DNA from: Aequorivita lipolytica
GTDB lineage: Bacteria; Bacteroidota; Bacteroidia; Flavobacteriales; Flavobacteriaceae
Direction: 5' to 3'
Assembly: GCF_007997135.1 (NCBI RefSeq)
Contig: NZ_VORU01000004.1
Coordinates: forward strand, 186,001 to 250,000
Length of the DNA stretch: 64,000 bases
Shown here: positions 1 to 64,000 of the stretch, piece by piece
How positions within the stretch are numbered: the stretch's first letter is position 1
Layout of the letters: every line of letters starts with the position of its first letter
Program-made: the position numbers and the translations under genes
Notes under the pieces: generated by a model
Told to the model about the DNA's origin: nothing
The model's database searches: none
Seen by the model: the letters and a program-made list of their open reading frames with translations, nothing else

Positions 1-1
1 C

Positions 2-166
2 ATTAAAAATCTTTTTATGGAAGCGCGCCATAATGGAAACCATAACGTAATTTTAAAACTTGCAAATCGTGTTTCTTCAGTTATGGAAGTGAAATTGGAA
101 GAAACGCCTATAAAATTTATTGACAAAGTGATAAAAGATTATAACTATTATACCCAGAACATGTGA
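2..166 (+). CDS. C-terminal end of an unidentified protein (partial)
   Basis: An open frame enters from the left edge and ends at the TGA at 164-166, giving about 54 residues rich in Lys, Asn and Val and ending YYTQNM. The piece looks like a soluble, helical C-terminus. I do not recognise the family. Its stop codon overlaps the GTG start of the TRIC-like gene (ATGTGA at 161-166), so the two are probably translationally coupled. The start and most of the gene lie outside the window. Confidence 0.6.
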   Translation: MKNLFMEARHNGNHNVILKLANRVSSVMEVKLEETPIKFIDKVIKDYNYYTQNM

Positions 167-780
167 AGCTAATACTCTTAATAGACATACTTGGAACGGT
201 TGCATTCGCAATTTCAGGAGTTCTTACGGCGCTTAATAAACGATTGGACCCGTTCGGGATTTTAATAATTGCATTTGTTACTGCAGTTGGCGGAGGAACT
301 TTACGAGATATTCTTATTGATGCCAATGTGGCGTGGATGCGCAACTTGACCTATGTATACGTAATTTTAGGGTCCACGATATTTGCTGTTACTTTTAGAA
401 AACGGCTTGGCTATATCCGGCGGTCGCTGTTTTTGTTCGATACTATTGGAATTGCGCTCTATACTATTGTTGGTGTTGAGAAAGGGATTGCAGCAGGTTT
501 TCACCCAATTATTTGTGTGGCTTTAGGAACTATGACGGCTTGTTTTGGCGGTGTACTCCGCGATATTCTTTGTAATGAGATCCCGATTATTTTCAGAAAG
601 GAAATTTATGCAACGGCTTGTATTTTGGGAGCGTTGGCATATTTCTTACTACAGTATTCTCCAATTTCTGAAAATTTTATAGTTATTATTTCCGGTTCAA
701 TTGTAATTATTGTTCGGTTGCTCGCTGTTTATTTTAAGCTTTCGTTGCCGACTATTTATACTAAGGAGGAGATGGAGTAG
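163..780 (+). CDS. TRIC-type cation channel family protein (YicG/UPF0126)
   Basis: This 205-residue integral membrane protein has about seven hydrophobic segments. It is built from two related halves, each with a glycine-rich signature: GGGTLRDIL near residue 44 and FGGVLRDIL near residue 130. This is the hallmark of the UPF0126/TRIC family, whose bacterial members form homotrimeric monovalent-cation channels in the inner membrane. The length matches the family. The GTG start at 163 overlaps the stop of the upstream gene, and no better ATG exists before the first membrane helix. The physiological role in this organism cannot be deduced from sequence. Confidence 0.85.
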   Translation: MKLILLIDILGTVAFAISGVLTALNKRLDPFGILIIAFVTAVGGGTLRDILIDANVAWMRNLTYVYVILGSTIFAVTFRKRLGYIRRSLFLFDTIGIALYTIVGVEKGIAAGFHPIICVALGTMTACFGGVLRDILCNEIPIIFRKEIYATACILGALAYFLLQYSPISENFIVIISGSIVIIVRLLAVYFKLSLPTIYTKEEME

Positions 781-860
781 AGTTGATGAGTTTAGATATA
801 ATTTTTTTAAGCCGCTTATTTAAGATCAAAAATTTCAATTAGTTTTTCATCAATTTCCTT

Positions 861-1136
861 TTAAATACCAATGTCAACATTCCCAAGCAATCCAAGGGCT
901 AGGGTTTTATCCAAAGTAACTAATTTTGATAATCGAATAAGTGAATTTTTCTTTAACCCATTATTTTGATTTGGTTGAATTTCCACATCTGTTTGTTCTT
1001 TCCATTTTAATTGGGTTGAAATAAAGGCAATTGTTATATCTAAATCTGAAGAAGCTAGAATTAATGCAGGACGGTTTTTGCTACCGGAAAGGTCTGTAAA
1101 AGGAAAAGAAATAAGAACAATATCGCCCTTCTTCAT
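861..1136 (-). CDS. MazF/PemK-like toxin, probably C-terminally shortened
   Basis: This is a 91-residue PemK/MazF-fold protein. The opening KKGDIVLISFPFTD and the following RPALILA are the family's N-terminal motifs (GDIV, the FPF loop, RPALV). The family consists mostly of sequence-specific endoribonucleases inhibited by an antitoxin. Translation stops at a TAA (861-863) just after LLGNVDIGI, where relatives usually continue with a last helix. The same frame past this stop reads KEIDEKLIEIFDLK to a second TAA at 816-818, which is exactly that kind of helix, so a nonsense mutation is likely. The ATG overlaps the antitoxin stop by 4 nt. Whether the shortened toxin is active is unknown. Confidence 0.8.
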   Translation of the reverse strand: MKKGDIVLISFPFTDLSGSKNRPALILASSDLDITIAFISTQLKWKEQTDVEIQPNQNNGLKKNSLIRLSKLVTLDKTLALGLLGNVDIGI

Positions 1137-1363
1137 TTGTAAACGGCTTTCAGATCATTCAAAGTATATAAATCTTCTTCATCATCTAAAAATCCGTAAG
1201 TTTTTGAATTGGCTGTTAATGTTGCGATTCCTTTTTGCAAAATATCATCCTCATACTTTTTGGCAATACAATCTGCAAAGTCAAGCACTTCAGTTATTTT
1301 TTCGGTAGGCAAATGAGAAAGTCGTTTTATTGTTTTTTGAATTAAGGCTTCTTTAGTCATCAT
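1133..1363 (-). CDS. Antitoxin of the MazF-like pair (DUF2281-like)
   Basis: This is a 76-residue acidic protein. Its N-terminal helical part (IQKTIKRLSHLPTEKITEVLDFADCIAKKYED) resembles the helical antitoxins that often precede PemK/MazF toxins, with the L-P-x-E-K-x-x-E-V-L-D-F signature of DUF2281-like proteins. The flexible acidic tail (DDEEDLYTLNDLKAVYK) would be the toxin-neutralising segment. It is the first gene of the pair and ends in an ATGA overlap with the toxin, the usual antitoxin-first arrangement. Two adjacent ATGs (1361-1363 and 1358-1360) could serve as start. Confidence 0.75.
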   Translation of the reverse strand: MMTKEALIQKTIKRLSHLPTEKITEVLDFADCIAKKYEDDILQKGIATLTANSKTYGFLDDEEDLYTLNDLKAVYK

Positions 1364-1465
1364 AAATTATTTTATAACAAATATAGGCAATTGTCTCAGC
1401 CTTTGTAATTTGGATTTTATTTTTTGAAATTTATTTGTTATTTAAAGCTTGTTATTTGAAATTTC

Positions 1466-2203
1466 CTATTCAATCACCTTTGCCGTAATATAAATATTGT
1501 TCAAAGGCCAATCGCCATCATCTGCTTTCACTTTTGAAATTTCCTCCACTATGTCCATTCCTTTAGTCACTTTTCCAAATATGGTGTATTTTCCATTTAA
1601 ATGTGTTGTTGAAGATTTTGGGCCGAGGAAGATAAAAAATTCATATGGAGCCGTTCTATTATCTGGGTTTTCTCGGTATTCCTTTGCACCAGAAACGGTT
1701 CCATATTCGTGAACTCTGCCTTGAATGATTTCCGCGGGAAGCAAATAGTCATTTCCTAAAGCAGCACGTTTCCGAGGCGTTGAAACAATATCGCTATTGC
1801 CAGCTTGTATAATAAAATTAGGAACTACACGATGGAAAAAAGTTTCATCAAAATAATGCTGTTTTACTAAATAGATAAAATTTGCGCGGTGTAGCGGCGT
1901 ATCTTTATAAAGTTCCATTTCAATATCCCCAAAGCGAGAAGTTATTAAAACTTTGGTTTCAGGATTATTTTTTCCGTATTCAGTTAAAAATGAAACTACA
2001 TTTTCGTTAGTGATTTCTGGATGTTTTAAAGCTATTGAATCAACCTCGGCTTCATTCTCAGTTATAGACTGCTTTTCGATTTCGATTTCGTTTTCGATTT
2101 CGATTTCATCCCTATTGCTATCGGCATCGGACGCCTTTTTATTATCTTCACAGCTTCCAAAGAATAAAACAATTCCGAACAAATAAATAAATAACTTTCC
2201 CAT
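1466..2203 (-). CDS. Cyclophilin-type peptidyl-prolyl cis-trans isomerase, lipoprotein
   Basis: A cyclophilin domain fills the C-terminal two thirds. It shows FGDIEMELYKDTPLHRANF, the catalytic-site segment FFHRVVPNFIIQAG, and a downstream insert with NPDNRTAPYEFFIFLGP. The protein would accelerate Xaa-Pro isomerisation of exported proteins. Starting at the ATG at 2201-2203 gives a lipoprotein signal (MGKLFIYLFGIVLFFGSC, lipobox FGSC), so it is probably anchored to a periplasm-facing membrane. A longer open frame upstream lacks sense and covers the divergent Nudix gene, so I rejected it. Between the lipid anchor and the domain lies a low-complexity Glu-Ile-rich linker coded by a TTTCGA-type repeat. 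The start is one base away from that of the divergent Nudix gene. Confidence 0.88.
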   Translation of the reverse strand: MGKLFIYLFGIVLFFGSCEDNKKASDADSNRDEIEIENEIEIEKQSITENEAEVDSIALKHPEITNENVVSFLTEYGKNNPETKVLITSRFGDIEMELYKDTPLHRANFIYLVKQHYFDETFFHRVVPNFIIQAGNSDIVSTPRKRAALGNDYLLPAEIIQGRVHEYGTVSGAKEYRENPDNRTAPYEFFIFLGPKSSTTHLNGKYTIFGKVTKGMDIVEEISKVKADDGDWPLNNIYITAKVIE

Positions 2204-2204
2204 A

Positions 2205-2846
2205 ATGGATTTTCGCGATTTTGAAAAACGGATTGTAAAAGTAACAAAAATGGAACTTCCAGGCGAAGCTGTACAATTTAAAATGGCGCCCATAGAACGA
2301 TTGGAGGAATTGAAAAGAGTAGCCCGCAAAAAGAACATTGCAAAACATGCAGGCGTAATGTCGCTGTTTTATCCTTCGGAAGATTATGAAACACGTCTAA
2401 TTTTAATTCTTCGGAAAACATACAAAGGGGTTCACTCTGCCCAAGTGGGTTTTCCCGGCGGGAAGCTTGAGGCAGAAGATAAATCCATTCAAGATGCGGC
2501 CCTGCGCGAAACGGAGGAGGAGGTAGGAGTTTCAAGGGAAACTATTGCAGTTTTAAAAAAGCTCACTGAAATTTACATTCCTCCCAGCAACTTTTTTGTG
2601 CAACCGTTTTTGGGGATCACAACTGAACTTCCAAAGTTTGTTCCGCAAGAAGAGGAAGTGGAAGCGCTTATAGAAGTTGCTTTGCAAGATTTTATGGATG
2701 ATTTAAACATAACTACCCAAACGCTATCTACATCATACGCGGCAAGTATTGAAGTACCTGCCTTTAATCTCAACGGCCACATAGTTTGGGGCGCTACCGC
2801 AATGATGCTCAATGAAGTGCGCGAATTGCTTAAAAAAGTGCTGTAA
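2205..2846 (+). CDS. CoA-pyrophosphatase-type Nudix hydrolase
   Basis: This is a 213-residue Nudix protein. The segment HSAQVGFPGGKLE followed by RETEEEVGV combines the CoA-Nudix (UPF0035) signature, normally HxGQVxFPGG, with the core Nudix helix that binds the divalent metal. Members hydrolyse CoA or oxidised CoA to 3',5'-ADP and 4'-phosphopantetheine. The length fits NudL-like enzymes. The N-terminus (DFRDFEKRIVKV) agrees with flavobacterial homologues as I know them, so the ATG at 2205 is preferred. The start is adjacent to the divergent cyclophilin gene, so the promoter must lie inside that gene's coding sequence. Confidence 0.87.
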   Translation: MDFRDFEKRIVKVTKMELPGEAVQFKMAPIERLEELKRVARKKNIAKHAGVMSLFYPSEDYETRLILILRKTYKGVHSAQVGFPGGKLEAEDKSIQDAALRETEEEVGVSRETIAVLKKLTEIYIPPSNFFVQPFLGITTELPKFVPQEEEVEALIEVALQDFMDDLNITTQTLSTSYAASIEVPAFNLNGHIVWGATAMMLNEVRELLKKVL

Positions 2847-2934
2847 CGGCTTATTTTAGTATATTTGTGATGTTACAATTTGAAGTGTTAGGTACGAAAC
2901 TTGAAATTGAAAAAATCTACATTAAAAAATAAAT

Positions 2935-2983
2935 ACTGATTACTGCGAACTGAATACTGACCACTGAATACTGATTACTGAAA
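2935..2983 (+). repeat. Heptamer array (ACTGNNN x7) abutting a start codon
   Basis: Seven consecutive 7-bp units begin with ACTG: ACTGATT, ACTGCGA, ACTGAAT, ACTGACC, ACTGAAT, ACTGATT, ACTGAAA. The array stops one base before the ATG of the acyltransferase gene. Decayed ACTG units, partly on the other strand, also appear downstream of that gene at about 3793-3855. No coding sense is seen. It belongs to the window-wide set of period-7 arrays. Confidence 0.85.
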
Positions 2984-2984
2984 A

Positions 2985-3788
2985 ATGAGTCTCTTCAAAA
3001 AAAACCCATTTGGGCATGCACTTTTTTTAAAACTCTGGTTGATACGTATCGCCGGGCTTTTAACGCACAGGCGGTTTAAAGGTTTCAACGATCTTCAAAT
3101 TCACGGTAGTGAAATTATAAGAGCGCTTCCAGAAAAAAATGTTCTCTTTGTGAGCAACCACCAAACCTATTTTGCAGATGTTGCCGCGATGTTGCACGTC
3201 TTTAACGCAAGTTTAAAGGGACGAGATGACAATATTAAAAACGTAGGTTACTTATGGAATCCAAAGCTGAACATCTATTTTGTGGCTGCAAAGGAAACAA
3301 TGAAAGACGGCCTCTTGCCTAAAATACTTGCGTATGCGGGTTCGGTAAGTATAGAGCGCACTTGGCGCGAAAAAGGAAAAGAAGTGAATAAGCAAGTGAA
3401 GATGAGCGATGTGAGTAACATTACAAAGGCTTTGAACGATGGTTGGGTTATCACTTTTCCACAGGGAACCACGAAGCCGTGGAAACCAATACGTCGCGGA
3501 ACAGCTCACATTATTAAACAAAACAAACCTGTCGTGGTTCCTATTGTAATTGACGGTTTCAGAAGATCTTTTGACAAAAAAGGTATCAGAATTAAGAAAC
3601 GCGGCATTCTTCAATCTATTGAAATAAAACCACCCCTTGATATAGATTACGAAAACGAAACAATGGACCAAATTGTTGAGAAATTGGAATACGCCATCGA
3701 GCAGCATTCTTCTTTCCTTAAAGTAATTCCAAGAACCGAGATTCAAAGCGAAGAAGAGCTCAACAAAGAGCGTGAATGGCGTTATTAA
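2985..3788 (+). CDS. 1-acyl-sn-glycerol-3-phosphate acyltransferase-like (PlsC family)
   Basis: This 267-residue protein has the PlsC acyltransferase layout: block I FVSNHQTYFAD, block III FPQGTTKPW and a following VVVPIVIDGF strand. PlsC enzymes transfer an acyl chain to lysophosphatidic acid, or to related lyso- or amino-lipids, at the inner membrane. Two departures from the textbook motif are visible. The catalytic His is separated from Asp by five residues instead of four, and the usual FPEGT has Gln for Glu. These changes suggest a Bacteroidota-specific subfamily, and the acceptor lipid is uncertain. The ATG follows directly after the heptamer array. Confidence 0.8.
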   Translation: MSLFKKNPFGHALFLKLWLIRIAGLLTHRRFKGFNDLQIHGSEIIRALPEKNVLFVSNHQTYFADVAAMLHVFNASLKGRDDNIKNVGYLWNPKLNIYFVAAKETMKDGLLPKILAYAGSVSIERTWREKGKEVNKQVKMSDVSNITKALNDGWVITFPQGTTKPWKPIRRGTAHIIKQNKPVVVPIVIDGFRRSFDKKGIRIKKRGILQSIEIKPPLDIDYENETMDQIVEKLEYAIEQHSSFLKVIPRTEIQSEEELNKEREWRY

Positions 3789-3862
3789 AAAAGTATTCAG
3801 TGGCAGTTGGCAGTGCTTTACCTAAAGAAAATGATTACTGAAACTGCAGACTGCTTCTTCTT

Positions 3863-4507
3863 TTACATTTCTATTTTCTTCAGTTCTTTATAGTTTTTAT
3901 TGAGTTTTCTCATTAAAATTCCATAAACAATTCTGTAGAATAAAATTATGAAAACAATCATCACGATTCCAAAAAGGATTTGAATCAAAAAGAAAATATT
4001 CATAAATTTTTCTTGTGAAATGCTTGCAATGCCGTAATCTTCAATCATAAATTTAAATACGATGTCTTGGTTTAGGTAATAGAAAATATTAATTCCTATT
4101 ATCAAAATGATGCAGGCTGTAATGTTATAAACCACAAAATATTTTACCGTTTTGCGTGTTTGCAAAATATTCCTCATTAATTCTTTGATGGAATCTGTAG
4201 TGGAAATTTTACGGTAGTTTCTATAAAATAGAAAAATGAACACCCCAAAAATTGAATAGTTTACCACATTAACGCCTATTAAAATATTATGCAGACCTAT
4301 GTCATCACTAAATTTTCTGCTAGATTCTGGCACGAAAAAGGCGAGTAGCGTCCAGAAAATAATTTCGGCTATACTGATATAAAAAATCCATTTTACTATG
4401 GAAGATGATTTCTTCAACAGCATTTTATAGATATCATCATAAGTAAGCTTAGGAAGCTCCTGCTCCCTACTTTGCCATTGTTTTTTTAATAATTCTAGTT
4501 GATCCAT
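3863..4507 (-). CDS. Four-TM membrane protein, probable anti-sigma partner
   Basis: This 214-residue protein has a soluble N-terminus of about 35 residues (DQLELLKKQWQSREQELPK, then TYDDIYKMLLKKSS) and four predicted membrane helices near residues 37-59, 73-95, 121-144 and 171-196. The W-Q-x-R motif and this topology recur in Bacteroidota proteins encoded directly after an ECF sigma factor. Its ATG lies 6 nt past the end of the sigma gene, so the pair is almost certainly one transcript. A role in holding the sigma factor at the membrane is inferred from position. No zinc-binding HxxxCxxC motif is present. Confidence 0.65.
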   Translation of the reverse strand: MDQLELLKKQWQSREQELPKLTYDDIYKMLLKKSSSIVKWIFYISIAEIIFWTLLAFFVPESSRKFSDDIGLHNILIGVNVVNYSIFGVFIFLFYRNYRKISTTDSIKELMRNILQTRKTVKYFVVYNITACIILIIGINIFYYLNQDIVFKFMIEDYGIASISQEKFMNIFFLIQILFGIVMIVFIILFYRIVYGILMRKLNKNYKELKKIEM

Positions 4508-4513
4508 AATATG

Positions 4514-5008
4514 TTACGGATTTATAATAGTTCGTAATTTTTCCTTTATCCTGTTCATTTTCACACGTGCATTTACTTCGGTAATACCTAAGGTTTCAGA
4601 AATCTCTCTATAATTTTTGTCTTCTAAATAAAGAAAGACAAGCGCTTTATCAATATCGTTTAGATCCTTAACGGCACTGTACATCAACTTTAATTGTTGT
4701 TCTGCAGTATCATCGTACGGTACCGAAGAAATTTTAAAACTAACCCCTTCATAATCTTGGGTTTTTATGCTGCGCTTGGATTTTCTGTAAAGTGTAATGG
4801 CCGTATTTAATGCCACGCGGTACATCCAGGTGCTGAATTTGGAATCGCCACGAAACTTTGGGTACGCACGCCAAAGCTGAATGGTTATTTCCTGAAACAG
4901 GTCGTTGTGCGCGTCGCTGTCATTGGTATATAGCCTACAGATTTTATGTACAATGTTTTGATTTTCCTCAAGTTGGGTTACAAAACTATGTTCCAGTTGT
5001 TTATTCAA
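4514..5008 (-). CDS. RNA polymerase ECF sigma factor
   Basis: This is a 164-residue sigma-70 family protein of ECF size. Region 2 includes DLFQEITIQLWRAYPKF followed by FSTWMYRVALNTAI, which covers core binding and -10 recognition. Region 4 carries the helix-turn-helix in NYREISETLGITEVNARVKM for -35 recognition. There is no region 1 or 3. The gene is followed 6 nt later by the four-TM protein, the usual sigma/regulator order. Upstream of the start is a divergent gap of about 110 nt towards the NDH-2 gene. The target regulon cannot be read from the window. Confidence 0.92.
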   Translation of the reverse strand: MNKQLEHSFVTQLEENQNIVHKICRLYTNDSDAHNDLFQEITIQLWRAYPKFRGDSKFSTWMYRVALNTAITLYRKSKRSIKTQDYEGVSFKISSVPYDDTAEQQLKLMYSAVKDLNDIDKALVFLYLEDKNYREISETLGITEVNARVKMNRIKEKLRTIINP

Positions 5009-5120
5009 TTGCTTTTGTTGCTGTTTAGTTAGTACTTACTTAAGACCCTTTGTTACAAAAATCCTAAAAAATACCTTAACTCTTTTCAGTATGATTAACT
5101 TTATGAAAATATAAAAACAA

Positions 5121-6395
5121 ATGAACATTCCTGAAACTAGTCTTCCACGAATTATAGTAATAGGAGGCGGATTTGCCGGTATTTCTTTTATAAAAAAACT
5201 TCAAAAAGAAAAGGTTCAAATAATACTTTTTGACCGTCACAATTACCATACTTTTCAGCCACTGCTGTACCAAGTTTCCACAGCAGGGCTCGAGCCAGAT
5301 TCTATAGCATATCCGCTTCGGAAAATTTTCAGGACAAAAATGGATTTTCACTTTAGAATGGGTGAGGTTGAAAATATAGATACAGAAAACAATACAATTT
5401 CTTCGTCCATCGGAAACTTGAAGTTTGATTACCTAGTAATTGCCACAGGCACGCGCACCAACTTTTTCGGAAATGAAAATATTGCTGAAAACAGCATGCC
5501 AATGAAGACGATTCCGCAAGCGCTAAACATTCGTAGCTTGATGCTTCAAAATATTGAAAAAGCAGATATTACTACAGATGAAACCGAAAGAAAACGTTTG
5601 TTGAACTTCGTAATTGCAGGTGCAGGCCCAACGGGAGTAGAGCTTGCAGGTGCTTTGGCAGAATTCAGAAAGGGAATTCTTGAACACGATTACCCAGAGC
5701 TAGAAGAAGAAGAAATGAACGTTCACCTTATAGAAGGACTTGATAGGGTGCTGCCGCCCATGAGCGAAAAGGCTTCGGAAAAAGCACAGAAATTTCTGGA
5801 AAAACTTGGCGTACAAATTCATCTAGAAACTTTTATAAGCGATTACGACGGAAAAACGGTCACTACCAGAGACGGTCAAAAATTTGAAACCGCTACCTTT
5901 ATTTGGGCAGCAGGTGTAACCGGAGCACCCATAAAAGGAATAAGTGGCGATGCGCTTGTGGAAAAAGCCAATCGGTACAAAGTTGATGAATGCAACAAAA
6001 TATTAGGTTTTGAAAACATTTATGCTTTGGGCGATATTGCCATGATGCAAACTGAGGAATTTCCAAAAGGCCATCCGCAAGTTGCACAGCCAGCCATTCA
6101 GCAAGGAAAGCATTTGGGAAAAAATTTCAGAAGAATGCTGAAAGGCGATAAAATGGAACCATTTGAATATTTCGACAAAGGAACCATGGCTACCGTTGGT
6201 AGAAACAAAGCGGTAGTAGATATTGGCAAACTACACTTTGGCGGGGCCATTGCTTGGTTTTTATGGATGTTCGTTCATCTGTGGTTTTTGGTGGGTTTTA
6301 GAAATAGAGTTGTAACATTTTTTAATTGGACATACAGTTACATAAATTATGATCGTGCGGCGCGATTAATTATTAGGCCGTTTAAGAAAAGTTGA
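5121..6395 (+). CDS. ndh: Type II NADH dehydrogenase (NDH-2)
   Basis: This 424-residue flavoprotein has two Rossmann signatures. FAD binding is at IIVIGGGFAGISFI near residue 11, and NADH binding is at VIAGAGPTGVELAGALAEF near residue 165. The NDH-2 quinone-site region AQPAIQQGKHLGKN lies near residue 320. The C-terminal 60 residues (IAWFLWMFVHLWFLVGFRNR and on) form the amphipathic membrane-attachment segment. The enzyme passes electrons from NADH to quinone without pumping ions. Length and motifs match bacterial NDH-2. The stop codon (6393-6395) lies inside the first unit of a heptamer array. Confidence 0.9.
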   Translation: MNIPETSLPRIIVIGGGFAGISFIKKLQKEKVQIILFDRHNYHTFQPLLYQVSTAGLEPDSIAYPLRKIFRTKMDFHFRMGEVENIDTENNTISSSIGNLKFDYLVIATGTRTNFFGNENIAENSMPMKTIPQALNIRSLMLQNIEKADITTDETERKRLLNFVIAGAGPTGVELAGALAEFRKGILEHDYPELEEEEMNVHLIEGLDRVLPPMSEKASEKAQKFLEKLGVQIHLETFISDYDGKTVTTRDGQKFETATFIWAAGVTGAPIKGISGDALVEKANRYKVDECNKILGFENIYALGDIAMMQTEEFPKGHPQVAQPAIQQGKHLGKNFRRMLKGDKMEPFEYFDKGTMATVGRNKAVVDIGKLHFGGAIAWFLWMFVHLWFLVGFRNRVVTFFNWTYSYINYDRAARLIIRPFKKS

Positions 6396-6453
6396 AAGTT
6401 GAAAGTTGAAAGTTCAAACCTGCAACCTGCAACCTGCAGCCTGCAACCAGCAA
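6391..6453 (+). repeat. Heptamer array (GTTGAAA / CCTGCAA families)
   Basis: Nine consecutive 7-bp units run without a phase break. They are GTTGAAA x3, GTTCAAA, CCTGCAA x2, CCTGCAG, CCTGCAA and CCAGCAA. The array starts within the last codons of ndh (the TGA is in the first unit) and lies between convergent genes. The unit sequence switches midway but the 7-bp register is kept. Confidence 0.85.
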
Positions 6454-6456
6454 AAC

Positions 6457-6786
6457 TTACTCAACTCTAACCTTAATTGGCCCTCCATTGGAAACCCAAC
6501 CACCTCCAATTTCGTCAATGTTCACATCCAGTTCGTCCGTTGTTTCAATTTTTTTGATGTTTACTTTCACTTCATCATACGTGTCAACGCTTTTTAGATT
6601 TACATTCAATTCATCTGAGGTGTTGATGTCAACCAAACGTACATCTATTACTTCAGTAATGGGTTTTTGGGTTGCTTTTTCACTCGCATAAGCCGAAGGG
6701 ATGATGTCAAAGTCCTTTGCCACGTTAATGGTTAAGCAAATAGCAATTATCGTCAAAATGATTTTTGTGTAGTTGTCTGTTTTCAT
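6457..6786 (-). CDS. Small exported or membrane-anchored protein with an internal repeat
   Basis: This 109-residue protein has one N-terminal hydrophobic segment (IILTIIAICLTINVA, residues about 9-23), which is either a signal or an anchor. The rest is acidic and carries three degenerate copies of a roughly 14-residue unit: VDINTSDELNVNLKS, VDTYDEVKVNIKK and IETTDELDVNIDE. It ends with a Gly-rich stretch (IGGGWVSNGG). The alternating polar/aliphatic pattern suggests stacked beta strands. I do not know a function. Short proteins of this type occur in Flavobacteriaceae. It lies 60 nt upstream of nothing co-directional except the cyclase gene's own promoter region, so it is probably monocistronic. 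Confidence 0.6.
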   Translation of the reverse strand: MKTDNYTKIILTIIAICLTINVAKDFDIIPSAYASEKATQKPITEVIDVRLVDINTSDELNVNLKSVDTYDEVKVNIKKIETTDELDVNIDEIGGGWVSNGGPIKVRVE

Positions 6787-6845
6787 ATTTTTAAGTTTAT
6801 AAGTTTATAAGTTTAATAGTTATGATGGGGATGGGTTAATTTAAA

Positions 6846-7961
6846 TTACTTTTTCAGATAAGTAACTAGTTCAATCTCCTCGCTTTTTCCACGTAGTTTT
6901 TCTTTTCCCAGTTCCTTTTTTGTCACTCCTTTTGGCAGTTTATATGCTATATCTGCAAATTGTTTGGAGGCCAGAATTTCAACATCTAGTTCGTTGCACA
7001 TTGCTTGAATTCGCGATGTAGTATTTAAAACATCGCCAGAAAAAGCAATGTCGCGTTTTATTTGTCCAATTTCACCGACCATCACCGTTCCGTAATGAAG
7101 GCCAACTTTAAATTCGGGAACAACGCCGTATTTTTTCAAATATTTAGGAGCTTTATAGGCAATTATTTTTTTCATACTATAAAAACACTGAACGGTGTTT
7201 CCGCGTTTCAATCCCCATTTCATTTTCCATGAAACAACCACCTCATCGCCTACGTATTGATAGACCTCGCCTCTGGTTTGCACAATTGCGGTTGCAATAT
7301 GCCTAAAAAAATCCTTCAAAAAATTGAAGTATTTTTCTTCGCCCAAACGTTCTGCAATACCTGTGGCATTTTTAATATCGGCAAACATAAAAATACGCCG
7401 TTCGTGCTTGGGTCTAAAATATCTTCCTATTAAATAATCTGGAAAAACTCCCGGCCCGTACTTATCATTCACCATCAAAACGATGAGCGTTACTAAAACG
7501 ATAAACAACCAAATAATATAATTTTTGATAAATAGCCAAGAACCAAAAAAATATAATGTTTGCTGAAGTACTTCCCAAGAATAAAACGGAACGCCCAGGT
7601 CTTCACTTGTTATGTATATGGAGCCAAAGGAGCCAACCAAAAAAGCCGTAAAGGTATAGGCAATGATTAAATAGAGTAGCGCTTTCCAAAAAACTAAACG
7701 CCGCAGCCAGCGCTCCATTAGGTTTACGGTAACAATTCCACCGATGAGACCCGCTGAAATGGCAACAATTAGGTTTGCCATCACTGCGGAGTAAAAATCA
7801 TAACTGGAACTAAGTACTCCATTGCTTTTTAGAGTGATGTACTCATAAAAAAACATAATATTTGATATGATAACCCAGGCTATCAAGATCCAGAAAGCCC
7901 GACGCGTATAAAACAACAGCTGACGCGTGTTGTATCTTTCAAAATTTGGTTTAATGGCCAT
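6846..7961 (-). CDS. Membrane-bound class III adenylate/guanylate cyclase
   Basis: This is a 371-residue protein. Residues 1-165 hold about four to five membrane helices. Residues about 188-345 form a class III cyclase domain. Both metal-binding aspartates are present (Asp195 in FADIKNAT and Asp239 in QYVGDEVV), and the transition-state Asn/Arg pair is seen in NTTSRIQ (about 313-317). The enzyme would make a 3',5'-cyclic nucleotide on the cytoplasmic face in response to a signal sensed by the membrane part. The residues that decide ATP versus GTP do not match a textbook pattern, so I leave the substrate open. The similar layout in Flavobacteriia proteins supports the assignment. Confidence 0.87.
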   Translation of the reverse strand: MAIKPNFERYNTRQLLFYTRRAFWILIAWVIISNIMFFYEYITLKSNGVLSSSYDFYSAVMANLIVAISAGLIGGIVTVNLMERWLRRLVFWKALLYLIIAYTFTAFLVGSFGSIYITSEDLGVPFYSWEVLQQTLYFFGSWLFIKNYIIWLFIVLVTLIVLMVNDKYGPGVFPDYLIGRYFRPKHERRIFMFADIKNATGIAERLGEEKYFNFLKDFFRHIATAIVQTRGEVYQYVGDEVVVSWKMKWGLKRGNTVQCFYSMKKIIAYKAPKYLKKYGVVPEFKVGLHYGTVMVGEIGQIKRDIAFSGDVLNTTSRIQAMCNELDVEILASKQFADIAYKLPKGVTKKELGKEKLRGKSEEIELVTYLKK

Positions 7962-8111
7962 TTAAAATTTTTGTGTTTGATAGAGAAATCCTTTTTTCTG
8001 AAAGCATCAGCTATTCTTTTCTTTCGAAGATACAATTCCATTTCTTACTTCATAGAAAAACAGTATTGAATTTTTTTTAAAGTCGAGTAAACGCTGCAGG
8101 GTCATGATGTA

Positions 8112-8288
8112 ATGATGGCGAAACGGAAAATGTCCCTAAACGAACTTTCTGAAAAAGTGGGATTAACACTTTCAAATCTCTCCATTTTAAAAACAGGAAA
8201 AGCAAAAGCGGTGCGCTTCAGTACGCTGGAAGCTATTTGTGAAGTATTGGAATGTCAGCCCGGAGATATTTTGGAATTTGTTGAGTGA
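8112..8288 (+). CDS. Mini Cro/CI-type HTH regulator (YozG-like)
   Basis: This is a 58-residue frame, ATG at 8112 and TGA at 8286-8288. It contains a complete XRE helix-turn-helix (SLNELSEKVGLTLSNLSIL, then LEAICEVLECQPGDILEF), typical of the small YozG-like DNA-binding proteins. Homologues usually begin about nine residues earlier, with a strand ending DVMMAKRKM. Here HDVMMAKRKM is present in frame, but the preceding stretch hits a TAA at 8088-8090 without an ATG. The N-terminal strand is therefore lost or uses a rare start. It stands alone between the cyclase and the TonB receptor gene. Its target is unknown. Confidence 0.75.
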   Translation: MMAKRKMSLNELSEKVGLTLSNLSILKTGKAKAVRFSTLEAICEVLECQPGDILEFVE

Positions 8289-8423
8289 TTTTTTTTAACA
8301 TAAATTCTATTACAAAATGGAATATTACAGTTGAGCAATCTATTTTCACAGTTCGGTCTGTTTTTTTCTGAAAAGATATATTGAAATTTCACCTTTGAAC
8401 TGAAAATTAAAACCAACCAACTC

Positions 8424-10577
8424 ATGAAAATTTCAGTCATCACATTTCTAATCGCTATTTTCCCGAGTCTACTTTTGGCACAAACTATAGTTTCGGGGAC
8501 GGTATCAGACAATAATGGAATACCCATTGTAGGAGCCAATGTCTATTTGGAAGGAACCTATGACGGAAGCACTTCAGACGAAATTGGAAAATTTTCCTTT
8601 AAAACTTCTGAAACTGGCACTCAAACTTTAACCGTTTCCTATGTTTCTTTTGAGGCCACTAAAATTACCGAGGACGTTTCGAAAATGCAGCAACTTAAAA
8701 TTCAACTTCGCGAGGATGTGAATTCCTTGGAAACCGTTACTATTTCTGCAGGTTCATTCTCTGCGGGCGATAATAGTAAGATTTCGGTTTTAAAACCTTT
8801 GGATATTGTAACTACCGCTAGCGCATTGGGCGATTTTGTGGGAGCCTTGCAAACCTTGCCCGGGACCACTACTGTAGCCGAAGATGGCCGTCTCTTTGTT
8901 CGCGGTGGCGATGCTGGCGAAACACAGATTTTTATTGACGGCATTCGCGTATTTACACCCTATTCGCCTACAACCAATAACGTGCCTACACGCGGGCGTT
9001 ATAGTCCGTTTTTGTTTGATGGCATCACTTTTTCCACAGGTGGTTATTCTGCAGAATATGGGCAGGCGCTTTCTTCAGTTTTGCTTTTAAATACTATTGA
9101 CGAGCCTACCCAAGAAAAGACCGATATTTCTATTATGAGCGTTGGTGGTGGTTTGGGGCATACTAAAAAGTGGGAAAAAAGCTCGTTGAGTGTAAACGCA
9201 ACCTATATAAACCTAGCGCCATACATTGCACTTTTACCGGATAGAAATGATTGGGAAAAACCTTTTGAAACGGCTTCGGGTGAAGCAGTTTTCCGTCAGA
9301 AAATAGGGGGTGGGTTATTAAAAGTTTATGGGGCTTTTGATACTTCCAATTTTGAACTTACGCAGGAAGACGTAAATCAACCCGAGGGAACACGATTCAA
9401 ATTGAATAACCAAAACTTTTACACCAACGCCAGTTACAGCGAAATGCTGAACAACGATTGGTCAATTTTTGGAGGTGGAAGTTATACGTACGCAAAAACA
9501 AATGTGGGAATTGATGAAGCGGATATTAAGGACGTGGAAAATTCAGCACATTTTAAAGTGAAGTTAAAAAAACGCTTCAGCAACAGATTTAAACTGAATT
9601 TTGGCGCAGAACAATTCGTGACAGATTTCAACGAAAATTATGATGATTCTAATTTTTCAGCGAAGCTTGGTTTCAACAATAATATTTCTGCAGCATTTAC
9701 GGAAGCTGATATTATTTTTTCTCGAGAACTCGCTTTAAAAGTTGGTGTTCGCGGAGAGTACAGTGAGCAGTTTAAGGAATTTACAGTGTCGCCAAGAGTG
9801 TCATTTGCCTATAAAACTGGGAAAAGCAGTCAACTTTCTTTGGCCTACGGCGATTTCTTTCAGCAACCGGATAGTGATGTTTTAAAATTCACAAATAAAC
9901 TGGAAGCACAGCAGACGCAGCATTATATTATGAACTATCAATATTCGGCAAACAACAGAATTTTCCGAGCTGAGATTTATAAGAAACAGTACAACAATTT
10001 AGTTACATACAACGATGAATTTCCAGATGTGAACACCGCGTTTTTGAACAATGGTGACGGTTATGCACAAGGGCTTGATCTATTTTGGCGCGATAATAAC
10101 TCACTTAAAAACATAGATTATTGGTTAAGCTATTCCTATTTGGATACTGAAAGAAAATACAGAAATTATCCTATTGAAGCTACGCCCAGTTTTGCAAATA
10201 CCCACAATTTTTCAGCGGTTGCGAAATACTGGATCAACGATTGGAAAAGCCAGATAGGCTTTAGTTATCAATATGGAAGCGGAAGAACTTACACAGATTT
10301 AAATAAACCTGGCTTTCTTCAAAGTAAGACCAAGAGCTATAACAGTGTTAGTTTGAACTGGGCGTATTTAATTTCCCAACAAAAAATTCTTTACGTTTCC
10401 GTAAACAATGTGTTCGCCTTTAAAAATGTAAACGGTTATCAATACGCAAACGCTCCTGATGTAAACGGAAATTTCGCCAGGAGAGAATTGCTTCCAGCGG
10501 CAGACCAATTCTTTTTTGTCGGCTTTTTCTGGACTATTAGTGATGACGGGACGGATAACCAGTTGGATAATTTGTAG
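8424..10577 (+). CDS. TonB-dependent outer-membrane receptor
   Basis: This is a 717-residue protein. A signal peptide (MKISVITFLIAIFPSLLLAQ) is followed by a carboxypeptidase-regulatory-like beta domain (residues about 22-105: SGTVSDNNGIPIVGANVYL). Next comes a plug domain with GRLFVRGGDAGETQIFIDGIRV, and then a beta-barrel of about 500 residues. It would import a ligand across the outer membrane using TonB energy. It is shorter than SusC proteins and no SusD partner follows, so polysaccharide uptake is not indicated. Relatives of this size often transport metal chelates or vitamins. The substrate cannot be read from the sequence. Confidence 0.88.
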   Translation: MKISVITFLIAIFPSLLLAQTIVSGTVSDNNGIPIVGANVYLEGTYDGSTSDEIGKFSFKTSETGTQTLTVSYVSFEATKITEDVSKMQQLKIQLREDVNSLETVTISAGSFSAGDNSKISVLKPLDIVTTASALGDFVGALQTLPGTTTVAEDGRLFVRGGDAGETQIFIDGIRVFTPYSPTTNNVPTRGRYSPFLFDGITFSTGGYSAEYGQALSSVLLLNTIDEPTQEKTDISIMSVGGGLGHTKKWEKSSLSVNATYINLAPYIALLPDRNDWEKPFETASGEAVFRQKIGGGLLKVYGAFDTSNFELTQEDVNQPEGTRFKLNNQNFYTNASYSEMLNNDWSIFGGGSYTYAKTNVGIDEADIKDVENSAHFKVKLKKRFSNRFKLNFGAEQFVTDFNENYDDSNFSAKLGFNNNISAAFTEADIIFSRELALKVGVRGEYSEQFKEFTVSPRVSFAYKTGKSSQLSLAYGDFFQQPDSDVLKFTNKLEAQQTQHYIMNYQYSANNRIFRAEIYKKQYNNLVTYNDEFPDVNTAFLNNGDGYAQGLDLFWRDNNSLKNIDYWLSYSYLDTERKYRNYPIEATPSFANTHNFSAVAKYWINDWKSQIGFSYQYGSGRTYTDLNKPGFLQSKTKSYNSVSLNWAYLISQQKILYVSVNNVFAFKNVNGYQYANAPDVNGNFARRELLPAADQFFFVGFFWTISDDGTDNQLDNL

Positions 10578-10641
10578 TCTCCCTAGCCCCCAAAGTGGAA
10601 ATTCATTCATGGCTCCTCCCTCTGGGGAGGCTGGGAGGGGA
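10577..10641. repeat. C/G-rich inverted repeat element (REP-like)
   Basis: This is a 65-bp element in an otherwise AT-rich gap. Its ends are imperfect inverted copies: GTCTCCCTAGCC at the left and GGCTGGGAGGGGAC at the right. A second dyad, CCTCCC/GGGGAGG, lies inside (about 10614-10630). Elements of the pattern CCTCCCC(a)AGCC...GGGGAGG recur between genes in many Bacteroidota genomes. It follows the TonB-receptor stop immediately and may act as a transcript 3' end. Confidence 0.55.
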
Positions 10642-10746
10642 CAAAACACAATTCAACCCACATATTCAACAATTGGGTAAATGTATTTTTTCAAAAGAAA
10701 TATTTTAAAGGAAATTTGAATCAGTTAAATATTAAAACATATAATT

Positions 10747-11163
10747 ATGAAAACACTACTAATTTTATTCTCACTTATTATTGGCTGCATTAGTACCCAA
10801 GCGCAAAATACTATTGAGGTTTCTATCTCAAACTTTGAAAACAATGAAGGGAAAGCAATGATTGGGCTTTACAATTTAGAGGTAGATTTTTTGAAAAAAG
10901 AATTCAAATCTTTTGCTAAGGAAATAACTGGTAAACAAGTAAAAGTATCTTTTGAAAATATTCCCGACGGCACGTATGCTGTATCGGTATTCCATGATGA
11001 AGATAACGACAATGAATTTGATATGTTTTTAGGCTTTATCCCTTCGGAAGATTATGGAAACTCAAACAATGTTTCTCCACGATTCGGACCCCCAGAGTGG
11101 AATGACGCCAAATTTGAAGTAAAAGGCGGTGAAATAAAAAAAATAAAAATTGAAATAATGTAA
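10747..11163 (+). CDS. Exported DUF2141 protein
   Basis: This is a 138-residue protein with a signal peptide (MKTLLILFSLIIGCISTQAQ). The mature part of about 118 residues has the DUF2141 hallmarks: an N-terminal strand (IEVSISNFENNEGKAMIGLYN), the central VSFENIPDGTYAVSVFHDEDNDNEFD, and a closing GFIPSEDYGNSNN...GPPEW. The DEDNDNEFD loop looks able to bind a divalent cation. The fold is a small beta-sandwich and the function is unknown. In Bacteroidota these proteins often follow TonB receptors, as here. It shares an orientation and a 60-nt gap with the next gene. Confidence 0.85.
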   Translation: MKTLLILFSLIIGCISTQAQNTIEVSISNFENNEGKAMIGLYNLEVDFLKKEFKSFAKEITGKQVKVSFENIPDGTYAVSVFHDEDNDNEFDMFLGFIPSEDYGNSNNVSPRFGPPEWNDAKFEVKGGEIKKIKIEIM

Positions 11164-11226
11164 TTATTCAGTCAATAAGAACTAAGATTAATTGAAAATA
11201 TTGAAAAATAATACTAACCAATAAAA

Positions 11227-11895
11227 ATGAAAACCATGCAAAATGTAGTTACTTACTTCGCCATCTTCTTTACTGCTCTCTTTATGCAGGCGCAAACTGA
11301 TAACGCCGCAAGCGCTGATGCCACACCTACTAAATATCAACAAGGAATGCAGAAGGCCTTTCAGCTTTGGCAAGAAGAAAAACCTTGGGACGCTGCAAAT
11401 ATGTTTGAACGTATTGCCACGGCTGAACCTGACAACTGGTTGCCACCCTATTATGTGGCGCAGATTAACGTAATTAATAGCTTTGCTGAAAAAGATAAAA
11501 CCAAACTTACGGCCCAATTGGACAAAGCCCAAGATTTTATAAATGATGCTACGGCAATTTCAAAAAATAATCCAGACTTACTTGTTTTGCAGGCTCAATT
11601 ATACACGGCTTGGATCATTTTTGACGGACAGCAGTACGGAATGACCTATTCTCCAAAGGCTTCAGAACTTTACAGTAAAGCTTTAGCTATTGCGCCGGAC
11701 AATCCACGAGTTATTTTATCTAAAGCTGAATGGGATATGGGGAGTGCTAAATATTTTGGACAGTCTATTGAACCCTATTGCAAAGAGATTCAAAGGGCCA
11801 TTGATCTTTTTGCTACCTTTAAACCGGCGGGTGAGTTTTACCCAACTTATGGCGAAGAGCGGGCCAAACAAGTTCAAATGGAAAGCTGTAATTAA
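11227..11895 (+). CDS. Exported TPR-like protein
   Basis: This is a 222-residue protein with a signal peptide ending at FMQAQ (residue about 22). The mature region is helical, with TPR-type spacing: QQGMQKAFQLWQEEKPWDAANMFERIATAEPDNW, then KASELYSKALAIAPDNPRV. A large hydrophilic insert lies between the repeats. Proteins of this shape scaffold protein contacts in the periplasm. It lies downstream of the DUF2141 gene and upstream of a sensor kinase, with an inverted repeat after its stop. No catalytic motif is visible, so a partner-binding role is inferred only from the fold. Confidence 0.75.
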   Translation: MKTMQNVVTYFAIFFTALFMQAQTDNAASADATPTKYQQGMQKAFQLWQEEKPWDAANMFERIATAEPDNWLPPYYVAQINVINSFAEKDKTKLTAQLDKAQDFINDATAISKNNPDLLVLQAQLYTAWIIFDGQQYGMTYSPKASELYSKALAIAPDNPRVILSKAEWDMGSAKYFGQSIEPYCKEIQRAIDLFATFKPAGEFYPTYGEERAKQVQMESCN

Positions 11896-11903
11896 AATTT
11901 TCG

Positions 11904-11941
11904 CCACGAATGCACGTATATTTTTATATAATTATTCGTGG
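11904..11941 (+). terminator. Inverted repeat after the TPR gene
   Basis: CCACGAAT (11904-11911) pairs with ATTCGTGG (11934-11941) around an AT-rich loop, 9 nt after the stop of the TPR gene. There is no T-run after it, so intrinsic termination is uncertain. The left arm continues GCACG, like the stronger hairpin at 44674-44707, so both may belong to one repeat family. Confidence 0.4.
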
Positions 11942-11960
11942 TAAATAAAATGATATTTTG

Positions 11961-13289
11961 ATGCGTATTTTAAAAGATCTCGGAAAAGCTTTTTTTGTTG
12001 GAATGCTCGTTTTTATAATACTTGGAGTAATTCAGTATATAAATGGATATGAGTTTGCCAACGGTCGTGAAATTCTTGTAATGTTTCTTTACAATCAATT
12101 ATACGCTATAGTCCTTTATATGGTAAATGCCCAATATTTTGGGTTTTTGCTAAAAACATTTCCGAACCAGGTTTTTAAGCCGAAGAATCTTTTAAAAGGA
12201 CTTTTCGGTGGAATTCTGGTCACACTTTTAGGTTTGTTTTTTATTCGTGTTTTCACCGAAGTAGTAATTGAAGGAAGAGGTTTTTCAGAATTTATTTCTT
12301 CCGAAAAGATGCAGCATTACTACATATCATTCATAATATCTGTAGTAGTTACCACCATTTTTTACACTGCTTATTATTACCGAAACAAACAGCAGACTAT
12401 TGTAAAGGAACAAAAGATAATAGCCGGTACGGCTTCTGCGAAGTTTGACGCACTCAAAAACCAGTTAGATCCGCATTTTCTTTTTAATAGCTTGAACGTT
12501 CTTACCAGTTTAATTGAAGAAAATCCCGAGGCCGCAACCCGTTTTACAACAACGCTTTCAAAAGTATATCGTTACGTTTTAGAACAGAAAAACAAAGATT
12601 TGGTAACACTAGAGGAAGAATTGAATTTCGCCGAGCTCTATATGTCGCTTTTGGCAGTTCGTTTTGAGGATAGCATTGTGTTTACTTCGCCTTCAAAATT
12701 ACAGAACCCAAAGGCAAAGGTGGTTCCGTTGTCACTTCAGCTTTTGTTGGAAAATGCCGTGAAGCACAACCAGGTTATGTCTTCAAAAAAGCTTTACATA
12801 ACTATTTCAGAAGAAAACGGTAATCTGGTAGTTACCAATAACAGTCAGCCAAAACAAGTTTTAAAAGAAAGCACGGGCGTTGGTTTGCGGAACATTCGGG
12901 ATAGATACGCGCTCATAACAAAGCGACCTGTAATTATTAACGAGAATCGAAAGGAATTCAGCATAGCCATTCCTATTTTGGGAGAAAATATTCAAATTAT
13001 GAATACATCAGATACTTTTATTTCAGAAAAAAAATATAAGCTCGCCAGAGAACGCGTTGAGAAACTTAAGGGATTTTACATTCACTTGACACTCTATGTT
13101 CTGTTTTTCCCAGTTTTTATTTACTTAAATTATATTTCGGAGGCAGGCTTTCCTTGGGCGTTGTTTCCTATAGTTGGTTGGGGCATTGGCCTAATGGGCC
13201 ATGCTGCAGAAACTTTCAACTATAACCCTTTCTTTGGGAAGGATTGGGAGGAGCGCAAAATCCGGGATTTAATGGGGAAAGATGAGTAA
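11961..13289 (+). CDS. LytS-like sensor histidine kinase with a C-terminal 2TM domain
   Basis: This is a 442-residue protein, with the ATG at 11961 preferred over an upstream TTG. Four membrane helices lie in residues 1-140. They are followed by a His_kinase domain with the phospho-accepting LDPHFLFNSLN (His near 172), the N-box LLLENAVKHN and the G-box GVGLRNIRDRY. After residue about 345 comes a complete 2TM module (ARERVEKLKGFY, two helices, then DWEERKIRDLM). The kinase would pair with the LytTR regulator at 14442. The three genes in between encode stand-alone copies of the same 2TM module, so all five probably work together as one signalling unit. Confidence 0.88.
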   Translation: MRILKDLGKAFFVGMLVFIILGVIQYINGYEFANGREILVMFLYNQLYAIVLYMVNAQYFGFLLKTFPNQVFKPKNLLKGLFGGILVTLLGLFFIRVFTEVVIEGRGFSEFISSEKMQHYYISFIISVVVTTIFYTAYYYRNKQQTIVKEQKIIAGTASAKFDALKNQLDPHFLFNSLNVLTSLIEENPEAATRFTTTLSKVYRYVLEQKNKDLVTLEEELNFAELYMSLLAVRFEDSIVFTSPSKLQNPKAKVVPLSLQLLLENAVKHNQVMSSKKLYITISEENGNLVVTNNSQPKQVLKESTGVGLRNIRDRYALITKRPVIINENRKEFSIAIPILGENIQIMNTSDTFISEKKYKLARERVEKLKGFYIHLTLYVLFFPVFIYLNYISEAGFPWALFPIVGWGIGLMGHAAETFNYNPFFGKDWEERKIRDLMGKDE

Positions 13290-13387
13290 ATTACAGTTCA
13301 TCTATAAAAATTTACAGTTGGGTGACAACCTTTATATTAGGAATTCAATCTTTGGTACTTTTATACTACAATTTAAAAACCACTAAT

Positions 13388-13696
13388 ATGGAAATGGAAA
13401 ATGAAAAAAATAAATATTACAAAGCCAAGCAACGTGTAGCGGAAATAAAGAAATTCTACACAAGCCTTATGTTTTATGTGGTTTTTATTTGCGCACTTGC
13501 CGGGCTAAATTATTACGTGAACGAACTTCGCCATCCCTGGTTTTTATGGGCTGCATTTGGATGGGGAATTGGAATTTTCTTTCAGGCCGTAAAGGCATTC
13601 AATTGGACACCATTTATGGGCAAAAATTGGGAAGAGAGAAAAATGAAGCAGTTTATGGATGAAGAAAAAAAGAGAAATAACAATAATTGGAACTAA
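13388..13696 (+). CDS. 2TM-domain protein (first stand-alone copy)
   Basis: This is a 102-residue protein consisting of one 2TM module. It has the N-terminal basic helix KAKQRVAEIKKFY, two membrane helices (SLMFYVVFICALAGLNYYV and WAAFGWGIGIFFQAVKAF), and the closing GKNWEERKMKQFM. I start it at the ATG at 13388, because the extra in-frame residues upstream do not align with its paralogues. It lies within the kinase/LytTR cluster and overlaps nothing. The function of 2TM domains is not established. Their repeated association with LytS-type kinases suggests a membrane signalling or assembly role. Confidence 0.82.
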   Translation: MEMENEKNKYYKAKQRVAEIKKFYTSLMFYVVFICALAGLNYYVNELRHPWFLWAAFGWGIGIFFQAVKAFNWTPFMGKNWEERKMKQFMDEEKKRNNNNWN

Positions 13697-13697
13697 G

Positions 13698-14015
13698 ATG
13701 GACTATTCTGAAAATATGCAATGGAGAAAGGCACAACAAAGAGTCGAAACGCTAAAAGTATTTTATAGGCATTTGCTGATTTACATTGTTGTAAACATCG
13801 CTATATTTATTGTGCGCGGGCAAGTGTTGGAGTTTTTTCTGAATAAATCGCCCGATAAAAATTTTATTGAATGGATTGATTGGAATGTTTTGATTGTTCC
13901 GGTTTTTTGGGGTATTGGTTTGTTATTTCACGCAGCGAAAGCATTTCAGTATAAATTTAAGTTTATAAAAAACTGGGAAGAGAGACAATTGAAAAAATTT
14001 ATTAAAGAAGACTAA
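13698..14015 (+). CDS. 2TM-domain protein (second stand-alone copy)
   Basis: This 105-residue protein has the same pattern as its neighbours: RKAQQRVETLKVFYRHL, two membrane helices (LIYIVVNIAIFIVRG, and one around VLIVPVFWGIGLLFHAAKAF), and the ending NWEERQLKKFI. The ATG at 13698 follows the stop of the previous copy by one base, so translation is coupled. A longer open frame starting inside the previous gene was rejected, because the 2TM alignment begins at the chosen start. Divergence between the copies is large apart from the two end motifs, so the duplications are old. Confidence 0.82.
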   Translation: MDYSENMQWRKAQQRVETLKVFYRHLLIYIVVNIAIFIVRGQVLEFFLNKSPDKNFIEWIDWNVLIVPVFWGIGLLFHAAKAFQYKFKFIKNWEERQLKKFIKED

Positions 14016-14028
14016 AAGCAACGCTAAA

Positions 14029-14337
14029 ATGGAAAACAGAAAAAGTCTTGCCTATTTAAGAGCAAAGAAGAAAGTGGAAACACTAAAAGGGTTTTATAGC
14101 CATTTGGTTGTCTATATTCTAGTGAATGCCGCAATTATTTTAGTCACTGCCAATGTCTTTAATGATAAAGCAATCGATTTTGCAGATTGGGGTCACTATG
14201 GGACCGCGTTTTTCTGGGGCTTTGGCATAGTATCGCACGCAATTTATGTTTTTTATATTATGAACATTGAGAACAATATTTTTAAACGCTGGGAAGAGAA
14301 AAAAATAAAGCAATTCTTGGAAGAAGACAATTTGTAA
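14029..14337 (+). CDS. 2TM-domain protein (third stand-alone copy)
   Basis: This is a 102-residue protein. Its opening KKKVETLKGFYSHLVVYILVN is the copy most similar to the kinase's own C-terminal module. The second helix region is HYGTAFFWGFGIVSHAIYVF and the end is RWEEKKIKQFLEED. It sits 13 nt after the second copy and 104 nt before the LytTR gene. The gap before the LytTR gene is almost wholly a heptamer array. Confidence 0.82.
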   Translation: MENRKSLAYLRAKKKVETLKGFYSHLVVYILVNAAIILVTANVFNDKAIDFADWGHYGTAFFWGFGIVSHAIYVFYIMNIENNIFKRWEEKKIKQFLEEDNL

Positions 14338-14347
14338 TATCTATTTT

Positions 14348-14437
14348 CAACCATCAACCATCAACCATCAACCATCAACCATCAACCATCAACCATCAAC
14401 CATCAACCATCAACCATCAACCATCAACCATCAACCA
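14348..14437 (+). repeat. Perfect heptamer array CAACCAT x12.9
   Basis: Twelve uninterrupted copies of CAACCAT (14348-14431) plus CAACCA (14432-14437) end four bases before the ATG of the LytTR response-regulator gene at 14442. All copies are identical, so the array is young or homogenised and prone to slippage. Each length step changes the distance between any upstream promoter and the start codon by 7 bp. Confidence 0.92.
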
Positions 14438-14441
14438 AAAA

Positions 14442-15197
14442 ATGAACGCATTAATAATTGAAGATGAAAAACCATCAGCTCGCTATTTGCAACGTATGCT
14501 AGAAAGGCAGGATGTAAACGTAAACCAAATGCTGCACAGCGTTAGCGAAGCTGTGGAATGGTTTAATAATAATGAGCACCCGGACTTGATTTTTCTAGAC
14601 ATTCAGTTGAGCGACGGACTTTCCTTTGAAATTTTTGATACTGTTGAGGTTAAAAGTGCAATTATTTTCACCACCGCTTTTGACGAGTATGCACTTCAGG
14701 CTTTTAAACTGAACAGTATTGATTATTTGTTAAAGCCTATTGATGAAGAAGAGCTACAAGCCGCTGTTACAAAATATAAATCCTTCAAACCAAGCACGGA
14801 AAACCTTCAATTTAATTTTGAGGATATTAAAAAACTGCTCGTAAATCCTGTGGAGCGCGAATACAAAAAACGGTTCACTACAAAAATAGGGCAGCATATA
14901 AAAATCATTTCAATAGAGGAGATTGAGTGTTTCTATTCTGAAAATAAGGGAACATACGCGCATACTGTGGACGGCCGCGATTATCTTTTGGAAACTACTT
15001 TAGAGCAACTTGAGCAGGAGCTTTCACCAGAAACATTTTTTAGGATCAGCCGTAAATTCTATGTAAATATTAATTCAATAAAAGATATAATTTCGTATAC
15101 AAATTCACGCCTTCAGTTGAAACTTAATAGCTTTAAGGAACAAGAAGTTATTGTAGCCCGCGAACGGGTTAAGGGTTTTAAACTTTGGTTGGAATAA
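14442..15197 (+). CDS. LytTR-family response regulator
   Basis: This is a 251-residue regulator. Residues 1-120 form a receiver domain with the acidic pocket (IIEDEK), the phospho-acceptor Asp53 in LIFLDIQLSDG, and the Thr/Lys switch positions (IFTTAFDEYALQAF, then DYLLKPID). Residues about 145-250 are a LytTR DNA-binding domain (FTTKIGQHIKIISIEEIECFY, then FFRISRKFYVN). It would be phosphorylated by the LytS-like kinase at 11961 and bind direct repeats at target promoters. The ATG lies directly behind the CAACCAT array. The next gene is convergent and begins 2 nt after its stop. Confidence 0.92.
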   Translation: MNALIIEDEKPSARYLQRMLERQDVNVNQMLHSVSEAVEWFNNNEHPDLIFLDIQLSDGLSFEIFDTVEVKSAIIFTTAFDEYALQAFKLNSIDYLLKPIDEEELQAAVTKYKSFKPSTENLQFNFEDIKKLLVNPVEREYKKRFTTKIGQHIKIISIEEIECFYSENKGTYAHTVDGRDYLLETTLEQLEQELSPETFFRISRKFYVNINSIKDIISYTNSRLQLKLNSFKEQEVIVARERVKGFKLWLE

Positions 15198-15199
15198 GT

Positions 15200-16423
15200 T
15201 CACTCCTTCTTTTTAGAAGTTTCTATTCTGTTTTCCTGAAATGACGAAGGTAAAAGTTTTGGGATAAACTTTACTAAAAGAGGCAAAAGAACCGTGCCGC
15301 CGGGCAGCAGGAAAATAGTGAGCGACGGAATGGTTTTGCAAACATTCAGCAATTGTTCCCTTACTTTTAATTTTTCCTCGATTGATAAATCCCGTATAGT
15401 AGATTGACCTAAAAGCACCACTAATTCACCACTTTCTTCCAGCTCGCGCGTTAAGCGGTCTTTGTTCCGAATAATTAGAAGCTTTACTGTCGAGGCAGAT
15501 TGCTTGTAAAACTGCTTCACAGGGTGTGAATATTCAAAGAGCAGTATTTTTTCGGTATATTTTTTCGAAAAAGAATTGAGCGCCAAAAGGCTATTTTGTA
15601 ATGCTTCTTCCGAAAAATTAAGTGTGACTAATAATTGCTGCAAAAAGAGGTGTTCCACCTCGTCCATTTTTAGATCTTCCCAAACTGTAAGACAGCACAA
15701 ATCCAGCAGATAGTGTTTTTCTAAAGATTCTTCGCTGTCTTTCAAATAGTTTAAGCCTTCCAAAAATGTGGCTCCTCCGCCATCGGTTTCATCCATAATG
15801 TATTGTGAGGAAGATTCAAAAAGTTCAATTAAGAGCGTGTCGTATTTGGTTTTATAATTTTTCGATTTTAATGTATAGAAACAACTTGTAAGTGCAGCAG
15901 TTTCCAATTGTTTATAATAATTTTTTGCCGAAGAGGGATCAATAAGCCACTGTTTATAGCCTAAGACATCCAAATAGAGGAGCGAATATGTTAAAAGTGA
16001 AACTGTGTTTTTCTTCAACAATGTATTTGCCTCCTGCAATCTGGTGGAAAAAATATGCTCTAAAGTATTTGATGGGCTCTGTGAAAGTGAAAACTTTTTA
16101 AAAAAACCGGCCTTCTTTCTTTCTAGATGTTCATAAAAAGATAAAATACTATCTACTGCCTCTTTGTTGCTGGCAGTTTCATTTTTTTTAAAAAACTGAA
16201 ATAACAGTGCGTGAAGAAGATTTATTTTGGATAATTCTTCTTTGGTGAGCTTTAAGCTCCCTAAGGATTTTTTGGGCAAAACCGAAACTGAAACTCCATA
16301 TATAAAGCCCGTTAGTCTAAGGTTGGTATAAAAAGCGTGATCGTCATTATAAGGTACTACAAGCTCATTCTTATCGAAGAGATTTAAAAATTTTAAGATC
16401 CAATCTGGTGCGGAGGGATTCAT
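15200..16423 (-). CDS. LETM1-related biofilm-associated-type protein
   Basis: This is a 407-residue protein, mostly helical and soluble. A C-terminal segment of about 60 residues (REQLLNVCKTIPSLTIFLLPGG, then LLVKFIPKLLPSSF) matches the LETM1-like core, in which a Pro-rich hydrophobic helix precedes P-x-x-LP-S-x-F. In mitochondria LETM1 proteins affect cation exchange. The bacterial relatives, annotated in Flavobacteriia as LETM1-related, have been linked by name to biofilm formation, and I cannot test that here. There is no signal peptide. A perfect 14-bp palindrome lies 20 nt upstream of the start. Confidence 0.7.
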   Translation of the reverse strand: MNPSAPDWILKFLNLFDKNELVVPYNDDHAFYTNLRLTGFIYGVSVSVLPKKSLGSLKLTKEELSKINLLHALLFQFFKKNETASNKEAVDSILSFYEHLERKKAGFFKKFSLSQSPSNTLEHIFSTRLQEANTLLKKNTVSLLTYSLLYLDVLGYKQWLIDPSSAKNYYKQLETAALTSCFYTLKSKNYKTKYDTLLIELFESSSQYIMDETDGGGATFLEGLNYLKDSEESLEKHYLLDLCCLTVWEDLKMDEVEHLFLQQLLVTLNFSEEALQNSLLALNSFSKKYTEKILLFEYSHPVKQFYKQSASTVKLLIIRNKDRLTRELEESGELVVLLGQSTIRDLSIEEKLKVREQLLNVCKTIPSLTIFLLPGGTVLLPLLVKFIPKLLPSSFQENRIETSKKKE

Positions 16424-16443
16424 CGAATATTTTATTGACTACT

Positions 16444-16457
16444 TTTGAGCGCTCAAA
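16444..16457. promoter_or_regulatory. Perfect palindrome upstream of the LETM1-related gene
   Basis: TTTGAGCGCTCAAA is a perfect 14-bp palindrome, 20 nt before the minus-strand start at 16423 and about 114 nt before the plus-strand DUF4331 gene. It is GC-rich at its centre within an AT-rich gap, as expected of a dimer-binding operator. No regulator can be assigned. Confidence 0.4.
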
Positions 16458-16570
16458 GTTAATTTTTTTCGCATTAACTAAAGATTAACGATTTGGAAAA
16501 ACCATAAGCATACATTAAGCGTAAGTATAAGCGAACAAGTAAAAATAAATAATATAAACCAACAAAAAAG

Positions 16571-17257
16571 ATGAAAAAATCAAAACTTTTTACAGTAATC
16601 GGTGGAATGGGCGTAGCCGTACTATCGATATTTTTAATTTCCGCGGATCATATTGATGCGCCGTCAGTGGCCGGAACCAATGCGGATATAACCGACTTTT
16701 ATGCCTTTCAGGGTGAGAACAGCGGAAATTTAGTTTTTGCCGCAAATGTACAAGGTCTTTTGGTTCCCGGACAACCTACTGAACAAGCTAAATTTGACGA
16801 AACAATATTAATTGAAATCAATATTGATAATAATAATGATCTTAAAGAAGATTTGGTCATTCAAGCAATTAGACGTGGTGATTCTATGTATTTCTTTGGT
16901 CCAACTGCCCCAGCAACGCAAGGTCTGGAAAGCACTATTGCAACTTCAACAAGAAGAAGTGTGAAAATTTCTACAAAAGATGATTTGCAAATAGGTGAAA
17001 AAGATGGAATGAAGTTTTTCGCCGGACCGCGCGAAGATCCTTTTTTCTTTGATTTTAACAAGTATAATGAAGTACTTGCTGGTAACGCTACCAGTTTTGA
17101 CAATCCGGGCGAAGATACCTTTGCAGGTTCTAACGTTTTGAGCGTTGTGATTGAGGTTCCTAAATCTATGCTTCCCGGTGGAGTAGTGGGTGTAAATCCA
17201 TTTGCTCCCAATACGCCAATCTACAATGTTTGGGTAGAAACTAAGAGAAAACAATAA
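16571..17257 (+). CDS. Exported DUF4331 protein
   Basis: This is a 228-residue protein with a signal peptide (MKKSKLFTVIGGMGVAVLSIFLISA). The mature N-terminus SADHIDAPSVAGTNADITDFYAF is the diagnostic opening of DUF4331. In that family it is a conserved surface patch of His/Asp residues that could bind a metal. Further family segments follow: FFAGPREDPFFFDF and the closing PIYNVWVETKRK. DUF4331 proteins are exported and their role is not settled. In many bacteria they lie near ECF sigma/anti-sigma genes, and such a pair lies 3 kb downstream here. The next gene appears to be a functionally linked second component. Confidence 0.88.
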   Translation: MKKSKLFTVIGGMGVAVLSIFLISADHIDAPSVAGTNADITDFYAFQGENSGNLVFAANVQGLLVPGQPTEQAKFDETILIEINIDNNNDLKEDLVIQAIRRGDSMYFFGPTAPATQGLESTIATSTRRSVKISTKDDLQIGEKDGMKFFAGPREDPFFFDFNKYNEVLAGNATSFDNPGEDTFAGSNVLSVVIEVPKSMLPGGVVGVNPFAPNTPIYNVWVETKRKQ

Positions 17258-17284
17258 AAATTGCTAACTATAAAACTTAAAAAG

Positions 17285-17920
17285 ATGAAAAAATTAAAAT
17301 ATATAACCTTTCTTGTTGCTATGTCAACATCATTATTATTCGTACAATGTAAAGATGACGACGATAATGTAATAATTCAAGAAACTTGTACTGACGGCAT
17401 TATGAACGGGGAAGAAACAGGAGTAGATTGCGGTGGAACTGTTTGTGAGCCTTGCGGCCAAGCACTAGATTTCAGCGGAAATTATATTCAGGAAGACCAA
17501 ATGGGCCGTCCGGGTATAAATACCGTTTTTGGAACCGAAGGTTTTAAGGATGCCTTTAACGTAACTGTTCCTTCTGCAATGCAAGCTGCTTTTCAGATGA
17601 AATTTCAAGATAAATTACTTGCATTAAATCCTGGATATACAACAAATGCACTTCCCGGTGGTGGATTAGATGCTGCTACATTCACAACAGTACTTTCCAA
17701 CGATGTGCTATGGGTAGCAAAAACAGGTATCACAACTTACTTTAACGGTACCGAAATATTGACAGGTAGAACCTTAAGCGATGATGTAATAGATGTATCA
17801 TTATTATTGATTTTTGGAGGACCAATGGGTGATGAAAATCCTGGTTTGACCAGTGATGGCGTGCCAGCAAATGATGCTACTTTTTCTAGTAGCTTTCCAT
17901 ACTTGGCAGGACCGTTTTAA
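17285..17920 (+). CDS. DUF4331-associated lipoprotein
   Basis: This is a 211-residue protein starting at the ATG at 17285, which gives a clean lipoprotein signal (lipobox FVQC followed by KDDDDN). An upstream in-frame TTG adds only basic residues. A Cys-rich motif CTDGIMNGEETGVDCGG, then CEPC, follows near residue 42. It is a short disulphide module frequent in flavobacterial surface proteins. The remainder (MGRPGINTVFGTEGFKDAFN, then VAKTGITTYFNG and LSDDVIDVSLLLIFGG) matches the C-terminal half of full-length DUF4331 proteins. The pair may therefore represent a DUF4331 family member split into two polypeptides. Confidence 0.75.
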   Translation: MKKLKYITFLVAMSTSLLFVQCKDDDDNVIIQETCTDGIMNGEETGVDCGGTVCEPCGQALDFSGNYIQEDQMGRPGINTVFGTEGFKDAFNVTVPSAMQAAFQMKFQDKLLALNPGYTTNALPGGGLDAATFTTVLSNDVLWVAKTGITTYFNGTEILTGRTLSDDVIDVSLLLIFGGPMGDENPGLTSDGVPANDATFSSSFPYLAGPF

Positions 17921-17940
17921 TAAACCTAATTTAATATCAG

Positions 17941-17969
17941 AAAAGAGAACCGTCTGTGTTCTCTTTTTT
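17941..17969 (+). terminator. Intrinsic terminator
   Basis: A perfect 10-bp stem, AAAAGAGAAC / GTTCTCTTTT, with a 7-nt loop (CGTCTGT) continues into TT. It lies 20 nt after the DUF4331-associated gene and should end the transcript of the two-gene operon. Confidence 0.8.
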
Positions 17970-18019
17970 GGTTTAAACAAATTTCTAAAAACCGCTACTA
18001 ACTCAAAAAACAATAATTT

Positions 18020-19297
18020 ATGAAAAATATCATCACAATAGTTGCTGTATTGGCTCTTCTTGGATGTCAGGAGAAAACTGAGAAAATTACCGATAGCAAA
18101 GACTACAATCAATATTTAATCACTACCAATACTCCTTCAAAAGATGCTATTGAAAAAGATATGCAATTTTGGCAGGAACGTTTCAATAATGATTCTACGC
18201 ATTTGATGGAAATGAGCCGCTTATCTGGAGTACATGCTTCGCTTTTTGGAAGTACTGGCGATATTTCAGAATTGAAAACTTCTGAAACGTTTATAAAAAA
18301 ATCACACGACATTGCAGCTAGAAATAAAGATAGCTATTTGCGCAGTCTGGCGCATAATTATATTTCACAACATCGCTTTAAGGAAGCTCAGGTTTTGCTG
18401 GACAGCGCATACGCTTATCCAGACAACCGCAAAGAAACCGAAATGATGCTTTTTGATGTTGCGATGGAATTGGGTGAATACAATCGGGCCGACGCACTTT
18501 TAGGAAAAATAAAAGATACCAAAGATTTCAATTATTTAATCCGCTTGGCAAAGTGGAGCGATCACAATGGCAACCTAGATGCTGCTATTAAATATTTGGA
18601 GCGGGCCAAGCAAATTGCCGAGGAGCGTGACAATAGGAGTCTGAAGTTATGGATTTACAGCAACATCGGTGATTTTTACGGGCACGCTGGCCGTCTTAAG
18701 GATTCCTATAACAGTTATTTAAAAACCTTGGAAATAGAGCCAGACAACCATTATGCGAAAAAGCAGATCGCTTGGATGGTTTATTCCTTTGAAAAAAATA
18801 CAGAGGAGGCAAACCGAATTTTGGACTCGGTAATGGTAAACCACAAAGCGCCAGATTATCATCTCCTTAAAGCTGAAATGGCTGAATACAATGGTAATTC
18901 TTCGGAAGCAAAAAAACAGAATGATATGTTTCTAAAAGCCACTGAAAATATAAGTTATGGTGGAATGTACAATACGTATTTAATTAGCCTATATGCTGAA
19001 ACCAAACCTGAAGAAGCATTGAAGCTAGCTTCAAAAGAAATAACCAATCGCGCCACTCCAGAAACCTATCAATTACTGGCCTATGCCCAGTTAAAAGCAG
19101 GCGATAAAGAAACTGCTCTAAAGACGATTGAGGATTATGTAGTTGGTAAAACCTCAGAACCGAAAGCACTTTTTCACTCAGCTTTAATCTATAAAGCAAA
19201 CGGAATGGAAGATAAGGTAGCTGCCTTGAAAGAAGAATTGATGGGCGCTAGCTACGAATTAGGCCTGGTAAAAGCAAAAGAAATTGAAAAATTATAG
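18020..19297 (+). CDS. TPR-repeat lipoprotein
   Basis: This is a 425-residue protein with a lipoprotein signal (MKNIITIVAVLALLGC). From residue about 85 on there are six or more tetratricopeptide-like helix pairs. Examples are HRFKEAQVLLDSAYAYPDN, NLDAAIKYLERAKQIAEER, RLKDSYNSYLKTLEIEPDN and AGDKETALKTIEDYVVGK. It would be a lipid-anchored scaffold in the periplasm. It follows the DUF4331 pair after a terminator and is probably transcribed separately. No enzymatic motif is present. A related function with the DUF4331 proteins is possible from proximity only. Confidence 0.8.
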   Translation: MKNIITIVAVLALLGCQEKTEKITDSKDYNQYLITTNTPSKDAIEKDMQFWQERFNNDSTHLMEMSRLSGVHASLFGSTGDISELKTSETFIKKSHDIAARNKDSYLRSLAHNYISQHRFKEAQVLLDSAYAYPDNRKETEMMLFDVAMELGEYNRADALLGKIKDTKDFNYLIRLAKWSDHNGNLDAAIKYLERAKQIAEERDNRSLKLWIYSNIGDFYGHAGRLKDSYNSYLKTLEIEPDNHYAKKQIAWMVYSFEKNTEEANRILDSVMVNHKAPDYHLLKAEMAEYNGNSSEAKKQNDMFLKATENISYGGMYNTYLISLYAETKPEEALKLASKEITNRATPETYQLLAYAQLKAGDKETALKTIEDYVVGKTSEPKALFHSALIYKANGMEDKVAALKEELMGASYELGLVKAKEIEKL

Positions 19298-19302
19298 TTT
19301 TT

Positions 19303-19325
19303 AGAAAACCAAGTTTAGGTTTTCT
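19303..19325 (+). terminator. Weak stem-loop after the TPR lipoprotein gene
   Basis: AGAAAACC (19303-19310) pairs with GGTTTTCT (19318-19325) across a 7-nt loop, directly after the stop at 19297. The stem is AT-rich and would be weak alone. A stronger hairpin follows at 19422. Confidence 0.45.
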
Positions 19326-19421
19326 ACGTAAATATAGATGAGGTTGGTTATCTATCAAGAGATTGGTAGATTTTACAAAGCCGGTTAATCCCGGTTTTTC
19401 AGAGTTTTTTTGTTAGTTAAG

Positions 19422-19450
19422 GCGTCCGTCATTTTTGACGGGCGCTTTTT
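19422..19450 (+). terminator. Intrinsic terminator
   Basis: GCGTCCGTC / GACGGGCGC forms a 9-bp GC-rich stem with one G-U pair and a 6-nt loop, followed by TTTTT. It is oriented to stop plus-strand transcripts coming from the TPR lipoprotein gene. Confidence 0.75.
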
Positions 19451-19524
19451 GTATTATATAGGACAACCCCCAATGTTCTAGTTTTTGGAGCATTCAGCTA
19501 TATTGCGAAGTAACTTCTACTGAT

Positions 19525-19558
19525 AAAAAAAACCTGTACAATCAAGTACAGGTTTTTT
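19525..19558. terminator. Bidirectional terminator between convergent genes
   Basis: AACCTGTAC / GTACAGGTT is a perfect 9-bp stem with loop AATCAA, flanked by an A-run on the left and a T-run on the right. It can therefore terminate both the plus-strand TPR lipoprotein transcript and the minus-strand sigma/anti-sigma operon that ends at 19579. Confidence 0.85.
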
Positions 19559-19578
19559 GTTCACTATAATTTTTTGTT

Positions 19579-20373
19579 TTAAATGGTTATCATTCCTAAA
19601 GTATATAGTTGCGATAGTGTTGGTGCCTCGCTTCCACCTTCAGGCTCCAGAGTGATCCCGAAAGCCTCTGGATCTGGAAAGTTCACGAACTTGTATATAC
19701 CTTCACCCATTTCGTTTTCAGCAGAAATTAAACCTACGCTAGTGGGTGTGAGTGGATCCATTTTTAAAGACCATACTTGGTATACTTTGCCACGCGGTGG
19801 TGCGGGGAGTCCTTTTGTGTCTATATAAGCTACGTTGTCCTTTTTATTGAGATATACTTTTGCGAAAGCTTCAGGAGCTACAGCTTGGTTACCAGGTAGG
19901 GTATAAGCTTGGTAATCTTTTGACCTTAAAACTTCAAGTACTTCGGTATTTTCAGCTAACTGGCTTTCAACTTTTACTTTTTCTTCGCGCAGTACAGTAT
20001 TTTCAGTAGTGGTTACTTGAATAGATTCATTTAAATCGTTAGTCTGTTTCAACATCCACATAATACCACCCATAAAGAGAATAGCTGCGGCCCAACCAAT
20101 TATTGCTGGCAAGTTGAGCGATCGCACCTTAGTATCTTCACTAGTATTTATATTTCTGATGGCATTTAAAATTGCCGTCCAGCTCATTGCTTGAACTGGT
20201 GGGGCAACCGTTTCAGCTAAGTGCAGTAACGATTCTTCAATAAGCTCTACTTCGCGCCTCACTTCTGGAAACGTTTGGATGGCTTCTTGTACTTCTAATG
20301 CTTCATCTTCGGGCAATGCGCCACAGACGTACATTTCTAATTTTCCTGATGCTATTAGTTCTTCGGGGTTCAT
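19579..20373 (-). CDS. Anti-sigma factor (RskA/anti-sigma-K type)
   Basis: This is a 264-residue single-pass membrane protein. The cytoplasmic N-terminus (about 85 residues, MYVCGALPEDEALEVQEAI motif) would bind the sigma factor. A membrane helix lies near residues 92-112 (IIGWAAAILFMGGIMWML), followed by a short coiled coil (about 115-155). The periplasmic C-terminal RskA domain carries the conserved LPAPPRGKVYQVWSLK and a late FGITLEPEGGSEAPT. It would sequester the ECF sigma factor encoded 6 nt upstream until its periplasmic domain is triggered. In RskA systems release involves regulated proteolysis, which is inferred here. Confidence 0.9.
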   Translation of the reverse strand: MNPEELIASGKLEMYVCGALPEDEALEVQEAIQTFPEVRREVELIEESLLHLAETVAPPVQAMSWTAILNAIRNINTSEDTKVRSLNLPAIIGWAAAILFMGGIMWMLKQTNDLNESIQVTTTENTVLREEKVKVESQLAENTEVLEVLRSKDYQAYTLPGNQAVAPEAFAKVYLNKKDNVAYIDTKGLPAPPRGKVYQVWSLKMDPLTPTSVGLISAENEMGEGIYKFVNFPDPEAFGITLEPEGGSEAPTLSQLYTLGMITI

Positions 20374-20379
20374 AATTTT

Positions 20380-20913
20380 TTATCCTAAGACCATTACCCG
20401 TAATTCATTTATACAGGTACGGCTTCTTGTTTTTATTGTTCCTAATGGTATTTCCAATGTTTTTGATGCTTCTGCCTGTGTGTAACCCTTAAAATATAGA
20501 AGGTCTATTATTTTAATACAAGCAGGTTTGAGCGCGTCAACAAACTTTTTTATGCCAATGGCATTGGTCTTTCTGTTTAAACTATCTGAGGATGATAATA
20601 TATCTACGAAGTTTGTGGTACTTAGGTTTTTTCTGGAGTTTTTAAAAGCTTTAGATCGTGTTTCATCAATGGCAGCGTTGCGGGCAATGTTTAAAAGCCA
20701 CGTAAAGAATCTACCTTTATTTACAGAATAGGAACTTGCATTGTTCCAAACTTTTATAAAAACATCCTGTAAGAGTTCTTCTGCGGTTTTTTCATCTAAA
20801 ACGATACTATAAATTATACCATAAATAGCTTCGCTATACATTGTATATAAGCGGGAGAAAGCTTTTTCGTTCCCGTTCTGCATCTCTATAATGAGATCAT
20901 TGGGTTGTTCCAT
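20380..20913 (-). CDS. RNA polymerase ECF sigma factor (SigK-like)
   Basis: This is a 177-residue sigma factor. Region 2 is at AFSRLYTMYSEAIYGIIYS, then LLQDVFIKVWNNASSY and FFTWLLNIARNAAIDETRS. Region 4 is at KIIDLLYFKGYTQAEASKTLEIPLGTIKTRSRTC. Its direct partner is the RskA-type anti-sigma factor that follows, and together they form a two-gene operon. The nearest plausible targets are the DUF4331 genes and the M36 protease, but I cannot identify a shared promoter motif by eye. Confidence 0.92.
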   Translation of the reverse strand: MEQPNDLIIEMQNGNEKAFSRLYTMYSEAIYGIIYSIVLDEKTAEELLQDVFIKVWNNASSYSVNKGRFFTWLLNIARNAAIDETRSKAFKNSRKNLSTTNFVDILSSSDSLNRKTNAIGIKKFVDALKPACIKIIDLLYFKGYTQAEASKTLEIPLGTIKTRSRTCINELRVMVLG

Positions 20914-21126
20914 AGAGCTGTTAGTTTTTTGGAAGTAAATGTAAGGAAATTATTAGTTTAGTTGTGAAACGAAAATATTGAGATAGGATTAATATTTATT
21001 TAAGCTCTGTAAGTATGTTAAATTTTGATTCAAATTTAAGAAAAAGTTGTGAAAATATTATTTTTTGATAGCTTTACAAAAACTTAACCGACTTAAAACT
21101 ATTATTAATCTAAATAAATCAAACAA

Positions 21127-24100
21127 ATGAAAAAAGTTACCCGGAGTTTATTCCTGGCCCTGTTATGTGTTTTTTCCAGCACATTGTTTGCGCAAAACTT
21201 TTCAGAAGGAATCAACCAGCAGTTGAGTCATTTTGTAGAGCAAAATGAATTATTACCACAAGATGTGCAATGGCAAGTTACGAGTGAAACCGTTAGTACA
21301 ATTAGCGGAGTTCATCACGTTTATTACAGACAATTATTAAATGATATTGAAATCTACGGAACTGAATCAAGCATTCACTTCTTGAACAATGGGAATGTAA
21401 TTTCCAAAGACAGTAAATTCATAAAAAATACTGTTCAAAAGTTAAAAGGTTCAAGTTCACCAGCGCTTACGGCAGCACAAGCTGTTCAGGCGGCGGCAGC
21501 ACAATTGGGCTATTCTGTAAATGGGTCACTATCAATCATAGAGGGTGCCCGTGGAGTTGACAGAAAAACATTATTGGGTAACGGTGGAATCTCACTAAGC
21601 CCCATTCCTGCGCGATTGATTTACGCTATTACTGAAAGTAATGATTTGGTTCTAACTTGGGACATTTCAATACAGGAAAAAAGTCAGCAAGATTGGTGGA
21701 GCTTAAGAGTTGATGCAACTTCAGGAGAAATTGTAAACAAAGTAAACTGGATGGTAAGTTGTGCTATGCATCACGACCATAGTAATGATGTGAAAGAGTT
21801 GAACTTCAACTCTAATTTATATGACATCCCAAATTACAACGCACTTGTTGAAGAAGCTGGTGGTTGTGTAGAATGCTATGAGGTATTTGCATTGCCGCTT
21901 GAAAGTCCATACTATGGCGCTCGTACAATTGTAATCGACCCCGCAGATGCCACGGCCTCTCCCTTTGGATGGCACGATACTAACGGCGCTGCTGGCGCAG
22001 AGTTTACAGTTACTCGTGGTAACAACGCAAACGCTTATGAGGATGGAAATAACCCAGGTTATCAACCAGATGCCGGTTCTAACTTAGATTTTGTTGGTTA
22101 TCCTTTCAGTCAAATTTATACAAACGGAAATCAATACGAAGACGCCGCGATTACAAACCTTTTTTATATGAATAACGTTTTTCATGATATCATGTATCAA
22201 TATGGTTTTGATGAAGCGGGCGGTAATTTTCAAGAAAATAACTACGGAAACGGTGGTGCTGGTAGTGATTCTGTAGATGCTGAGGCACAAGATGGTTCAG
22301 GAACTTGCAATGCAAACTTTGGAACTCCACCAGATGGTGGTAATCCAAGAATGCAAATGTACATCTGTAACGACAAAGATGGCGATTTTGATAACTTAGT
22401 GATAATACATGAATATGGTCACGGTATTTCAAACCGCCTTACTGGTGGCCCTGCACAAGCAGGATGCTTGGGGAATCAAGAACAGATGGGTGAAGGATGG
22501 AGTGACTTTTACGGGGTTTTGCTAACTATTGAGCCAGGTGATTTGGGAACAGACCCTAGAGCGGTTGGAACTTATCTTTTTGGTCAAGGCCAAGGTGGTG
22601 GAGGTATTCGTGATTATCCATATAGTACAGATATGGGTGTGAATCCACAAACTTATGATTTCATAAAAACAGCTGCTGTGCCCCACGGTGTAGGTTCTGT
22701 TTGGTCACAAATGCTTTGGGAAGTGACTTGGTCTCTAATAGACGCACACGGTTTTGATGCTGATGTTTATAGTTTCACAGGAGATGTAAACCAAGATGCT
22801 GGAAATATCCAAGCATTGGCACTGGTTACCGAAGGAATGAAACTTCAGCCTTGTAGCCCAGGATTTGTTGATGGTAGAGATGCAATTTTAGCTGCTGATC
22901 AAGCTATTTACGGTGGTGCAAATGAGTGCTTGATTTGGGATGCATTTGCAAAAAGAGGGTTAGGCTTTAGTGCTAGTCAAGGATCTTCAAACAGTAGAGG
23001 TGACGGAACACAAGCATTCGACACTCCTTCGCAAACAGCTACTTTATCTGTTTTGGAAGAAGTATGTGCTTCTTCTGAAGTTCTTACAGATTTAAGTGGT
23101 GGAACTCCAAGCGGAGGTACCTACAGTGGGCCTGGTGTTACCGATAATGGTAATGGATCTACATTTACATTCGATCCCGCCGCAGCTGGTATAGGTGTTC
23201 ACACAGTTACTTATGATGTGCCATCTGGACCTTGTTCTATAGCTTCAACTGCATCAGATACTATTGAAGTATTAGCAGTTCCTAATGGACCAACTACTAC
23301 AGGAGTATTAGATTTCTGTGTTGGTGGACCAGTAACTGTAACAGCTACTCTAAACGATCCTAGCAACATAATAAGATGGTTTGACGCTCCAACAGGAGGT
23401 AATTTCCTTTTTGAAGGAACTTCATATACGTTTACACCCACTGGAACGATTGATGTTTATGCACAGGAAAGTGCTCCTGGGCCATTATCACAACTGGTTG
23501 TTTCAGAAATAAATTTAGAAACACCCGATAGATTAGAAATTCAGAATGTGGGAGTAGCTACAGATTATACTGGCTATAAAGTTGCGGTAAGTGATACTCC
23601 TTATGCGAATATAAATACGGTTAACTCAATAGTTAAAACATTGGGCAATATGACCGCAAACTCCGTTATGGATTGGAATGATGATGGTGGTTCTGGATTT
23701 TGGGGAAATAACTTGTTCTGGGATAATGCCGGATCAGGATGGATTTTAATAATCGACCCAACTGGAAACGTAGTTGACTCTGTATTTTGGAATTATACGG
23801 CTTCAGAAATAGCTGGATTCAATGTTACTATAAGTGGTTTCAATATTACAGCTTCAGATCTTGATTGGACAGGAATCGGCGCTTCATTAACAAATGAATG
23901 TAGTTCAGGTTCTTTCAGGAGAGTTGGAGATACCGACGCTGCTGCAGATTGGTCTGGAACATGCGAAACTGCAGATTTTGGCACACCAAATAGCGATATT
24001 AACTTGGGTACTCCTGGCTGTGCCGGTGAGCGTACGTTGACGGAAGTTATCGCAGAAACTGAAGACCCTGTAATTACTTGTCCAGCTAATGTTTTTGTTC

Positions 24101-24570
24101 AAGTGCCATTAGGACAGCAATACACATTGCCAGACTATACAGGCGATGCATCAGCAACTGATAACTGTCCAGATCCTGCAATTACTCAAAATCCGGCTGT
24201 AGGAACCATGGTAGGCCCTGGTGTTACAACTATGACTATGACTGCAACTGACGGTGCAGGCAATGACGACACCTGTACGTTTACTGTAACTGTTGAAGAG
24301 GTTTTAGGTATTGGCGATAATGAATTTTACAACAACATTTTATTATATCCAAACCCAACAACTGGAATGCTTACGTTGTTAAATAAAACTACAGTGCAGC
24401 TTAATAGTGCTGTTGTAACAGATGTAAAAGGTAGAGTTATTAAAACAATTGACTTAACAGGAGCAGGAATTGAAACCAATTTCTCATTGGAAAGTCTTGC
24501 AACAGGAATGTATTTTGTAAAAATTAATGCAGAAGACACAAGTATTGTAAAACGCATTGTGAAGCAATAA
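21127..24570 (+). CDS. M36 (fungalysin-type) zinc metalloprotease exported by T9SS
   Basis: This is an 1147-residue protein. In order it has a signal peptide to FAQ (residue about 23), an FTP-like propeptide (about 30-200) and an M36 catalytic domain. The zinc motif is HEYGH at 428-432 followed by ISNRLTGGP, and the third ligand lies in EGWSDFYG about 30 residues on. A region with repeated Gly/Thr-rich beta modules follows, then a lamin-tail-like domain (VVSEINLETPDRLEIQN) and a HYR domain (ITCPANVFVQV, then ATDGAGNDDTCTF). The last 75 residues are a type A T9SS sorting tail (LYPNPTTGMLTL, MYFVKINAEDTS, KRIVKQ). It would be a surface or secreted protease processing extracellular protein. It is monocistronic. 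Confidence 0.93.
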   Translation: MKKVTRSLFLALLCVFSSTLFAQNFSEGINQQLSHFVEQNELLPQDVQWQVTSETVSTISGVHHVYYRQLLNDIEIYGTESSIHFLNNGNVISKDSKFIKNTVQKLKGSSSPALTAAQAVQAAAAQLGYSVNGSLSIIEGARGVDRKTLLGNGGISLSPIPARLIYAITESNDLVLTWDISIQEKSQQDWWSLRVDATSGEIVNKVNWMVSCAMHHDHSNDVKELNFNSNLYDIPNYNALVEEAGGCVECYEVFALPLESPYYGARTIVIDPADATASPFGWHDTNGAAGAEFTVTRGNNANAYEDGNNPGYQPDAGSNLDFVGYPFSQIYTNGNQYEDAAITNLFYMNNVFHDIMYQYGFDEAGGNFQENNYGNGGAGSDSVDAEAQDGSGTCNANFGTPPDGGNPRMQMYICNDKDGDFDNLVIIHEYGHGISNRLTGGPAQAGCLGNQEQMGEGWSDFYGVLLTIEPGDLGTDPRAVGTYLFGQGQGGGGIRDYPYSTDMGVNPQTYDFIKTAAVPHGVGSVWSQMLWEVTWSLIDAHGFDADVYSFTGDVNQDAGNIQALALVTEGMKLQPCSPGFVDGRDAILAADQAIYGGANECLIWDAFAKRGLGFSASQGSSNSRGDGTQAFDTPSQTATLSVLEEVCASSEVLTDLSGGTPSGGTYSGPGVTDNGNGSTFTFDPAAAGIGVHTVTYDVPSGPCSIASTASDTIEVLAVPNGPTTTGVLDFCVGGPVTVTATLNDPSNIIRWFDAPTGGNFLFEGTSYTFTPTGTIDVYAQESAPGPLSQLVVSEINLETPDRLEIQNVGVATDYTGYKVAVSDTPYANINTVNSIVKTLGNMTANSVMDWNDDGGSGFWGNNLFWDNAGSGWILIIDPTGNVVDSVFWNYTASEIAGFNVTISGFNITASDLDWTGIGASLTNECSSGSFRRVGDTDAAADWSGTCETADFGTPNSDINLGTPGCAGERTLTEVIAETEDPVITCPANVFVQVPLGQQYTLPDYTGDASATDNCPDPAITQNPAVGTMVGPGVTTMTMTATDGAGNDDTCTFTVTVEEVLGIGDNEFYNNILLYPNPTTGMLTLLNKTTVQLNSAVVTDVKGRVIKTIDLTGAGIETNFSLESLATGMYFVKINAEDTSIVKRIVKQ

Positions 24571-24594
24571 ATCTTGAAACTTAAATTTTGAAAG

Positions 24595-24626
24595 ACCCGC
24601 GTCAATTTATTTGGCGCGGGTTTTTT
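24595..24626 (+). terminator. Intrinsic terminator
   Basis: ACCCGCG (24595-24601) pairs with CGCGGGT (24615-24621). The stem extends inward by four more pairs (TCAA with TTGG, one G-U) and is followed by a T-run. It lies 24 nt after the M36 protease stop. Confidence 0.85.
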
Positions 24627-24655
24627 CATAGCATCCTTTTCAATAACTTTGACAG

Positions 24656-25198
24656 ATGAAAAAAATTTTATTCTTTGCGGGAAGCAACAGCAGCAAATCT
24701 ATTAACCACAAACTTGTGAGCTTTGCAGCTTCTCAAATTGCTGGCCACACTGTTGAGGTTATTAAATTAACAGATTACCAACTTCCAATGTATGGGGAAG
24801 ATATTGAAAAAGAAAAAAGCTACTCCGTTGATTTAAGAATGCTTAATAATAAAATAAAAGAAGCTGATGCACTAGTTATTTCCGTAAACGAGCACAATGG
24901 AATGGTTTCAGCATATTTCAAAAACACCATTGATTGGTTATCCAGGTTAGACCGTAATTTTCTCGAAGGAAAAAAAGTATTATTGATGAGCACTTCAAAC
25001 GGAAAACGTGGCGCTGCCTCTGCTTTGGAATATACTAAAAGCGTTCTTCCCAGATTCGGTGCTACCATAGTTGAAAGTTTCAGTTTCCCTTCTTATTCAG
25101 AGAACTTTTCCGAAGAAACCAATTCAATCTCAAATGAGGTTCTGCTTATGGGATTCACAGATGTTATTCAAAACTTTGTGCACCAACTTGAACAATAA
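24656..25198 (+). CDS. NADPH-dependent FMN reductase-like protein
   Basis: This 180-residue flavodoxin-fold protein has the FMN phosphate-binding loop FFAGSNSSKSINHKLV at the N-terminus and VISVNEHNGMVSAYFKNTIDWLSR near residue 80, the pattern of NAD(P)H-dependent FMN reductases. In those proteins P-E-Y-N contacts the flavin, and here the loop reads NEHNG. It would reduce flavins or quinone-like acceptors using NAD(P)H. The stop overlaps the ATG of the pabB-like gene by one base, so the two are co-translated, although no metabolic link is obvious. Confidence 0.85.
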   Translation: MKKILFFAGSNSSKSINHKLVSFAASQIAGHTVEVIKLTDYQLPMYGEDIEKEKSYSVDLRMLNNKIKEADALVISVNEHNGMVSAYFKNTIDWLSRLDRNFLEGKKVLLMSTSNGKRGAASALEYTKSVLPRFGATIVESFSFPSYSENFSEETNSISNEVLLMGFTDVIQNFVHQLEQ

Positions 25199-26493
25199 TG
25201 CGCACCGTAAAGAAATATTCTTTTTCTTTAAATGAAGATGCTAAAACACGTTTGCTTCTTTGGGCACAACAGTTTGAAGAAGTGGTATGGCTGGATAGCA
25301 ACAATTATGCTCAAAAGCACGAAACCTATCAGGCAATACTCGCGGTACAAGCTTTTACGGCTCTAAAAACCGATGCCCACAACGCCTTTGATAAATTGAA
25401 GGAATACCAAACCACTACAGCCGATTGGATTTTTGGGTATCTTTCCTACGATCTTAAAAACGATGTAGAACAGCAACAATCCAAAAATTTAGATGGTTTA
25501 GGTTTTCCCGATCTCTACTTTTTTCAACCTCAAAAATTGTTTCTATTTTCTGAAGATTTTGTTGAAGTTCAATATTTAAATATGGTGGCGGATGAAATGG
25601 ATACCGATTTGCAATCGATTTCTGAAATGTTTCAGCAAGAACAGGAAACTTCAAAAGCTGTAAACATAAGCCTCCGCACTTCAAAAAACAGCTACATTCA
25701 AAAGGTAAATGAAGTACTTGAACACGTTAAGCGTGGTGATATCTACGAAGTAAACATCTGTCAAGAATTTTACTCCGAAACTGCACTGATTAATCCTTTG
25801 GAAGTCTTTCTTCAGCTTAACAAAATTTCAAAACCTCCTTTTTCAGTTTTCCTAAAATTAAATGATCTTTTTGCACTTTCAGCTTCGCCGGAGCGCTATC
25901 TCAAAAAAAATGGAAAGACTCTAATTTCCCAACCTATAAAAGGAACTGCAAAACGTTCGGAAAATAAAGGTGAAGATCTTAAAATGGCACAGCGATTGGC
26001 CAAAGACCCGAAAGAGCGTAGCGAAAATATAATGATTACAGATTTAGTTCGTAACGACCTTTCCCGTATTGCAGAAAAAGGAAGCGTTGCGGTGGAAGAA
26101 CTTTGCGCAATTTATACTTTTGAACAGGTGCATCAAATGATTTCCACGGTTACTTGTACCGTTCCTGATTCTATTTCGAGTGTTGAGATTTTGAGAAATA
26201 CGTTTCCAATGGGTAGCATGACAGGGGCTCCAAAAATCTCGGCAATGCAAATCATTGAAGAAACAGAAGATGCCAAACGTGGACTTTACAGTGGTACTAT
26301 AGGTTATTTTTCTCCTTCAGGAGATTTTGATTTCAATGTGGTTATCAGAAGTATTCTTTATAATTCTTCTAAAAAATATTTAAGTTTTTCTGTAGGCAGC
26401 GCTATTACCATAAATTCTATTCCTGAAAAAGAATACGAGGAGTGTTTGTTAAAAGCAAAGGCTATGCGGCAGGTATTAAATGTTACGTTATAA
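25198..26493 (+). CDS. pabB: Aminodeoxychorismate synthase component I (PabB)
   Basis: This is a 431-residue chorismate-binding enzyme. The C-terminal 260 residues carry the family signature, including QPIKGTAKR, ENIMITDLVRNDLSRIA, MISTVTCTV and FPMGSMTGAPK. The lysine in PIKGT marks PabB, where it forms a covalent intermediate, whereas TrpE has Ala there (PIAGT). It makes 4-amino-4-deoxychorismate for folate, with a glutaminase partner not present here. A gene encoding TilS follows two genes later, and pabB-tilS proximity is common in flavobacteria. The SatD-like pair separates them. Confidence 0.88.
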   Translation: MRTVKKYSFSLNEDAKTRLLLWAQQFEEVVWLDSNNYAQKHETYQAILAVQAFTALKTDAHNAFDKLKEYQTTTADWIFGYLSYDLKNDVEQQQSKNLDGLGFPDLYFFQPQKLFLFSEDFVEVQYLNMVADEMDTDLQSISEMFQQEQETSKAVNISLRTSKNSYIQKVNEVLEHVKRGDIYEVNICQEFYSETALINPLEVFLQLNKISKPPFSVFLKLNDLFALSASPERYLKKNGKTLISQPIKGTAKRSENKGEDLKMAQRLAKDPKERSENIMITDLVRNDLSRIAEKGSVAVEELCAIYTFEQVHQMISTVTCTVPDSISSVEILRNTFPMGSMTGAPKISAMQIIEETEDAKRGLYSGTIGYFSPSGDFDFNVVIRSILYNSSKKYLSFSVGSAITINSIPEKEYEECLLKAKAMRQVLNVTL

Positions 26494-26503
26494 GTTTCTA
26501 GAT

Positions 26504-26608
26504 TTATAAATCTATTTTATTAGCCATTGAACTTATAAACATAATTTATTAGTCTTTAGGCTTATAAATGTATTTTATTAGCTTTTAAGCTAATAAATTT
26601 ATATATTT
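26504..26608 (+). repeat. 29-bp tandem repeat, three full copies plus a partial fourth
   Basis: Copies span 26504-26532, 26533-26561 and 26562-26590, each beginning TTATAAA and containing TTTATTAG at a fixed place. A fourth partial copy begins at 26591. The third/fourth junction forms a near-perfect dyad (TTTATTAGCTT, two bases, AAGCTAATAAA; 26574-26597). The array fills the gap upstream of the SatD-like gene and overlaps its promoter, which points to a multi-site operator. Confidence 0.85.
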
Positions 26609-26609
26609 G
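26578..26609 (+). promoter_or_regulatory. Putative promoter of the SatD-like/DUF3307 operon
   Basis: TATATTTG at 26602-26609 is a perfect match to the Bacteroidota -7 box TAnnTTTG. TTAG at 26578-26581, 20 nt upstream, is a weak -33 element. Transcription would start near 26615, about 10 nt before the ATG. Both boxes lie inside the 29-bp repeat region. Confidence 0.5.
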
Positions 26610-26625
26610 AATAAAATTATAATCA

Positions 26626-27312
26626 ATGAATTATTCTGTTATTTCTGGAGATATTGTTTCGTCAACAAGTTTAAACGTTGAAGACAGCAAATTTGTTGAA
26701 GAAAGCTTAAAAACCTTACTTCAAGATTTAAAGAGAGAATTCAATGTTTATGGCCGCATTATAAAAGGAGATTATTTGGAATGTGTTGTTCCCAACCCTA
26801 GTGAGGGTCTGCAAGTGGCATTGGCCATTAAAAGTTTTGTGAAGGCAATTCCTATAGACATCAAGAAATATACAAAAGATGATAATCGGCTAAAACAATT
26901 CAGAATCCACGGAATAAGACTCGCAATTGGCTATGGCGAACTAAGCCGTTACAATCCCGAAGAAGGTGTAATAGACGGTGAAGCTATTTATTTTGCAGGT
27001 CGTGAAATTAGTGGTGAAACTACTTACAACAAAGAAAGGATCGTAATTAAGAATACGCTCTTTTTTGCTTCTAAAAACGAGGATTTAAATAAAAATATCC
27101 AACCTTTACTTGCGCTGCTAGATGTTTTATTGAGTAAAGCAACCTCAAGACAGTGCGAAGTTTTATATTTAAAATTGATGAATAATCAAGAGGAAGAAAT
27201 AGCCAAGCAGCTAGGCATTGGTCAATCTGCCGTCAACCAGCATTCCACAAGTGTAGGCTGGAACGCCATTGATGAAGCCGTAAACTATTTTAAAACGATG
27301 ATTTCAAAGTAG
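26626..27312 (+). CDS. SatD-like protein: cyclase-fold-like domain plus C-terminal HTH
   Basis: This is a 228-residue protein. Residues 1-150 follow the order of class III cyclase landmarks: SGDIVSST (Asp9, like the first metal Asp), IIKGDYLECVV (Asp49, like the second), IRLAIGYGEL (97-106), and GEAIYFAGRE (118-127, like GxxVNxAxR, with the catalytic Asn replaced by Tyr). Residues about 173-205 are a helix-turn-helix (QEEEIAKQLGIGQSAVNQHS). It is followed 5 nt later by a DUF3307 membrane protein, the recurrent SatD/DUF3307 pairing. I infer a ligand-sensing transcription factor, possibly autoregulating through the upstream repeats. Enzymatic activity is doubtful. Confidence 0.7.
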   Translation: MNYSVISGDIVSSTSLNVEDSKFVEESLKTLLQDLKREFNVYGRIIKGDYLECVVPNPSEGLQVALAIKSFVKAIPIDIKKYTKDDNRLKQFRIHGIRLAIGYGELSRYNPEEGVIDGEAIYFAGREISGETTYNKERIVIKNTLFFASKNEDLNKNIQPLLALLDVLLSKATSRQCEVLYLKLMNNQEEEIAKQLGIGQSAVNQHSTSVGWNAIDEAVNYFKTMISK

Positions 27313-27317
27313 AAACT

Positions 27318-28022
27318 ATGGGATTAAAGGAATTAGTACTGCTCCAATTTATTGCACATTTATGTTTGGATTACTTTTTTCAAACAGATAAACTGGCAAA
27401 GCAGAAAAATACAATCGGTTTTAAAAGTTCTTTTTTATATTGGCACGGATTGGCGTGTTTTGCTTTAGCGTGGTTGTTTTCTTTGCAACTAAGTTTCGCC
27501 TTTGCAGCAGCAATAATTGCAATAACTCACTTTTTAATAGACGGTTTTAAGCGTTATCTAAATAATAGCAAGAATTTTGGTCGATACGCTTTTTTTATAG
27601 ATCAAGCTGCGCACTTGGCCATTCTAACATTGGTAGTTATTTTATATGAAAGATGGAACGGTATAAATCTATCAGTGGACGTATCTATAAATTTCAAATA
27701 CTTACTTATAGTAACAGGATATTTAGTGTGCTTAAAACCTGCAAATATCTTTATAAGAGAAGTTTTTAAAGTTACCGAAATACAAGTAAGTAGCGATAAT
27801 GAAATGCCCAATGCTGGAAAGGTTATCGGCGTTTTGGAACGCATTTTAACACTCACATTAATTATAGTTTTGCAATATTCAGCCGTAGGTTTTTTGATTG
27901 CCGCAAAATCAATATTGCGCTACGGGAACAACGAAACCTTAAAAACAGAATATGTGCTTATTGGCACAATGCTCAGTTTCGGAATTGCCGTAATTGCTGG
28001 AATAATTATTAACTTCTTCTAA
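27318..28022 (+). CDS. DUF3307 integral membrane protein
   Basis: This is a 234-residue protein with about six hydrophobic segments. The N-terminal half carries the DUF3307 pattern: LLQFIAHLCLDYFFQTDKLAKQK, then HFLIDGFKRYL and FFIDQAAHLAIL. Its conserved His and Asp residues lie within or near the membrane helices (H-x-x-x-D and D-Q-x-x-H), which suggests a buried metal or catalytic site. The family has no established function. It is encoded directly after the SatD-like gene and should be co-transcribed. The following tilS gene starts 6 nt later, so tilS may be read from the same promoter. Confidence 0.8.
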   Translation: MGLKELVLLQFIAHLCLDYFFQTDKLAKQKNTIGFKSSFLYWHGLACFALAWLFSLQLSFAFAAAIIAITHFLIDGFKRYLNNSKNFGRYAFFIDQAAHLAILTLVVILYERWNGINLSVDVSINFKYLLIVTGYLVCLKPANIFIREVFKVTEIQVSSDNEMPNAGKVIGVLERILTLTLIIVLQYSAVGFLIAAKSILRYGNNETLKTEYVLIGTMLSFGIAVIAGIIINFF

Positions 28023-28028
28023 ATTAAA

Positions 28029-29345
28029 ATGAAGTTACAAGCTCTCTTCGAAAAAAATATAAAAATAAATTTCCCTTTCTTAATTGGGGAAAAACTACTC
28101 ATTGCTTGCAGCGGGGGTCTGGACAGCGTTGTTTTAACTCATTTAATGAAGCAATTGGAATGCGAGATTGCTTTGGCGCACTGCAATTTTTCGCTCCGCG
28201 GAAAAGAAAGCGATGGCGATGAAATGTTTGTAATCGGTTTGGCAAAAAGCTTAGAAATCCCTGTTTTTGCTGAAACTTTTGATACCAAAAAATTTGCCGA
28301 AGAACATAAAATTTCAACGCAAATGGCGGCACGCGACTTGCGCTACAATTGGTTTGCTGAAATTTTAAAGGATTTTAAATACGACTATTTATTGACCGCC
28401 CATCACTTGGATGACGATTTGGAAACCTTTTTCATAAACCTTACCCGAGGTACAGGATTGAACGGACTTACAGGAATTCCGAAGGAAAACAACAAAATAA
28501 TCAGACCGCTTTTAAAATTTTCAAGACAGGAAATTTTGCAATATGCTGAAACAAATAATTTTAAATGGCGCGAAGACAGCAGCAACCAAAAGACAGATTA
28601 TCTTCGGAATAAACTGCGGTTAGAAGTATTGCCGAAATTTAAGGAAACCAACGAATCTATTCTTAAAAACTTTCAAAAAACCCAGCAAAACCTACAAGCT
28701 TCACAAAATCTCATTGATGATTATATGGGATTGGTTTTCAAGCTTGTTATTTCCGGAGGTTCTAATTCTTATAAAATCAACATACAAAAACTCAAAGAAT
28801 TACCCAACACAGATGCCTTGCTCTATGAATTATTGCACGGTTTCGGCTTTACGGAATGGGACGATGTTTCAAATTTGCTAGATGCACAAACTGGTAAAAT
28901 GGTTTTTTCAAAAACACATCAACTTTTAAAGAATCGAGATGAATTAATTTTGACAGAAATTTCAGATGAGAATATTTCCGAAGAATTTTTAGTTCCAAAA
29001 ACGGGAATAACTTCACCAATTAATTTGAAAATAGAAACTTCAAAATACATTGGCGAAACCGAAAAAAATTTAATTTACATTGCTTCGGAAAAATTAAAAT
29101 TTCCTTTAAAACTGAGAAAGTGGAGGAGTGGCGATAGTTTTCAACCTTTCGGGATGAAAGGAAAAAAGAAGCTGAGTAAATTCTTTAAAGACGAAAAAAT
29201 TCCTTTAACCGAAAAAGAAAAAATCTGGCTACTATTAATTGACGATCAAGTAGTTTGGGTAATCGGTCACCGAATGGACGACCGTTTCAAAGTAACCGAA
29301 AATACATCTGAAATACTAAAAATATCATATTTAAAAAATAATTAA
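28029..29345 (+). CDS. tilS: tRNA(Ile)-lysidine synthetase
   Basis: This is a 438-residue enzyme. The N-terminal PP-loop ATP pyrophosphatase domain has ACSGGLDSVVLTHLM near residue 27 (SGGxDS). It is followed by HCNFSLRGKESDGDE, HHLDDDLETFF, RPLLKFSRQEI and DSSNQKTDYLRNKLR. The C-terminal domain has LRKWRSGDSFQPFGMKG and KLSKFFKDEKIP, the TilS_C substrate-binding region. It lysidinylates C34 of the CAU anticodon of tRNA-Ile2 so that AUA is read as Ile, and it is essential in most bacteria. The length is normal. Confidence 0.95.
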   Translation: MKLQALFEKNIKINFPFLIGEKLLIACSGGLDSVVLTHLMKQLECEIALAHCNFSLRGKESDGDEMFVIGLAKSLEIPVFAETFDTKKFAEEHKISTQMAARDLRYNWFAEILKDFKYDYLLTAHHLDDDLETFFINLTRGTGLNGLTGIPKENNKIIRPLLKFSRQEILQYAETNNFKWREDSSNQKTDYLRNKLRLEVLPKFKETNESILKNFQKTQQNLQASQNLIDDYMGLVFKLVISGGSNSYKINIQKLKELPNTDALLYELLHGFGFTEWDDVSNLLDAQTGKMVFSKTHQLLKNRDELILTEISDENISEEFLVPKTGITSPINLKIETSKYIGETEKNLIYIASEKLKFPLKLRKWRSGDSFQPFGMKGKKKLSKFFKDEKIPLTEKEKIWLLLIDDQVVWVIGHRMDDRFKVTENTSEILKISYLKNN

Positions 29346-29354
29346 AACTAAAAA

Positions 29355-31199
29355 ATGAGAGCATTAAGGATATTAGCAATTATATTATTTATAAGTTTCG
29401 TTTCATTTGCGCAAGATGAAAACTTTGTAAAAGAAAATTATAATAAAACCGAAACCACAATCACGATGCGTGATGGCGTGAAACTTTTTACCGTAATCTA
29501 TTCGCCAAAAGATACTTCAAAAAAGTATCCAATACTTTTTCAAAGAACTCCCTACAGTTGTGCACCTTATGGCGAAGATCAATTTCGTTCCAAAATTTCG
29601 CCCAATGAATTTTTAATGAAGGAAGGTAATATTGTAGTTTACCAAGATGTGCGTGGTCGCTGGATGAGTGAGGGCGTTTATGATAATATGCGCGCTTACA
29701 TCCCGAATAAAACGGGAACCCAATTTGACGAAGCCAGCGATACTTATGATAGTATTGATTGGATGATAAAAAACATTGCCAACAATAACGGAAATGTAGG
29801 AACTTGGGGCATTAGCTACCCAGGTTTTTATGCAACATATTCATTATTAGATTCGCATCCGGCATTAAAGGCTGTTTCACCACAAGCGGCAATTGGCGAT
29901 TTCTTTTTTGATGATTTTCATCACAATGGTGCTTATTTATTGAGTTATTGGCGCATAACACCATTATTTGGTCACGAAAAAACAGAACCTACAGATAAAC
30001 CGTGGTTTAATTTTCCTGAGTTGGGAACTAAAGACCAATATCAATTTTTCTTAGACGCTGGACCGTTGAGCAATCTTGATACATATTATAAGGAAGATAA
30101 CGTATTTTGGCAACAATTAAAAGACCATCCAAATTATGATGAATTCTGGCAATCGCGCGGAATTATTCAGCATTTAAAAGATATAAAACCTGCCGTAATG
30201 TTTGTAGGTGGCCTTTTTGATGCCGAAGATCTTTATGGGCCTTTCAACGCATATCAAGCAGTAGAAAAGAACAGTACAAATTACAATACTATTGTTTTCG
30301 GCCCTTGGAGCCACGGCGATTGGGCACGCCCAACTAAAAGGCAGGCTATTGGAAATATATATTTTGGTGATAATATTTCAATCGATTATCAACGTGATGT
30401 TGAAACGAAATTTTTCAACCGTTTCTTAAAAGAAAATGGAAATGAAGATACCACTTTGCCAGAAGCGTATATGTTTGAAACTGGAACCAATCAATGGAAA
30501 TCTTATACGCAATGGCCACCACAAAACACCGAAAAGAAGGCGTTTTTTCTTCAAAGTAACCAGCGTTTGAATGACAAAGAAGAAAAAAGCAGTTCGTTTG
30601 AAGAATTCGTAAGCGACCCTAAAAAGCCAGTGCCTTATTCCGAAGATATAAAAATGGTTTTCACACCTAGAAAATATATGACGGACGATCAACGTTTCGC
30701 CGCGCGCCGTCCAGATGTATTGGTTTTTGAAACTCCAGTTTTGACTGAAGATATTACAATGACGGGATCAATTCTTGCAAAACTAATGGTCTCAACCACT
30801 GGAACAGATGCAGATTGGATTGTAAAAGTGATTGATGTTTTTCCTCCCGATGCCGAAGATTATCCAGAAACACAGGAATACTTAAAGATGAGTAATTATT
30901 TTATGATGGTAAGAAGTGAAGTAATGCGCGGACGTTTCAGAAATAGTTTTAGTAATCCCGAGCCTTTTATTCCGAACGAAAAAACAGCGGTTAATATAAC
31001 CCTTCAAGATGTAAACCATACTTTTAAAAAAGGACACAAAATTCAAATTCAAGTGCAAAGTACTTGGTTTCCTTTAATAGATTTAAACCCACAAACCTTT
31101 ATTCCAAATATATTTAAAGCCAAAGAGGAAGATTTCAAAAAGCAAACGCACAAAGTTTATAATGATTCCTCAATAGAATTTACAGTACTAAAAAACTGA
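29355..31199 (+). CDS. CocE/NonD family alpha/beta hydrolase, exported
   Basis: This is a 614-residue protein with a signal peptide (MRALRILAIILFISFVSFAQ). The alpha/beta-hydrolase core starts TTITMRDGVKLFTVIYSPKD. The nucleophile elbow is GISYPGFY (Ser near residue 155), and the Asp and His of the triad are expected in GGLFDAEDLYGPF and FGPWSHGDW. The C-terminal 200 residues form the jelly-roll domain of X-Pro dipeptidyl-peptidase S15/CocE relatives (ITMTGSILAKLMVSTTGTDAD). It would cleave an ester or peptide bond in the periplasm or outside. The substrate is unknown. A transcription terminator-like hairpin follows 16 nt after the stop. Confidence 0.88.
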   Translation: MRALRILAIILFISFVSFAQDENFVKENYNKTETTITMRDGVKLFTVIYSPKDTSKKYPILFQRTPYSCAPYGEDQFRSKISPNEFLMKEGNIVVYQDVRGRWMSEGVYDNMRAYIPNKTGTQFDEASDTYDSIDWMIKNIANNNGNVGTWGISYPGFYATYSLLDSHPALKAVSPQAAIGDFFFDDFHHNGAYLLSYWRITPLFGHEKTEPTDKPWFNFPELGTKDQYQFFLDAGPLSNLDTYYKEDNVFWQQLKDHPNYDEFWQSRGIIQHLKDIKPAVMFVGGLFDAEDLYGPFNAYQAVEKNSTNYNTIVFGPWSHGDWARPTKRQAIGNIYFGDNISIDYQRDVETKFFNRFLKENGNEDTTLPEAYMFETGTNQWKSYTQWPPQNTEKKAFFLQSNQRLNDKEEKSSSFEEFVSDPKKPVPYSEDIKMVFTPRKYMTDDQRFAARRPDVLVFETPVLTEDITMTGSILAKLMVSTTGTDADWIVKVIDVFPPDAEDYPETQEYLKMSNYFMMVRSEVMRGRFRNSFSNPEPFIPNEKTAVNITLQDVNHTFKKGHKIQIQVQSTWFPLIDLNPQTFIPNIFKAKEEDFKKQTHKVYNDSSIEFTVLKN

Positions 31200-31215
31200 A
31201 ATAGCTATAAAAAAA

Positions 31216-31240
31216 GAATCCCGACCAATGGTCGGGATTC
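31216..31240. terminator. Strong hairpin after the CocE-like gene
   Basis: An 11-bp perfect stem, GAATCCCGACC / GGTCGGGATTC, has a 3-nt loop AAT. The A-run lies on its left side (a T-run if read on the minus strand), while only CTT follows on the right. Placement just after the CocE-like stop suggests a transcript 3' end, but the T-run polarity is unusual. Confidence 0.55.
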
Positions 31241-31368
31241 CTTAACAAACCTAACTTAGTAAACTTTAAAGTGCACTAAGAATATTTTCTATCCCCACAA
31301 AAAATATTGCTTTGTGCATTATCCACTAATTCTATGATTCAAATATAAGGCAGGGAATCAATTTATAC

Positions 31369-31388
31369 TATACGTACTTACACGTATA
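31369..31388. promoter_or_regulatory. Inverted repeat upstream of pfkA
   Basis: TATACGT and ACGTATA are 7-bp inverted arms separated by 6 nt (ACTTAC). The dyad lies 20 nt upstream of the putative pfkA -33 box, a sensible activator position. The binding protein is unknown. Confidence 0.45.
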
Positions 31389-31407
31389 TTTTAGTGATTA
31401 AAATCAT

Positions 31408-31437
31408 TTTGAATTGAAAACAATAATAGTAACTTTC
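31408..31437 (+). promoter_or_regulatory. Putative pfkA promoter
   Basis: TTTG (31408-31411), an 18-nt spacer, and TAACTTTC (31430-31437) match the Bacteroidota -33/-7 pattern TTTG...TAnnTTTG with one mismatch. The ATG of pfkA follows 5 nt after the -7 box, which would make the mRNA nearly leaderless. Confidence 0.45.
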
Positions 31438-31442
31438 CAATT

Positions 31443-32426
31443 ATGAAAATACCAAAGAAAATCGCCATTCTAACAAGTGGGGGAGATGCCCCAGGAATGA
31501 ACGCCGCAATAAGAGCCGTTGTTCGGGCTTGTACGTATTATAACTTGGAATCTGTTGGGATTTATCGTGGTTTTGAAGGTTTAATTGAGGGTGATTTTAA
31601 GGAACTTGACGCGCGTTCGGTAAAAAATATAATCAACCGTGGCGGTACATTTCTGAAATCTTCCCGTTCCGAGGAATTCAGGACAGAGGAAGGAAGAAAA
31701 AAAGCTTTCAACAATCTGCAAAATGAAAACATAGATGCCTTAGTGGTTATTGGCGGTGATGGTACTTTTGCAGGAGCTTCTGTTTTTATAAAAGAATTTA
31801 ATTTTCCAATTGTTGGTCTTCCCGGTACAATAGATAATGATATTAACGGAACAGATTATACCATTGGGTATGACACTGCATTAAATACTGTAGTTGAAGC
31901 GATTGATAAAATTCGTGATACTGCAAATTCACACAACCGTCTTTTTTTGGTTGAAGTAATGGGTCGCGACGCGGGAGATATTGCGTTGAACGCAGGTATT
32001 GGCGCTGGAGCAGAGGAAATTTTGATCCCCGAACAGAATATGGGGCGTGAACGCTTGCTGGAATCTTTAAGCCGAAGTAAAAAATCTGGAAAAACTTCAA
32101 GTATAGTAGTTGTTTCCGAAGGAGATCAAATAGGAAAAAATATCTTTGGACTGGCTAAATATATAGAAGAAAATTTAAAGGAATATGAAGTAAAAGTTAC
32201 AGTACTCGGGCACATTCAGCGCGGCGGCTCGCCAAGTTGTTACGATCGCGTGCTTGCAAGCCGTTTGGGCGTTGGCGCAGTAGATGCACTTTTGCGTGGG
32301 GAAACAAATGTTATGATTGGAATTATTCACAACAAAGTTACCTCAGTTCCATTTTCAGAGGCGATAAAAGGTAACAATGAAATTGACGAAGATTTAATTC
32401 GCGTGGCAGATATCATTTCGATTTAA
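31443..32426 (+). CDS. pfkA: ATP-dependent 6-phosphofructokinase
   Basis: This 327-residue enzyme has the bacterial PfkA signature throughout. It shows the ATP-site loop TSGGDAPGMNAAIRA, GGDGTF with the preceding ALVVIGG, the catalytic PGTIDNDINGTDYTIGYDTA, the substrate-site EVMGRDAGDIAL and the effector-side GHIQRGGSPSCYDRVLASRLG. It phosphorylates fructose-6-phosphate, the committed step of glycolysis. Glycine after GGDG (GGDGT) marks an ATP-using type. It opens a run of carbohydrate genes (pfkA, gap, a sugar kinase, pgi), all co-directional. Confidence 0.96.
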   Translation: MKIPKKIAILTSGGDAPGMNAAIRAVVRACTYYNLESVGIYRGFEGLIEGDFKELDARSVKNIINRGGTFLKSSRSEEFRTEEGRKKAFNNLQNENIDALVVIGGDGTFAGASVFIKEFNFPIVGLPGTIDNDINGTDYTIGYDTALNTVVEAIDKIRDTANSHNRLFLVEVMGRDAGDIALNAGIGAGAEEILIPEQNMGRERLLESLSRSKKSGKTSSIVVVSEGDQIGKNIFGLAKYIEENLKEYEVKVTVLGHIQRGGSPSCYDRVLASRLGVGAVDALLRGETNVMIGIIHNKVTSVPFSEAIKGNNEIDEDLIRVADIISI

Positions 32427-32515
32427 GGGATGCTTGATGACAGAGGGCGGATGGCCGTTGAAAAATAAAAGTTTAAGCAATAACATCATTGAATTAGTTA
32501 TAACTGCGATGCAAA

Positions 32516-32550
32516 CGATTAACATTTAACAAATAACGATTAACAGAAAA
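32516..32550 (+). repeat. Heptamer array before gap
   Basis: There are five 7-bp units in register: CGATTAA, CATTTAA, CAAATAA, CGATTAA, CAGAAAA. The array ends three bases before the ATG of gap at 32554. The units are degenerate, but the period of 7 and the position next to the start codon match the other arrays in the window. Confidence 0.7.
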
Positions 32551-32553
32551 GGA

Positions 32554-33549
32554 ATGATAAAAATAGGAATTAACGGTTTTGGCCGAATAGGGCGTTTAGC
32601 CTTCAGAATAGCTTCACTTAGAAAAGATATTGAAATTGTCGCAGTAAACGATTTGTTAGATGTGGACCATCTTGCTTACTTATTGAAATATGATTCTGTT
32701 CACGGAAAATATCCCGGAAAAGTGGAAGTGAAAAACGGAAATTTAATGGTTGATGGAACTAAAATTCGAGTTACTTCAGAAAAAAATCCCGAAAATTTAA
32801 AGTGGGATGAAGTTGGCGCAACCATTATTATAGATTGCACCGGAATTTTTAAAGACATTGATTCAGCTTCGGCACATTTAAAAGCTGGAGCTAAAAAAGT
32901 TGTGCTTTCCGCACCTTCAAAAACGGCTCCAATGTTTGTGATGGGTGTAAACCACAAAGATGTAAAAGCGACCGATACAATTATTTCAAACGCTTCGTGC
33001 ACCACAAATTGTCTAGCGCCAATGGCAAAAATAATAAATGACGAATACGGAATTGTTGAAGCTTTAATGACCACAATACATTCTGTCACGGCCACACAAT
33101 CCACTGTAGACCAGCCTTCAAAGAAAAATTATCGCTTGGGAAGAAGTGCATTGAGCAACATAATTCCAACAACCACAGGCGCAGCCGTTGCGGTAACGAA
33201 AGTAATTCCAGAGTTAAAAGGAAAAATCACAGGAATGGCTTTTCGGGTGCCAACTACAGATGTTTCGGTAGTAGATTTAACGGTTCGCATTAAAAAACCA
33301 GCTACTTATGAAGAAATTAAAGCACTTTTCAAAAGAGCTTCTGAAAACGAATATCACGGAATCGTAAACTATACCGAAGATGAAGTTGTTTCACAAGATT
33401 TCGTTTCAGACCCGCACATTTGTACCTTTGATGCCAACGCTGGCATTGCACTTAATGATAATTTCTTTAAGTTAGTGGCTTGGTACGATAACGAATACGG
33501 CTATTCCGCAAAACTTGTAGATCTCGCCGCTCACGTTGCAACTTTATAA
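32554..33549 (+). CDS. gap: Glyceraldehyde-3-phosphate dehydrogenase, type I
   Basis: This is a 331-residue enzyme. The NAD-binding motif [13 protein letters not shown] is at the N-terminus, and the catalytic Cys149 lies in [12 protein letters not shown]. The His of the relay follows in [14 protein letters not shown], and [15 protein letters not shown] is the closing signature. It oxidises glyceraldehyde-3-phosphate to 1,3-bisphosphoglycerate with NAD+. Leu-Leu-Asp after VAVNDL fits an NAD-preferring enzyme. The adjacent sugar kinase gene starts 3 nt after its stop, so they are co-transcribed. Confidence 0.96.
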
Positions 33550-33552
33550 ATT

Positions 33553-34410
33553 ATGACCCTAATAACCGACGGCGGTTCTACAAAATGCGATTGGGTATTG
33601 CTGGATAATAGCGGCAATGTGGTTTTTAAAACCGCTACTTCCGGGTTAAATCCTACAGTAGTCCCGAAAGAGGAATTGTTGCTTCGCATTACTTCAAACG
33701 AAGAATTAAAAAATGTTTTTGAAAAGATTGAAGTCCTCGATTTTTATGGCGCCGGCTGTGGCACGATTACGCCACGAAGTATTTTAAAAGAAGTTTTGGA
33801 AGAACTGTTTCCACAGGCAAAAGTTAGCGTTTCAGAAGATTTGTCGGCCGCTGTTTTTTCAGTAACCGCTGAAGCTGGAATAGTTTGTATTCTGGGAACG
33901 GGTAGCAACAGTTGCTATTTTGATGGCACTGAGATTCACGCTCCAATCCCCGCTCTAGGTTATATTTTGATGGATGAGGCTAGTGGAAATTACTTCGGAA
34001 AAAGATTGATTCGCGATTATTTTTACAACCAAATGCCAGCAGAAATTGCTGCGGAATTTAAGAGTCGTTTTAATTTGGAAGCAGACGAGATAAAAATGAA
34101 TCTCTACAAAAAACCCAATCCCAACGCATATTTGGCGTCATTTGCGCAATTCATATTTACACAGCAAGAAATAAACCCATACTTTTACGCGCTGATTAAA
34201 GAAGGCATTTCAAATTTTATTGAATGTCGCATTCTTTGTTACGAAAAAGCCCGCGAAGTTCCAGTCCATTTTATTGGAAGCATCGCGCATTTTTCGGAAA
34301 AAATTATAAAAGAATGTTTTGCAGAACATAATCTTGAACTTGGCAATATCGTCCAAAGACCAATTGATGGACTAATTGATTATTATAAAAACAGCATTCA
34401 AAAATCATAA
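33553..34410 (+). CDS. N-acetylglucosamine kinase-like (BadF/BadG/BcrA ATPase) protein
   Basis: This 285-residue protein has the ASKHA sugar-kinase fold. The phosphate-1 motif is LITDGGSTKCDWVLLD at the N-terminus, GAGCGTI follows near residue 67, and the phosphate-2 region VCILGTGSNSCYFDG lies near residue 117. An adenosine-side motif HFIGSIAHFSEK lies near residue 238. The family includes N-acetylglucosamine and glucosamine kinases. The substrate here is probably an amino sugar, recycled from peptidoglycan or chitin, which would feed into the adjacent pgi/pfkA genes. Its last codons overlap the first unit of the heptamer array before pgi. Confidence 0.8.
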   Translation: MTLITDGGSTKCDWVLLDNSGNVVFKTATSGLNPTVVPKEELLLRITSNEELKNVFEKIEVLDFYGAGCGTITPRSILKEVLEELFPQAKVSVSEDLSAAVFSVTAEAGIVCILGTGSNSCYFDGTEIHAPIPALGYILMDEASGNYFGKRLIRDYFYNQMPAEIAAEFKSRFNLEADEIKMNLYKKPNPNAYLASFAQFIFTQQEINPYFYALIKEGISNFIECRILCYEKAREVPVHFIGSIAHFSEKIIKECFAEHNLELGNIVQRPIDGLIDYYKNSIQKS

Positions 34411-34436
34411 ATCTAAAATCATCAATCGGAAATTAA
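34402..34436 (+). repeat. Heptamer array before pgi
   Basis: There are five 7-bp units in register: AAATCAT, AAATCTA, AAATCAT, CAATCGG, AAATTAA. The array starts inside the last codons of the sugar-kinase gene (its TAA is 34408-34410) and ends two bases before the pgi ATG at 34439. Confidence 0.75.
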
Positions 34437-34438
34437 AA

Positions 34439-36013
34439 ATGTCTTTACCTAAAATAAATCCTACAAAAACTGAAGCTTGGAAAGCGCTTGAAAAGCATTT
34501 TCAGGAAATAGAAGAGCGTGAATTGCAAGATTTTTTTTCGGAAGATGGGGATCGTGCTGAACGCCTTAAGATTGAATGGCAAGATTTTTATTTAGATTAT
34601 TCGAAGAACAGAATAACTGATGAAACCATTTCACTTTTACTGAAACTTGCTGAAGAAGTAAAGCTGAAAGAAGCTATAAACCAGCAATTTTCGGGAGATA
34701 AAATAAATGAGACCGAAGACAGAGCTGTACTTCACACCGCGCTGCGTGATTTCGATACTATGAAAGCTGAAGTGAAAGCTACACTTCAAAAAATGAAGTC
34801 TTTTTCCGAAGAAATAATCAACGGAAATCATAAAGGTTTTACCGGAAAGGCGATTACAGACATTGTAAATATAGGCATTGGCGGAAGTCATTTAGGGCCG
34901 GAAATGGTTACGGAAGCACTTCAGTTTTATAAAAATCATTTAAAAATACATTTTGTAGCGAATATTGATGGCGATGCGGTTACGGAAATCCTAAATAAAC
35001 TGAATCCGGAAACAACACTTTTCATTATTGTGTCAAAAAGTTTCACAACGCAGGAAACCATTGCAAACGCTGTAGTAATAAAAGATTGGTTTTTAAAATA
35101 TGCTTTAAGAACTGATATAAAAAATCATTTTGTAGCTGTTTCCGTAAACGAGGGTGGTGCAAAAGATTTTGGCATTTCTGAAGAAAATATTTTCCCAATG
35201 CAAAATTGGGTTGGCGGCAGGTTTTCGCTTTGGAGCTCCGTTGGCCTTTCCATTTGCTGTGCTGTAGGTTTCAATAATTTTGAAGCTATGCTGAAAGGCG
35301 CATTTGAGATGGATAATCATTTCAAAAAAGAAAATTTTGGAAATAATATTCCAGTTGTACTTGCTTTAATTTCAATTTGGTACAACAATTTTTTTAAAGC
35401 GGAAAGTGAAGCGGTTGTTGCATATTCGCAATATTTGAACAAATTGGTTCCGTACCTCCAACAAGCTGTGATGGAAAGCAACGGAAAAAGTGTTGATAGA
35501 AGCGGAGAAAAAATAGCGTACCAAACCGGGACAATAGTTTGGGGAAATGTGGGAAGCAATTCGCAGCATGCCTATTTTCAACTTTTACATCAAGGCACGA
35601 AGTTGATTCCAACAGATTTTATTGGTTTTAGTGAGTCTTTGCACGGGAATGTTGAGAACCATAATATTTTAATCGCAAATTTTTTCGCGCAAACTGAAGC
35701 TTTGTGGGAAGGAACACACAACAAAAGCGTAGAGAATGCTTTTAAATTATTCGAGGGTTATAAACCTACCAATACGCTTTTAATTAAAAAATTAACTCCA
35801 AAAAATTTAGGCAGCCTTATCGCTTTATACGAACACAAACTTTTTGTTCAAGGAATTATTTGGAATATTTTCAGTTACGATCAATGGGGCGTAGAACTGG
35901 GAAAAACTGTTGCAAAAGGCACGCTAAATGCCATTGAAAATAATGATATTTCGAATTTGAAAAATGATTCAACCAAAAATTTGATCAAGCAGGTTTCTCT
36001 TTTCCAAAAATAA
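34439..36013 (+). CDS. pgi: Glucose-6-phosphate isomerase
   Basis: This is a 524-residue enzyme, normal for bacterial PGI. Signature segments are DIVNIGIGGSHLGPEMV, the phosphate-binding VSKSFTTQET, NWVGGRFSLWSSVGLS, the catalytic-His segment GNVGSNSQHAYFQLLHQG and QWGVELGK. It interconverts glucose-6-phosphate and fructose-6-phosphate. The ATG at 34439 is chosen because the in-frame residues before it (rich in Lys, Ile and Asn) are encoded by the heptamer array and the end of the preceding gene, and do not match PGI. Confidence 0.96.
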   Translation: MSLPKINPTKTEAWKALEKHFQEIEERELQDFFSEDGDRAERLKIEWQDFYLDYSKNRITDETISLLLKLAEEVKLKEAINQQFSGDKINETEDRAVLHTALRDFDTMKAEVKATLQKMKSFSEEIINGNHKGFTGKAITDIVNIGIGGSHLGPEMVTEALQFYKNHLKIHFVANIDGDAVTEILNKLNPETTLFIIVSKSFTTQETIANAVVIKDWFLKYALRTDIKNHFVAVSVNEGGAKDFGISEENIFPMQNWVGGRFSLWSSVGLSICCAVGFNNFEAMLKGAFEMDNHFKKENFGNNIPVVLALISIWYNNFFKAESEAVVAYSQYLNKLVPYLQQAVMESNGKSVDRSGEKIAYQTGTIVWGNVGSNSQHAYFQLLHQGTKLIPTDFIGFSESLHGNVENHNILIANFFAQTEALWEGTHNKSVENAFKLFEGYKPTNTLLIKKLTPKNLGSLIALYEHKLFVQGIIWNIFSYDQWGVELGKTVAKGTLNAIENNDISNLKNDSTKNLIKQVSLFQK

Positions 36014-36188
36014 ATAAATGAACACCATTCACTTTTTCAATTTTTTTTATTCAGTTTACATTACTTGAATAAATTAGTTTGTAAACAAATAGAAATTATT
36101 CAATATATTAGCAATTTTTCAAACATTCCGAAGCTACATAAAAACTAAGCTTAACATTTATTTCTGTGCTTTAAAAACTTATAAATAT

Positions 36189-39100
36189 ATGAAAAACAAT
36201 ACTTCAGCTATGTTAAAAAAATATTTTATAATTGCCTTTTTCACTCTTTCTTTTATAAAAATATCAGCACAACAATCAAAAAATAATTTAGTTTGTGTAC
36301 CAGAAACAGCTCCATATACAACTTCTTTTGATTCCGGTGGAACTTTGGAAGAATGTTGGTCAAAAATTACCACTGGAACTGATGTTGATATAGTTCCGCA
36401 GCAAATAATACAAATTGGTGGAGGTGGAACAGACTATTCAATTTATCCGGCTTCTGGCAGCCATTTTGTTCGTTATAAAAATTTGTATGATCAATTAAAC
36501 AATCCTCCGGATGATATGTATCTCATTTCACCTGAAATCGCTGATATAGATACCCAAAAAAGGATAAAATTTAAATTGATATCCCGTGTGGTTGCACCTT
36601 CTGGCTATTACAATATGGCGAGCCTGCATATTGGTACAATGACCGACCCATTAGATATCAGCACTTTCACATTAATTGAAACTCTTGCACCACCTAATAT
36701 GAGTGAGCATATAGTGGATGGAAGACCCAATGCTCCTTGGAAAGAACATACTATTTATTTTAATGGTTATTCTGAAAACGACTCTTATATAGCTATTATT
36801 CATGGCGATGAATATTTTGGAAGTGAGATGTACTTAGATGATTTTTTATATGAAGAAATTCCAACATGTCCCGAACCATATTATCCCGAGGTAACAGATG
36901 TGCGTTATAATGAGGTAGATATTAAGTGGGAAACTTATGTAAATTCAAATCCTTCTTCTTGGGAAATAGAATATGGTCCAACTGGTTTTATTCCTGGTTC
37001 GGGAACAGTAGCTTTAGCAAATTCTTCTCCATTTACTATTACTAATTTAATGGATGATACGGATTATGATTTTTATATTCGTGCAAATTGCGGAGGAGCT
37101 TATAGCGAATGGTCCACAAAACAGATTTTTAAAACAAAATGCGCAGGATTTTCACCTGCTTATCTAGCAAATTTTGACAGTCAGTCTGAAGGAGTAATTG
37201 AAAGCTGCTGGACGGCTCTTATGCCAGAAATTGGTTCGAGCTATTGGGATGAAATTAATTTTATTAAAGTTGTAGATAATATTCCTCCGGGAACGGTTAC
37301 GCCGGTTAGCACACCAAATTGCGTCTATTTATTTAATGAAACAAACCACCCAAACGGGAATGCAACTTCTGATCAAATTGTTTTGGTCTCCCCTAGATTG
37401 ATAGGGCTTGACAATACTAAGAAAGTTTCTTTTTGGATGAAAAGTAAACCTAGTGTTTACGCAAATCCCGAACAAGTAATAATTGGAAGTTTGTCAGATT
37501 CTGATGATGCTACCACATTTACTCCATTTTATACTATTACCGATGCTTCTACAAATGAGGGAACTTGGCGTTTTTATGAAATTGAGCTGTCCAATTATTA
37601 TTTGACAGATGAATATATAGGTATAAAACAAGCGAGTGTTAACGAACGCCAACTTCTATATTTTGATGATTTTAGTTACGAAGAAATTTCGTGCGTTATT
37701 CCCACTAATTTGGCTGCCACCCAATCTGGGGAAGGCACAGTCACTTTCTCTTGGCAGGATAATAACCCTTCGGGAACCAATCCAACCTGGGAAATTGAAT
37801 ATGGACCACAAGGGTTTACACAAGGAAGTGGAACAATTGTAACAGCGCCCACTAATCCTTTTCAAATTTCCGGATTGGATCTTTTTGAACGTTATGATTA
37901 TTATGTACGTTCTAATTGCGATAATTTAGGCAATTTTAGTAATTGGAGCACAGCTTATTCCTTTAGAGTTGTTTGTGCATTTACAGCTCCATTTTATGAA
38001 GACTTTGATCAATATGATGCAGGTTTAAATAATTTGCCCAATGGCATTCCAGATTTTTGCTGGACCCAATCTAATATACAGGTTTCTGGAGTTATCAATC
38101 CCGAAGGATGGTATTCACGACCCATTTCTTTACCAAATGGTGGATTTGTAAATTATTATGGCTCTTCACAGACCCCAGATCCAGGATTTTTGGTTTCTCC
38201 ATATTTTTCTGATTTTGACACTAATAAGATAATGAAAATTTGGTTGAAGAACGATTTTGATGGTGCTCCCGGTAATCGTAGCGGTATTATTATTGGAACA
38301 ATGTCCAACCCTTTGGATTTTGATACTTTCACACCTTTTACTGCAATTGAGGGACAATCAATACCTATTTATGGCAAAGAATTTATGATAGATTTTGAGG
38401 GTTATACAGGAAATGATCATCACATTGCGATTTTGCACGATCAAGAATATGAGCTTTCACTTTTTATTTTTGATGATGTTTATTACAAAGATAAGCCCAA
38501 CTGTATTGAACCTTTAGATGTAAGAATTTCTGAAATTACCAATAATAGTGCTTTCGTGGAATGGGATAATTTCAATACTACTAACTCATTTGAAATGGAA
38601 TATGGTTTGGAAGGTTTTACGCAAGGTACTGGAACCACTATTACTGTAAATGACACTGCAACAATGGTTGATAACCTTACGGAAGAAACTGCATATGAAT
38701 TTTATATAAGATCAGATTGCGGAAATGGAAATTTTAGTGAATGGATGGGACCAAAGAAATTTACAACATCGTGTACCCCGGTAACCGCACCATGGATTGA
38801 GAATTTTGACGATATGACTGTCTTTGGACCAGATATTCTTCCTGATTGTTTTAAAGTTGTGGGAAGTTGGGTTTCAAGTAATTTGCCCCTTTCATCATAT
38901 CAACATGGTGACGGTGATAATGAATATCTCTTTATAAATCCAATTCCGCAGTCGGCAAAAACATCAATCATTACACCTATGCTGCAATTGATAGCCGGAA
39001 CAACATATAAATTTACGTTCAAGGTAATGAAAGATGATACTGATTATACATTCCAAGGTTTTACTGTGAAAACAGGCAAAGGTGATACACATGAAATGAT

Positions 39101-40055
39101 GATTAACCGACTTAATTATTTTTCTGATTTTGAGTATGGAAATGGTGGCTATTTCCCCATTGAAACAATCTTCACGCCAGTAGTTTCAGGAGATTATTCT
39201 TTTGCAGTTTATTTTACCTCAAGTGATAACACAGTAGTTTCCGTAGATAGTTTTAGTGTAGCATCATATTATCCAAATCCAATTATAGTTCCGGAAAACA
39301 ATCCCATTGTATTTGATTTTGAGTCTAATAATGCACAACTTATTATGGAAGAAACAGACTTTAGTCAATGCTCACGTATTTTTGATACTTCAAATTATGT
39401 ATTAAAACTGGGTGGACATCAAACTGCCCAAGCTTGGATTGAAACTGGTGATGATACAGAAAACTGGACGCGTAACCAAAGCGCAATCAGTAAATTGAAC
39501 TACCAGATAAACGCAAGTGCAATTGCTGAATTAACAATGAGTTTCGATCTAAAGCAAAATTTTATCAATAATGACCACGAATCAATTTTCAGAATAGTGG
39601 TAAATGGTGAAATTATTTTAGATAATACATACGCCACAACGCCAAGTTCTGATGGATTTACAAATATTGAACTTGACCTTTCTGCTTTTGCTGGAGGTTC
39701 AATCAATATTTCTATGCAGCACTTAGGAAGATATGGTGCAGATTTTGGCGAAATTGGAGACAATGCATTTGTCGATAATATTGTACTTACAAATGAAGAA
39801 GCTTTAGGGCAGGACAATTTTAATAAGTCAGGACTGGTTTACTTTCCCAATCCAGTTAAAAATTCACTTTATTTAAAAAGTAAATCAAATATCTATAAGG
39901 CCTCTGTTTTAAATATAATGGGGCAAAAGATTCTATCGTATGAAATCAAAAACACAGAAGCTATTTTGGACTTATCAATTTTACAATCGGGTATTTATTT
40001 TATAGAGGTTGAAGTTGATGATAAAACTGAAATACTTAAGGTCGTTAAACAATAG
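36189..40055 (+). CDS. Large T9SS-exported adhesin-like protein with FnIII modules
   Basis: This is a 1288-residue protein with a signal peptide ending KISAQ (residue about 28). Three cycles of a jelly-roll, MAM/choice-of-anchor-like domain follow. Each cycle ends in a strand with DDF or DDVYY, followed by a fibronectin-III-like domain. The repeated landmarks are WEIEYGPTGF, WEIEYGPQGF and FEMEYGLEGF, with FYIRANCG, YYVRSNCD and FYIRSDCG. A distinct C-terminal jelly-roll precedes the type A sorting tail (VYFPNPVKNSLYLKS, then GIYFIEVEVDDKTEI and VVKQ). It would be displayed on the cell surface. Ligand and role are unknown. It appears monocistronic after a 175-nt AT-rich leader. Confidence 0.88.
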   Translation: MKNNTSAMLKKYFIIAFFTLSFIKISAQQSKNNLVCVPETAPYTTSFDSGGTLEECWSKITTGTDVDIVPQQIIQIGGGGTDYSIYPASGSHFVRYKNLYDQLNNPPDDMYLISPEIADIDTQKRIKFKLISRVVAPSGYYNMASLHIGTMTDPLDISTFTLIETLAPPNMSEHIVDGRPNAPWKEHTIYFNGYSENDSYIAIIHGDEYFGSEMYLDDFLYEEIPTCPEPYYPEVTDVRYNEVDIKWETYVNSNPSSWEIEYGPTGFIPGSGTVALANSSPFTITNLMDDTDYDFYIRANCGGAYSEWSTKQIFKTKCAGFSPAYLANFDSQSEGVIESCWTALMPEIGSSYWDEINFIKVVDNIPPGTVTPVSTPNCVYLFNETNHPNGNATSDQIVLVSPRLIGLDNTKKVSFWMKSKPSVYANPEQVIIGSLSDSDDATTFTPFYTITDASTNEGTWRFYEIELSNYYLTDEYIGIKQASVNERQLLYFDDFSYEEISCVIPTNLAATQSGEGTVTFSWQDNNPSGTNPTWEIEYGPQGFTQGSGTIVTAPTNPFQISGLDLFERYDYYVRSNCDNLGNFSNWSTAYSFRVVCAFTAPFYEDFDQYDAGLNNLPNGIPDFCWTQSNIQVSGVINPEGWYSRPISLPNGGFVNYYGSSQTPDPGFLVSPYFSDFDTNKIMKIWLKNDFDGAPGNRSGIIIGTMSNPLDFDTFTPFTAIEGQSIPIYGKEFMIDFEGYTGNDHHIAILHDQEYELSLFIFDDVYYKDKPNCIEPLDVRISEITNNSAFVEWDNFNTTNSFEMEYGLEGFTQGTGTTITVNDTATMVDNLTEETAYEFYIRSDCGNGNFSEWMGPKKFTTSCTPVTAPWIENFDDMTVFGPDILPDCFKVVGSWVSSNLPLSSYQHGDGDNEYLFINPIPQSAKTSIITPMLQLIAGTTYKFTFKVMKDDTDYTFQGFTVKTGKGDTHEMMINRLNYFSDFEYGNGGYFPIETIFTPVVSGDYSFAVYFTSSDNTVVSVDSFSVASYYPNPIIVPENNPIVFDFESNNAQLIMEETDFSQCSRIFDTSNYVLKLGGHQTAQAWIETGDDTENWTRNQSAISKLNYQINASAIAELTMSFDLKQNFINNDHESIFRIVVNGEIILDNTYATTPSSDGFTNIELDLSAFAGGSINISMQHLGRYGADFGEIGDNAFVDNIVLTNEEALGQDNFNKSGLVYFPNPVKNSLYLKSKSNIYKASVLNIMGQKILSYEIKNTEAILDLSILQSGIYFIEVEVDDKTEILKVVKQ

Positions 40056-40138
40056 TAATTTATACAGAGAATAGAAAGCTTCATAAATTTTTAGTACCTT
40101 CATAACTCGTTCTCCCCAGTTGTAAAAATGAAAAAATC

Positions 40139-41680
40139 ATGCTTACAAAAGTCTATGGAAGCGCCGTATTTGGCGTAGAGGCAACTACAATTACGGTTGA
40201 AGTAAATGTGGATAGTGGAATAGGTTACCACCTTGTTGGTCTGCCGGACAATGCTATTCGCGAGAGCAATTTCCGCATTGCCGCCGCACTTCAAAACAAT
40301 GGCTATAAAATTCCCGGGAAAAAATTAATTCTCAATATGTCACCCGCTGATCTTCGGAAAGAAGGCTCTGCGTACGATCTTACTTTGGCAATGGGCGTTC
40401 TAGTGGCCACGGAACAAATAGAAGAAAAAAATCCACTTTCTGAATATATTATAATGGGTGAACTTTCGCTGGACGGAAATCTTCAGCCCATTCGTGGCGC
40501 TTTGCCAATTTCACTTAAAGCAAAAGAGGAAGGTTTTAAAGGATTTATTCTTCCGAAACAAAACGCAAAAGAAGCTGCTATCGTTGAAGGCATTGAAGTT
40601 TACGGGATTGAAAACATAAAAGAAGTAATCGATTTTTTCAATAAAGGGGTTCCGTTAGAGCAGACAATAGTTGATATAGAAGCGGAATTCTACAATCATT
40701 TAGAACATCCGGAATTCGATTTTGCCGATGTTAAGGGACAGGAGTCCATAAAACGCTGCATGGAAATAGCCGCAGCTGGCGGTCATAATATAATTTTGAT
40801 CGGTCCTCCAGGTTCAGGTAAAACTATGCTCGCTAAAAGATTACCGAGTATTTTACCGCCAATGACGTTGCAGGAAAGTCTTGAAACCACAAAAATACAT
40901 AGCGTTGCAGGACGCACAATGGAAAAAGGCGGAGTAATGACTTCGCGGCCGTTTCGAAGTCCGCATCACACTATTAGCGACGTTGCTTTGGTCGGCGGTG
41001 GACAATATCCACAACCGGGTGAGATAAGTTTGGCACATAACGGGGTTTTATTTTTGGACGAACTACCCGAATTTAAGCGCGGCGTTTTGGAAGTGTTACG
41101 CCAACCTTTGGAAGATCGCGAAGTTACAATTTCACGAGCAAAGTTTACGGTAACATATCCTTCCAGCTTTATGCTAGTGGCCAGTATGAACCCAAGTCCG
41201 GGTGGTTATTTCAACGATCCGAATGCGCCGGTAATGTCTTCTCCTGCGGAAATGCAGCGATATTTGAGTAAAATTTCTGGACCACTTTTGGACAGGATTG
41301 ATATTCACATAGAAGTAACGCCAGTTCCTTTTGAAAAACTGAGTGATGAACGCCGTGGCGAATCCAGTATTGTAATTAGGGAACGGGTAACCAATGCCAG
41401 AAAAATACAGTCGGAACGTTTTTCGGAATTTGAAAAAGTGCATTACAACGCACAAATGGGTGTGAAGCAAATCCGTCAATTCTGTAAACTTGATGAAGCC
41501 TCGCTCCAACTTTTAAAAACCGCGATGGAACGCTTGAATCTTTCTGCCCGTGCTTATGATAGGATCTTAAAAGTAGCCCGAACTATTGCCGACTTGGAAG
41601 CTTCCGAAGAATTAAACGGCAACCATATTTCTGAAGCTATACAGTATAGGAGTTTGGATCGGGATGGATGGTTTGGGTAG
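40139..41680 (+). CDS. YifB/ComM-type Mg-chelatase-like AAA+ ATPase
   Basis: This is a 513-residue protein. The N-terminal ChlI-like domain (residues 1-165) has [27 protein letters not shown] and [18 protein letters not shown]. The AAA+ core has Walker [16 protein letters not shown] near residue 223 and Walker [11 protein letters not shown] near residue 304. The C-terminal Mg-chelatase domain is at [18 protein letters not shown]. ComM, the best-studied relative, is a hexameric helicase acting in branch migration during DNA uptake, and that role is likely but not proven here. Confidence 0.93.
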
Positions 41681-41779
41681 AATTTCATCATCAATAATTT
41701 TGAATCGTTTTAACGTATTTTTAAGACTTAACCCCACTTCACATAGTATCTTTAAAACTTTCTAAAAAATCAATTCAAT

Positions 41780-44647
41780 ATGTTTAAATATACCTTTAAA
41801 ACCAGCGTTCTAGCCTTGGCTTTAGTCTCGCTAATCGCTTTTTCATGTAAAACAAAACAAGAAGCAACTACAGAAGATAGCGCAAAGCTTTCCGTAGATT
41901 TCGAAAAGTATGAGCTTGAAAACGGCCTAGATGTAATTCTTCACCAAGACAAGAGCGATCCAATTATTTCCCTCGCCATTCAGTACGGTGTAGGTTCCAA
42001 TCGTGAAAAAACCGGTAGAACTGGATTTGCTCACTTATTTGAGCATATGCTTTTTCAAGAGTCTGAAAACGTGCCGCAAGATCAATTTTTCAAAACCATC
42101 CAAGACGCGGGAGGAACGCTGAATGGTGGAACTTGGAAAGATGGAACAATCTATTATGAAATAGTTCCGAATAACGCAATGGAAACGGTAATGTGGTTGG
42201 AAAGTGACCGTATGGGCTATTTGATAAATACCGTTACTGAGGCTGCTTTTCAAAATCAACAGGAAGTGGTTCAGAATGAAAAACGTCAGCGCGTAGATAA
42301 TAATCCTTACGGGCACACGGGATGGGTGATAGACAAAAATCTTTATCCAGAAGGCCACCCTTACAATTGGCAAGTAATTGGTGAATTAGAAGATTTGCAA
42401 AATGCAACCGTGGAAGACGTAAAAGAGTTTTACGATCGCTTTTACGGCCCCAATAACGCCACATTAGTTTTAGCTGGAGATTTTGACACCGCTGAAGCGA
42501 AAAAAATGATTGAGAAATATTTTGGTGAAATTAAACGTCGCCAAGAAGTTGAGCCTTTAAAGCCGCAGCCCGTAACGATTTCTGAAACCAAAAGACTTTA
42601 TCACGAAGATAATTTTGCCACCGCGCCACAATTGAATATGGTTTGGCCTACGGTTGAGCAATATACCGATGACGCGTACGCATTAGATTTTTTAGGCGAA
42701 ATTCTTTCCCAAGGGAAAAAAGCACCTTTATACAAAGTTCTGGTAAAAGAAAAGGATCTCACAGCAAGAACAATAGCATATAACAGTTCTAACGAATTAG
42801 CAGGCGATTTTCAAATTTCAATAACTGCAAATAACGGCGTTGATTTGGATGAAGTTGAAAAAGGTATTTCTGAGTCTTTTGCTCTTTTCGAAAAAGATGG
42901 CGTTACAGATCGTGACATTGAAAGAATTAAAGCAGGACTCGAGACCCAGTTTTACAACGGAATTAGTAGTGTTTTAGGCAAGTCTTTCCAATTGGCACGG
43001 TACAATGTATTTACTGGTAATCCAGGTTTTATAACTGAAGATATAGAAAATATCAAAAAAGTTACGAAGGAAGATGTTGTTAGGGTTTACAATAAATATA
43101 TAAAAGATAAACCATACGTAATGACCAGTTTTGTACCTAAAGGACAACTGGAACTTATTACGGAAAATTCAGAAAAAGCAAATGTTGTTGAAGAAGAAAT
43201 TAAAGAAAACATAAGTAAAACCGTTGAAGAAGCAAATTCTGAAATTGTAAAAACTCCTTCAAAATTTGACCGTTCTAAACCACCTGTGCAAGGTTCAGCT
43301 CCTGAATTGTCAATTCCTGAATTATGGACTGCAAGTCTAGGAAACGGTCTAAAAGTTTCCGGTATTGAGCAAAATGAAATACCTACTGTAAATTTTAGTT
43401 TGGTAATTGAGGGAGGTCATTTATTGGATGATATGAAGAAGAATGGTGTTGCGAATTTGATGAGCGATATATTAATGGAAGGCACCGCTAATAAAACACC
43501 AGAACAGTTGGAAGAAGCAATTGATCTTTTGGGAGCTAGCATAAATATGTATACAACTGATGAATCTATCGTAATTCGAGGAAATACATTGACCCGAAAT
43601 TTCGACAAAACAATGGATCTAGTTACTGAAATCCTTCTGGAGCCTCGTTGGGACGAGGAAGAATTAGGCCGAATTAAGACTAAAACAATCAACCAGATTG
43701 AACGTTCAGATGCAAATCCTAATATAGTTGCAGATCGTGTTTACAATAAAATCCTTTACGGTGAAAAACATATTTTTAGTTATCCAACAGTTGGTACTGT
43801 GGAATCTGTAAAGGCAATAACGATGGATGATTTGAAGGCATATTACAACAAGAACTTCTCGCCTTCTATAAGTACTTTCCAAGTAGTTGGAAAAATAGAA
43901 AAAGAAGCTGTTTTAAAAGATTTAAAAGGTTTAGAAGAACGTTGGGCTCCAAAACAAGTTACCATTCCTGAATATCCGGTAGCAAACAATCGCGATAAGA
44001 CTTCACTTTACTTCGTGGACATTCCGAACGCAAAACAATCTGTTATTAATATTGGTTATATTGGTTTGCCCAGAACTGATAAGGATTTCTACCCTACAGA
44101 AGTAATGAACTATAAATTAGGAGGTTCTTTTTCAGGAAATGTAAATTTAATTTTGCGTGAGGAAAAAGGATACACCTATGGTGCAAGAACCAATTTTAGC
44201 GGAAGTAAGATTCCGGGTACATTTACTGCTTCATCAAGTGTTAGAACAAATACAACTGGTGAATCTGTACAGATTTTTAAGGATGAAATTTCAAAATACA
44301 AAGAAGGTATTTCGCCAGAAGATCTCGAATTTACTAAAAACGCACTTATAAAATCGAACGCGCGACGCTTTGAAACACAAGGTTCACTTTTGGGAATGTT
44401 GCAGGAAATGAACGAGTATAATCTTCCAGCAAATTATATTGAAAGTGAAGAAGCTACAGTACGTAACATGACGCTAGAGCAGCACAAGGCGCTAGCCAAT
44501 AAATATTTGGATGCTTCCAAAATGGCTTACTTAGTGGTGGGCGATGCCGCTACTCAATTTGCACAATTTAAAAAGATGGGCTTTGATGAAGTTAAACTTC
44601 TTGATAAAAATGGTGAAGAGGTAAAACTTGAAGATGTAAAATTGTAA
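41780..44647 (+). CDS. M16 zinc metalloprotease (two tandem insulinase-like halves), lipoprotein
   Basis: This is a 955-residue protein with a lipoprotein signal (lipobox IAFSC near residue 23). The N-terminal half contains the inverted zinc motif HLFEH at 85-89 and the distal Glu in NQQEVVQNEKRQ (about 162-167), so it is catalytic. The second half (from about residue 505, VNFSLVIEGGHLLDD) lacks HxxEH and is the inactive partner that closes the chamber. A charged linker (about 465-500) joins them. The enzyme would degrade peptides in the periplasm. It is not followed by the small separate M16 partner seen elsewhere, because both halves are in one chain. Confidence 0.93.
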   Translation: MFKYTFKTSVLALALVSLIAFSCKTKQEATTEDSAKLSVDFEKYELENGLDVILHQDKSDPIISLAIQYGVGSNREKTGRTGFAHLFEHMLFQESENVPQDQFFKTIQDAGGTLNGGTWKDGTIYYEIVPNNAMETVMWLESDRMGYLINTVTEAAFQNQQEVVQNEKRQRVDNNPYGHTGWVIDKNLYPEGHPYNWQVIGELEDLQNATVEDVKEFYDRFYGPNNATLVLAGDFDTAEAKKMIEKYFGEIKRRQEVEPLKPQPVTISETKRLYHEDNFATAPQLNMVWPTVEQYTDDAYALDFLGEILSQGKKAPLYKVLVKEKDLTARTIAYNSSNELAGDFQISITANNGVDLDEVEKGISESFALFEKDGVTDRDIERIKAGLETQFYNGISSVLGKSFQLARYNVFTGNPGFITEDIENIKKVTKEDVVRVYNKYIKDKPYVMTSFVPKGQLELITENSEKANVVEEEIKENISKTVEEANSEIVKTPSKFDRSKPPVQGSAPELSIPELWTASLGNGLKVSGIEQNEIPTVNFSLVIEGGHLLDDMKKNGVANLMSDILMEGTANKTPEQLEEAIDLLGASINMYTTDESIVIRGNTLTRNFDKTMDLVTEILLEPRWDEEELGRIKTKTINQIERSDANPNIVADRVYNKILYGEKHIFSYPTVGTVESVKAITMDDLKAYYNKNFSPSISTFQVVGKIEKEAVLKDLKGLEERWAPKQVTIPEYPVANNRDKTSLYFVDIPNAKQSVINIGYIGLPRTDKDFYPTEVMNYKLGGSFSGNVNLILREEKGYTYGARTNFSGSKIPGTFTASSSVRTNTTGESVQIFKDEISKYKEGISPEDLEFTKNALIKSNARRFETQGSLLGMLQEMNEYNLPANYIESEEATVRNMTLEQHKALANKYLDASKMAYLVVGDAATQFAQFKKMGFDEVKLLDKNGEEVKLEDVKL

Positions 44648-44673
44648 TAACTTTTGTTGAAATAATTTTGCCG

Positions 44674-44707
44674 CGAATGCACGAATTTATTTTTATTCGT
44701 GCATTCG
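44674..44707 (+). terminator. Strong stem-loop after the M16 protease gene
   Basis: A perfect 13-bp stem, CGAATGCACGAAT / ATTCGTGCATTCG, with an 8-nt AT loop is followed by TGTTTTTAT. It lies 26 nt after the M16 stop and 39 nt before the DUF2891 start. It shares CGAATGCACG with the repeat at 11904. Confidence 0.75.
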
Positions 44708-44746
44708 TGTTTTTATATTTTATCTTTATTTGAAATTTTCAGTGTT

Positions 44747-45871
44747 ATGAATAAATTTTTTCTGCTTTTCTTTTCTATAACCCTTCTGTTTAGCTGTAAA
44801 AACAAACAACCAGAAATTTCTGAAACTACCGAAAATGAGGTAATTTCTGTTCAAAAGTTTCCTGAGCCAATTTTCACGCTGGCCGAAGCCAATAAACTTA
44901 TAGAGCTTCCTTTACATTGTGTGGCAACTGAATATCCTTACAAACCTGGCGAAACTTTAGAAAGCAAAGCAGATTTAGTGGAGCCAATTGCTGTCCATCC
45001 TATATTTTACGGTTGTTTTGACTGGCATAGTGCAGTGCACGGTTATTGGTCTATGGTTAGTTTATTGAAGCAATTCCCTGAAATGGACAAAGCAGATGAA
45101 GTTCGCAATTTACTCACACAAAAAATTACTACTGAAAACGTCGCAACTGAAGTGGCATTTTTTAAAAAGCCAATTAATAAATCTTTTGAAAGAACTTACG
45201 GCTGGGCATGGCTTTTAAAACTTTCCGAAGAGCTTCACAATTGGAACGACCCGATGGCGCAGGAATTGGAGCAAAATCTAAAACCGTTAGCCGATATTAT
45301 CGCGCTTCGTTATAAAGCATTTTTACCAAAACTGAATTACCCAATCCGAGTTGGTGAGCATACCAATACGGCTTTCGGACTCACATTGGCTTTTGATTAT
45401 GCCGAAGCTGTTGGCGATGTAGAACTGAAGCAGCTAATTGAAAAACGCGCAAGAGATTTTTATTTCAATGACGAGAATTGCCCGATAACTTGGGAACCCA
45501 GCGGTTATGATTTTCTTTCGCCCTGTTTAGAAGAAATTAATATTATGCGGCGTATTCTTTCTTCTGAAGAATTTATAAGCTGGATGGATAAATTTTTACC
45601 GCAGCTCGCGGAAGAAACTTATCATTTAAAAGTAGGAGAAGTAAGCGATCGTACCGACGGAAAACTTGTTCATTTGGACGGACTTAATTTTAGCAGAGCT
45701 TGGGTTTTTTACGGTTTGGCTAATCAATACCCAAAATACAAACATCTTGAAAACCTTGCGAATGAACACGTAGCATACTCTTACCCAAATTTGGTGGGCG
45801 ATAGCTACGAAGGCGGACATTGGTTGGGCAGTTTTGCAATTTATGCGCTTAATGAGTTACATGGCAAATAA
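44747..45871 (+). CDS. DUF2891 lipoprotein
   Basis: This is a 374-residue protein when started at the ATG at 44747, which yields a clean lipoprotein signal (MNKFFLLFFSITLLFSC). A longer in-frame start would run through the terminator hairpin. The body matches DUF2891, with HPIFYGCFDWHSAVHGYWSM, RTYGWAWLLKL, RVGEHTNTAFGL, CPITWEPSGYDFLSP, LVHLDGLNFSRAWVFYGLA and YEGGHWLGSFAIYAL. The pattern of conserved His, Trp and Glu on paired helices resembles an alpha/alpha-toroid enzyme, perhaps acting on a glycan, but no activity is established. It converges with the eCIS operon, 52 nt apart. Confidence 0.85.
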   Translation: MNKFFLLFFSITLLFSCKNKQPEISETTENEVISVQKFPEPIFTLAEANKLIELPLHCVATEYPYKPGETLESKADLVEPIAVHPIFYGCFDWHSAVHGYWSMVSLLKQFPEMDKADEVRNLLTQKITTENVATEVAFFKKPINKSFERTYGWAWLLKLSEELHNWNDPMAQELEQNLKPLADIIALRYKAFLPKLNYPIRVGEHTNTAFGLTLAFDYAEAVGDVELKQLIEKRARDFYFNDENCPITWEPSGYDFLSPCLEEINIMRRILSSEEFISWMDKFLPQLAEETYHLKVGEVSDRTDGKLVHLDGLNFSRAWVFYGLANQYPKYKHLENLANEHVAYSYPNLVGDSYEGGHWLGSFAIYALNELHGK

Positions 45872-45923
45872 TTTAGTGTGTTCTGTTTTCCTTCAACAAC
45901 GCACGTTTTGGCTCTATTAGATT

Positions 45924-47273
45924 TTACCATTCCACAAAAATAATCTTCTTCTTCCACGGAATTTTTATTAAATGCACATTCCATGGTAGCTTATCTAGAA
46001 GGATATCCTGTGTTTTTCGTTGTATAAAAAGCTGTTGTTTTCCCCCAGAAATTAGGAGCTTTCCTTCTCTTTGAAGAAATTCATTTTGAAGTATTTCAGT
46101 GGAATTACTTTTAAGAGCCGTCCAATGGCCCATCACTGCTTCTAGCAATATCTCGCAAGACATCTTTTGCTCTTTAGTTAAAAAAATGTGGCGATCTACT
46201 GTTTGGTCAAAGGGAATATTACAAAGAAATTTCTCAAAAATAAGTTCATATTCATAAGCCTTTTCTCTACCGGTTGCCAAATAATGGAGCAAGTGAACGT
46301 CTTCGTCCTTTTTTTCAGGTTTAATAGTGTTTTCTGATAGTAAATCCATTTTTTCAAAAAACATTTTCAGGAATGGATGCAGTAAAATCAATCCCGCATT
46401 TTGTATCAATATTCCTTCTTTATCAGTTTCAATTTCTATTTCGGAAGTGCTATTTTCTATTTCTTTTTGTGGTTTTTCAGTTTTAAGGAAAGTTTCATTT
46501 TCCGTACTTTTATTTTGAATACTTTTTGCATCGGAAAGTATTTTCAACCCAAAGTTTTCCTTCAAGATTTGCAATAATTTAGAAGCTTCTTTAAGAGGAA
46601 TGTATTGAAAAATATTTCCAATTTCATCCTCGTTCTTATGAATTGAATAAAGCAGCACCGCTTCCCAAAATAGGGGTCTAGACTTTAGTGGAAGCTTAGT
46701 TTCAAAACTTCCTGTTTTTGGAATATTTAAGAACGAGTTAATTATTTTAAACATTTGATTTTCATTGAACTGAGAAATAAATCTTTTGCGAATCTCGGCT
46801 TTTGAAAGAAGAGCTTTTAACTTCTTTAAAGCTTCAACTTCATGTGTGATGTTTATGAACAACTCATCCAAAATTTTTGGCTTTTGTTCAAACCACCAAG
46901 GTAATATGCCGTTTTCTAAAAAATAAAAAAAGGCTTCAGTTTCGTTTTGCGCAGGACTTGTTATTTTAAAATTTTCTGATGCTTTTATTGAATTCGTTTC
47001 GTTCTTAATTTTGCTTTTCAGGTCTCTAATTATAAGTGCTTTTATATTATTCAAAGAATCTTTTTCTTCGATAGAAATTTCCAACGAAATAGTATCAAAC
47101 CGAATAATTTCTGTCTCATTTTTTTGAATTGAATTGAAATACCGATCCATTTCCGTAAAGACCTCATTATTAAAAAAAGTAGCTAACTCATCTTTTAGTT
47201 GCATACCATTTGCAAGCGAAGGAGCATTAACCACAATGTGTACTTTTTTTATGATATTTTTTTGCGTAATCAT
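45924..47273 (-). CDS. eCIS tape-measure protein (Afp14-like)
   Basis: This is a 449-residue protein opening NIIKKVHIVVNAPSLANGMQL, the N-terminal signature of the family annotated in Bacteroidota as contractile injection system tape-measure protein. The middle is polar and helical (Lys/Glu/Ser-rich, residues about 255-300). The C-terminal 150 residues carry the second conserved block (AGLILLHPFLKMFFEKM, then PWNVHLIKIPWKK). In this family the length sets the sheath length, and 449 residues would imply a short particle. It is the last gene of the operon and lies 7 nt after the interrupted small frame. Confidence 0.8.
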   Translation of the reverse strand: MITQKNIIKKVHIVVNAPSLANGMQLKDELATFFNNEVFTEMDRYFNSIQKNETEIIRFDTISLEISIEEKDSLNNIKALIIRDLKSKIKNETNSIKASENFKITSPAQNETEAFFYFLENGILPWWFEQKPKILDELFINITHEVEALKKLKALLSKAEIRKRFISQFNENQMFKIINSFLNIPKTGSFETKLPLKSRPLFWEAVLLYSIHKNEDEIGNIFQYIPLKEASKLLQILKENFGLKILSDAKSIQNKSTENETFLKTEKPQKEIENSTSEIEIETDKEGILIQNAGLILLHPFLKMFFEKMDLLSENTIKPEKKDEDVHLLHYLATGREKAYEYELIFEKFLCNIPFDQTVDRHIFLTKEQKMSCEILLEAVMGHWTALKSNSTEILQNEFLQREGKLLISGGKQQLFIQRKTQDILLDKLPWNVHLIKIPWKKKIIFVEW

Positions 47274-47280
47274 TTGCTAT

Positions 47281-47526
47281 TTAGTTTTTTAGGCTTATAT
47301 TTATTCCTCGATTCAGAGATGAATTACTGGGTTGTGTATATTTTAGTTCAAGTTCTTTTATAGTTTGTATTTTAGTTCTCTCGTTAGGTTTACTATCGTT
47401 GATCTTTAGTCTTACTTGTAGTGCTAGTTCTTTAGTGTTTTAACCCATAGGGGTATCATTCGGATTGTACAATTTTACCGACTGATACCCTTCTTTTATT
47501 GCGCTTATTTCAGTAAATTTTGTCAT
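47281..47526 (-). pseudogene. Small eCIS-operon gene interrupted by an in-frame stop
   Basis: The ATG at 47524-47526 overlaps the stop of the upstream 873-aa gene (ATGA), the same coupling seen elsewhere in this operon. The frame encodes 28 residues (MTKFTEISAIKEGYQSVKLY, then NPNDTPMG), then TAA at 47440-47442. It then continues open for 52 codons (NTKELALQVRLKINDSKPNE and on) to TAA at 47281-47283, 7 nt before the tape-measure ATG. The uninterrupted second half in an AT-rich stretch, and the exact fit between two genes, indicate one gene of about 80 codons with a nonsense change. I recognise no family. Confidence 0.6.
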
Positions 47527-50144
47527 AATTTCATTGCATTTTCTCCTGTTGGCGTTCCAAAATAGAAATCGGCTACGGTTTTATGTTTAGCAATTGCGGC
47601 ATCCAAAACTTGGGAATAATCAAAATTTGGAATGTAAATTGAAAGCTTAGTAACGCCAGTTTCATTGTGAAGAAATTTTCTCAAATTCACAAACAAGACA
47701 ATGTCATCGTGGGTATTTTTCTTGTTGGCTCTGTGATGATCCAGCATAAATTTGTTCACCCAAGTGCCATTGACCCAATCACCATCCAAACGGAATTGAA
47801 GGTTTACGCCAGTTCCTGCAACTTGGAAATCTCTTTTTATTGTTTGGACCAAGGTTCGTATTTCCGGCGGCAGTTGGGCAAATTCGGATATCATCCTTGT
47901 TAAACCAGCTTGACGAAGAACGGAATTATTTACTAACCGTTGAGTCAAGTAACTCCATTTTGCCCATTTCTCATCAAAAGTTCCATAATCATCGTCTTTA
48001 TTGACGGGCGCAATCTGAGCGTGTAATTTTTGATAGAATGCTTCCCGATAGCTTTTCAAATCACGGCATCGCATTGCATCTGGGCGGAAAATTTTATTAT
48101 TTCTGAACATTCCACTGTTACTATACGTATAGGTTGCATTATTATTTGCCTGTGAAATCTCGCGCAAACGAATAGTAAATGTATCTTCTTTAGCACGTGT
48201 AACAACCAAACGTTTTTGGCTTTCATTAAAATCGAAAACAACTCCTTTGTCAAATTTTTTGTTGAGCGCTTCTGTAACTGCATGAATTCTTCGGAGGAAA
48301 ATTTGCTCTAAAGGAATAGTTATCGTTGTAGTTGTATTTATAAGCGGTTCGCCATTTATTCTGTATTCAATAATTTGAAGAATGTAGTTTTTCGGCATTG
48401 CACTCCTTCGGCTTTGCGTTCCTTTTAGGCTGCGGGAAAGATTGTTCATATATTTTAATGAACTAATCCAAGGATAGGTGCATTCCATCAACGAACAGCA
48501 ACCATCGGAAGAAGCGCTGATTTTATTCGAAATACAAAAATCCGCCACAACATTTTCCCTTTCAGAAACTAAAACAAAAGTTCCACCTTTTTCAACACCC
48601 CCTTTATGGCTTATTGAAGGATTTTCTTTTAAAAAGGTAGTAAACGCTTGTTGGTCTTTTTGAAGATCAAAAAGCAAACAGTCAAAATCCAATCCGTGGT
48701 CATTTTTTGAACTATTTATTACATTGCGGCTGTCCTGCGCGGGATGCCCGAAATGTCCTTCAATTCTGTAAAAATCATTGCAATCCAATTCAAAATTCAA
48801 TGGATTTTGCACCCAACTATTCGGCGCTAGGTTTTCTTTGTGGTAGCTTACATTAAAACGTTGTTTATAGTTTTCAGTTTTATTGAAATCCCAAGCGGTG
48901 AGCATTTCATTGTCAACTTCGTAATAAACTGGGATGGCTTTTTCGCCTAAATTTCCACATGTTTTTGAAGGAGTGATATCTATTTGATTTTCATTAGAAA
49001 GGTTGAAATTGTCCAAAACCAAAACCAAACGCTGAACCAAACTTTTTGCCATTTTAAGGTGTTTGGCGTATTCATTATTTGTTGGCGAATGGTAAAAATC
49101 GTGACGTAGTTCTGGATAAATTTCTTCGGAAGAAAGTGCGCCCAGTAATAAATGTTTTGGAAATGCTTCAATATTTGGGCAACATTCAGTTTTCAATTTC
49201 AAAAGGATATTGGCCAATTCATTATAAGTATCACTTAAATCCTTTACCAAATCATAGCGATATTGAACCTTTTCATTTGTGTTGAAATCATCCAAATTGT
49301 TGATCTGGTTCAACATTGTGTTTGAAGTGCCGTCCAAAATGCCGAGTATTTCAGAAAAAGCTTGAAACAATTCTGTAAACGCGGAATGTAAATTGTTCTT
49401 TGAGGAAGTGATGGCAGATTTATATGCCGCAGACAATTTGGTATAGGAATTTGTATTATTCCCATTCAAAATTACCTTCGGAACAGCAGTTTGTGGAAGA
49501 TTTGTAAATGCTTCGTAAACATTGTGTTTCGTATAAATTCCATCTTTGGGATTGACCAGATTTTCAACATCGTCTTTGTCAATCAGCAAAACCCTTAAAT
49601 TTTGAATATTTGGCTGACCTTGATTATCGCAGTTTGTGGTTGTGCATATATCTGCTTCTTTTGGGTAACATTCCAAATAAAGAACGACAACTTTTTCATT
49701 GAGCAATTGTGAATTAATGGGAAGATGACCAGCTTCCAAATCAACTTTTTCCTGCGGAATTAATTCCCAAAGATCAATGGTGGCACTTCCGTTTTTGAAG
49801 TGTTTGTACTTCGCTTTATCATCATCAAAATCGTGAAAATGTGAATACTTTATGCTTTCCAAAACAATGGAAGTATCGGAAGAATCTTTAATGCTTTTCT
49901 GAAGTTTCAGCAGATCGCCATCGGTTGTAATGCCACAACCCTGCGTAATCGTTATCAACGAATTTTGATTATTCACTGAAACCTTAAACCCGCAAGCTAC
50001 ACCAACGCCCACAAGGCATACACGCGTCAGTCGATCTTGGTCTTCAAAATATTCAATAAATTCGTTCAGCTGCCCGGAGGTCAGTACTTGATCGTCCACG
50101 AAGGAGCGGTACTGTGGAGTAATCTCCATTAATTTAGTGCTCAT
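47523..50144 (-). CDS. Unassigned 873-aa eCIS structural protein
   Basis: This 873-residue protein has no signal peptide or membrane helix. Its N-terminus (ITPQYRSFVDDQVLTSGQLNEFIEYF, then VGVGVACGFKVSVN and GCGITTDGDLL) resembles the proximal anchoring part of phage-tail fibre or baseplate proteins. A Cys cluster CISNKISASSDGCCSLMEC lies near residue 550. The C-terminus (GTGVNLQFRLDGDWVNGTW, then IYIPNFDYSQVLDAA) may be a further beta domain. Position between the Afp12-like gene and the tape measure fits a baseplate or fibre component, and in Afp the fibre gene (afp13) occupies this place. Assignment as a fibre is inferred from order only. Confidence 0.6.
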   Translation of the reverse strand: MSTKLMEITPQYRSFVDDQVLTSGQLNEFIEYFEDQDRLTRVCLVGVGVACGFKVSVNNQNSLITITQGCGITTDGDLLKLQKSIKDSSDTSIVLESIKYSHFHDFDDDKAKYKHFKNGSATIDLWELIPQEKVDLEAGHLPINSQLLNEKVVVLYLECYPKEADICTTTNCDNQGQPNIQNLRVLLIDKDDVENLVNPKDGIYTKHNVYEAFTNLPQTAVPKVILNGNNTNSYTKLSAAYKSAITSSKNNLHSAFTELFQAFSEILGILDGTSNTMLNQINNLDDFNTNEKVQYRYDLVKDLSDTYNELANILLKLKTECCPNIEAFPKHLLLGALSSEEIYPELRHDFYHSPTNNEYAKHLKMAKSLVQRLVLVLDNFNLSNENQIDITPSKTCGNLGEKAIPVYYEVDNEMLTAWDFNKTENYKQRFNVSYHKENLAPNSWVQNPLNFELDCNDFYRIEGHFGHPAQDSRNVINSSKNDHGLDFDCLLFDLQKDQQAFTTFLKENPSISHKGGVEKGGTFVLVSERENVVADFCISNKISASSDGCCSLMECTYPWISSLKYMNNLSRSLKGTQSRRSAMPKNYILQIIEYRINGEPLINTTTTITIPLEQIFLRRIHAVTEALNKKFDKGVVFDFNESQKRLVVTRAKEDTFTIRLREISQANNNATYTYSNSGMFRNNKIFRPDAMRCRDLKSYREAFYQKLHAQIAPVNKDDDYGTFDEKWAKWSYLTQRLVNNSVLRQAGLTRMISEFAQLPPEIRTLVQTIKRDFQVAGTGVNLQFRLDGDWVNGTWVNKFMLDHHRANKKNTHDDIVLFVNLRKFLHNETGVTKLSIYIPNFDYSQVLDAAIAKHKTVADFYFGTPTGENAMKL

Positions 50145-50155
50145 AACTTTGGTAT

Positions 50156-52816
50156 TTAAAGTTTGCCCAGGTTGGTCCTGCCCAGGATAATATCTTGTTG
50201 TTCTTCGTCATCATCACAATCGTGAAGTTTTCCCTGTGTATAAATTGTGTGGAGCGTACTCATTATTTTTATGAGTCGTTTCAGTTTTGTGGTTGGCTGT
50301 TTTTGACCTAAATCAGTTTTTGCAAGGATCCATGATTTGTAAGCCTCTTCCAGTTCCACCATTTCATTTTCATCGTCTTTGGTATCGTAGCTTTTTGGGT
50401 AACCAATCCAACAGATTTTCGCCCAAATGTGCGAAGGCAATTCCTTTTGAATCAACTCTTCCAAAAACCTTCTGAAATCCACATTGCTATAGCGTTCGGT
50501 CCAACCTGGCAAAACGATGGAAACCCTGAAAGAGTAAGGGTCAACACCTTCACAACCTTCACAGTTATCCGAACAGATTGGCAAAAAAGTATTTTCGGGC
50601 GCCGTATCAGTTGTTACGTCGGGACGAAGAAGAATGTGTTCAATTACGTACATTCCTTCGTTGAAATCGAGAGTATTTACAAATGTCACTGTTTTGGTAA
50701 TTGCAGTTTCAGCCGCCGACTGTGTTGCATAGCTTGAAATTTTTCTAGCAATTACGTGATCTTCACCTGTTGTTTCGGGAATATTTGGATTGGTGAGGTT
50801 GAAATAAAATTTACCAGCTATATTCACTTTTATTTCATAGTTTTCAGCAAACCGTCCATAATTTTTCACATCCAAAATTTCCTTGTAAAGCGAAGCCAAA
50901 TTGTGATAATGCTTGCTGGAAGATGAAAGTATTTCCTTGTTTTTACTTCGGAAACGGAAGCGATACTCAATAATTCCATCAGTGTCAATCTCTTCATAGA
51001 TTTCCAATGGGTCGTCGGAAAAATTTCTACGGAAAAAATTTGGGTTACCGCTCAAAAGCGCGATCCGTTTTTGAAATGCCGAAATATTGCCCGTGTCCCA
51101 CAAATTGGCATCTTCCTGTTCGTAATAATTAAAACTCAACGGCCGTTCGCAACCTATCATTCCGTATTGCTGTAGAAAACGTTCCTTCGTTTTAATTACC
51201 GCGGCATCGGTATTGCTGCCGTACAATTGCTTCATCAAAAAAGCATATTCACTAAAATTTTCTGCAAAACGGGAAAGCAAATGGTCGAGCATTTTGTTTC
51301 TGCGCACCACTTTTTCGTCCAAGTCTGAAAACAAAATTTCTGTAATATTTTCATCGGTTGTATAATTAGCAGAAACCAATTCCGAAAGATCTTTTACATT
51401 TTCAATCATTTGTGTGAAGTAACTTTTGTCTAGTTCTCCATTGATTGAAAAAATGTCTTTTACATTTTTTAGGTGTGCGAAATAACTAGCGAAAATTTGA
51501 TCAAAAAATAAAAGATAAGCCTTAAGTTCTTTCACTTTCGCCCTGTCTGCAATGGTAGCTGTGCTTTTTACGCCAAGTTCACCAACGCCGTAAACTTCGG
51601 GAAAATCATTTTGTATTGTACTGTAATCGCCAACGCCTGAGTAACTTCCCAAAGGCAATTCTAATGATTTTTTTTGAGAAGCGATATCGAGAATATTCGC
51701 TTCAATTTCATCATAAATTGTCTCCAAATAATCTTCAACTGCTTGCTTGTTTATGTTCAACGGAAGAAATCCTTTGTAATAACTGAAAGAACTTTTATGA
51801 CAACGTTTTGGTTTTTTCCCAGGGGGAACACAAAGGTTCCATATTTTTTTGCTCTCCGTTTTTCCGTCGCAATTATTAATTGTTATATCACGAATAACGT
51901 CAACACCTTCAATTTTTTGGATTAAATCTATCAAATCTGTCAACCTTACTTCTTTCCGAAGCTCTGTTTTTCGAAGTTCAGAATCGTCAATAAATCCATT
52001 ATTTAAAAGCGGTCCGTTAAAAATTTCATCGGAAGCATACCCTTTTTCCAACATTTCTTTCAACGAATAGAAGCGGAGGGAAGGGGAAAGATATTCATCA
52101 ATAATATATAAAATTTCAGCGTGTACTTTTTCTTCATCGGCTTCTGGCTTCAATTCTATAATTGCACAAATGGCAACGGGATGGTTTTCTACTTCTTCGA
52201 TTCCAATAATGTCTTCACAAAGGTTTCGATGGGTGTGATAAACAGTTCGAACTTCCTTTTTAAGTCGTTTTATTTCTTTGATTTGCTTTGCTTCGGTGTT
52301 GAAAATTTCAAGGTCAAGCGCATCCAGTTCAACCAAAACATCATACAATCCATTTAAAATGAATTCCTTTTTATATTTTTCTTTTATTTCGAAAGGTTTA
52401 TATGAAAGCTTATTTTCTTTGCAGTTTGCGAATATTTTCTTTTCGCATTTTTTCAGCCAAGCATTTTTCACACCTTCAATATCTATAAACAATTTTCGGT
52501 AATCCAGCGCATTTACGGGTTTTATTGGCAATGCATTTTCGGCCGTCAGAAATTGGTCATCTAAAAAACTTGGATTGTTTTCTTCGGCCAAAATATTTTC
52601 TAATGGAAGGGAAAGTCTCGCACCCAAATCTGTAATCGCATAACACAAAACTTCCAAAATGGTGATTCCTGGGTCGTGGGCATTATAGTCCGTCCACAAA
52701 CCACTTCCCAAAGCCTCGATGTATTCGATTCCTTTTTTTCGAAGGTATTCGAAATCAAGATCATCCTGTGTGGACGTATTCTTTGCAATGGTGCTGTATG
52801 TTTTTACGGAAGACAT
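50156..52816 (-). CDS. Afp12-like baseplate wedge protein
   Basis: This is an 886-residue protein. Near residue 40 it has the hallmark GLWTDYNAHDPGITILEVLCYAITDL. The D-Y-N-x-H-D-P-G-I-T-x-L-E motif marks T4 gp6-like wedge proteins of contractile systems. The middle contains long helical segments. Near residue 745 a short Cys cluster (ICSDNCEGCEG) precedes a conserved block, VSIVLPGWTERYSNVDFRRF and ELIQKELPSHIWAKICW, known from other eCIS and tail loci. It would form the inner baseplate ring with the J protein, with which its reading frame overlaps by 13 nt. Confidence 0.82.
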   Translation of the reverse strand: MSSVKTYSTIAKNTSTQDDLDFEYLRKKGIEYIEALGSGLWTDYNAHDPGITILEVLCYAITDLGARLSLPLENILAEENNPSFLDDQFLTAENALPIKPVNALDYRKLFIDIEGVKNAWLKKCEKKIFANCKENKLSYKPFEIKEKYKKEFILNGLYDVLVELDALDLEIFNTEAKQIKEIKRLKKEVRTVYHTHRNLCEDIIGIEEVENHPVAICAIIELKPEADEEKVHAEILYIIDEYLSPSLRFYSLKEMLEKGYASDEIFNGPLLNNGFIDDSELRKTELRKEVRLTDLIDLIQKIEGVDVIRDITINNCDGKTESKKIWNLCVPPGKKPKRCHKSSFSYYKGFLPLNINKQAVEDYLETIYDEIEANILDIASQKKSLELPLGSYSGVGDYSTIQNDFPEVYGVGELGVKSTATIADRAKVKELKAYLLFFDQIFASYFAHLKNVKDIFSINGELDKSYFTQMIENVKDLSELVSANYTTDENITEILFSDLDEKVVRRNKMLDHLLSRFAENFSEYAFLMKQLYGSNTDAAVIKTKERFLQQYGMIGCERPLSFNYYEQEDANLWDTGNISAFQKRIALLSGNPNFFRRNFSDDPLEIYEEIDTDGIIEYRFRFRSKNKEILSSSSKHYHNLASLYKEILDVKNYGRFAENYEIKVNIAGKFYFNLTNPNIPETTGEDHVIARKISSYATQSAAETAITKTVTFVNTLDFNEGMYVIEHILLRPDVTTDTAPENTFLPICSDNCEGCEGVDPYSFRVSIVLPGWTERYSNVDFRRFLEELIQKELPSHIWAKICWIGYPKSYDTKDDENEMVELEEAYKSWILAKTDLGQKQPTTKLKRLIKIMSTLHTIYTQGKLHDCDDDEEQQDIILGRTNLGKL

Positions 52817-55800
52817 ACGACGGGTTTTTTAGGGGCTTGTACACTGCATTTTGATTGGACTGCTGTCATAAAATGCTTTTTGGCAGAAACCAAAATTGCT
52901 TTTGGACTGGACGGAATTACGTTCGTTTTTTCAATATATGCTGATGTTTCAGAAGTTCTGTGCTTCACAATCACATCATCCAAAAAGTCAACATACGGCT
53001 GGTCTTCCAAATAGGAAATGAGTTTGTTTTTGTGAAAGGCTACCCCGAAATTCAGTATAGAAGTTTCAGAATATGCCCAGGGCGACAGGTATTTTTTGAT
53101 GTCTTCCTCCAATTGTTTTGTATAGAAATTCTCATCAAAACCTATATTGAATTTCACGCCGAGTGTAACCTCAACTTCTTCATAATCTGGATTTATAATT
53201 TCTGCGGAAACGAAAAATGTGTTCAATTCATTGATATAATTTTGAATATCATTTCGCTTCGCAGTGCTTAAACGGGGTTGAAAAATATCGAAGGCATTGT
53301 TATTCTTAATATCTGGAATTACAACAATAGCAACATTTCCCGGTGCGTGATAATCATTCCCTTTGGTGTGATTAAGACATTTCACTTTATAAACTTCCGG
53401 ATATTTTTCAAGAATTAAATGCTCATAATCCCACAATGAAATGGCGCGGTCTCGGTGACGGACTCGTTCGCTCACACGGCGATAGTAGCTTTCATCGTTT
53501 TCCTCAGGTTTTCCGCCAAAGGAATTGTAGGGTTGCAAAACACTTTTTATTGCGGAATGGCGCTCGGTAAGTTTACTGATTGTTTCCGCTGGCAAACCGG
53601 TTTCAAGATGCGAAAGCTCGTTGCCGTTATTTGCAAAAGTTGCAGTAATGACTTGTGCGTGAATTTCAATAAATCTGCAAACCACATCAAAACTTTTTAG
53701 ACTTTTCGCGCGTAACCAAACCAAACCTGAACTCAGCAACGTATTGTTATTTGTGGCCTCCCGAGGAATTGCAATGGTTACGATTCCAGTTTTTAAGAAA
53801 TTATCGGTTGTATTTCCCAATAGATAATCGCTCGAAAGTTCCATCCAAGAATTGTTTGAAAGTACAGACCAAGAAATTTTTTCAGAAGAAGAAAAACTTT
53901 CTGCCAATGGATTTTCAGTTCCTTCCAGCAACTGAAACAAAAGCTGAACTTGCTTTAATGCTTCGGTATTTTCGAGCCCTATATAGAGTTCGCCGCCGGC
54001 ACAATAGGATGGAACCAAAGTTTCGGAAGTTTCCACTTGCCCAAAAGGATGCTCGTGAAAAAGTTGGATTTTTTCGAGATTAGCAGTTTCAGAAACACCA
54101 AATTCAATCTCTTGACTTGCGCTATATGCGATTTCAATTTTTTCAATAATAGGTGTGTATGGTTCATTGGGAAGCACGGTGTCTTCTTCCGTGGTTAAGG
54201 CCAAAGCGTAAACTTTTGGAAATAATGAATGTAAAAATGATTGGTTCAGTGATAATTTTATAGGACCGTTTTTACCAGCTGTATAATTTGCATTGCTAAC
54301 GGAAAGATTGCTTTCAAATATTTCCCCATTTTTGGTGAAAAGCGTAAAGGCATCATTTATTGAAACCAAATTTTCATTGTTTTCAATAGAAACTTTTGCC
54401 TTAAAATAATCGTTTCCCGTTACATAAAGGTTGCTTGGACTGGTTGTCAAATTTAAAGTCAATCCTGCAGGTTTTACATATTTTTTTGTAGCTGCATTAA
54501 AGTCGAAATAAAGCGTTTGAAAATAAAGGTTTGGCGAGAGGTTGAGATTGTTTTCATCTCTTCGGTATGCTATGTAATGTTGCTTAAAACCTGCTGGTGT
54601 GCTTAACCACGTAGCATTTAGAGATACAGTGTCCCATTTTTTGCTGAACATTTCCGGATAGTCAATATAAAACGCGGAACGCTCCATTGGTTGTGTTCCG
54701 AATGGAAAAAAAGGTTTATCTGCCGCAAGATTGCCAAAATCGTTTTTCAACTGAAGTTTTTTAGCTTTCGAAACCGAAATTTTTACGGTTGCTTTTTTTA
54801 CTTTTTTCTGAAGCAATTCGGTGTAAAGATTATACCCGACGGTGAATTCTGGTTGTTTTGTTTTTAAAAGAAATCGAAATACAGGTTGCTCCGTTTCAAA
54901 ATTTTCTATGTGAATTTCTTTGTTATAGGAAACGATTGCTTTTTCTGTTTTATCGATTTTCAAGCAAAGTTGGATTGTTTTATTTCCGATGGAAGATGTA
55001 AAACCATTGACAGAAGCTGAAATTTTAAACGGCCCTAACCATCCTTTTTCGCCCGTTGCGAAAACGTCGATACAATCAATAACCTGTGGAATATTAAAAA
55101 TAGGAATTGATTTTTCAAGATTGAAAATCACTTGAACGATGCGTTCACCTTCGACCAAATTTAAAGTTGGAGCAGCAATTGCAAAACCCAAATTGGGAGT
55201 TTCCAATGGAGATAAAGGTTTAAAATGTGTTGGATAACCAAAGGGTAACCAATTTGCATCACTTTTAAAGGGCTCGCCTTTGCCATCTGCTGAATTTACT
55301 ACCGGCGCGGCAAAAAGTCCGTTGAATTCATTCGGATTTAAACTGTTTGCTTTTCTATGATGGTAAACACTTTTTAAGGCGACAACACTAGCTTTGTTGA
55401 TTACCACTTCTTTGTCAGTTGCATATTGAATGCGTTTTCCCAAAAGATCTTTTCCGGCCTCCAGTAGCGTATGTTCATCTACTTTGGATTCAGAAAAATT
55501 TTTGGCCAATTCAAAAATTAGATGAACACTATCGGCAACCGGAGCTTTTTTATCAATTTGAAGAATTTCGTTGTAATAGAAAACCAAATGTCTTTTGGTG
55601 ATTGCGTTAAAATGCGTTTTGGAAATTTCCAGCAATTTCAGAAAACATACAAAAAGCGTAAGGTGCGGAGACAGGCGGTTGGAAGTTTCGGCTTCTGAAA
55701 GGAAATTTTTGATTTTACTTTTTTCAATAAAAAATGACTTCCAATTTCCCGAAGGAATTGTAGCATTTTCTATTGAAAAATAATTGACTTCGAAAGCAAA

Positions 55801-55941
55801 ATTATATGCAAATTTCATCCAATCTTCCGTTGAAAAATCGTTCAAATTCAGATTTTCTGGAAGCATGGCGCTGATGGACCTTTGGGTCTGTTCGGTACCC
55901 TTTTGGTTTATCAGAAATTTATTTTCGCAGTTATTTGCCAT
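52804..55941 (-). CDS. Baseplate J-like protein (Afp11-like)
   Basis: This is a 1045-residue protein. The C-terminal third has the baseplate J/gp47 pattern, with NDESYYRRVSERVRHRDRAISLWDYEHLILEKYPEVYKVKC cut by conserved Arg/Tyr/Glu positions. It is followed by VAIVVIPDIKN and a late segment on gp47-like strands (VTLGVKFNIGFDENFYTKQL). The N-terminal two thirds are large beta-rich extensions, as in Bacteroidota eCIS. It would connect the wedge to the spike hub. Length is above phage J proteins but ordinary for eCIS. Start and stop interlock with gp25 (6 nt gap) and the Afp12-like gene (13 nt overlap). Confidence 0.82.
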   Translation of the reverse strand: MANNCENKFLINQKGTEQTQRSISAMLPENLNLNDFSTEDWMKFAYNFAFEVNYFSIENATIPSGNWKSFFIEKSKIKNFLSEAETSNRLSPHLTLFVCFLKLLEISKTHFNAITKRHLVFYYNEILQIDKKAPVADSVHLIFELAKNFSESKVDEHTLLEAGKDLLGKRIQYATDKEVVINKASVVALKSVYHHRKANSLNPNEFNGLFAAPVVNSADGKGEPFKSDANWLPFGYPTHFKPLSPLETPNLGFAIAAPTLNLVEGERIVQVIFNLEKSIPIFNIPQVIDCIDVFATGEKGWLGPFKISASVNGFTSSIGNKTIQLCLKIDKTEKAIVSYNKEIHIENFETEQPVFRFLLKTKQPEFTVGYNLYTELLQKKVKKATVKISVSKAKKLQLKNDFGNLAADKPFFPFGTQPMERSAFYIDYPEMFSKKWDTVSLNATWLSTPAGFKQHYIAYRRDENNLNLSPNLYFQTLYFDFNAATKKYVKPAGLTLNLTTSPSNLYVTGNDYFKAKVSIENNENLVSINDAFTLFTKNGEIFESNLSVSNANYTAGKNGPIKLSLNQSFLHSLFPKVYALALTTEEDTVLPNEPYTPIIEKIEIAYSASQEIEFGVSETANLEKIQLFHEHPFGQVETSETLVPSYCAGGELYIGLENTEALKQVQLLFQLLEGTENPLAESFSSSEKISWSVLSNNSWMELSSDYLLGNTTDNFLKTGIVTIAIPREATNNNTLLSSGLVWLRAKSLKSFDVVCRFIEIHAQVITATFANNGNELSHLETGLPAETISKLTERHSAIKSVLQPYNSFGGKPEENDESYYRRVSERVRHRDRAISLWDYEHLILEKYPEVYKVKCLNHTKGNDYHAPGNVAIVVIPDIKNNNAFDIFQPRLSTAKRNDIQNYINELNTFFVSAEIINPDYEEVEVTLGVKFNIGFDENFYTKQLEEDIKKYLSPWAYSETSILNFGVAFHKNKLISYLEDQPYVDFLDDVIVKHRTSETSAYIEKTNVIPSSPKAILVSAKKHFMTAVQSKCSVQAPKKPVVCLP

Positions 55942-55947
55942 GGTTTT

Positions 55948-56358
55948 TTATACTTCGGTGCCTTCGGTTTTATAGAATGGAAAAACCATATTTGCCCGAG
56001 AATTTGTGATTCGAACAACGTATTCAATTTTTATAAGAATTTCACCGTTTAGTTCGTTTGTTGCGTCTAATGTTATTTCTTGAGTTTCAATCCGTGGTTC
56101 GTAATAAAGGATTGCGTTACTTATTAATTCTTTTATATAAGTTTTTAGGGTTACATCTAGCGGTTGGAATAAAAGCTCTTCCAAATTGCATCCGTAATTG
56201 GGAAGCATTACGCGTTCGCCCAATCTTGTAGACAATAGAATCTCAAGACTTTTATTGATGTCAACTACACCTGTTGTAGTTACCAATCCGCCCGTTTTCT
56301 TGTCGAAATGCGGTGGAAAACTCCATCCTTCGCCTAAAAATATTTCTGATGTATTCAT
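55948..56358 (-). CDS. gp25-like baseplate wedge protein (Afp9-like)
   Basis: This is a 136-residue protein with the gp25 fold signature: GEGWSFPPHFDKKTGGLVTTTGVVDI at the start, then LLSTRLGERVMLPNYGCNLEELLFQP, where the R-x-G-E-R-x-x-x-P-x-x-G core is conserved in T4 gp25, TssE and Afp9. It nucleates sheath assembly on the baseplate. Gene order beside PAAR and J is as in other contractile systems. The length is typical. Confidence 0.92.
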   Translation of the reverse strand: MNTSEIFLGEGWSFPPHFDKKTGGLVTTTGVVDINKSLEILLSTRLGERVMLPNYGCNLEELLFQPLDVTLKTYIKELISNAILYYEPRIETQEITLDATNELNGEILIKIEYVVRITNSRANMVFPFYKTEGTEV

Positions 56359-56406
56359 ATTAATTATTTTCTGTTTCTATTCTTTATTTCCGTCATCCGT
56401 CATTTA

Positions 56407-56700
56407 TCATCCACCAATCAAAACCGTGAACTCTCCTAAAACGATGCTTCCCCCGTGTGCTGTGCTATCACCCAAACGTGCTGCTGGCATTCCGCCAATA
56501 AGAACCGATGATGAGCCCATAATAATTGAATCCGGGGGCCCTGCACAGGTTGCCATATCTCCAACTCTTGCCGCGGGCATTCCACCAATCAAAACGGTTG
56601 GCTCTCCGGCAGGAAGTATTGGTCCACCCACGTGTGGACTTCCGTTTGGGTTTGCCATTGGGCAAACGTGCATATCGTTTATTCTGGCTGCTGGAGGCAT
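56407..56700 (-). CDS. PAAR-domain spike tip (Afp10-like)
   Basis: This 97-residue protein is made of three short beta repeats, each with a P-A-A-R motif: MPPAARINDMHVC, GGMPAARVGDMATC and GGMPAARLGDSTAHGG. His and Cys residues between them would bind the single zinc that sharpens the PAAR cone. It caps the VgrG-like spike encoded upstream and could carry a C-terminal toxin in other systems, but here it ends directly after the cone, so effectors must be loaded elsewhere. Confidence 0.95.
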   Translation of the reverse strand: MPPAARINDMHVCPMANPNGSPHVGGPILPAGEPTVLIGGMPAARVGDMATCAGPPDSIIMGSSSVLIGGMPAARLGDSTAHGGSIVLGEFTVLIGG

Positions 56701-56739
56701 AGTTGGTTGTTGGTTAATAGTTATTGGTGTTAGTTTTTT

Positions 56740-58485
56740 TTAATTTATTTGAACCAAAGATCCTTTTAAAACTGCAATAGCGCTGGTTGAAACTTCTGCG
56801 CCGCCACTGCCTTCGGCTTTAAATTGGGCGTTGGCCTTTATGTTTACGTTCATTGCTTCAATGGTGCAATCTCCGGTTGCTTTTATGCTGAAATCTTTTC
56901 CGCTTTCAATAGCAATTCCGTCACTGTCCATTGTTATTGCATTTCTATTGTCATCTTCAATTTTGATAACTCCCGAATCTTCATCGATTGTGACTTTTTT
57001 ACCAGCTGGAGTTTCTATTATTATGGATTTTTTATCGTCATTGAAAATTAATTTCATTTCGCTTCGGGTAACAAAACCTTTTTGGTGATTGTCATCGGAA
57101 GCTGTAAATGGTGCCGGTTTTGCGCTGCTGTGAAGCATTCCAAGAATAACAGCGTGATTGGGATCGTCGTTTATAAAACCGACAATTACTTCATCGCCAA
57201 TTTCAGGTAAGAAGAAAGAACCACGATTGTTCCCAGCGTCTAAAGTGGCAACTCGAGTCCAAATGCCTTGTTCGTCATTGTTGATGATTGGTATTTTTAC
57301 TAAAATCCTGTCCTCACCATCGGGATCTGATTCTAATTGTGAAACCACACCAATTTGCAATCCACTTACCGCGGGGATTATTCCAGAAGCTGGTGATTCT
57401 GAAACGTCATAGGTTTCGCTGAACCATTTTGGGTTCATTCCGAATTCAGCATCTACCGTCCAGTTACCTTCTGCTATTTCGTGACGAACGGCACTGATGA
57501 ATATTTTTCCGTTGAAGCGGTCGCCAACGCCTTCCAGCTTTAGCATCGTTCCGGGTTTTACTGCTGGAATTCCTTGAAACTTTACGCGTCCGCGAGTTTT
57601 TGAAAGTTGCTGAAAAAGACTTTTCGCGTCGCTCCAATTTTGTAATTGAGTTGAATTGTAATTTCCACCGTGTTTCAATTCAAGGTTTTCGAGATCGATT
57701 ATTTCTGCCAAATCTGAAACTGAAATATTTCCGTTCAAAGAAATTCCGGGATCAGTGGCTTCGGCTTCCACAATTTCATGTTCCGAAGGATTCCAACCGT
57801 AAGCGGTAATTGTATTGAACTGGTTACGGGCATCCATTTCGGCATCAAAATCGAGTAGGGTAGCACCAAATGCAACGGTTTCGATAGCATCTTGGGACAA
57901 ATCGGGTTTTGAAATTTTTATTTTTCCGTCATCAACGGTGCAAATTTGCCCGTTTATTTGGGCGCGTGTCATTATAAAATCCCAATCGGAAGCGCGGTAT
58001 TGAACCATTTCTTTATTTGTAAATGAAGTGGATTCGATATCGCTTTGCAGATTATATTTTCCTAATATTTCTTCAATAATATCGCTATCCTTGCTTTCGT
58101 AATAATAATTACTTTTTCTGCCAATGGTCATTTTAACTGCTTCATCCCTGCATTCCACAATTAATACTGAATTACGCTTTCTAATTTTTATACTGTGTTT
58201 TATAATAATTCCTTTGAAAATAGTTTCTTCATCGCTGTGATAACCTGCTTTTATTTCTATATTTTTTCCTGGAATAAGTAATTCTTCATTGCTTAAACTG
58301 AAATTTTGCGAAGCCGCTTCACCATCAAGAAACACAATTTGTGCAAAGGGAATGCGATTGATTTCCTTTTCAACCGAAATATTTTTTACTTGATGAACAG
58401 CAGAAATCTCAGTGCCTTCAATCAAAATTCTGAAGGTGACCAAATCAGCACTACGGGAGGTTTCTATGGTTCTATTGTTATTCAT
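56740..58485 (-). CDS. VgrG-like spike protein (Afp8-like)
   Basis: This is a 581-residue protein. Residues 1-355 are a gp27-like hub (VSVEKEINRIPFAQIVFLDGEA, then AGYHSDEETIFKGIIIKH). Residues about 375-455 form a gp5-type OB domain (GVVSQLESDPDGEDRILVKIP, then GSFFLPEIGDEVIVGFINDDP). The rest is a trimeric beta-helical needle with short repeats (VTIDEDSGVIKIEDDN, then ATGDCTIEAMNVNIKA). No lysozyme or toxin extension is present. It forms the central puncturing spike that the PAAR protein tips. The next gene follows after 39 nt. Confidence 0.93.
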   Translation of the reverse strand: MNNNRTIETSRSADLVTFRILIEGTEISAVHQVKNISVEKEINRIPFAQIVFLDGEAASQNFSLSNEELLIPGKNIEIKAGYHSDEETIFKGIIIKHSIKIRKRNSVLIVECRDEAVKMTIGRKSNYYYESKDSDIIEEILGKYNLQSDIESTSFTNKEMVQYRASDWDFIMTRAQINGQICTVDDGKIKISKPDLSQDAIETVAFGATLLDFDAEMDARNQFNTITAYGWNPSEHEIVEAEATDPGISLNGNISVSDLAEIIDLENLELKHGGNYNSTQLQNWSDAKSLFQQLSKTRGRVKFQGIPAVKPGTMLKLEGVGDRFNGKIFISAVRHEIAEGNWTVDAEFGMNPKWFSETYDVSESPASGIIPAVSGLQIGVVSQLESDPDGEDRILVKIPIINNDEQGIWTRVATLDAGNNRGSFFLPEIGDEVIVGFINDDPNHAVILGMLHSSAKPAPFTASDDNHQKGFVTRSEMKLIFNDDKKSIIIETPAGKKVTIDEDSGVIKIEDDNRNAITMDSDGIAIESGKDFSIKATGDCTIEAMNVNIKANAQFKAEGSGGAEVSTSAIAVLKGSLVQIN

Positions 58486-58486
58486 T

Positions 58487-59173
58487 TTAAGATACTTTTT
58501 CTATGGGTGGAAATTTAATTTGTTGTCCAGGTTTTAATCTTCTGAAATTTGTCAGATTATTAGCGGCGGCTACTTGTAAATAATATTTTGAATCACCATA
58601 AATTTTGAAAGTCATTAAAGGCAGGGTGTCGCCTTCCTTCACAATCCTGATGTGTGTGAGATCGGGAGAATTGTTATTCTCTCTAGCCAATCGCAACAGC
58701 TCGTCCACAACTCCTTTAAAACTAGCTGTAACAACGGCACGCAACGGAACTCCATCTGGTGAAAATAGTTTGTACTCAATAGACATTTCAGATAAAATGC
58801 CTTTAAAGAGAAGTGTACCCCAACCAATCATTAAATAGTTTGGCTTGTGCTCGTCGCCATTGTAATCAAAAACTATTCTTTTGAACCGTTCAATATCTGC
58901 AACTATTCCTACCCCCAATGTATTGGCGTGTCCTTTAACAGCCCCTGTTCTGTCAAAGAGAAATTCGAGAGTTAAGTCTTCTGGCAGCGAACGCACGTAC
59001 TTAGGCTGTGTAGCGCTGGTACCTTGGCCTTGTGCTTCGGTGTACTCAACTTTATATTTGAATGCGTATTTTTCTGGATTCAATAGTGAAGAAAAAATAC
59101 CGTCACCCACTAATTGGGTGAATTTATTATCGCGATACGCTATTATTTTAAGGTTTGTTAGTTCGCCTTTCAT
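58487..59173 (-). CDS. LysM-containing hub/adaptor protein (Afp7-like)
   Basis: This is a 228-residue protein. Residues 1-175 are beta-rich and conserved among contractile systems as a tube-to-spike adaptor (YTEAQGQGTSATQPKYVRSLPEDL split by conserved Pro/Leu, then LEFLFDRTGAV). The C-terminal about 50 residues are a LysM domain (VKEGDTLPLMTFKIYGDSKY, then AAANNLTNFRRLKPGQQIKFP). In Afp and PVC the equivalent Afp7 joins the inner tube to the spike. LysM may dock to the next component rather than to peptidoglycan. Its ATG overlaps the stop of the DUF5908 gene by one base. Confidence 0.9.
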   Translation of the reverse strand: MKGELTNLKIIAYRDNKFTQLVGDGIFSSLLNPEKYAFKYKVEYTEAQGQGTSATQPKYVRSLPEDLTLEFLFDRTGAVKGHANTLGVGIVADIERFKRIVFDYNGDEHKPNYLMIGWGTLLFKGILSEMSIEYKLFSPDGVPLRAVVTASFKGVVDELLRLARENNNSPDLTHIRIVKEGDTLPLMTFKIYGDSKYYLQVAAANNLTNFRRLKPGQQIKFPPIEKVS

Positions 59174-59334
59174 TATCGTTCTTTTTTACGGGATTTAATA
59201 TTGAAAACTTCTTCTATACAGGTTTTTATTAAATCGTCCATTTTGCCTTCCAGTTTTTTGTTTTGGGAGACATTGGATTGTTCGTTACCATTCACATTTA
59301 TCTTTATGTGAAGTTCTTTGATTTCGATAGGCAT
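59173..59334 (-). CDS. DUF5908-family small eCIS protein
   Basis: This is a 53-residue protein, ATG at 59332-59334 and TAA at 59173-59175. The opening MPIEIKELHIKINVNGNE is characteristic of DUF5908 proteins, short acidic or amphipathic polypeptides encoded in eCIS and tail-like loci between tube and LysM genes, exactly the position here. The remainder ends with a short helix, MDDLIKTCIEEVFNIK, and a basic tail (SRKKER). It starts 2 nt after the tube gene and overlaps the next ATG by one base. The role is unknown. An assembly factor or tube-adaptor peptide is plausible. Confidence 0.8.
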   Translation of the reverse strand: MPIEIKELHIKINVNGNEQSNVSQNKKLEGKMDDLIKTCIEEVFNIKSRKKER

Positions 59335-59335
59335 T

Positions 59336-59779
59336 TTATACGAGTCTGAAATAGTTATACGCTAACTCAATAGTTTCAATGGTCACTTTGCTTTCTTCAG
59401 CATTTAGTTCTGCGATATCCCACTTTACCGGATATGCGTGAACCACATTCCAAGTAACGAGTGGTTCGTGTTTTTCATTCAGTAATTTCACTGTAAGATC
59501 GACAGGCTCAAACTGAAAATTTTCAATGGCACTTTGACACCATTTTATAAGTTCAGAATTTGTAACCATTCCCCTTTTTAAAATCAGGTTTGGAAATTTT
59601 GACCTTACCGGAAGTTTATGTTTGAATCTGTTTTCGCCACCCTCGGCAAATTCTTCGGTCTCAATATCTACGGAAAGACCAGATACCGATTGAAACTGAA
59701 CATCTTTATCTTGCGAGGAAATTCCGTTGAATTCCACCTTAAAATGAAAACTTACTGGAGGATATGGATCGCTCATCAA
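59336..59779 (-). CDS. Tail tube protein, second paralogue
   Basis: This is a 147-residue gp19-like tube protein with the pattern VSFHFKVEFNGIS, FQSVSGLSVDIETEEFAEGG, FPNLILKRGMVTNSELIKWC and VTIETIELAYNYF. It forms hexameric rings of the inner tube. It is clearly related to, but different from, the first tube protein encoded just upstream (overlap ATGA). In Afp and PVC such paralogues serve as the main tube and as an end-ring protein next to the baseplate. The variant surface residues of this copy fit the latter role but do not prove it. Confidence 0.88.
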   Translation of the reverse strand: MMSDPYPPVSFHFKVEFNGISSQDKDVQFQSVSGLSVDIETEEFAEGGENRFKHKLPVRSKFPNLILKRGMVTNSELIKWCQSAIENFQFEPVDLTVKLLNEKHEPLVTWNVVHAYPVKWDIAELNAEESKVTIETIELAYNYFRLV

Positions 59780-60213
59780 TCTCCGTTTTGAATTGTTAAA
59801 CCTTCGTGTGCAATTTCTAGCGTTTCAATAGCGGTTTCGTTGCCGTCGCCCTTTAAATCTGTAGATTGCACCTTAAGTGGAAAGGCATTCTTTACTTTCC
59901 AAACCATTACAGGTTCGTGTTCCTCGTTTAGTAAAGAAATGGTTATGTCTCGGCGTTCAATTGTGTTTAGGCTTACGGTATTCCACCATTGGTAAAACTC
60001 ATTGTCGTTCGCAAAAGATCCACGCTTTAAAGTAATGTTGCTATATTTTTGCATCCCCGGCATTTTAATTTTGCTGTATTCTGGGCTTGCACCGTGACGG
60101 TATTCTATAAGTTCGGTTTCTACATCTAGTCCACTTACTTCGGTAAAACCTATGTTTGTTCCTCCCCAGTCCACTGAGAAATGAAACTTTACTAAAGGAT
60201 ATGTGTTGGCCAT
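59776..60213 (-). CDS. Tail tube protein, first paralogue
   Basis: This is a 145-residue gp19-like tube protein: VKFHFSVDWGGTNIGFTEVSGLDVETELIEYRHG (conserved core), YSNITLKRGSFANDNEFYQWW, ISLLNEEHEPVMVWKVKNAF and ETAIETLEIAHEGL. It has the canonical layout of the main inner tube subunit (Afp1/Pvc1 type). It is encoded directly after the sheath gene (102-nt gap with no other frame) and before the second tube gene with a 4-nt overlap. Confidence 0.9.
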   Translation of the reverse strand: MANTYPLVKFHFSVDWGGTNIGFTEVSGLDVETELIEYRHGASPEYSKIKMPGMQKYSNITLKRGSFANDNEFYQWWNTVSLNTIERRDITISLLNEEHEPVMVWKVKNAFPLKVQSTDLKGDGNETAIETLEIAHEGLTIQNGD

Positions 60214-60315
60214 TTTTTCTATGTTTTAAGTTATTGCGTTAAAAAGTTATTGTCTCCTTAAACCTCCCAATGGGTGACTTCTCAATCTTTGGAATTATTT
60301 TTACTAATTACTAAA

Positions 60316-61740
60316 TTAGGCTTCTTGCATTTTATGAGAGAATTTGAGAACGATGAATTCTGCAGGACGAACTGCTGCCATGCCTATTTCAATATTCATA
60401 ATTCCGTTTAGAATATCGTCTGCGGTCATGGTTTCTCCCAAACCAACCCGCACATAAAATGCTTGTTCAGGTTTGGCTCCGGCAAGGGCTCCTGCGCGCC
60501 ACTGAAGAATTAAGAAGTTTTCAATCATTGCGCGCACTTTTACCCAAGTGTTGGCATCGTTAGGTTCGAAAACAAATTGTGCTGTAGCTTTTTCAACAGA
60601 TTCCTCTACCATATTGAAAAAACGACGCACTGGAACGTATTTCCATTCGTTATCGTTACCGGCAAGTGTGCGTGCACCCCAAACCAAAATACCCTTACCT
60701 GTAAAGGAGCGAATGGCGTTAATAGATTTTCCAGAAGTATGAATGTTCAAATCCTGTTGGGCCTCGTGGGTAATTTTAATAGTTGGCTCCACGGCTGCAC
60801 TAACAGATTCGTTTGCGGGTGCTTTCCAAACTCCACGATTGCTATCTACACGAGCATAGATGCCAGCCATTGCACTGCTTGGTGGAAGCGTAACATATTG
60901 CTTTTCCAACTCCGTTTTTATTTTATTGTATAGTATTAAGTTGAAATCACTATCGGCACTATCTGCAAGTTCGTCAAGCTTTTTTGTATCATAAACGCCT
61001 GTAGAAGTTGTATTCGTTTCGTCAGTAATACTGTGAGCCAGGGTTATATCTGCATCATTATAAGCATAGCTATAAACCGTTTTCAAGAAAGGATGATAAG
61101 CGGCACCGTATTTCAATAAATCTACACCATTGCCCAATGATGCTGTATTGCGAATATTATCGCTATTGTTTGCAAAAGCATCAATAATAACAAAACGATC
61201 TTTTAGCTTTTGAGACTGCATCAAGGCTTTGTTAATAAGTGAATAGTAGCTATCGGTGGTTGAAACAGCCATTGCATCTGGAAAGACATATAATGTAGGT
61301 TCATCAAATTTTTCAAGCTCGTTCAAACCAGCAACAAGAGCCAGTTGGCTTACGCTGCCACCCGTATAATCTCCGACTGAACAGATGTAGCAAGGCCCGC
61401 CACCATTATCAAAATACATGCGCATTGCATAGTACATCACAAAAGGACTTAACGTAGGCATAGCCACACTAAACTTTTGAGCCAATAGTTTAATTGGCGG
61501 TCCACTGTTGATGGTATCTTTAATGGTTACAGTAATTGCAGCCTCGTTTTGGGCTTTCCCAAAATAGGTTTCGTACTCCAATAGCGAAACGATACGTTTT
61601 GGTTTGTTCTGAACAGTTGTATCACTGATTTGCGTGTAGCCTATAAAGGCTGGAATTGCTGTCTCCACTTGTGCCACCGATGGTGGAAATTTTGATATTT
61701 CCTCCACATAGACCCCGGGTGTTTTGTAAGTAGTTGCCAT
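60316..61740 (-). CDS. Contractile tail sheath protein
   Basis: This is a 474-residue sheath. The N-terminal arm YKTPGVYVEEISKFPPSVAQVETAIPAFIGYT and the C-terminal domain WRAGALAGAKPEQAFYVRVGLGETMTADDILNG, cut by conserved Gly and Ala, are the family's handshake elements that link subunits into a contractile helix. Residues about 120-330 form the variable outer domain. Afp-type systems usually encode two or three sheaths, but this operon has only one. It is placed third in the operon after the terminator gene, which is the normal eCIS position. Confidence 0.95.
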   Translation of the reverse strand: MATTYKTPGVYVEEISKFPPSVAQVETAIPAFIGYTQISDTTVQNKPKRIVSLLEYETYFGKAQNEAAITVTIKDTINSGPPIKLLAQKFSVAMPTLSPFVMYYAMRMYFDNGGGPCYICSVGDYTGGSVSQLALVAGLNELEKFDEPTLYVFPDAMAVSTTDSYYSLINKALMQSQKLKDRFVIIDAFANNSDNIRNTASLGNGVDLLKYGAAYHPFLKTVYSYAYNDADITLAHSITDETNTTSTGVYDTKKLDELADSADSDFNLILYNKIKTELEKQYVTLPPSSAMAGIYARVDSNRGVWKAPANESVSAAVEPTIKITHEAQQDLNIHTSGKSINAIRSFTGKGILVWGARTLAGNDNEWKYVPVRRFFNMVEESVEKATAQFVFEPNDANTWVKVRAMIENFLILQWRAGALAGAKPEQAFYVRVGLGETMTADDILNGIMNIEIGMAAVRPAEFIVLKFSHKMQEA

Positions 61741-61748
61741 AGTTTCTG

Positions 61749-62624
61749 TTATTGATTAATATAAATTTCTGAAATAGTTTTTATAATGTTTCCACCGCCG
61801 TCTTTTTCAAATATAAGTCGGGAGGGAAACGCTGAAGGTCTTTCTTCGCCGCCAAAGCTGTAAGCAATTATTCCGTTTTTAACTAAGGGCAGTTCCGTTG
61901 GTTCTGTGGAATGAAGCAGACTGCTGTCTACTGCATTGCGATAATTCCAAATGGTGCTTCGATTTTTGATTTGTAATTTGAAAGTTTTGGGATTAGCGGG
62001 AATTGTTCCGTTTACGTTCAAAATATTTCGTGTATTTCCGTCAAAAGGAATTGTGTTGTCGCCAGCCATTTCCAAAGAAATAATTGCGAAAAGCCCAATT
62101 TTTTCCTTTTCGGAAAAGACTTTCCCTATTTCAGCATAACTAGTTTGGTTTATGGTGAAATCTTCAATAGGCATGGTAGTAGTTTCCAGATCTAAATAGT
62201 TGAAAGAACCACCTTCCGTAGCTGGTTTTTTGTTTGAGAAATAATAGGGAATTAGCGGTTTTGAATTTACAGTCGAATAATTTTCGAAAAGAGAATCCTT
62301 CACACAAATCAAAAATTTCAAAACTGTTGTTTGTGGAAGATTTATTAAAGTTCTGTAAGTTCCTGAATTGGGTGCTGTTTCTTCCGCTTTTGCATAAATT
62401 GTAAAGCCGTTGTTAATAGTTTTGAAAACGAGTCTGTTTCCTTTAAATATCTCTTGTGTTTCTTCAGAAGGAATTATTTGGCAGAAATCCTCAAAATTAT
62501 ATTTACTGAGTTGTTGTTCTTTTAATATCGGGTTACCGTCGAAAGCCATACTGCCATCATCCAAAAAATAATGGTGGTAAACATTTACGCTAAACAGTTT
62601 GCGATATGTTATAGTGAAACTCAT
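61749..62624 (-). CDS. Unassigned conserved eCIS protein
   Basis: This is a 291-residue soluble protein with repeated beta strands and no signal peptide (N-terminus SFTITYRKLFSVNVYHHYFL, then DDGSMAFDGNP). It contains no recognisable catalytic motif. It sits between the terminator and sheath genes and overlaps the former by one base, so it is co-translated with it. Proteins of this size and place recur in Bacteroidota eCIS loci, where I know no published function. A cap or sheath-end component is possible from position. The alternative of a cargo or chaperone cannot be excluded. Confidence 0.6.
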   Translation of the reverse strand: MSFTITYRKLFSVNVYHHYFLDDGSMAFDGNPILKEQQLSKYNFEDFCQIIPSEETQEIFKGNRLVFKTINNGFTIYAKAEETAPNSGTYRTLINLPQTTVLKFLICVKDSLFENYSTVNSKPLIPYYFSNKKPATEGGSFNYLDLETTTMPIEDFTINQTSYAEIGKVFSEKEKIGLFAIISLEMAGDNTIPFDGNTRNILNVNGTIPANPKTFKLQIKNRSTIWNYRNAVDSSLLHSTEPTELPLVKNGIIAYSFGGEERPSAFPSRLIFEKDGGGNIIKTISEIYINQ

Positions 62625-63214
62625 TAGGTATTATTATTAAGAATTCCGGAGATTTCGATAATTGGTTTTCCTTTTTCAAGAATTGCATTGCTATCAATTT
62701 TAACAACGCTTATTTTATAGAGTACACTGGGCAAGGCTTTCCCACCCATTGTGCCCCAGATATAGTTTAGCTGTTCGAATGTTGGCGTGTAGAGTTCGGC
62801 AATGAAGCGGAACTCTTTTATGTTTTCCAATGCAGGAATTGCAGGGTTTAGGGGCGTATTTACTTGTGTGAATATTTTTTTAGACTGGAAGAATTCTATA
62901 ATTAAAGAGATGGCAGTTAGCGAGCGGGTATAAGTACTTCTGTTAGCCGAAAAAAGCGCAAAAACATTAAGATTAATGGGAGCATTTTTATAGATTGTCT
63001 CCCCATTTTTGAATTTTACGTTTGGATTGTTTTTAAGAGCAACTTCTTCCTCTATGTTTAAAAGTGATAACACTATTTTATCATTCATGGTATTGAGTTC
63101 CGGATCATCATGTTTGGAAACATTTTCCAGAACCACAAGATTTGCTTCTGTAGTTTTTTGCTCCAAATATTTTGAAACTTGATCTTTTACTATTTCGAGG
63201 GTTTCGTAAATCAT
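62624..63214 (-). CDS. DUF4255/Pvc16-like tail terminator
   Basis: This is a 196-residue protein whose first 140 residues match the Pvc16 N-terminal (DUF4255) domain: YETLEIVKDQVSKYLEQK, VVLENVSKHDDPELNTMNDKIVLSLLNIEEE, PINLNVFALFSANRS and ALENIKEFRFIAELYTPTFEQLNYIWGTMGGKALPSVLYKISVVKID. In PVC/Afp the equivalent (Afp16/Pvc16) caps the tube and sheath and sets particle length. It is the first gene of the operon, 36 nt downstream of a good -7 box. Confidence 0.9.
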   Translation of the reverse strand: MIYETLEIVKDQVSKYLEQKTTEANLVVLENVSKHDDPELNTMNDKIVLSLLNIEEEVALKNNPNVKFKNGETIYKNAPINLNVFALFSANRSTYTRSLTAISLIIEFFQSKKIFTQVNTPLNPAIPALENIKEFRFIAELYTPTFEQLNYIWGTMGGKALPSVLYKISVVKIDSNAILEKGKPIIEISGILNNNT

Positions 63215-63249
63215 TTTTGGGAGGAACCTTTTAAAACTATTCTAAAACC

Positions 63250-63281
63250 CAAATATATTTCATAGTAATAAACTATACAAC
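63250..63281 (-). promoter_or_regulatory. Promoter of the eCIS operon
   Basis: Read on the minus strand, GTTG (63278-63281), a 20-nt spacer and TATATTTG (63250-63257) give a close match to the Bacteroidota -33/-7 consensus (TTTG, about 19 nt, TAnnTTTG). Transcription would start near 63243, about 29 nt before the first ATG (63214). Confidence 0.65.
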
Positions 63282-63301
63282 AGTATTTTACCTGAAATTT
63301 T

Positions 63302-63388
63302 TAGGGGGTTTTCACTGTTTGCTTCATAGGGAAAACCCTTTTAAACTTATAGGAAAATTCCTATTATCATAGGGGGTTTTCCCTGTTT
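63302..63388. promoter_or_regulatory. Cluster of G-tract dyads upstream of the eCIS operon
   Basis: TAGGGGGTTTTC[A/C]CTGTTT occurs twice as a direct repeat (63302-63320 and 63370-63388, 18 of 19 bases identical). Between them lie AGGGAAAACCCT (63328-63339), which is the same core inverted, and the dyad ATAGGAA-AA-TTCCTAT (63349-63364). The cluster lies about 60-145 bp upstream of the predicted eCIS start site and 75-160 bp upstream of the divergent gene at 63463. It looks like multiple binding sites of one regulator. Confidence 0.65.
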
Positions 63389-63462
63389 ATTAGCTTCAAA
63401 AAGCACTTTTTTGATTGTTTTTACTACATTCGTTCCTATTAACTTCTAAACCATTAACAATT

Positions 63463-63813
63463 ATGTCAAAGCCATCAAATTGTATTACCGTCGTTCAAGC
63501 GAGGCAACTACAGGATAACTGGGTAGCAACACGTGCGGTAGATATTGAGCGCGCAATGGGTTCTGCGGATACTCGTGAATTTTTGTTCAGCGTTGCGGAA
63601 CTTGAGCAGTTTTTGAATTACATAAAAAATAGTTCCAGCATGGGGCCGCAGCCTGGCGTGCGTATTTATTTTGGAGCGTATGATAATGATGCTTCAGACA
63701 AAGCGACCGTATTTTTAGCTCCAACTTTAGGCATTACGGAAGGTTCACCAAATAATTATAATTTGGAGCCTTTGAATAAAAGTATTGGTGGCCATCCTCC
63801 GAAAAATTATTAA
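63463..63813 (+). CDS. Conserved hypothetical protein of Flavobacteriaceae
   Basis: This is a 116-residue soluble protein with no signal peptide. I start it at the ATG at 63463, because the in-frame upstream residues (mostly Leu, Ser and Phe) do not look conserved. Family-like features are SKPSNCITVVQARQLQDNW, a helix ending DIERAMGSADTREF, VAELEQFLNYIKNSS and the strand GVRIYFGAYDNDASDK. Proteins with this N-terminus and the P-G-V-R-I-Y-F-G-A-Y core recur in flavobacteria. Function unknown. It is followed 6 nt later by a gene for a membrane protein, and the two are probably co-transcribed. It is divergent from the eCIS operon. Confidence 0.7.
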   Translation: MSKPSNCITVVQARQLQDNWVATRAVDIERAMGSADTREFLFSVAELEQFLNYIKNSSSMGPQPGVRIYFGAYDNDASDKATVFLAPTLGITEGSPNNYNLEPLNKSIGGHPPKNY

Positions 63814-63818
63814 CTGGG

Positions 63819-64000
63819 GTGTTGGCAATATTAATTATACATCTTCTCGAGTTTTTAGCATTTCTCGCTGGGCTTTTCTATTATTTTAAAAATAAATCCA
63901 GACCAACATATTACTTGGTTTGGTTTTTGGGAATTACCGTTTTTTTTGAAATTTTCGGATGGTACGTAGTATTGATAAGTAATGGTCCTTTATATTTTTT
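63819..64000 (+). CDS. N-terminal part of a membrane protein (partial)
   Basis: A GTG at 63819, 6 nt after the previous stop, opens a frame to the window edge. About 60 residues hold two hydrophobic segments (LAILIIHLLEFLAFLAGLFYYF, with a basic loop KNKSR, then YYLVWFLGITVFFEIFGWYVV). The Leu-Glu and Glu-Ile-Phe-Gly-Trp placements within the helices suggest a multi-spanning sensor-type membrane protein of a kind found beside the preceding gene family in flavobacteria. The start could instead be at the first ATG further in, if one exists beyond the edge. Confidence 0.6.
   Translation, partial: MLAILIIHLLEFLAFLAGLFYYFKNKSRPTYYLVWFLGITVFFEIFGWYVVLISNGPLYF

Follow-up and report, generated by a model that had tools for sequence, protein, structure and literature searches.

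The window analysed here, a 64-kb stretch of a 3.31 Mb Aequorivita genome, was predicted to contain five arrays of period 7, and direct reading of the sequence located every one of them. Seven ACTGnnn units (2935-2983, plus strand) occupy the 5' leader of a PlsC-type acyltransferase gene whose ATG lies at 2985. Three to four GTTGAAA units followed by five AACCTGC units (6388-6453) lie in a convergent gap, where the first unit contains the stop codon (6393-6395) of a plus-strand NDH2-like gene and the stop of a minus-strand gene is at 6457, so that no start codon is present there. Thirteen CAACCAT units with an AACC core (14347-14437, plus strand) separate a 2TM-domain gene from a LytTR response-regulator gene (ATG 14442). 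Four TAACnnn units (32520-32547, plus strand; originally bounded at 32516-32550) precede gapA (ATG 32554), and four AATCnnn units with one decayed unit (34403-34436, plus strand) end 2 bases before pgi (ATG 34439), enclosing the stop codon (34408-34410) of the upstream BadF-type gene. With the stops at 6393-6395 and 34408-34410 inside arrays, two arrays do start within the last codons of the upstream gene, as had been proposed.

Two further arrays were absent from the original list. Five GATGnnn-type units (GATG, GATG, GAGG, GATG, GTTG), read from the sequence at 32429-32463 on the plus strand, immediately follow the pfkA stop codon, and an 8-base array (TAAACTTA on the minus strand, 6788-6815) ends 1 base before the ATG of the minus-strand gene at 6457-6786. 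TRF scored the arrays at 2935, 6388 and 14347 at 53-182 and the array at 34403 at 37-47, and did not report the TAACnnn array at 32520-32547. An array scan with a threshold of 12 reported only 6388-6453, 14347-14437 and the 8-base array in the window, while the arrays at 2935, 32520 and 34403 were recovered by a scan for at least four units with a fixed 4-base core. No Rfam family matched in the window at the gathering score, leaving the leader arrays without a known structured RNA element.

The 7-base step was measured as autocorrelation in the gaps of about a quarter of this genome and in samples from three further species of the genus, with shuffled gaps as the control. In the unbiased gaps of the own genome, lag 7 reached a z of 16.9, followed by lag 8 (10.3), lag 14 (9.5) and lag 21 (5.9), and all remaining lags among 1-30 had z values of 5.7 or less. 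Lag 7 was also far above shuffles in the three other species (z 8.7, 12.4 and 5.8); in G007 lag 6 equals lag 7 (z 8.8), and G008 lacks lag 8 and has a lag-21 z of 9.7, above that of lag 7. Counting the non-coding arrays of period 7, 8 or 14 gave 109 in the own sample and 24, 26 and 16 in the other three, whereas shuffled gaps never exceeded 0.6 per repetition for any one of the three periods. The corresponding counts in coding DNA were 9, 0, 1 and 2, and for period 7 alone the own sample held 69 non-coding and 5 coding arrays. The arrays thus match heptanucleotide simple sequence repeats, which are defined by seven-base tandem units above chance and above other unit lengths, mainly outside coding DNA. 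A scan of the gaps of all four genomes for at least four units with a fixed 4-base core gave 117 period-7 runs, 82 degenerate and 35 near-perfect, compared with about one per shuffle. The step is present in convergent, divergent and tandem gaps, with similar array density in convergent and tandem ones. The prediction of a shared 7-base step regardless of unit sequence therefore extends to four genomes, and one common process likely generates the arrays. Outside the genus the phenomenon looks patchy: among 80 loci around gapA, the best 80 of at least 587 relatives, 6 loci held gap arrays of period 7, 8 or 14 (11 in all), and pooled lag 7 was weak (z 2.1) beside lag 6 (7.0) and lag 21 (7.3).

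It is improbable that ectopic recombination or template switching carries units from one locus to another, so that arrays would be copied instead of arising locally. The CAACCAT array has 17 matches within its own genome, certain units recur (AACCATC in 7 and AAAGCCT in 5 of the 97 sampled own arrays), and single gaps hold mosaics of several units, all of which speak for copying; against this, the same 97 arrays comprise 61 distinct units.

Placement was evaluated on 104 arrays, none of them from a stretch selected because it contained a hit, by random re-placement within the same gaps. Array ends fell within 5 bases of a start codon in 13 cases (11.9 expected), within 10 bases in 16 (16.2 expected) and within 20 bases in 21 (24.0 expected). 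The original prediction that one mechanism places or selects arrays against start codons is thus very improbable; four of the five named arrays do end 1-4 bases before an ATG, but random re-placement brings as many arrays this close, and in the sample array ends are unrelated to starts. Before arrays just 5' of start codons are credited with a role in translation, gap length should be controlled for. By comparison, 31 of the 104 arrays lay within 5 bases of a stop codon against 13.4 expected, a number reached in 0 of 2000 simulations. This stop-side excess comes from the other three genomes, while the own unbiased subset has none (10 vs 8.0 within 10 bases). A rule by which stop-side arrays would be the reverse-complement type of start-side arrays, which had suggested end-addition at breaks, held 20 to 5 with 2 equal (C versus G) in the own genome and was dropped at 12 to 8 with 2 equal in the three other genomes and 20 to 12 with 4 equal in the unbiased pool.

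Arrays near starts do have a distinct composition. Within 20 bases of a start, C exceeds G in the sense strand in 16 of 18 arrays, and leaders with a start-adjacent array fold less than others (-3.08 vs -5.93 kcal/mol, n = 21 vs 1032, p 0.0004, uncorrected for composition). Such G-poor, weakly folded sequences would suit arrays selected as leader elements, acting in translation initiation or as the site of an RNA-binding protein, a role that MacGregor (PMC4679880) proposed for TAACTGA repeats. Recurrence at orthologous sites also speaks for selection. Chains of at least three ACTG at spacing 7 occur in 14 of 28 orthologous acyltransferase leaders (0.005 in shuffled leaders), AACC chains in 9 of 27 (0.01) and AATC chains in 6 of 25 (0.025), and one other genus (L327) carries four ACTG units at the same acyltransferase-leader position. 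Fourfold sites at the acyltransferase locus are near saturation (median identity with the own gene 0.38 vs 0.31 at random), and unselected drift would not easily allow the ACTG core to recur across species at this distance. We nevertheless consider selected leader elements rather unlikely, as there is no excess of arrays at starts, the core differs from locus to locus, the 7-base step is also seen downstream of stops and in convergent gaps, and 19 of the 20 closest acyltransferase leaders from other genera have no such array. In addition, among the few changes in four alignable leader pairs, 5 hit the core and 2 the spacer, and the core therefore appears to have had no recent protection.

The orthologous gaps carry the same cores as the window arrays, including TAACnnn runs in G022 and G023 related to the array at 32520-32547. 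A core can persist at orthologous leaders, as the ACTG chains show, which, like the 4-base core of the degenerate arrays, is less ordinary than plain heptanucleotide arrays. Some leaders are 92-95% identical between species in which the fourfold sites of the gene agree at 0.40-0.48, which may reflect exchange or constraint; fourfold sites were consequently abandoned as a neutral yardstick for gaps, as they provide no clean clock. Copy number also changes by whole units between species. At one orthologous leader CAACCAT varies from about 3 to 13 copies, and two leaders that are 98% identical (G002 and G026) differ by two units, or 14 bases. In a syntenic block compared across 20 relatives, arrays are confined to length-variable gaps, several of which hold arrays in no row.

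Together, these observations probably describe a known kind of element, heptanucleotide and some octanucleotide simple-sequence arrays that arise from slippage-like duplication and are tolerated where gap length is free. We infer that such a process would duplicate 7 or 8 bases, or a multiple of 7, at a time, starting from any short seed present, so that each locus would acquire its own unit, and would repeatedly make and reshape arrays. Unit identity falls with distance inside long arrays (0.892, 0.876, 0.839, 0.823 and 0.811). Arrays would survive only where gap length is free, not in fixed-length gaps and hardly in coding DNA, because a 7-base step breaks the reading frame. Duplication over a stop codon would be harmless, since the first stop still works, so that arrays could begin inside the last codons of a gene. 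Over a start codon, the same event would create an extra AUG out of frame, so that arrays would have to end before it. Translation may then filter start-adjacent arrays, leaving the G-poor, weakly folded versions, and the 4-base core may be the microhomology that re-anneals. Three of the results above weigh against this account: the recurrence of the ACTG core at the acyltransferase leader, the lack of a stop-side excess in the own unbiased subset and the length-variable gaps of the syntenic block in which no row has an array.

Plain duplication is harder to reconcile with the internal layout of the degenerate arrays. In a corrected test that leaves the free positions of the final unit out of account and allows five possible core layouts, 26 of 54 degenerate arrays have their four fixed bases contiguous and the other three free, a count that includes the three window arrays that prompted the idea. 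Simulated plain duplication with random point mutation was flat over the five layouts, unlike the data, and the contiguous core counts against this version of the process, which predicts none. The excess is clear in the other three genomes (15 of 25, p 1.4e-5) and not significant in the own genome minus the window (8 of 26, p 0.13) or once the seven biased stretches are all removed (4 of 13, p 0.25). With at least five units, it is kept in the other three genomes (9 vs 1, 0, 1, 0) and weak in the own genome (4 vs 3, 2, 1, 2), while 17 syntenic stretches gave very few counts (1 contiguous vs 0, 1, 2, 0). In the 58 stronger arrays, 12 of 200 permutations reached the observed contiguity of mismatches, a borderline result. 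Raw counts (65 contiguous vs 28, 28, 13, 11) were rejected as inflated, because the last unit of a perfect array is incomplete, and simulation showed an equal bias. Arrays of 8 bases gave 5 with a 5+3 layout against 1, 0, 0, 3, 1 and 0, which is suggestive only. A stronger reading, which we hold tentatively and regard as unlikely, is that Aequorivita arrays follow a 4+3 grammar, with a locus-specific tetranucleotide kept across species and three free bases. This grammar would be the footprint of a specific enzymatic reaction or replication event in which 4 bases re-anneal before an advance of 7 (for octamers, perhaps 5 before 8), or of a protein or ribosome feature reading every seventh base with any core. 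Heptamers as the commonest long unit of bacterial microsatellites have been explained in print by a guess, a polymerase footprint. Aequorivita makes this guess testable, because nearly all of its gap arrays, irrespective of sequence, have a step of 7 or 8 bases and the degenerate ones tend to a contiguous 4-base core, so that many independent arrays are at hand for measuring core length and step.

The tandem heptanucleotides of Calothrix PCC7601 are known as STRR. As cited in PMC4692102, this cyanobacterium has three different ones, a likeness to Aequorivita in that one genome holds several heptanucleotides. According to the same source and PMC4679880, Mrazek (2007) found period 7 to be the most frequent of the long units in the majority of genomes with abundant long simple sequence repeats and proposed that they arise by polymerase slippage; the Aequorivita arrays differ from that account in having many units per genome, many of them degenerate with a 4-base core, and an additional 8-base class. 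The heptamers of Xanthomonas and Nostoc, GGGAATC or GGGGA(T/C)T, are likewise intergenic and vary extensively in length and sequence when two relatives are compared, for the most part at matching gene pairs, but are G-rich and were studied as possible quadruplexes (Rehm 2015, PMC4692102), whereas Aequorivita arrays near starts are G-poor. Finally, MacGregor (2015, PMC4679880) describes TAACTGA direct repeats in Beggiatoaceae, Cyanobacteria and five Bacteroidetes including A. sublithincola, with other heptamer repeats beside the sets of the latter and with two Cyanothece strains differing by 7-base steps. Both those repeats and the Aequorivita arrays are heptamers in gaps, many right before starts. 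There, one unit dominates and most main-genome sets face a start, whereas here units vary and the 16 of 104 arrays within 10 bases of a start are no more than expected. The TAACTGA unit is in none of the five window arrays, and a TAACTGA/TACCTGA array is present in a congeneric genome (L215 of G022).

All five period-7 arrays of the original prediction were read directly at their places in the window, and their gene neighbors were assigned through Pfam. The ACTGnnn array (seven units, 2935-2983) lies between a NUDIX gene, which was missed by the gene caller, and an acyltransferase gene, and the GTTGAAA/AACCTGC array (6388-6453) lies where an NDH2-like oxidoreductase gene converges with a gene that matches no Pfam family. 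Thirteen copies of CAACCAT (14347-14437) follow a 2TM gene and precede a LytTR response regulator gene, four TAACnnn units (32520-32547) separate a phosphofructokinase gene (pfkA) from gapA, and the AATCnnn array (34403-34436) separates a gene of BadF type, scored under the curated cut-off, from a phosphoglucose isomerase gene (pgi). The first, fourth and fifth of these score below the array threshold. Rfam gave no match at gathering score within the window. Among the gapA relatives listed, an Aequorivita MAG ranks first at 93% identity and those following it reach 74-78%, making Aequorivita (Flavobacteriaceae) the probable genus.

Autocorrelation was measured in a sample of this genome (3.31 Mb, 47 contigs) comprising the window and 39 stretches, 784 kb in all, with genes called by a simple script using ATG starts only; unbiased figures exclude the window and six stretches picked for known CAACCAT matches. 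The 350 unbiased gaps total 68.9 kb; in them, lag 7 reached a z of 16.9 against dinucleotide shuffles, followed by lag 8 (10.3), lag 14 (9.5) and lag 21 (5.9), with lags 3, 6 and 24 at 5.0-5.7, lag 15 at 4.3, negative values (-3.4 to -4.9) at lags 5, 19 and 26, and the remaining lags in between. The predicted lag-7 excess over shuffled gaps was also confirmed in three congeneric genomes sampled at 400 kb each (z of 8.7, 12.4 and 5.8); in one of these (G007) lag 6 matches lag 7 with a z of 8.8, and in another (G008) lag 21 (9.7) exceeds lag 7 and lag 8 is absent (-0.2). The codon period dominates the coding DNA of this genome, where lag 7 is slightly raised (0.262 versus 0.256-0.259 at lags 4, 8 and 10). 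Counted as discrete non-coding arrays, the sample holds 69 of period 7, 21 of period 8 and 19 of period 14, and 13 in total for the remaining periods between 4 and 13; in shuffled gaps no period exceeded 0.6 arrays per repetition.

Array ends had also been proposed to be tied to start codons, and this did not hold. Each of 104 arrays (44 from this genome, 60 from three others), none of them from a biased stretch, was randomly re-placed inside its own gap in 2000 simulations, with starts taken as the first ATG, some of which will be wrong. Thirteen arrays lay within 5 bases of a start against 11.9 expected, a count reached by 801 simulations; as re-placement in the same gaps gives about as many, start adjacency is what short gaps yield anyway. 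The genuine placement excess is at stops, not starts: 31 arrays lay within 5 bases of a stop against 13.4 expected, which none of the 2000 simulations reached. Within 10 bases the counts were 16 versus 16.2 expected for starts and 32 versus 18.1 for stops, and within 20 bases 21 versus 24.0 and 38 versus 26.1. The excess at stops amounted to 22 versus 10.1 expected in the three other genomes (0/2000 simulations) and 22 versus 15.1 for all arrays of this genome (36/2000); the unbiased subset of this genome showed none within 10 bases (starts 9 versus 8.2, stops 10 versus 8.0). Arrays per kb numbered 0.50-0.51 in convergent gaps, which contain no start, 0.38-0.74 in tandem gaps and 0.31-0.38 in divergent gaps.

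Because the 7-8 base step is seen across all gap classes and with many different sequences, it looks intrinsic. Slippage-like duplication would be its simplest source, and the rules that gaps follow would stem from tolerance (frame in genes, promoter spacing and no extra AUG before a start). Such an origin has been proposed for bacterial heptamers generally, as described in PMC4679880 and PMC4692102, and a prokaryote satellite survey likewise takes bacterial heptamer- and hexamer-derived families as local duplication errors (PMC6749651). Gap heptamer arrays, also before start codons and in A. sublithincola, are already in print (PMC4679880); our searches of open-licence papers, judged mainly from their listings, turned up none on mixed-unit 7/8-base arrays, or on a layout of four fixed plus three free bases, in this group. 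Bacteroidetes are described in PMC6847099 as being without Shine-Dalgarno sequences and tuned by leader structure, with AUG under-represented near starts, which fits G-poor, weakly folded arrays there. Array-free gap sequence near starts also favors C over G (~0.16 versus 0.11), so the G-poorness of start-adjacent arrays is partly background.

Within units, the fixed bases tend to be contiguous. Runs of at least four units with four fixed positions and the other three each varying were counted, one per gap, over five core layouts, the flat expectation per layout being one fifth; the p values take matches as independent, which is only roughly true. The contiguous core accounted for 15 of 25 runs in three other genomes (remaining layouts 5, 2, 3 and 0; p 1.4e-5) and 11 of 29 in this genome (4, 4, 7 and 3; p 0.02), for a joint p of 3e-6. 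Three of those 11 are window arrays that prompted the question; leaving out the window gives 8/26 (p 0.13; joint p 4.5e-5), and leaving out every biased stretch gives 4/13 (p 0.25; joint p 3.5e-5). Contiguity was again ahead at core lengths 3 and 5, and simulated duplication with random point mutation was flat over layouts. As the contiguous layout also occurs in convergent gaps (3/26 gaps), it is not solely a start-codon feature. Frequent cores, in an uncorrected list, are AATC, AAAT, AAGA, ACTG, CAAC, CAAA and AATT. The core could be the re-annealing stretch in slippage, in which case units that keep it would go on duplicating and others die out.

Across the genus, a 20 kb syntenic block was compared in 20 other species. 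Period-7 or period-14 arrays occur in three of its gaps, each of variable length: the one from the 2TM gene to the response regulator gene (28-160 bases; 7/20 rows, this genome included), the one from pfkA to gapA (22-127 bases; 1/21 above threshold, which is not this genome) and the one between the BadF-type gene and pgi (2-127 bases; 2/17). No row of the block has an array in the steady-length gaps (123-150, 194-213 and 82-91 bases), nor does any have one in the three variable-length gaps upstream of 17261, 19579 and 31443. Where the response-regulator leader of this genome has 13 CAACCAT copies, some species have ~3-10, others carry arrays of AAACCTG or AAACCAG, and still others have none. 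Within the final 90 bases of the leader, chains of at least three copies of a core, spaced 7 apart, were found for ACTG in 14/28 acyltransferase leaders (0.005 in shuffled leaders), AACC in 9/27 response-regulator leaders (0.01) and AATC in 6/25 pgi leaders (0.025). This recurrence of ACTG across the genus counts against the core being the re-annealing stretch and leaves room for selection at the acyltransferase leader. Of the 20 closest acyltransferase leaders from other genera, a single one carries ACTG x4 at the corresponding place, and the remaining 19 lack any 4-base chain of three; two congeneric leaders (G002 and G026) are 98% identical and two ACTG units apart.

The acyltransferase leader of this genome carries a promoter-like TTATTTTAGTATATTTG (2851-2867) of TAnnTTTG type directly after the NUDIX stop. 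Such a sequence is visible in most congeneric acyltransferase leaders (L265-L292), and TAnnTTTG in 20/20 other-genus ones (L323-L342); behind it, most of the leader turns over. Acyltransferase leaders L270, L272 and L277, and L268, L273 and L274, are 92-95% identical between species, and the acyltransferase 4-fold sites of those species agree only 40-48%, reflecting strong constraint on the leader or, alternatively, local exchange between species.

Other repeats were also observed. A 29-base tandem repeat (26504-26602), whose core TTTATTAG...CTAATAAA is an imperfect inverted repeat, lies in the gap that separates a chorismate-binding enzyme gene from a SatD-like one (SatD below the Pfam cut-off) and is possibly a protein-binding array; that gap measures 102-103 or 132-133 bases in most compared rows, as if three or four copies were present, and 115-124 in the rest. 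A 4.3 kb contig of this genome (L021), with one gene called, is dense in period-7 and period-8 arrays and possibly marks an assembly break within a repeat-rich region. In another extracted stretch (L025, 321-750), a mixed-heptamer block (CATTGCA, CTAATCA and others) occurs three times in ~430 bases, forming a higher-order repeat.
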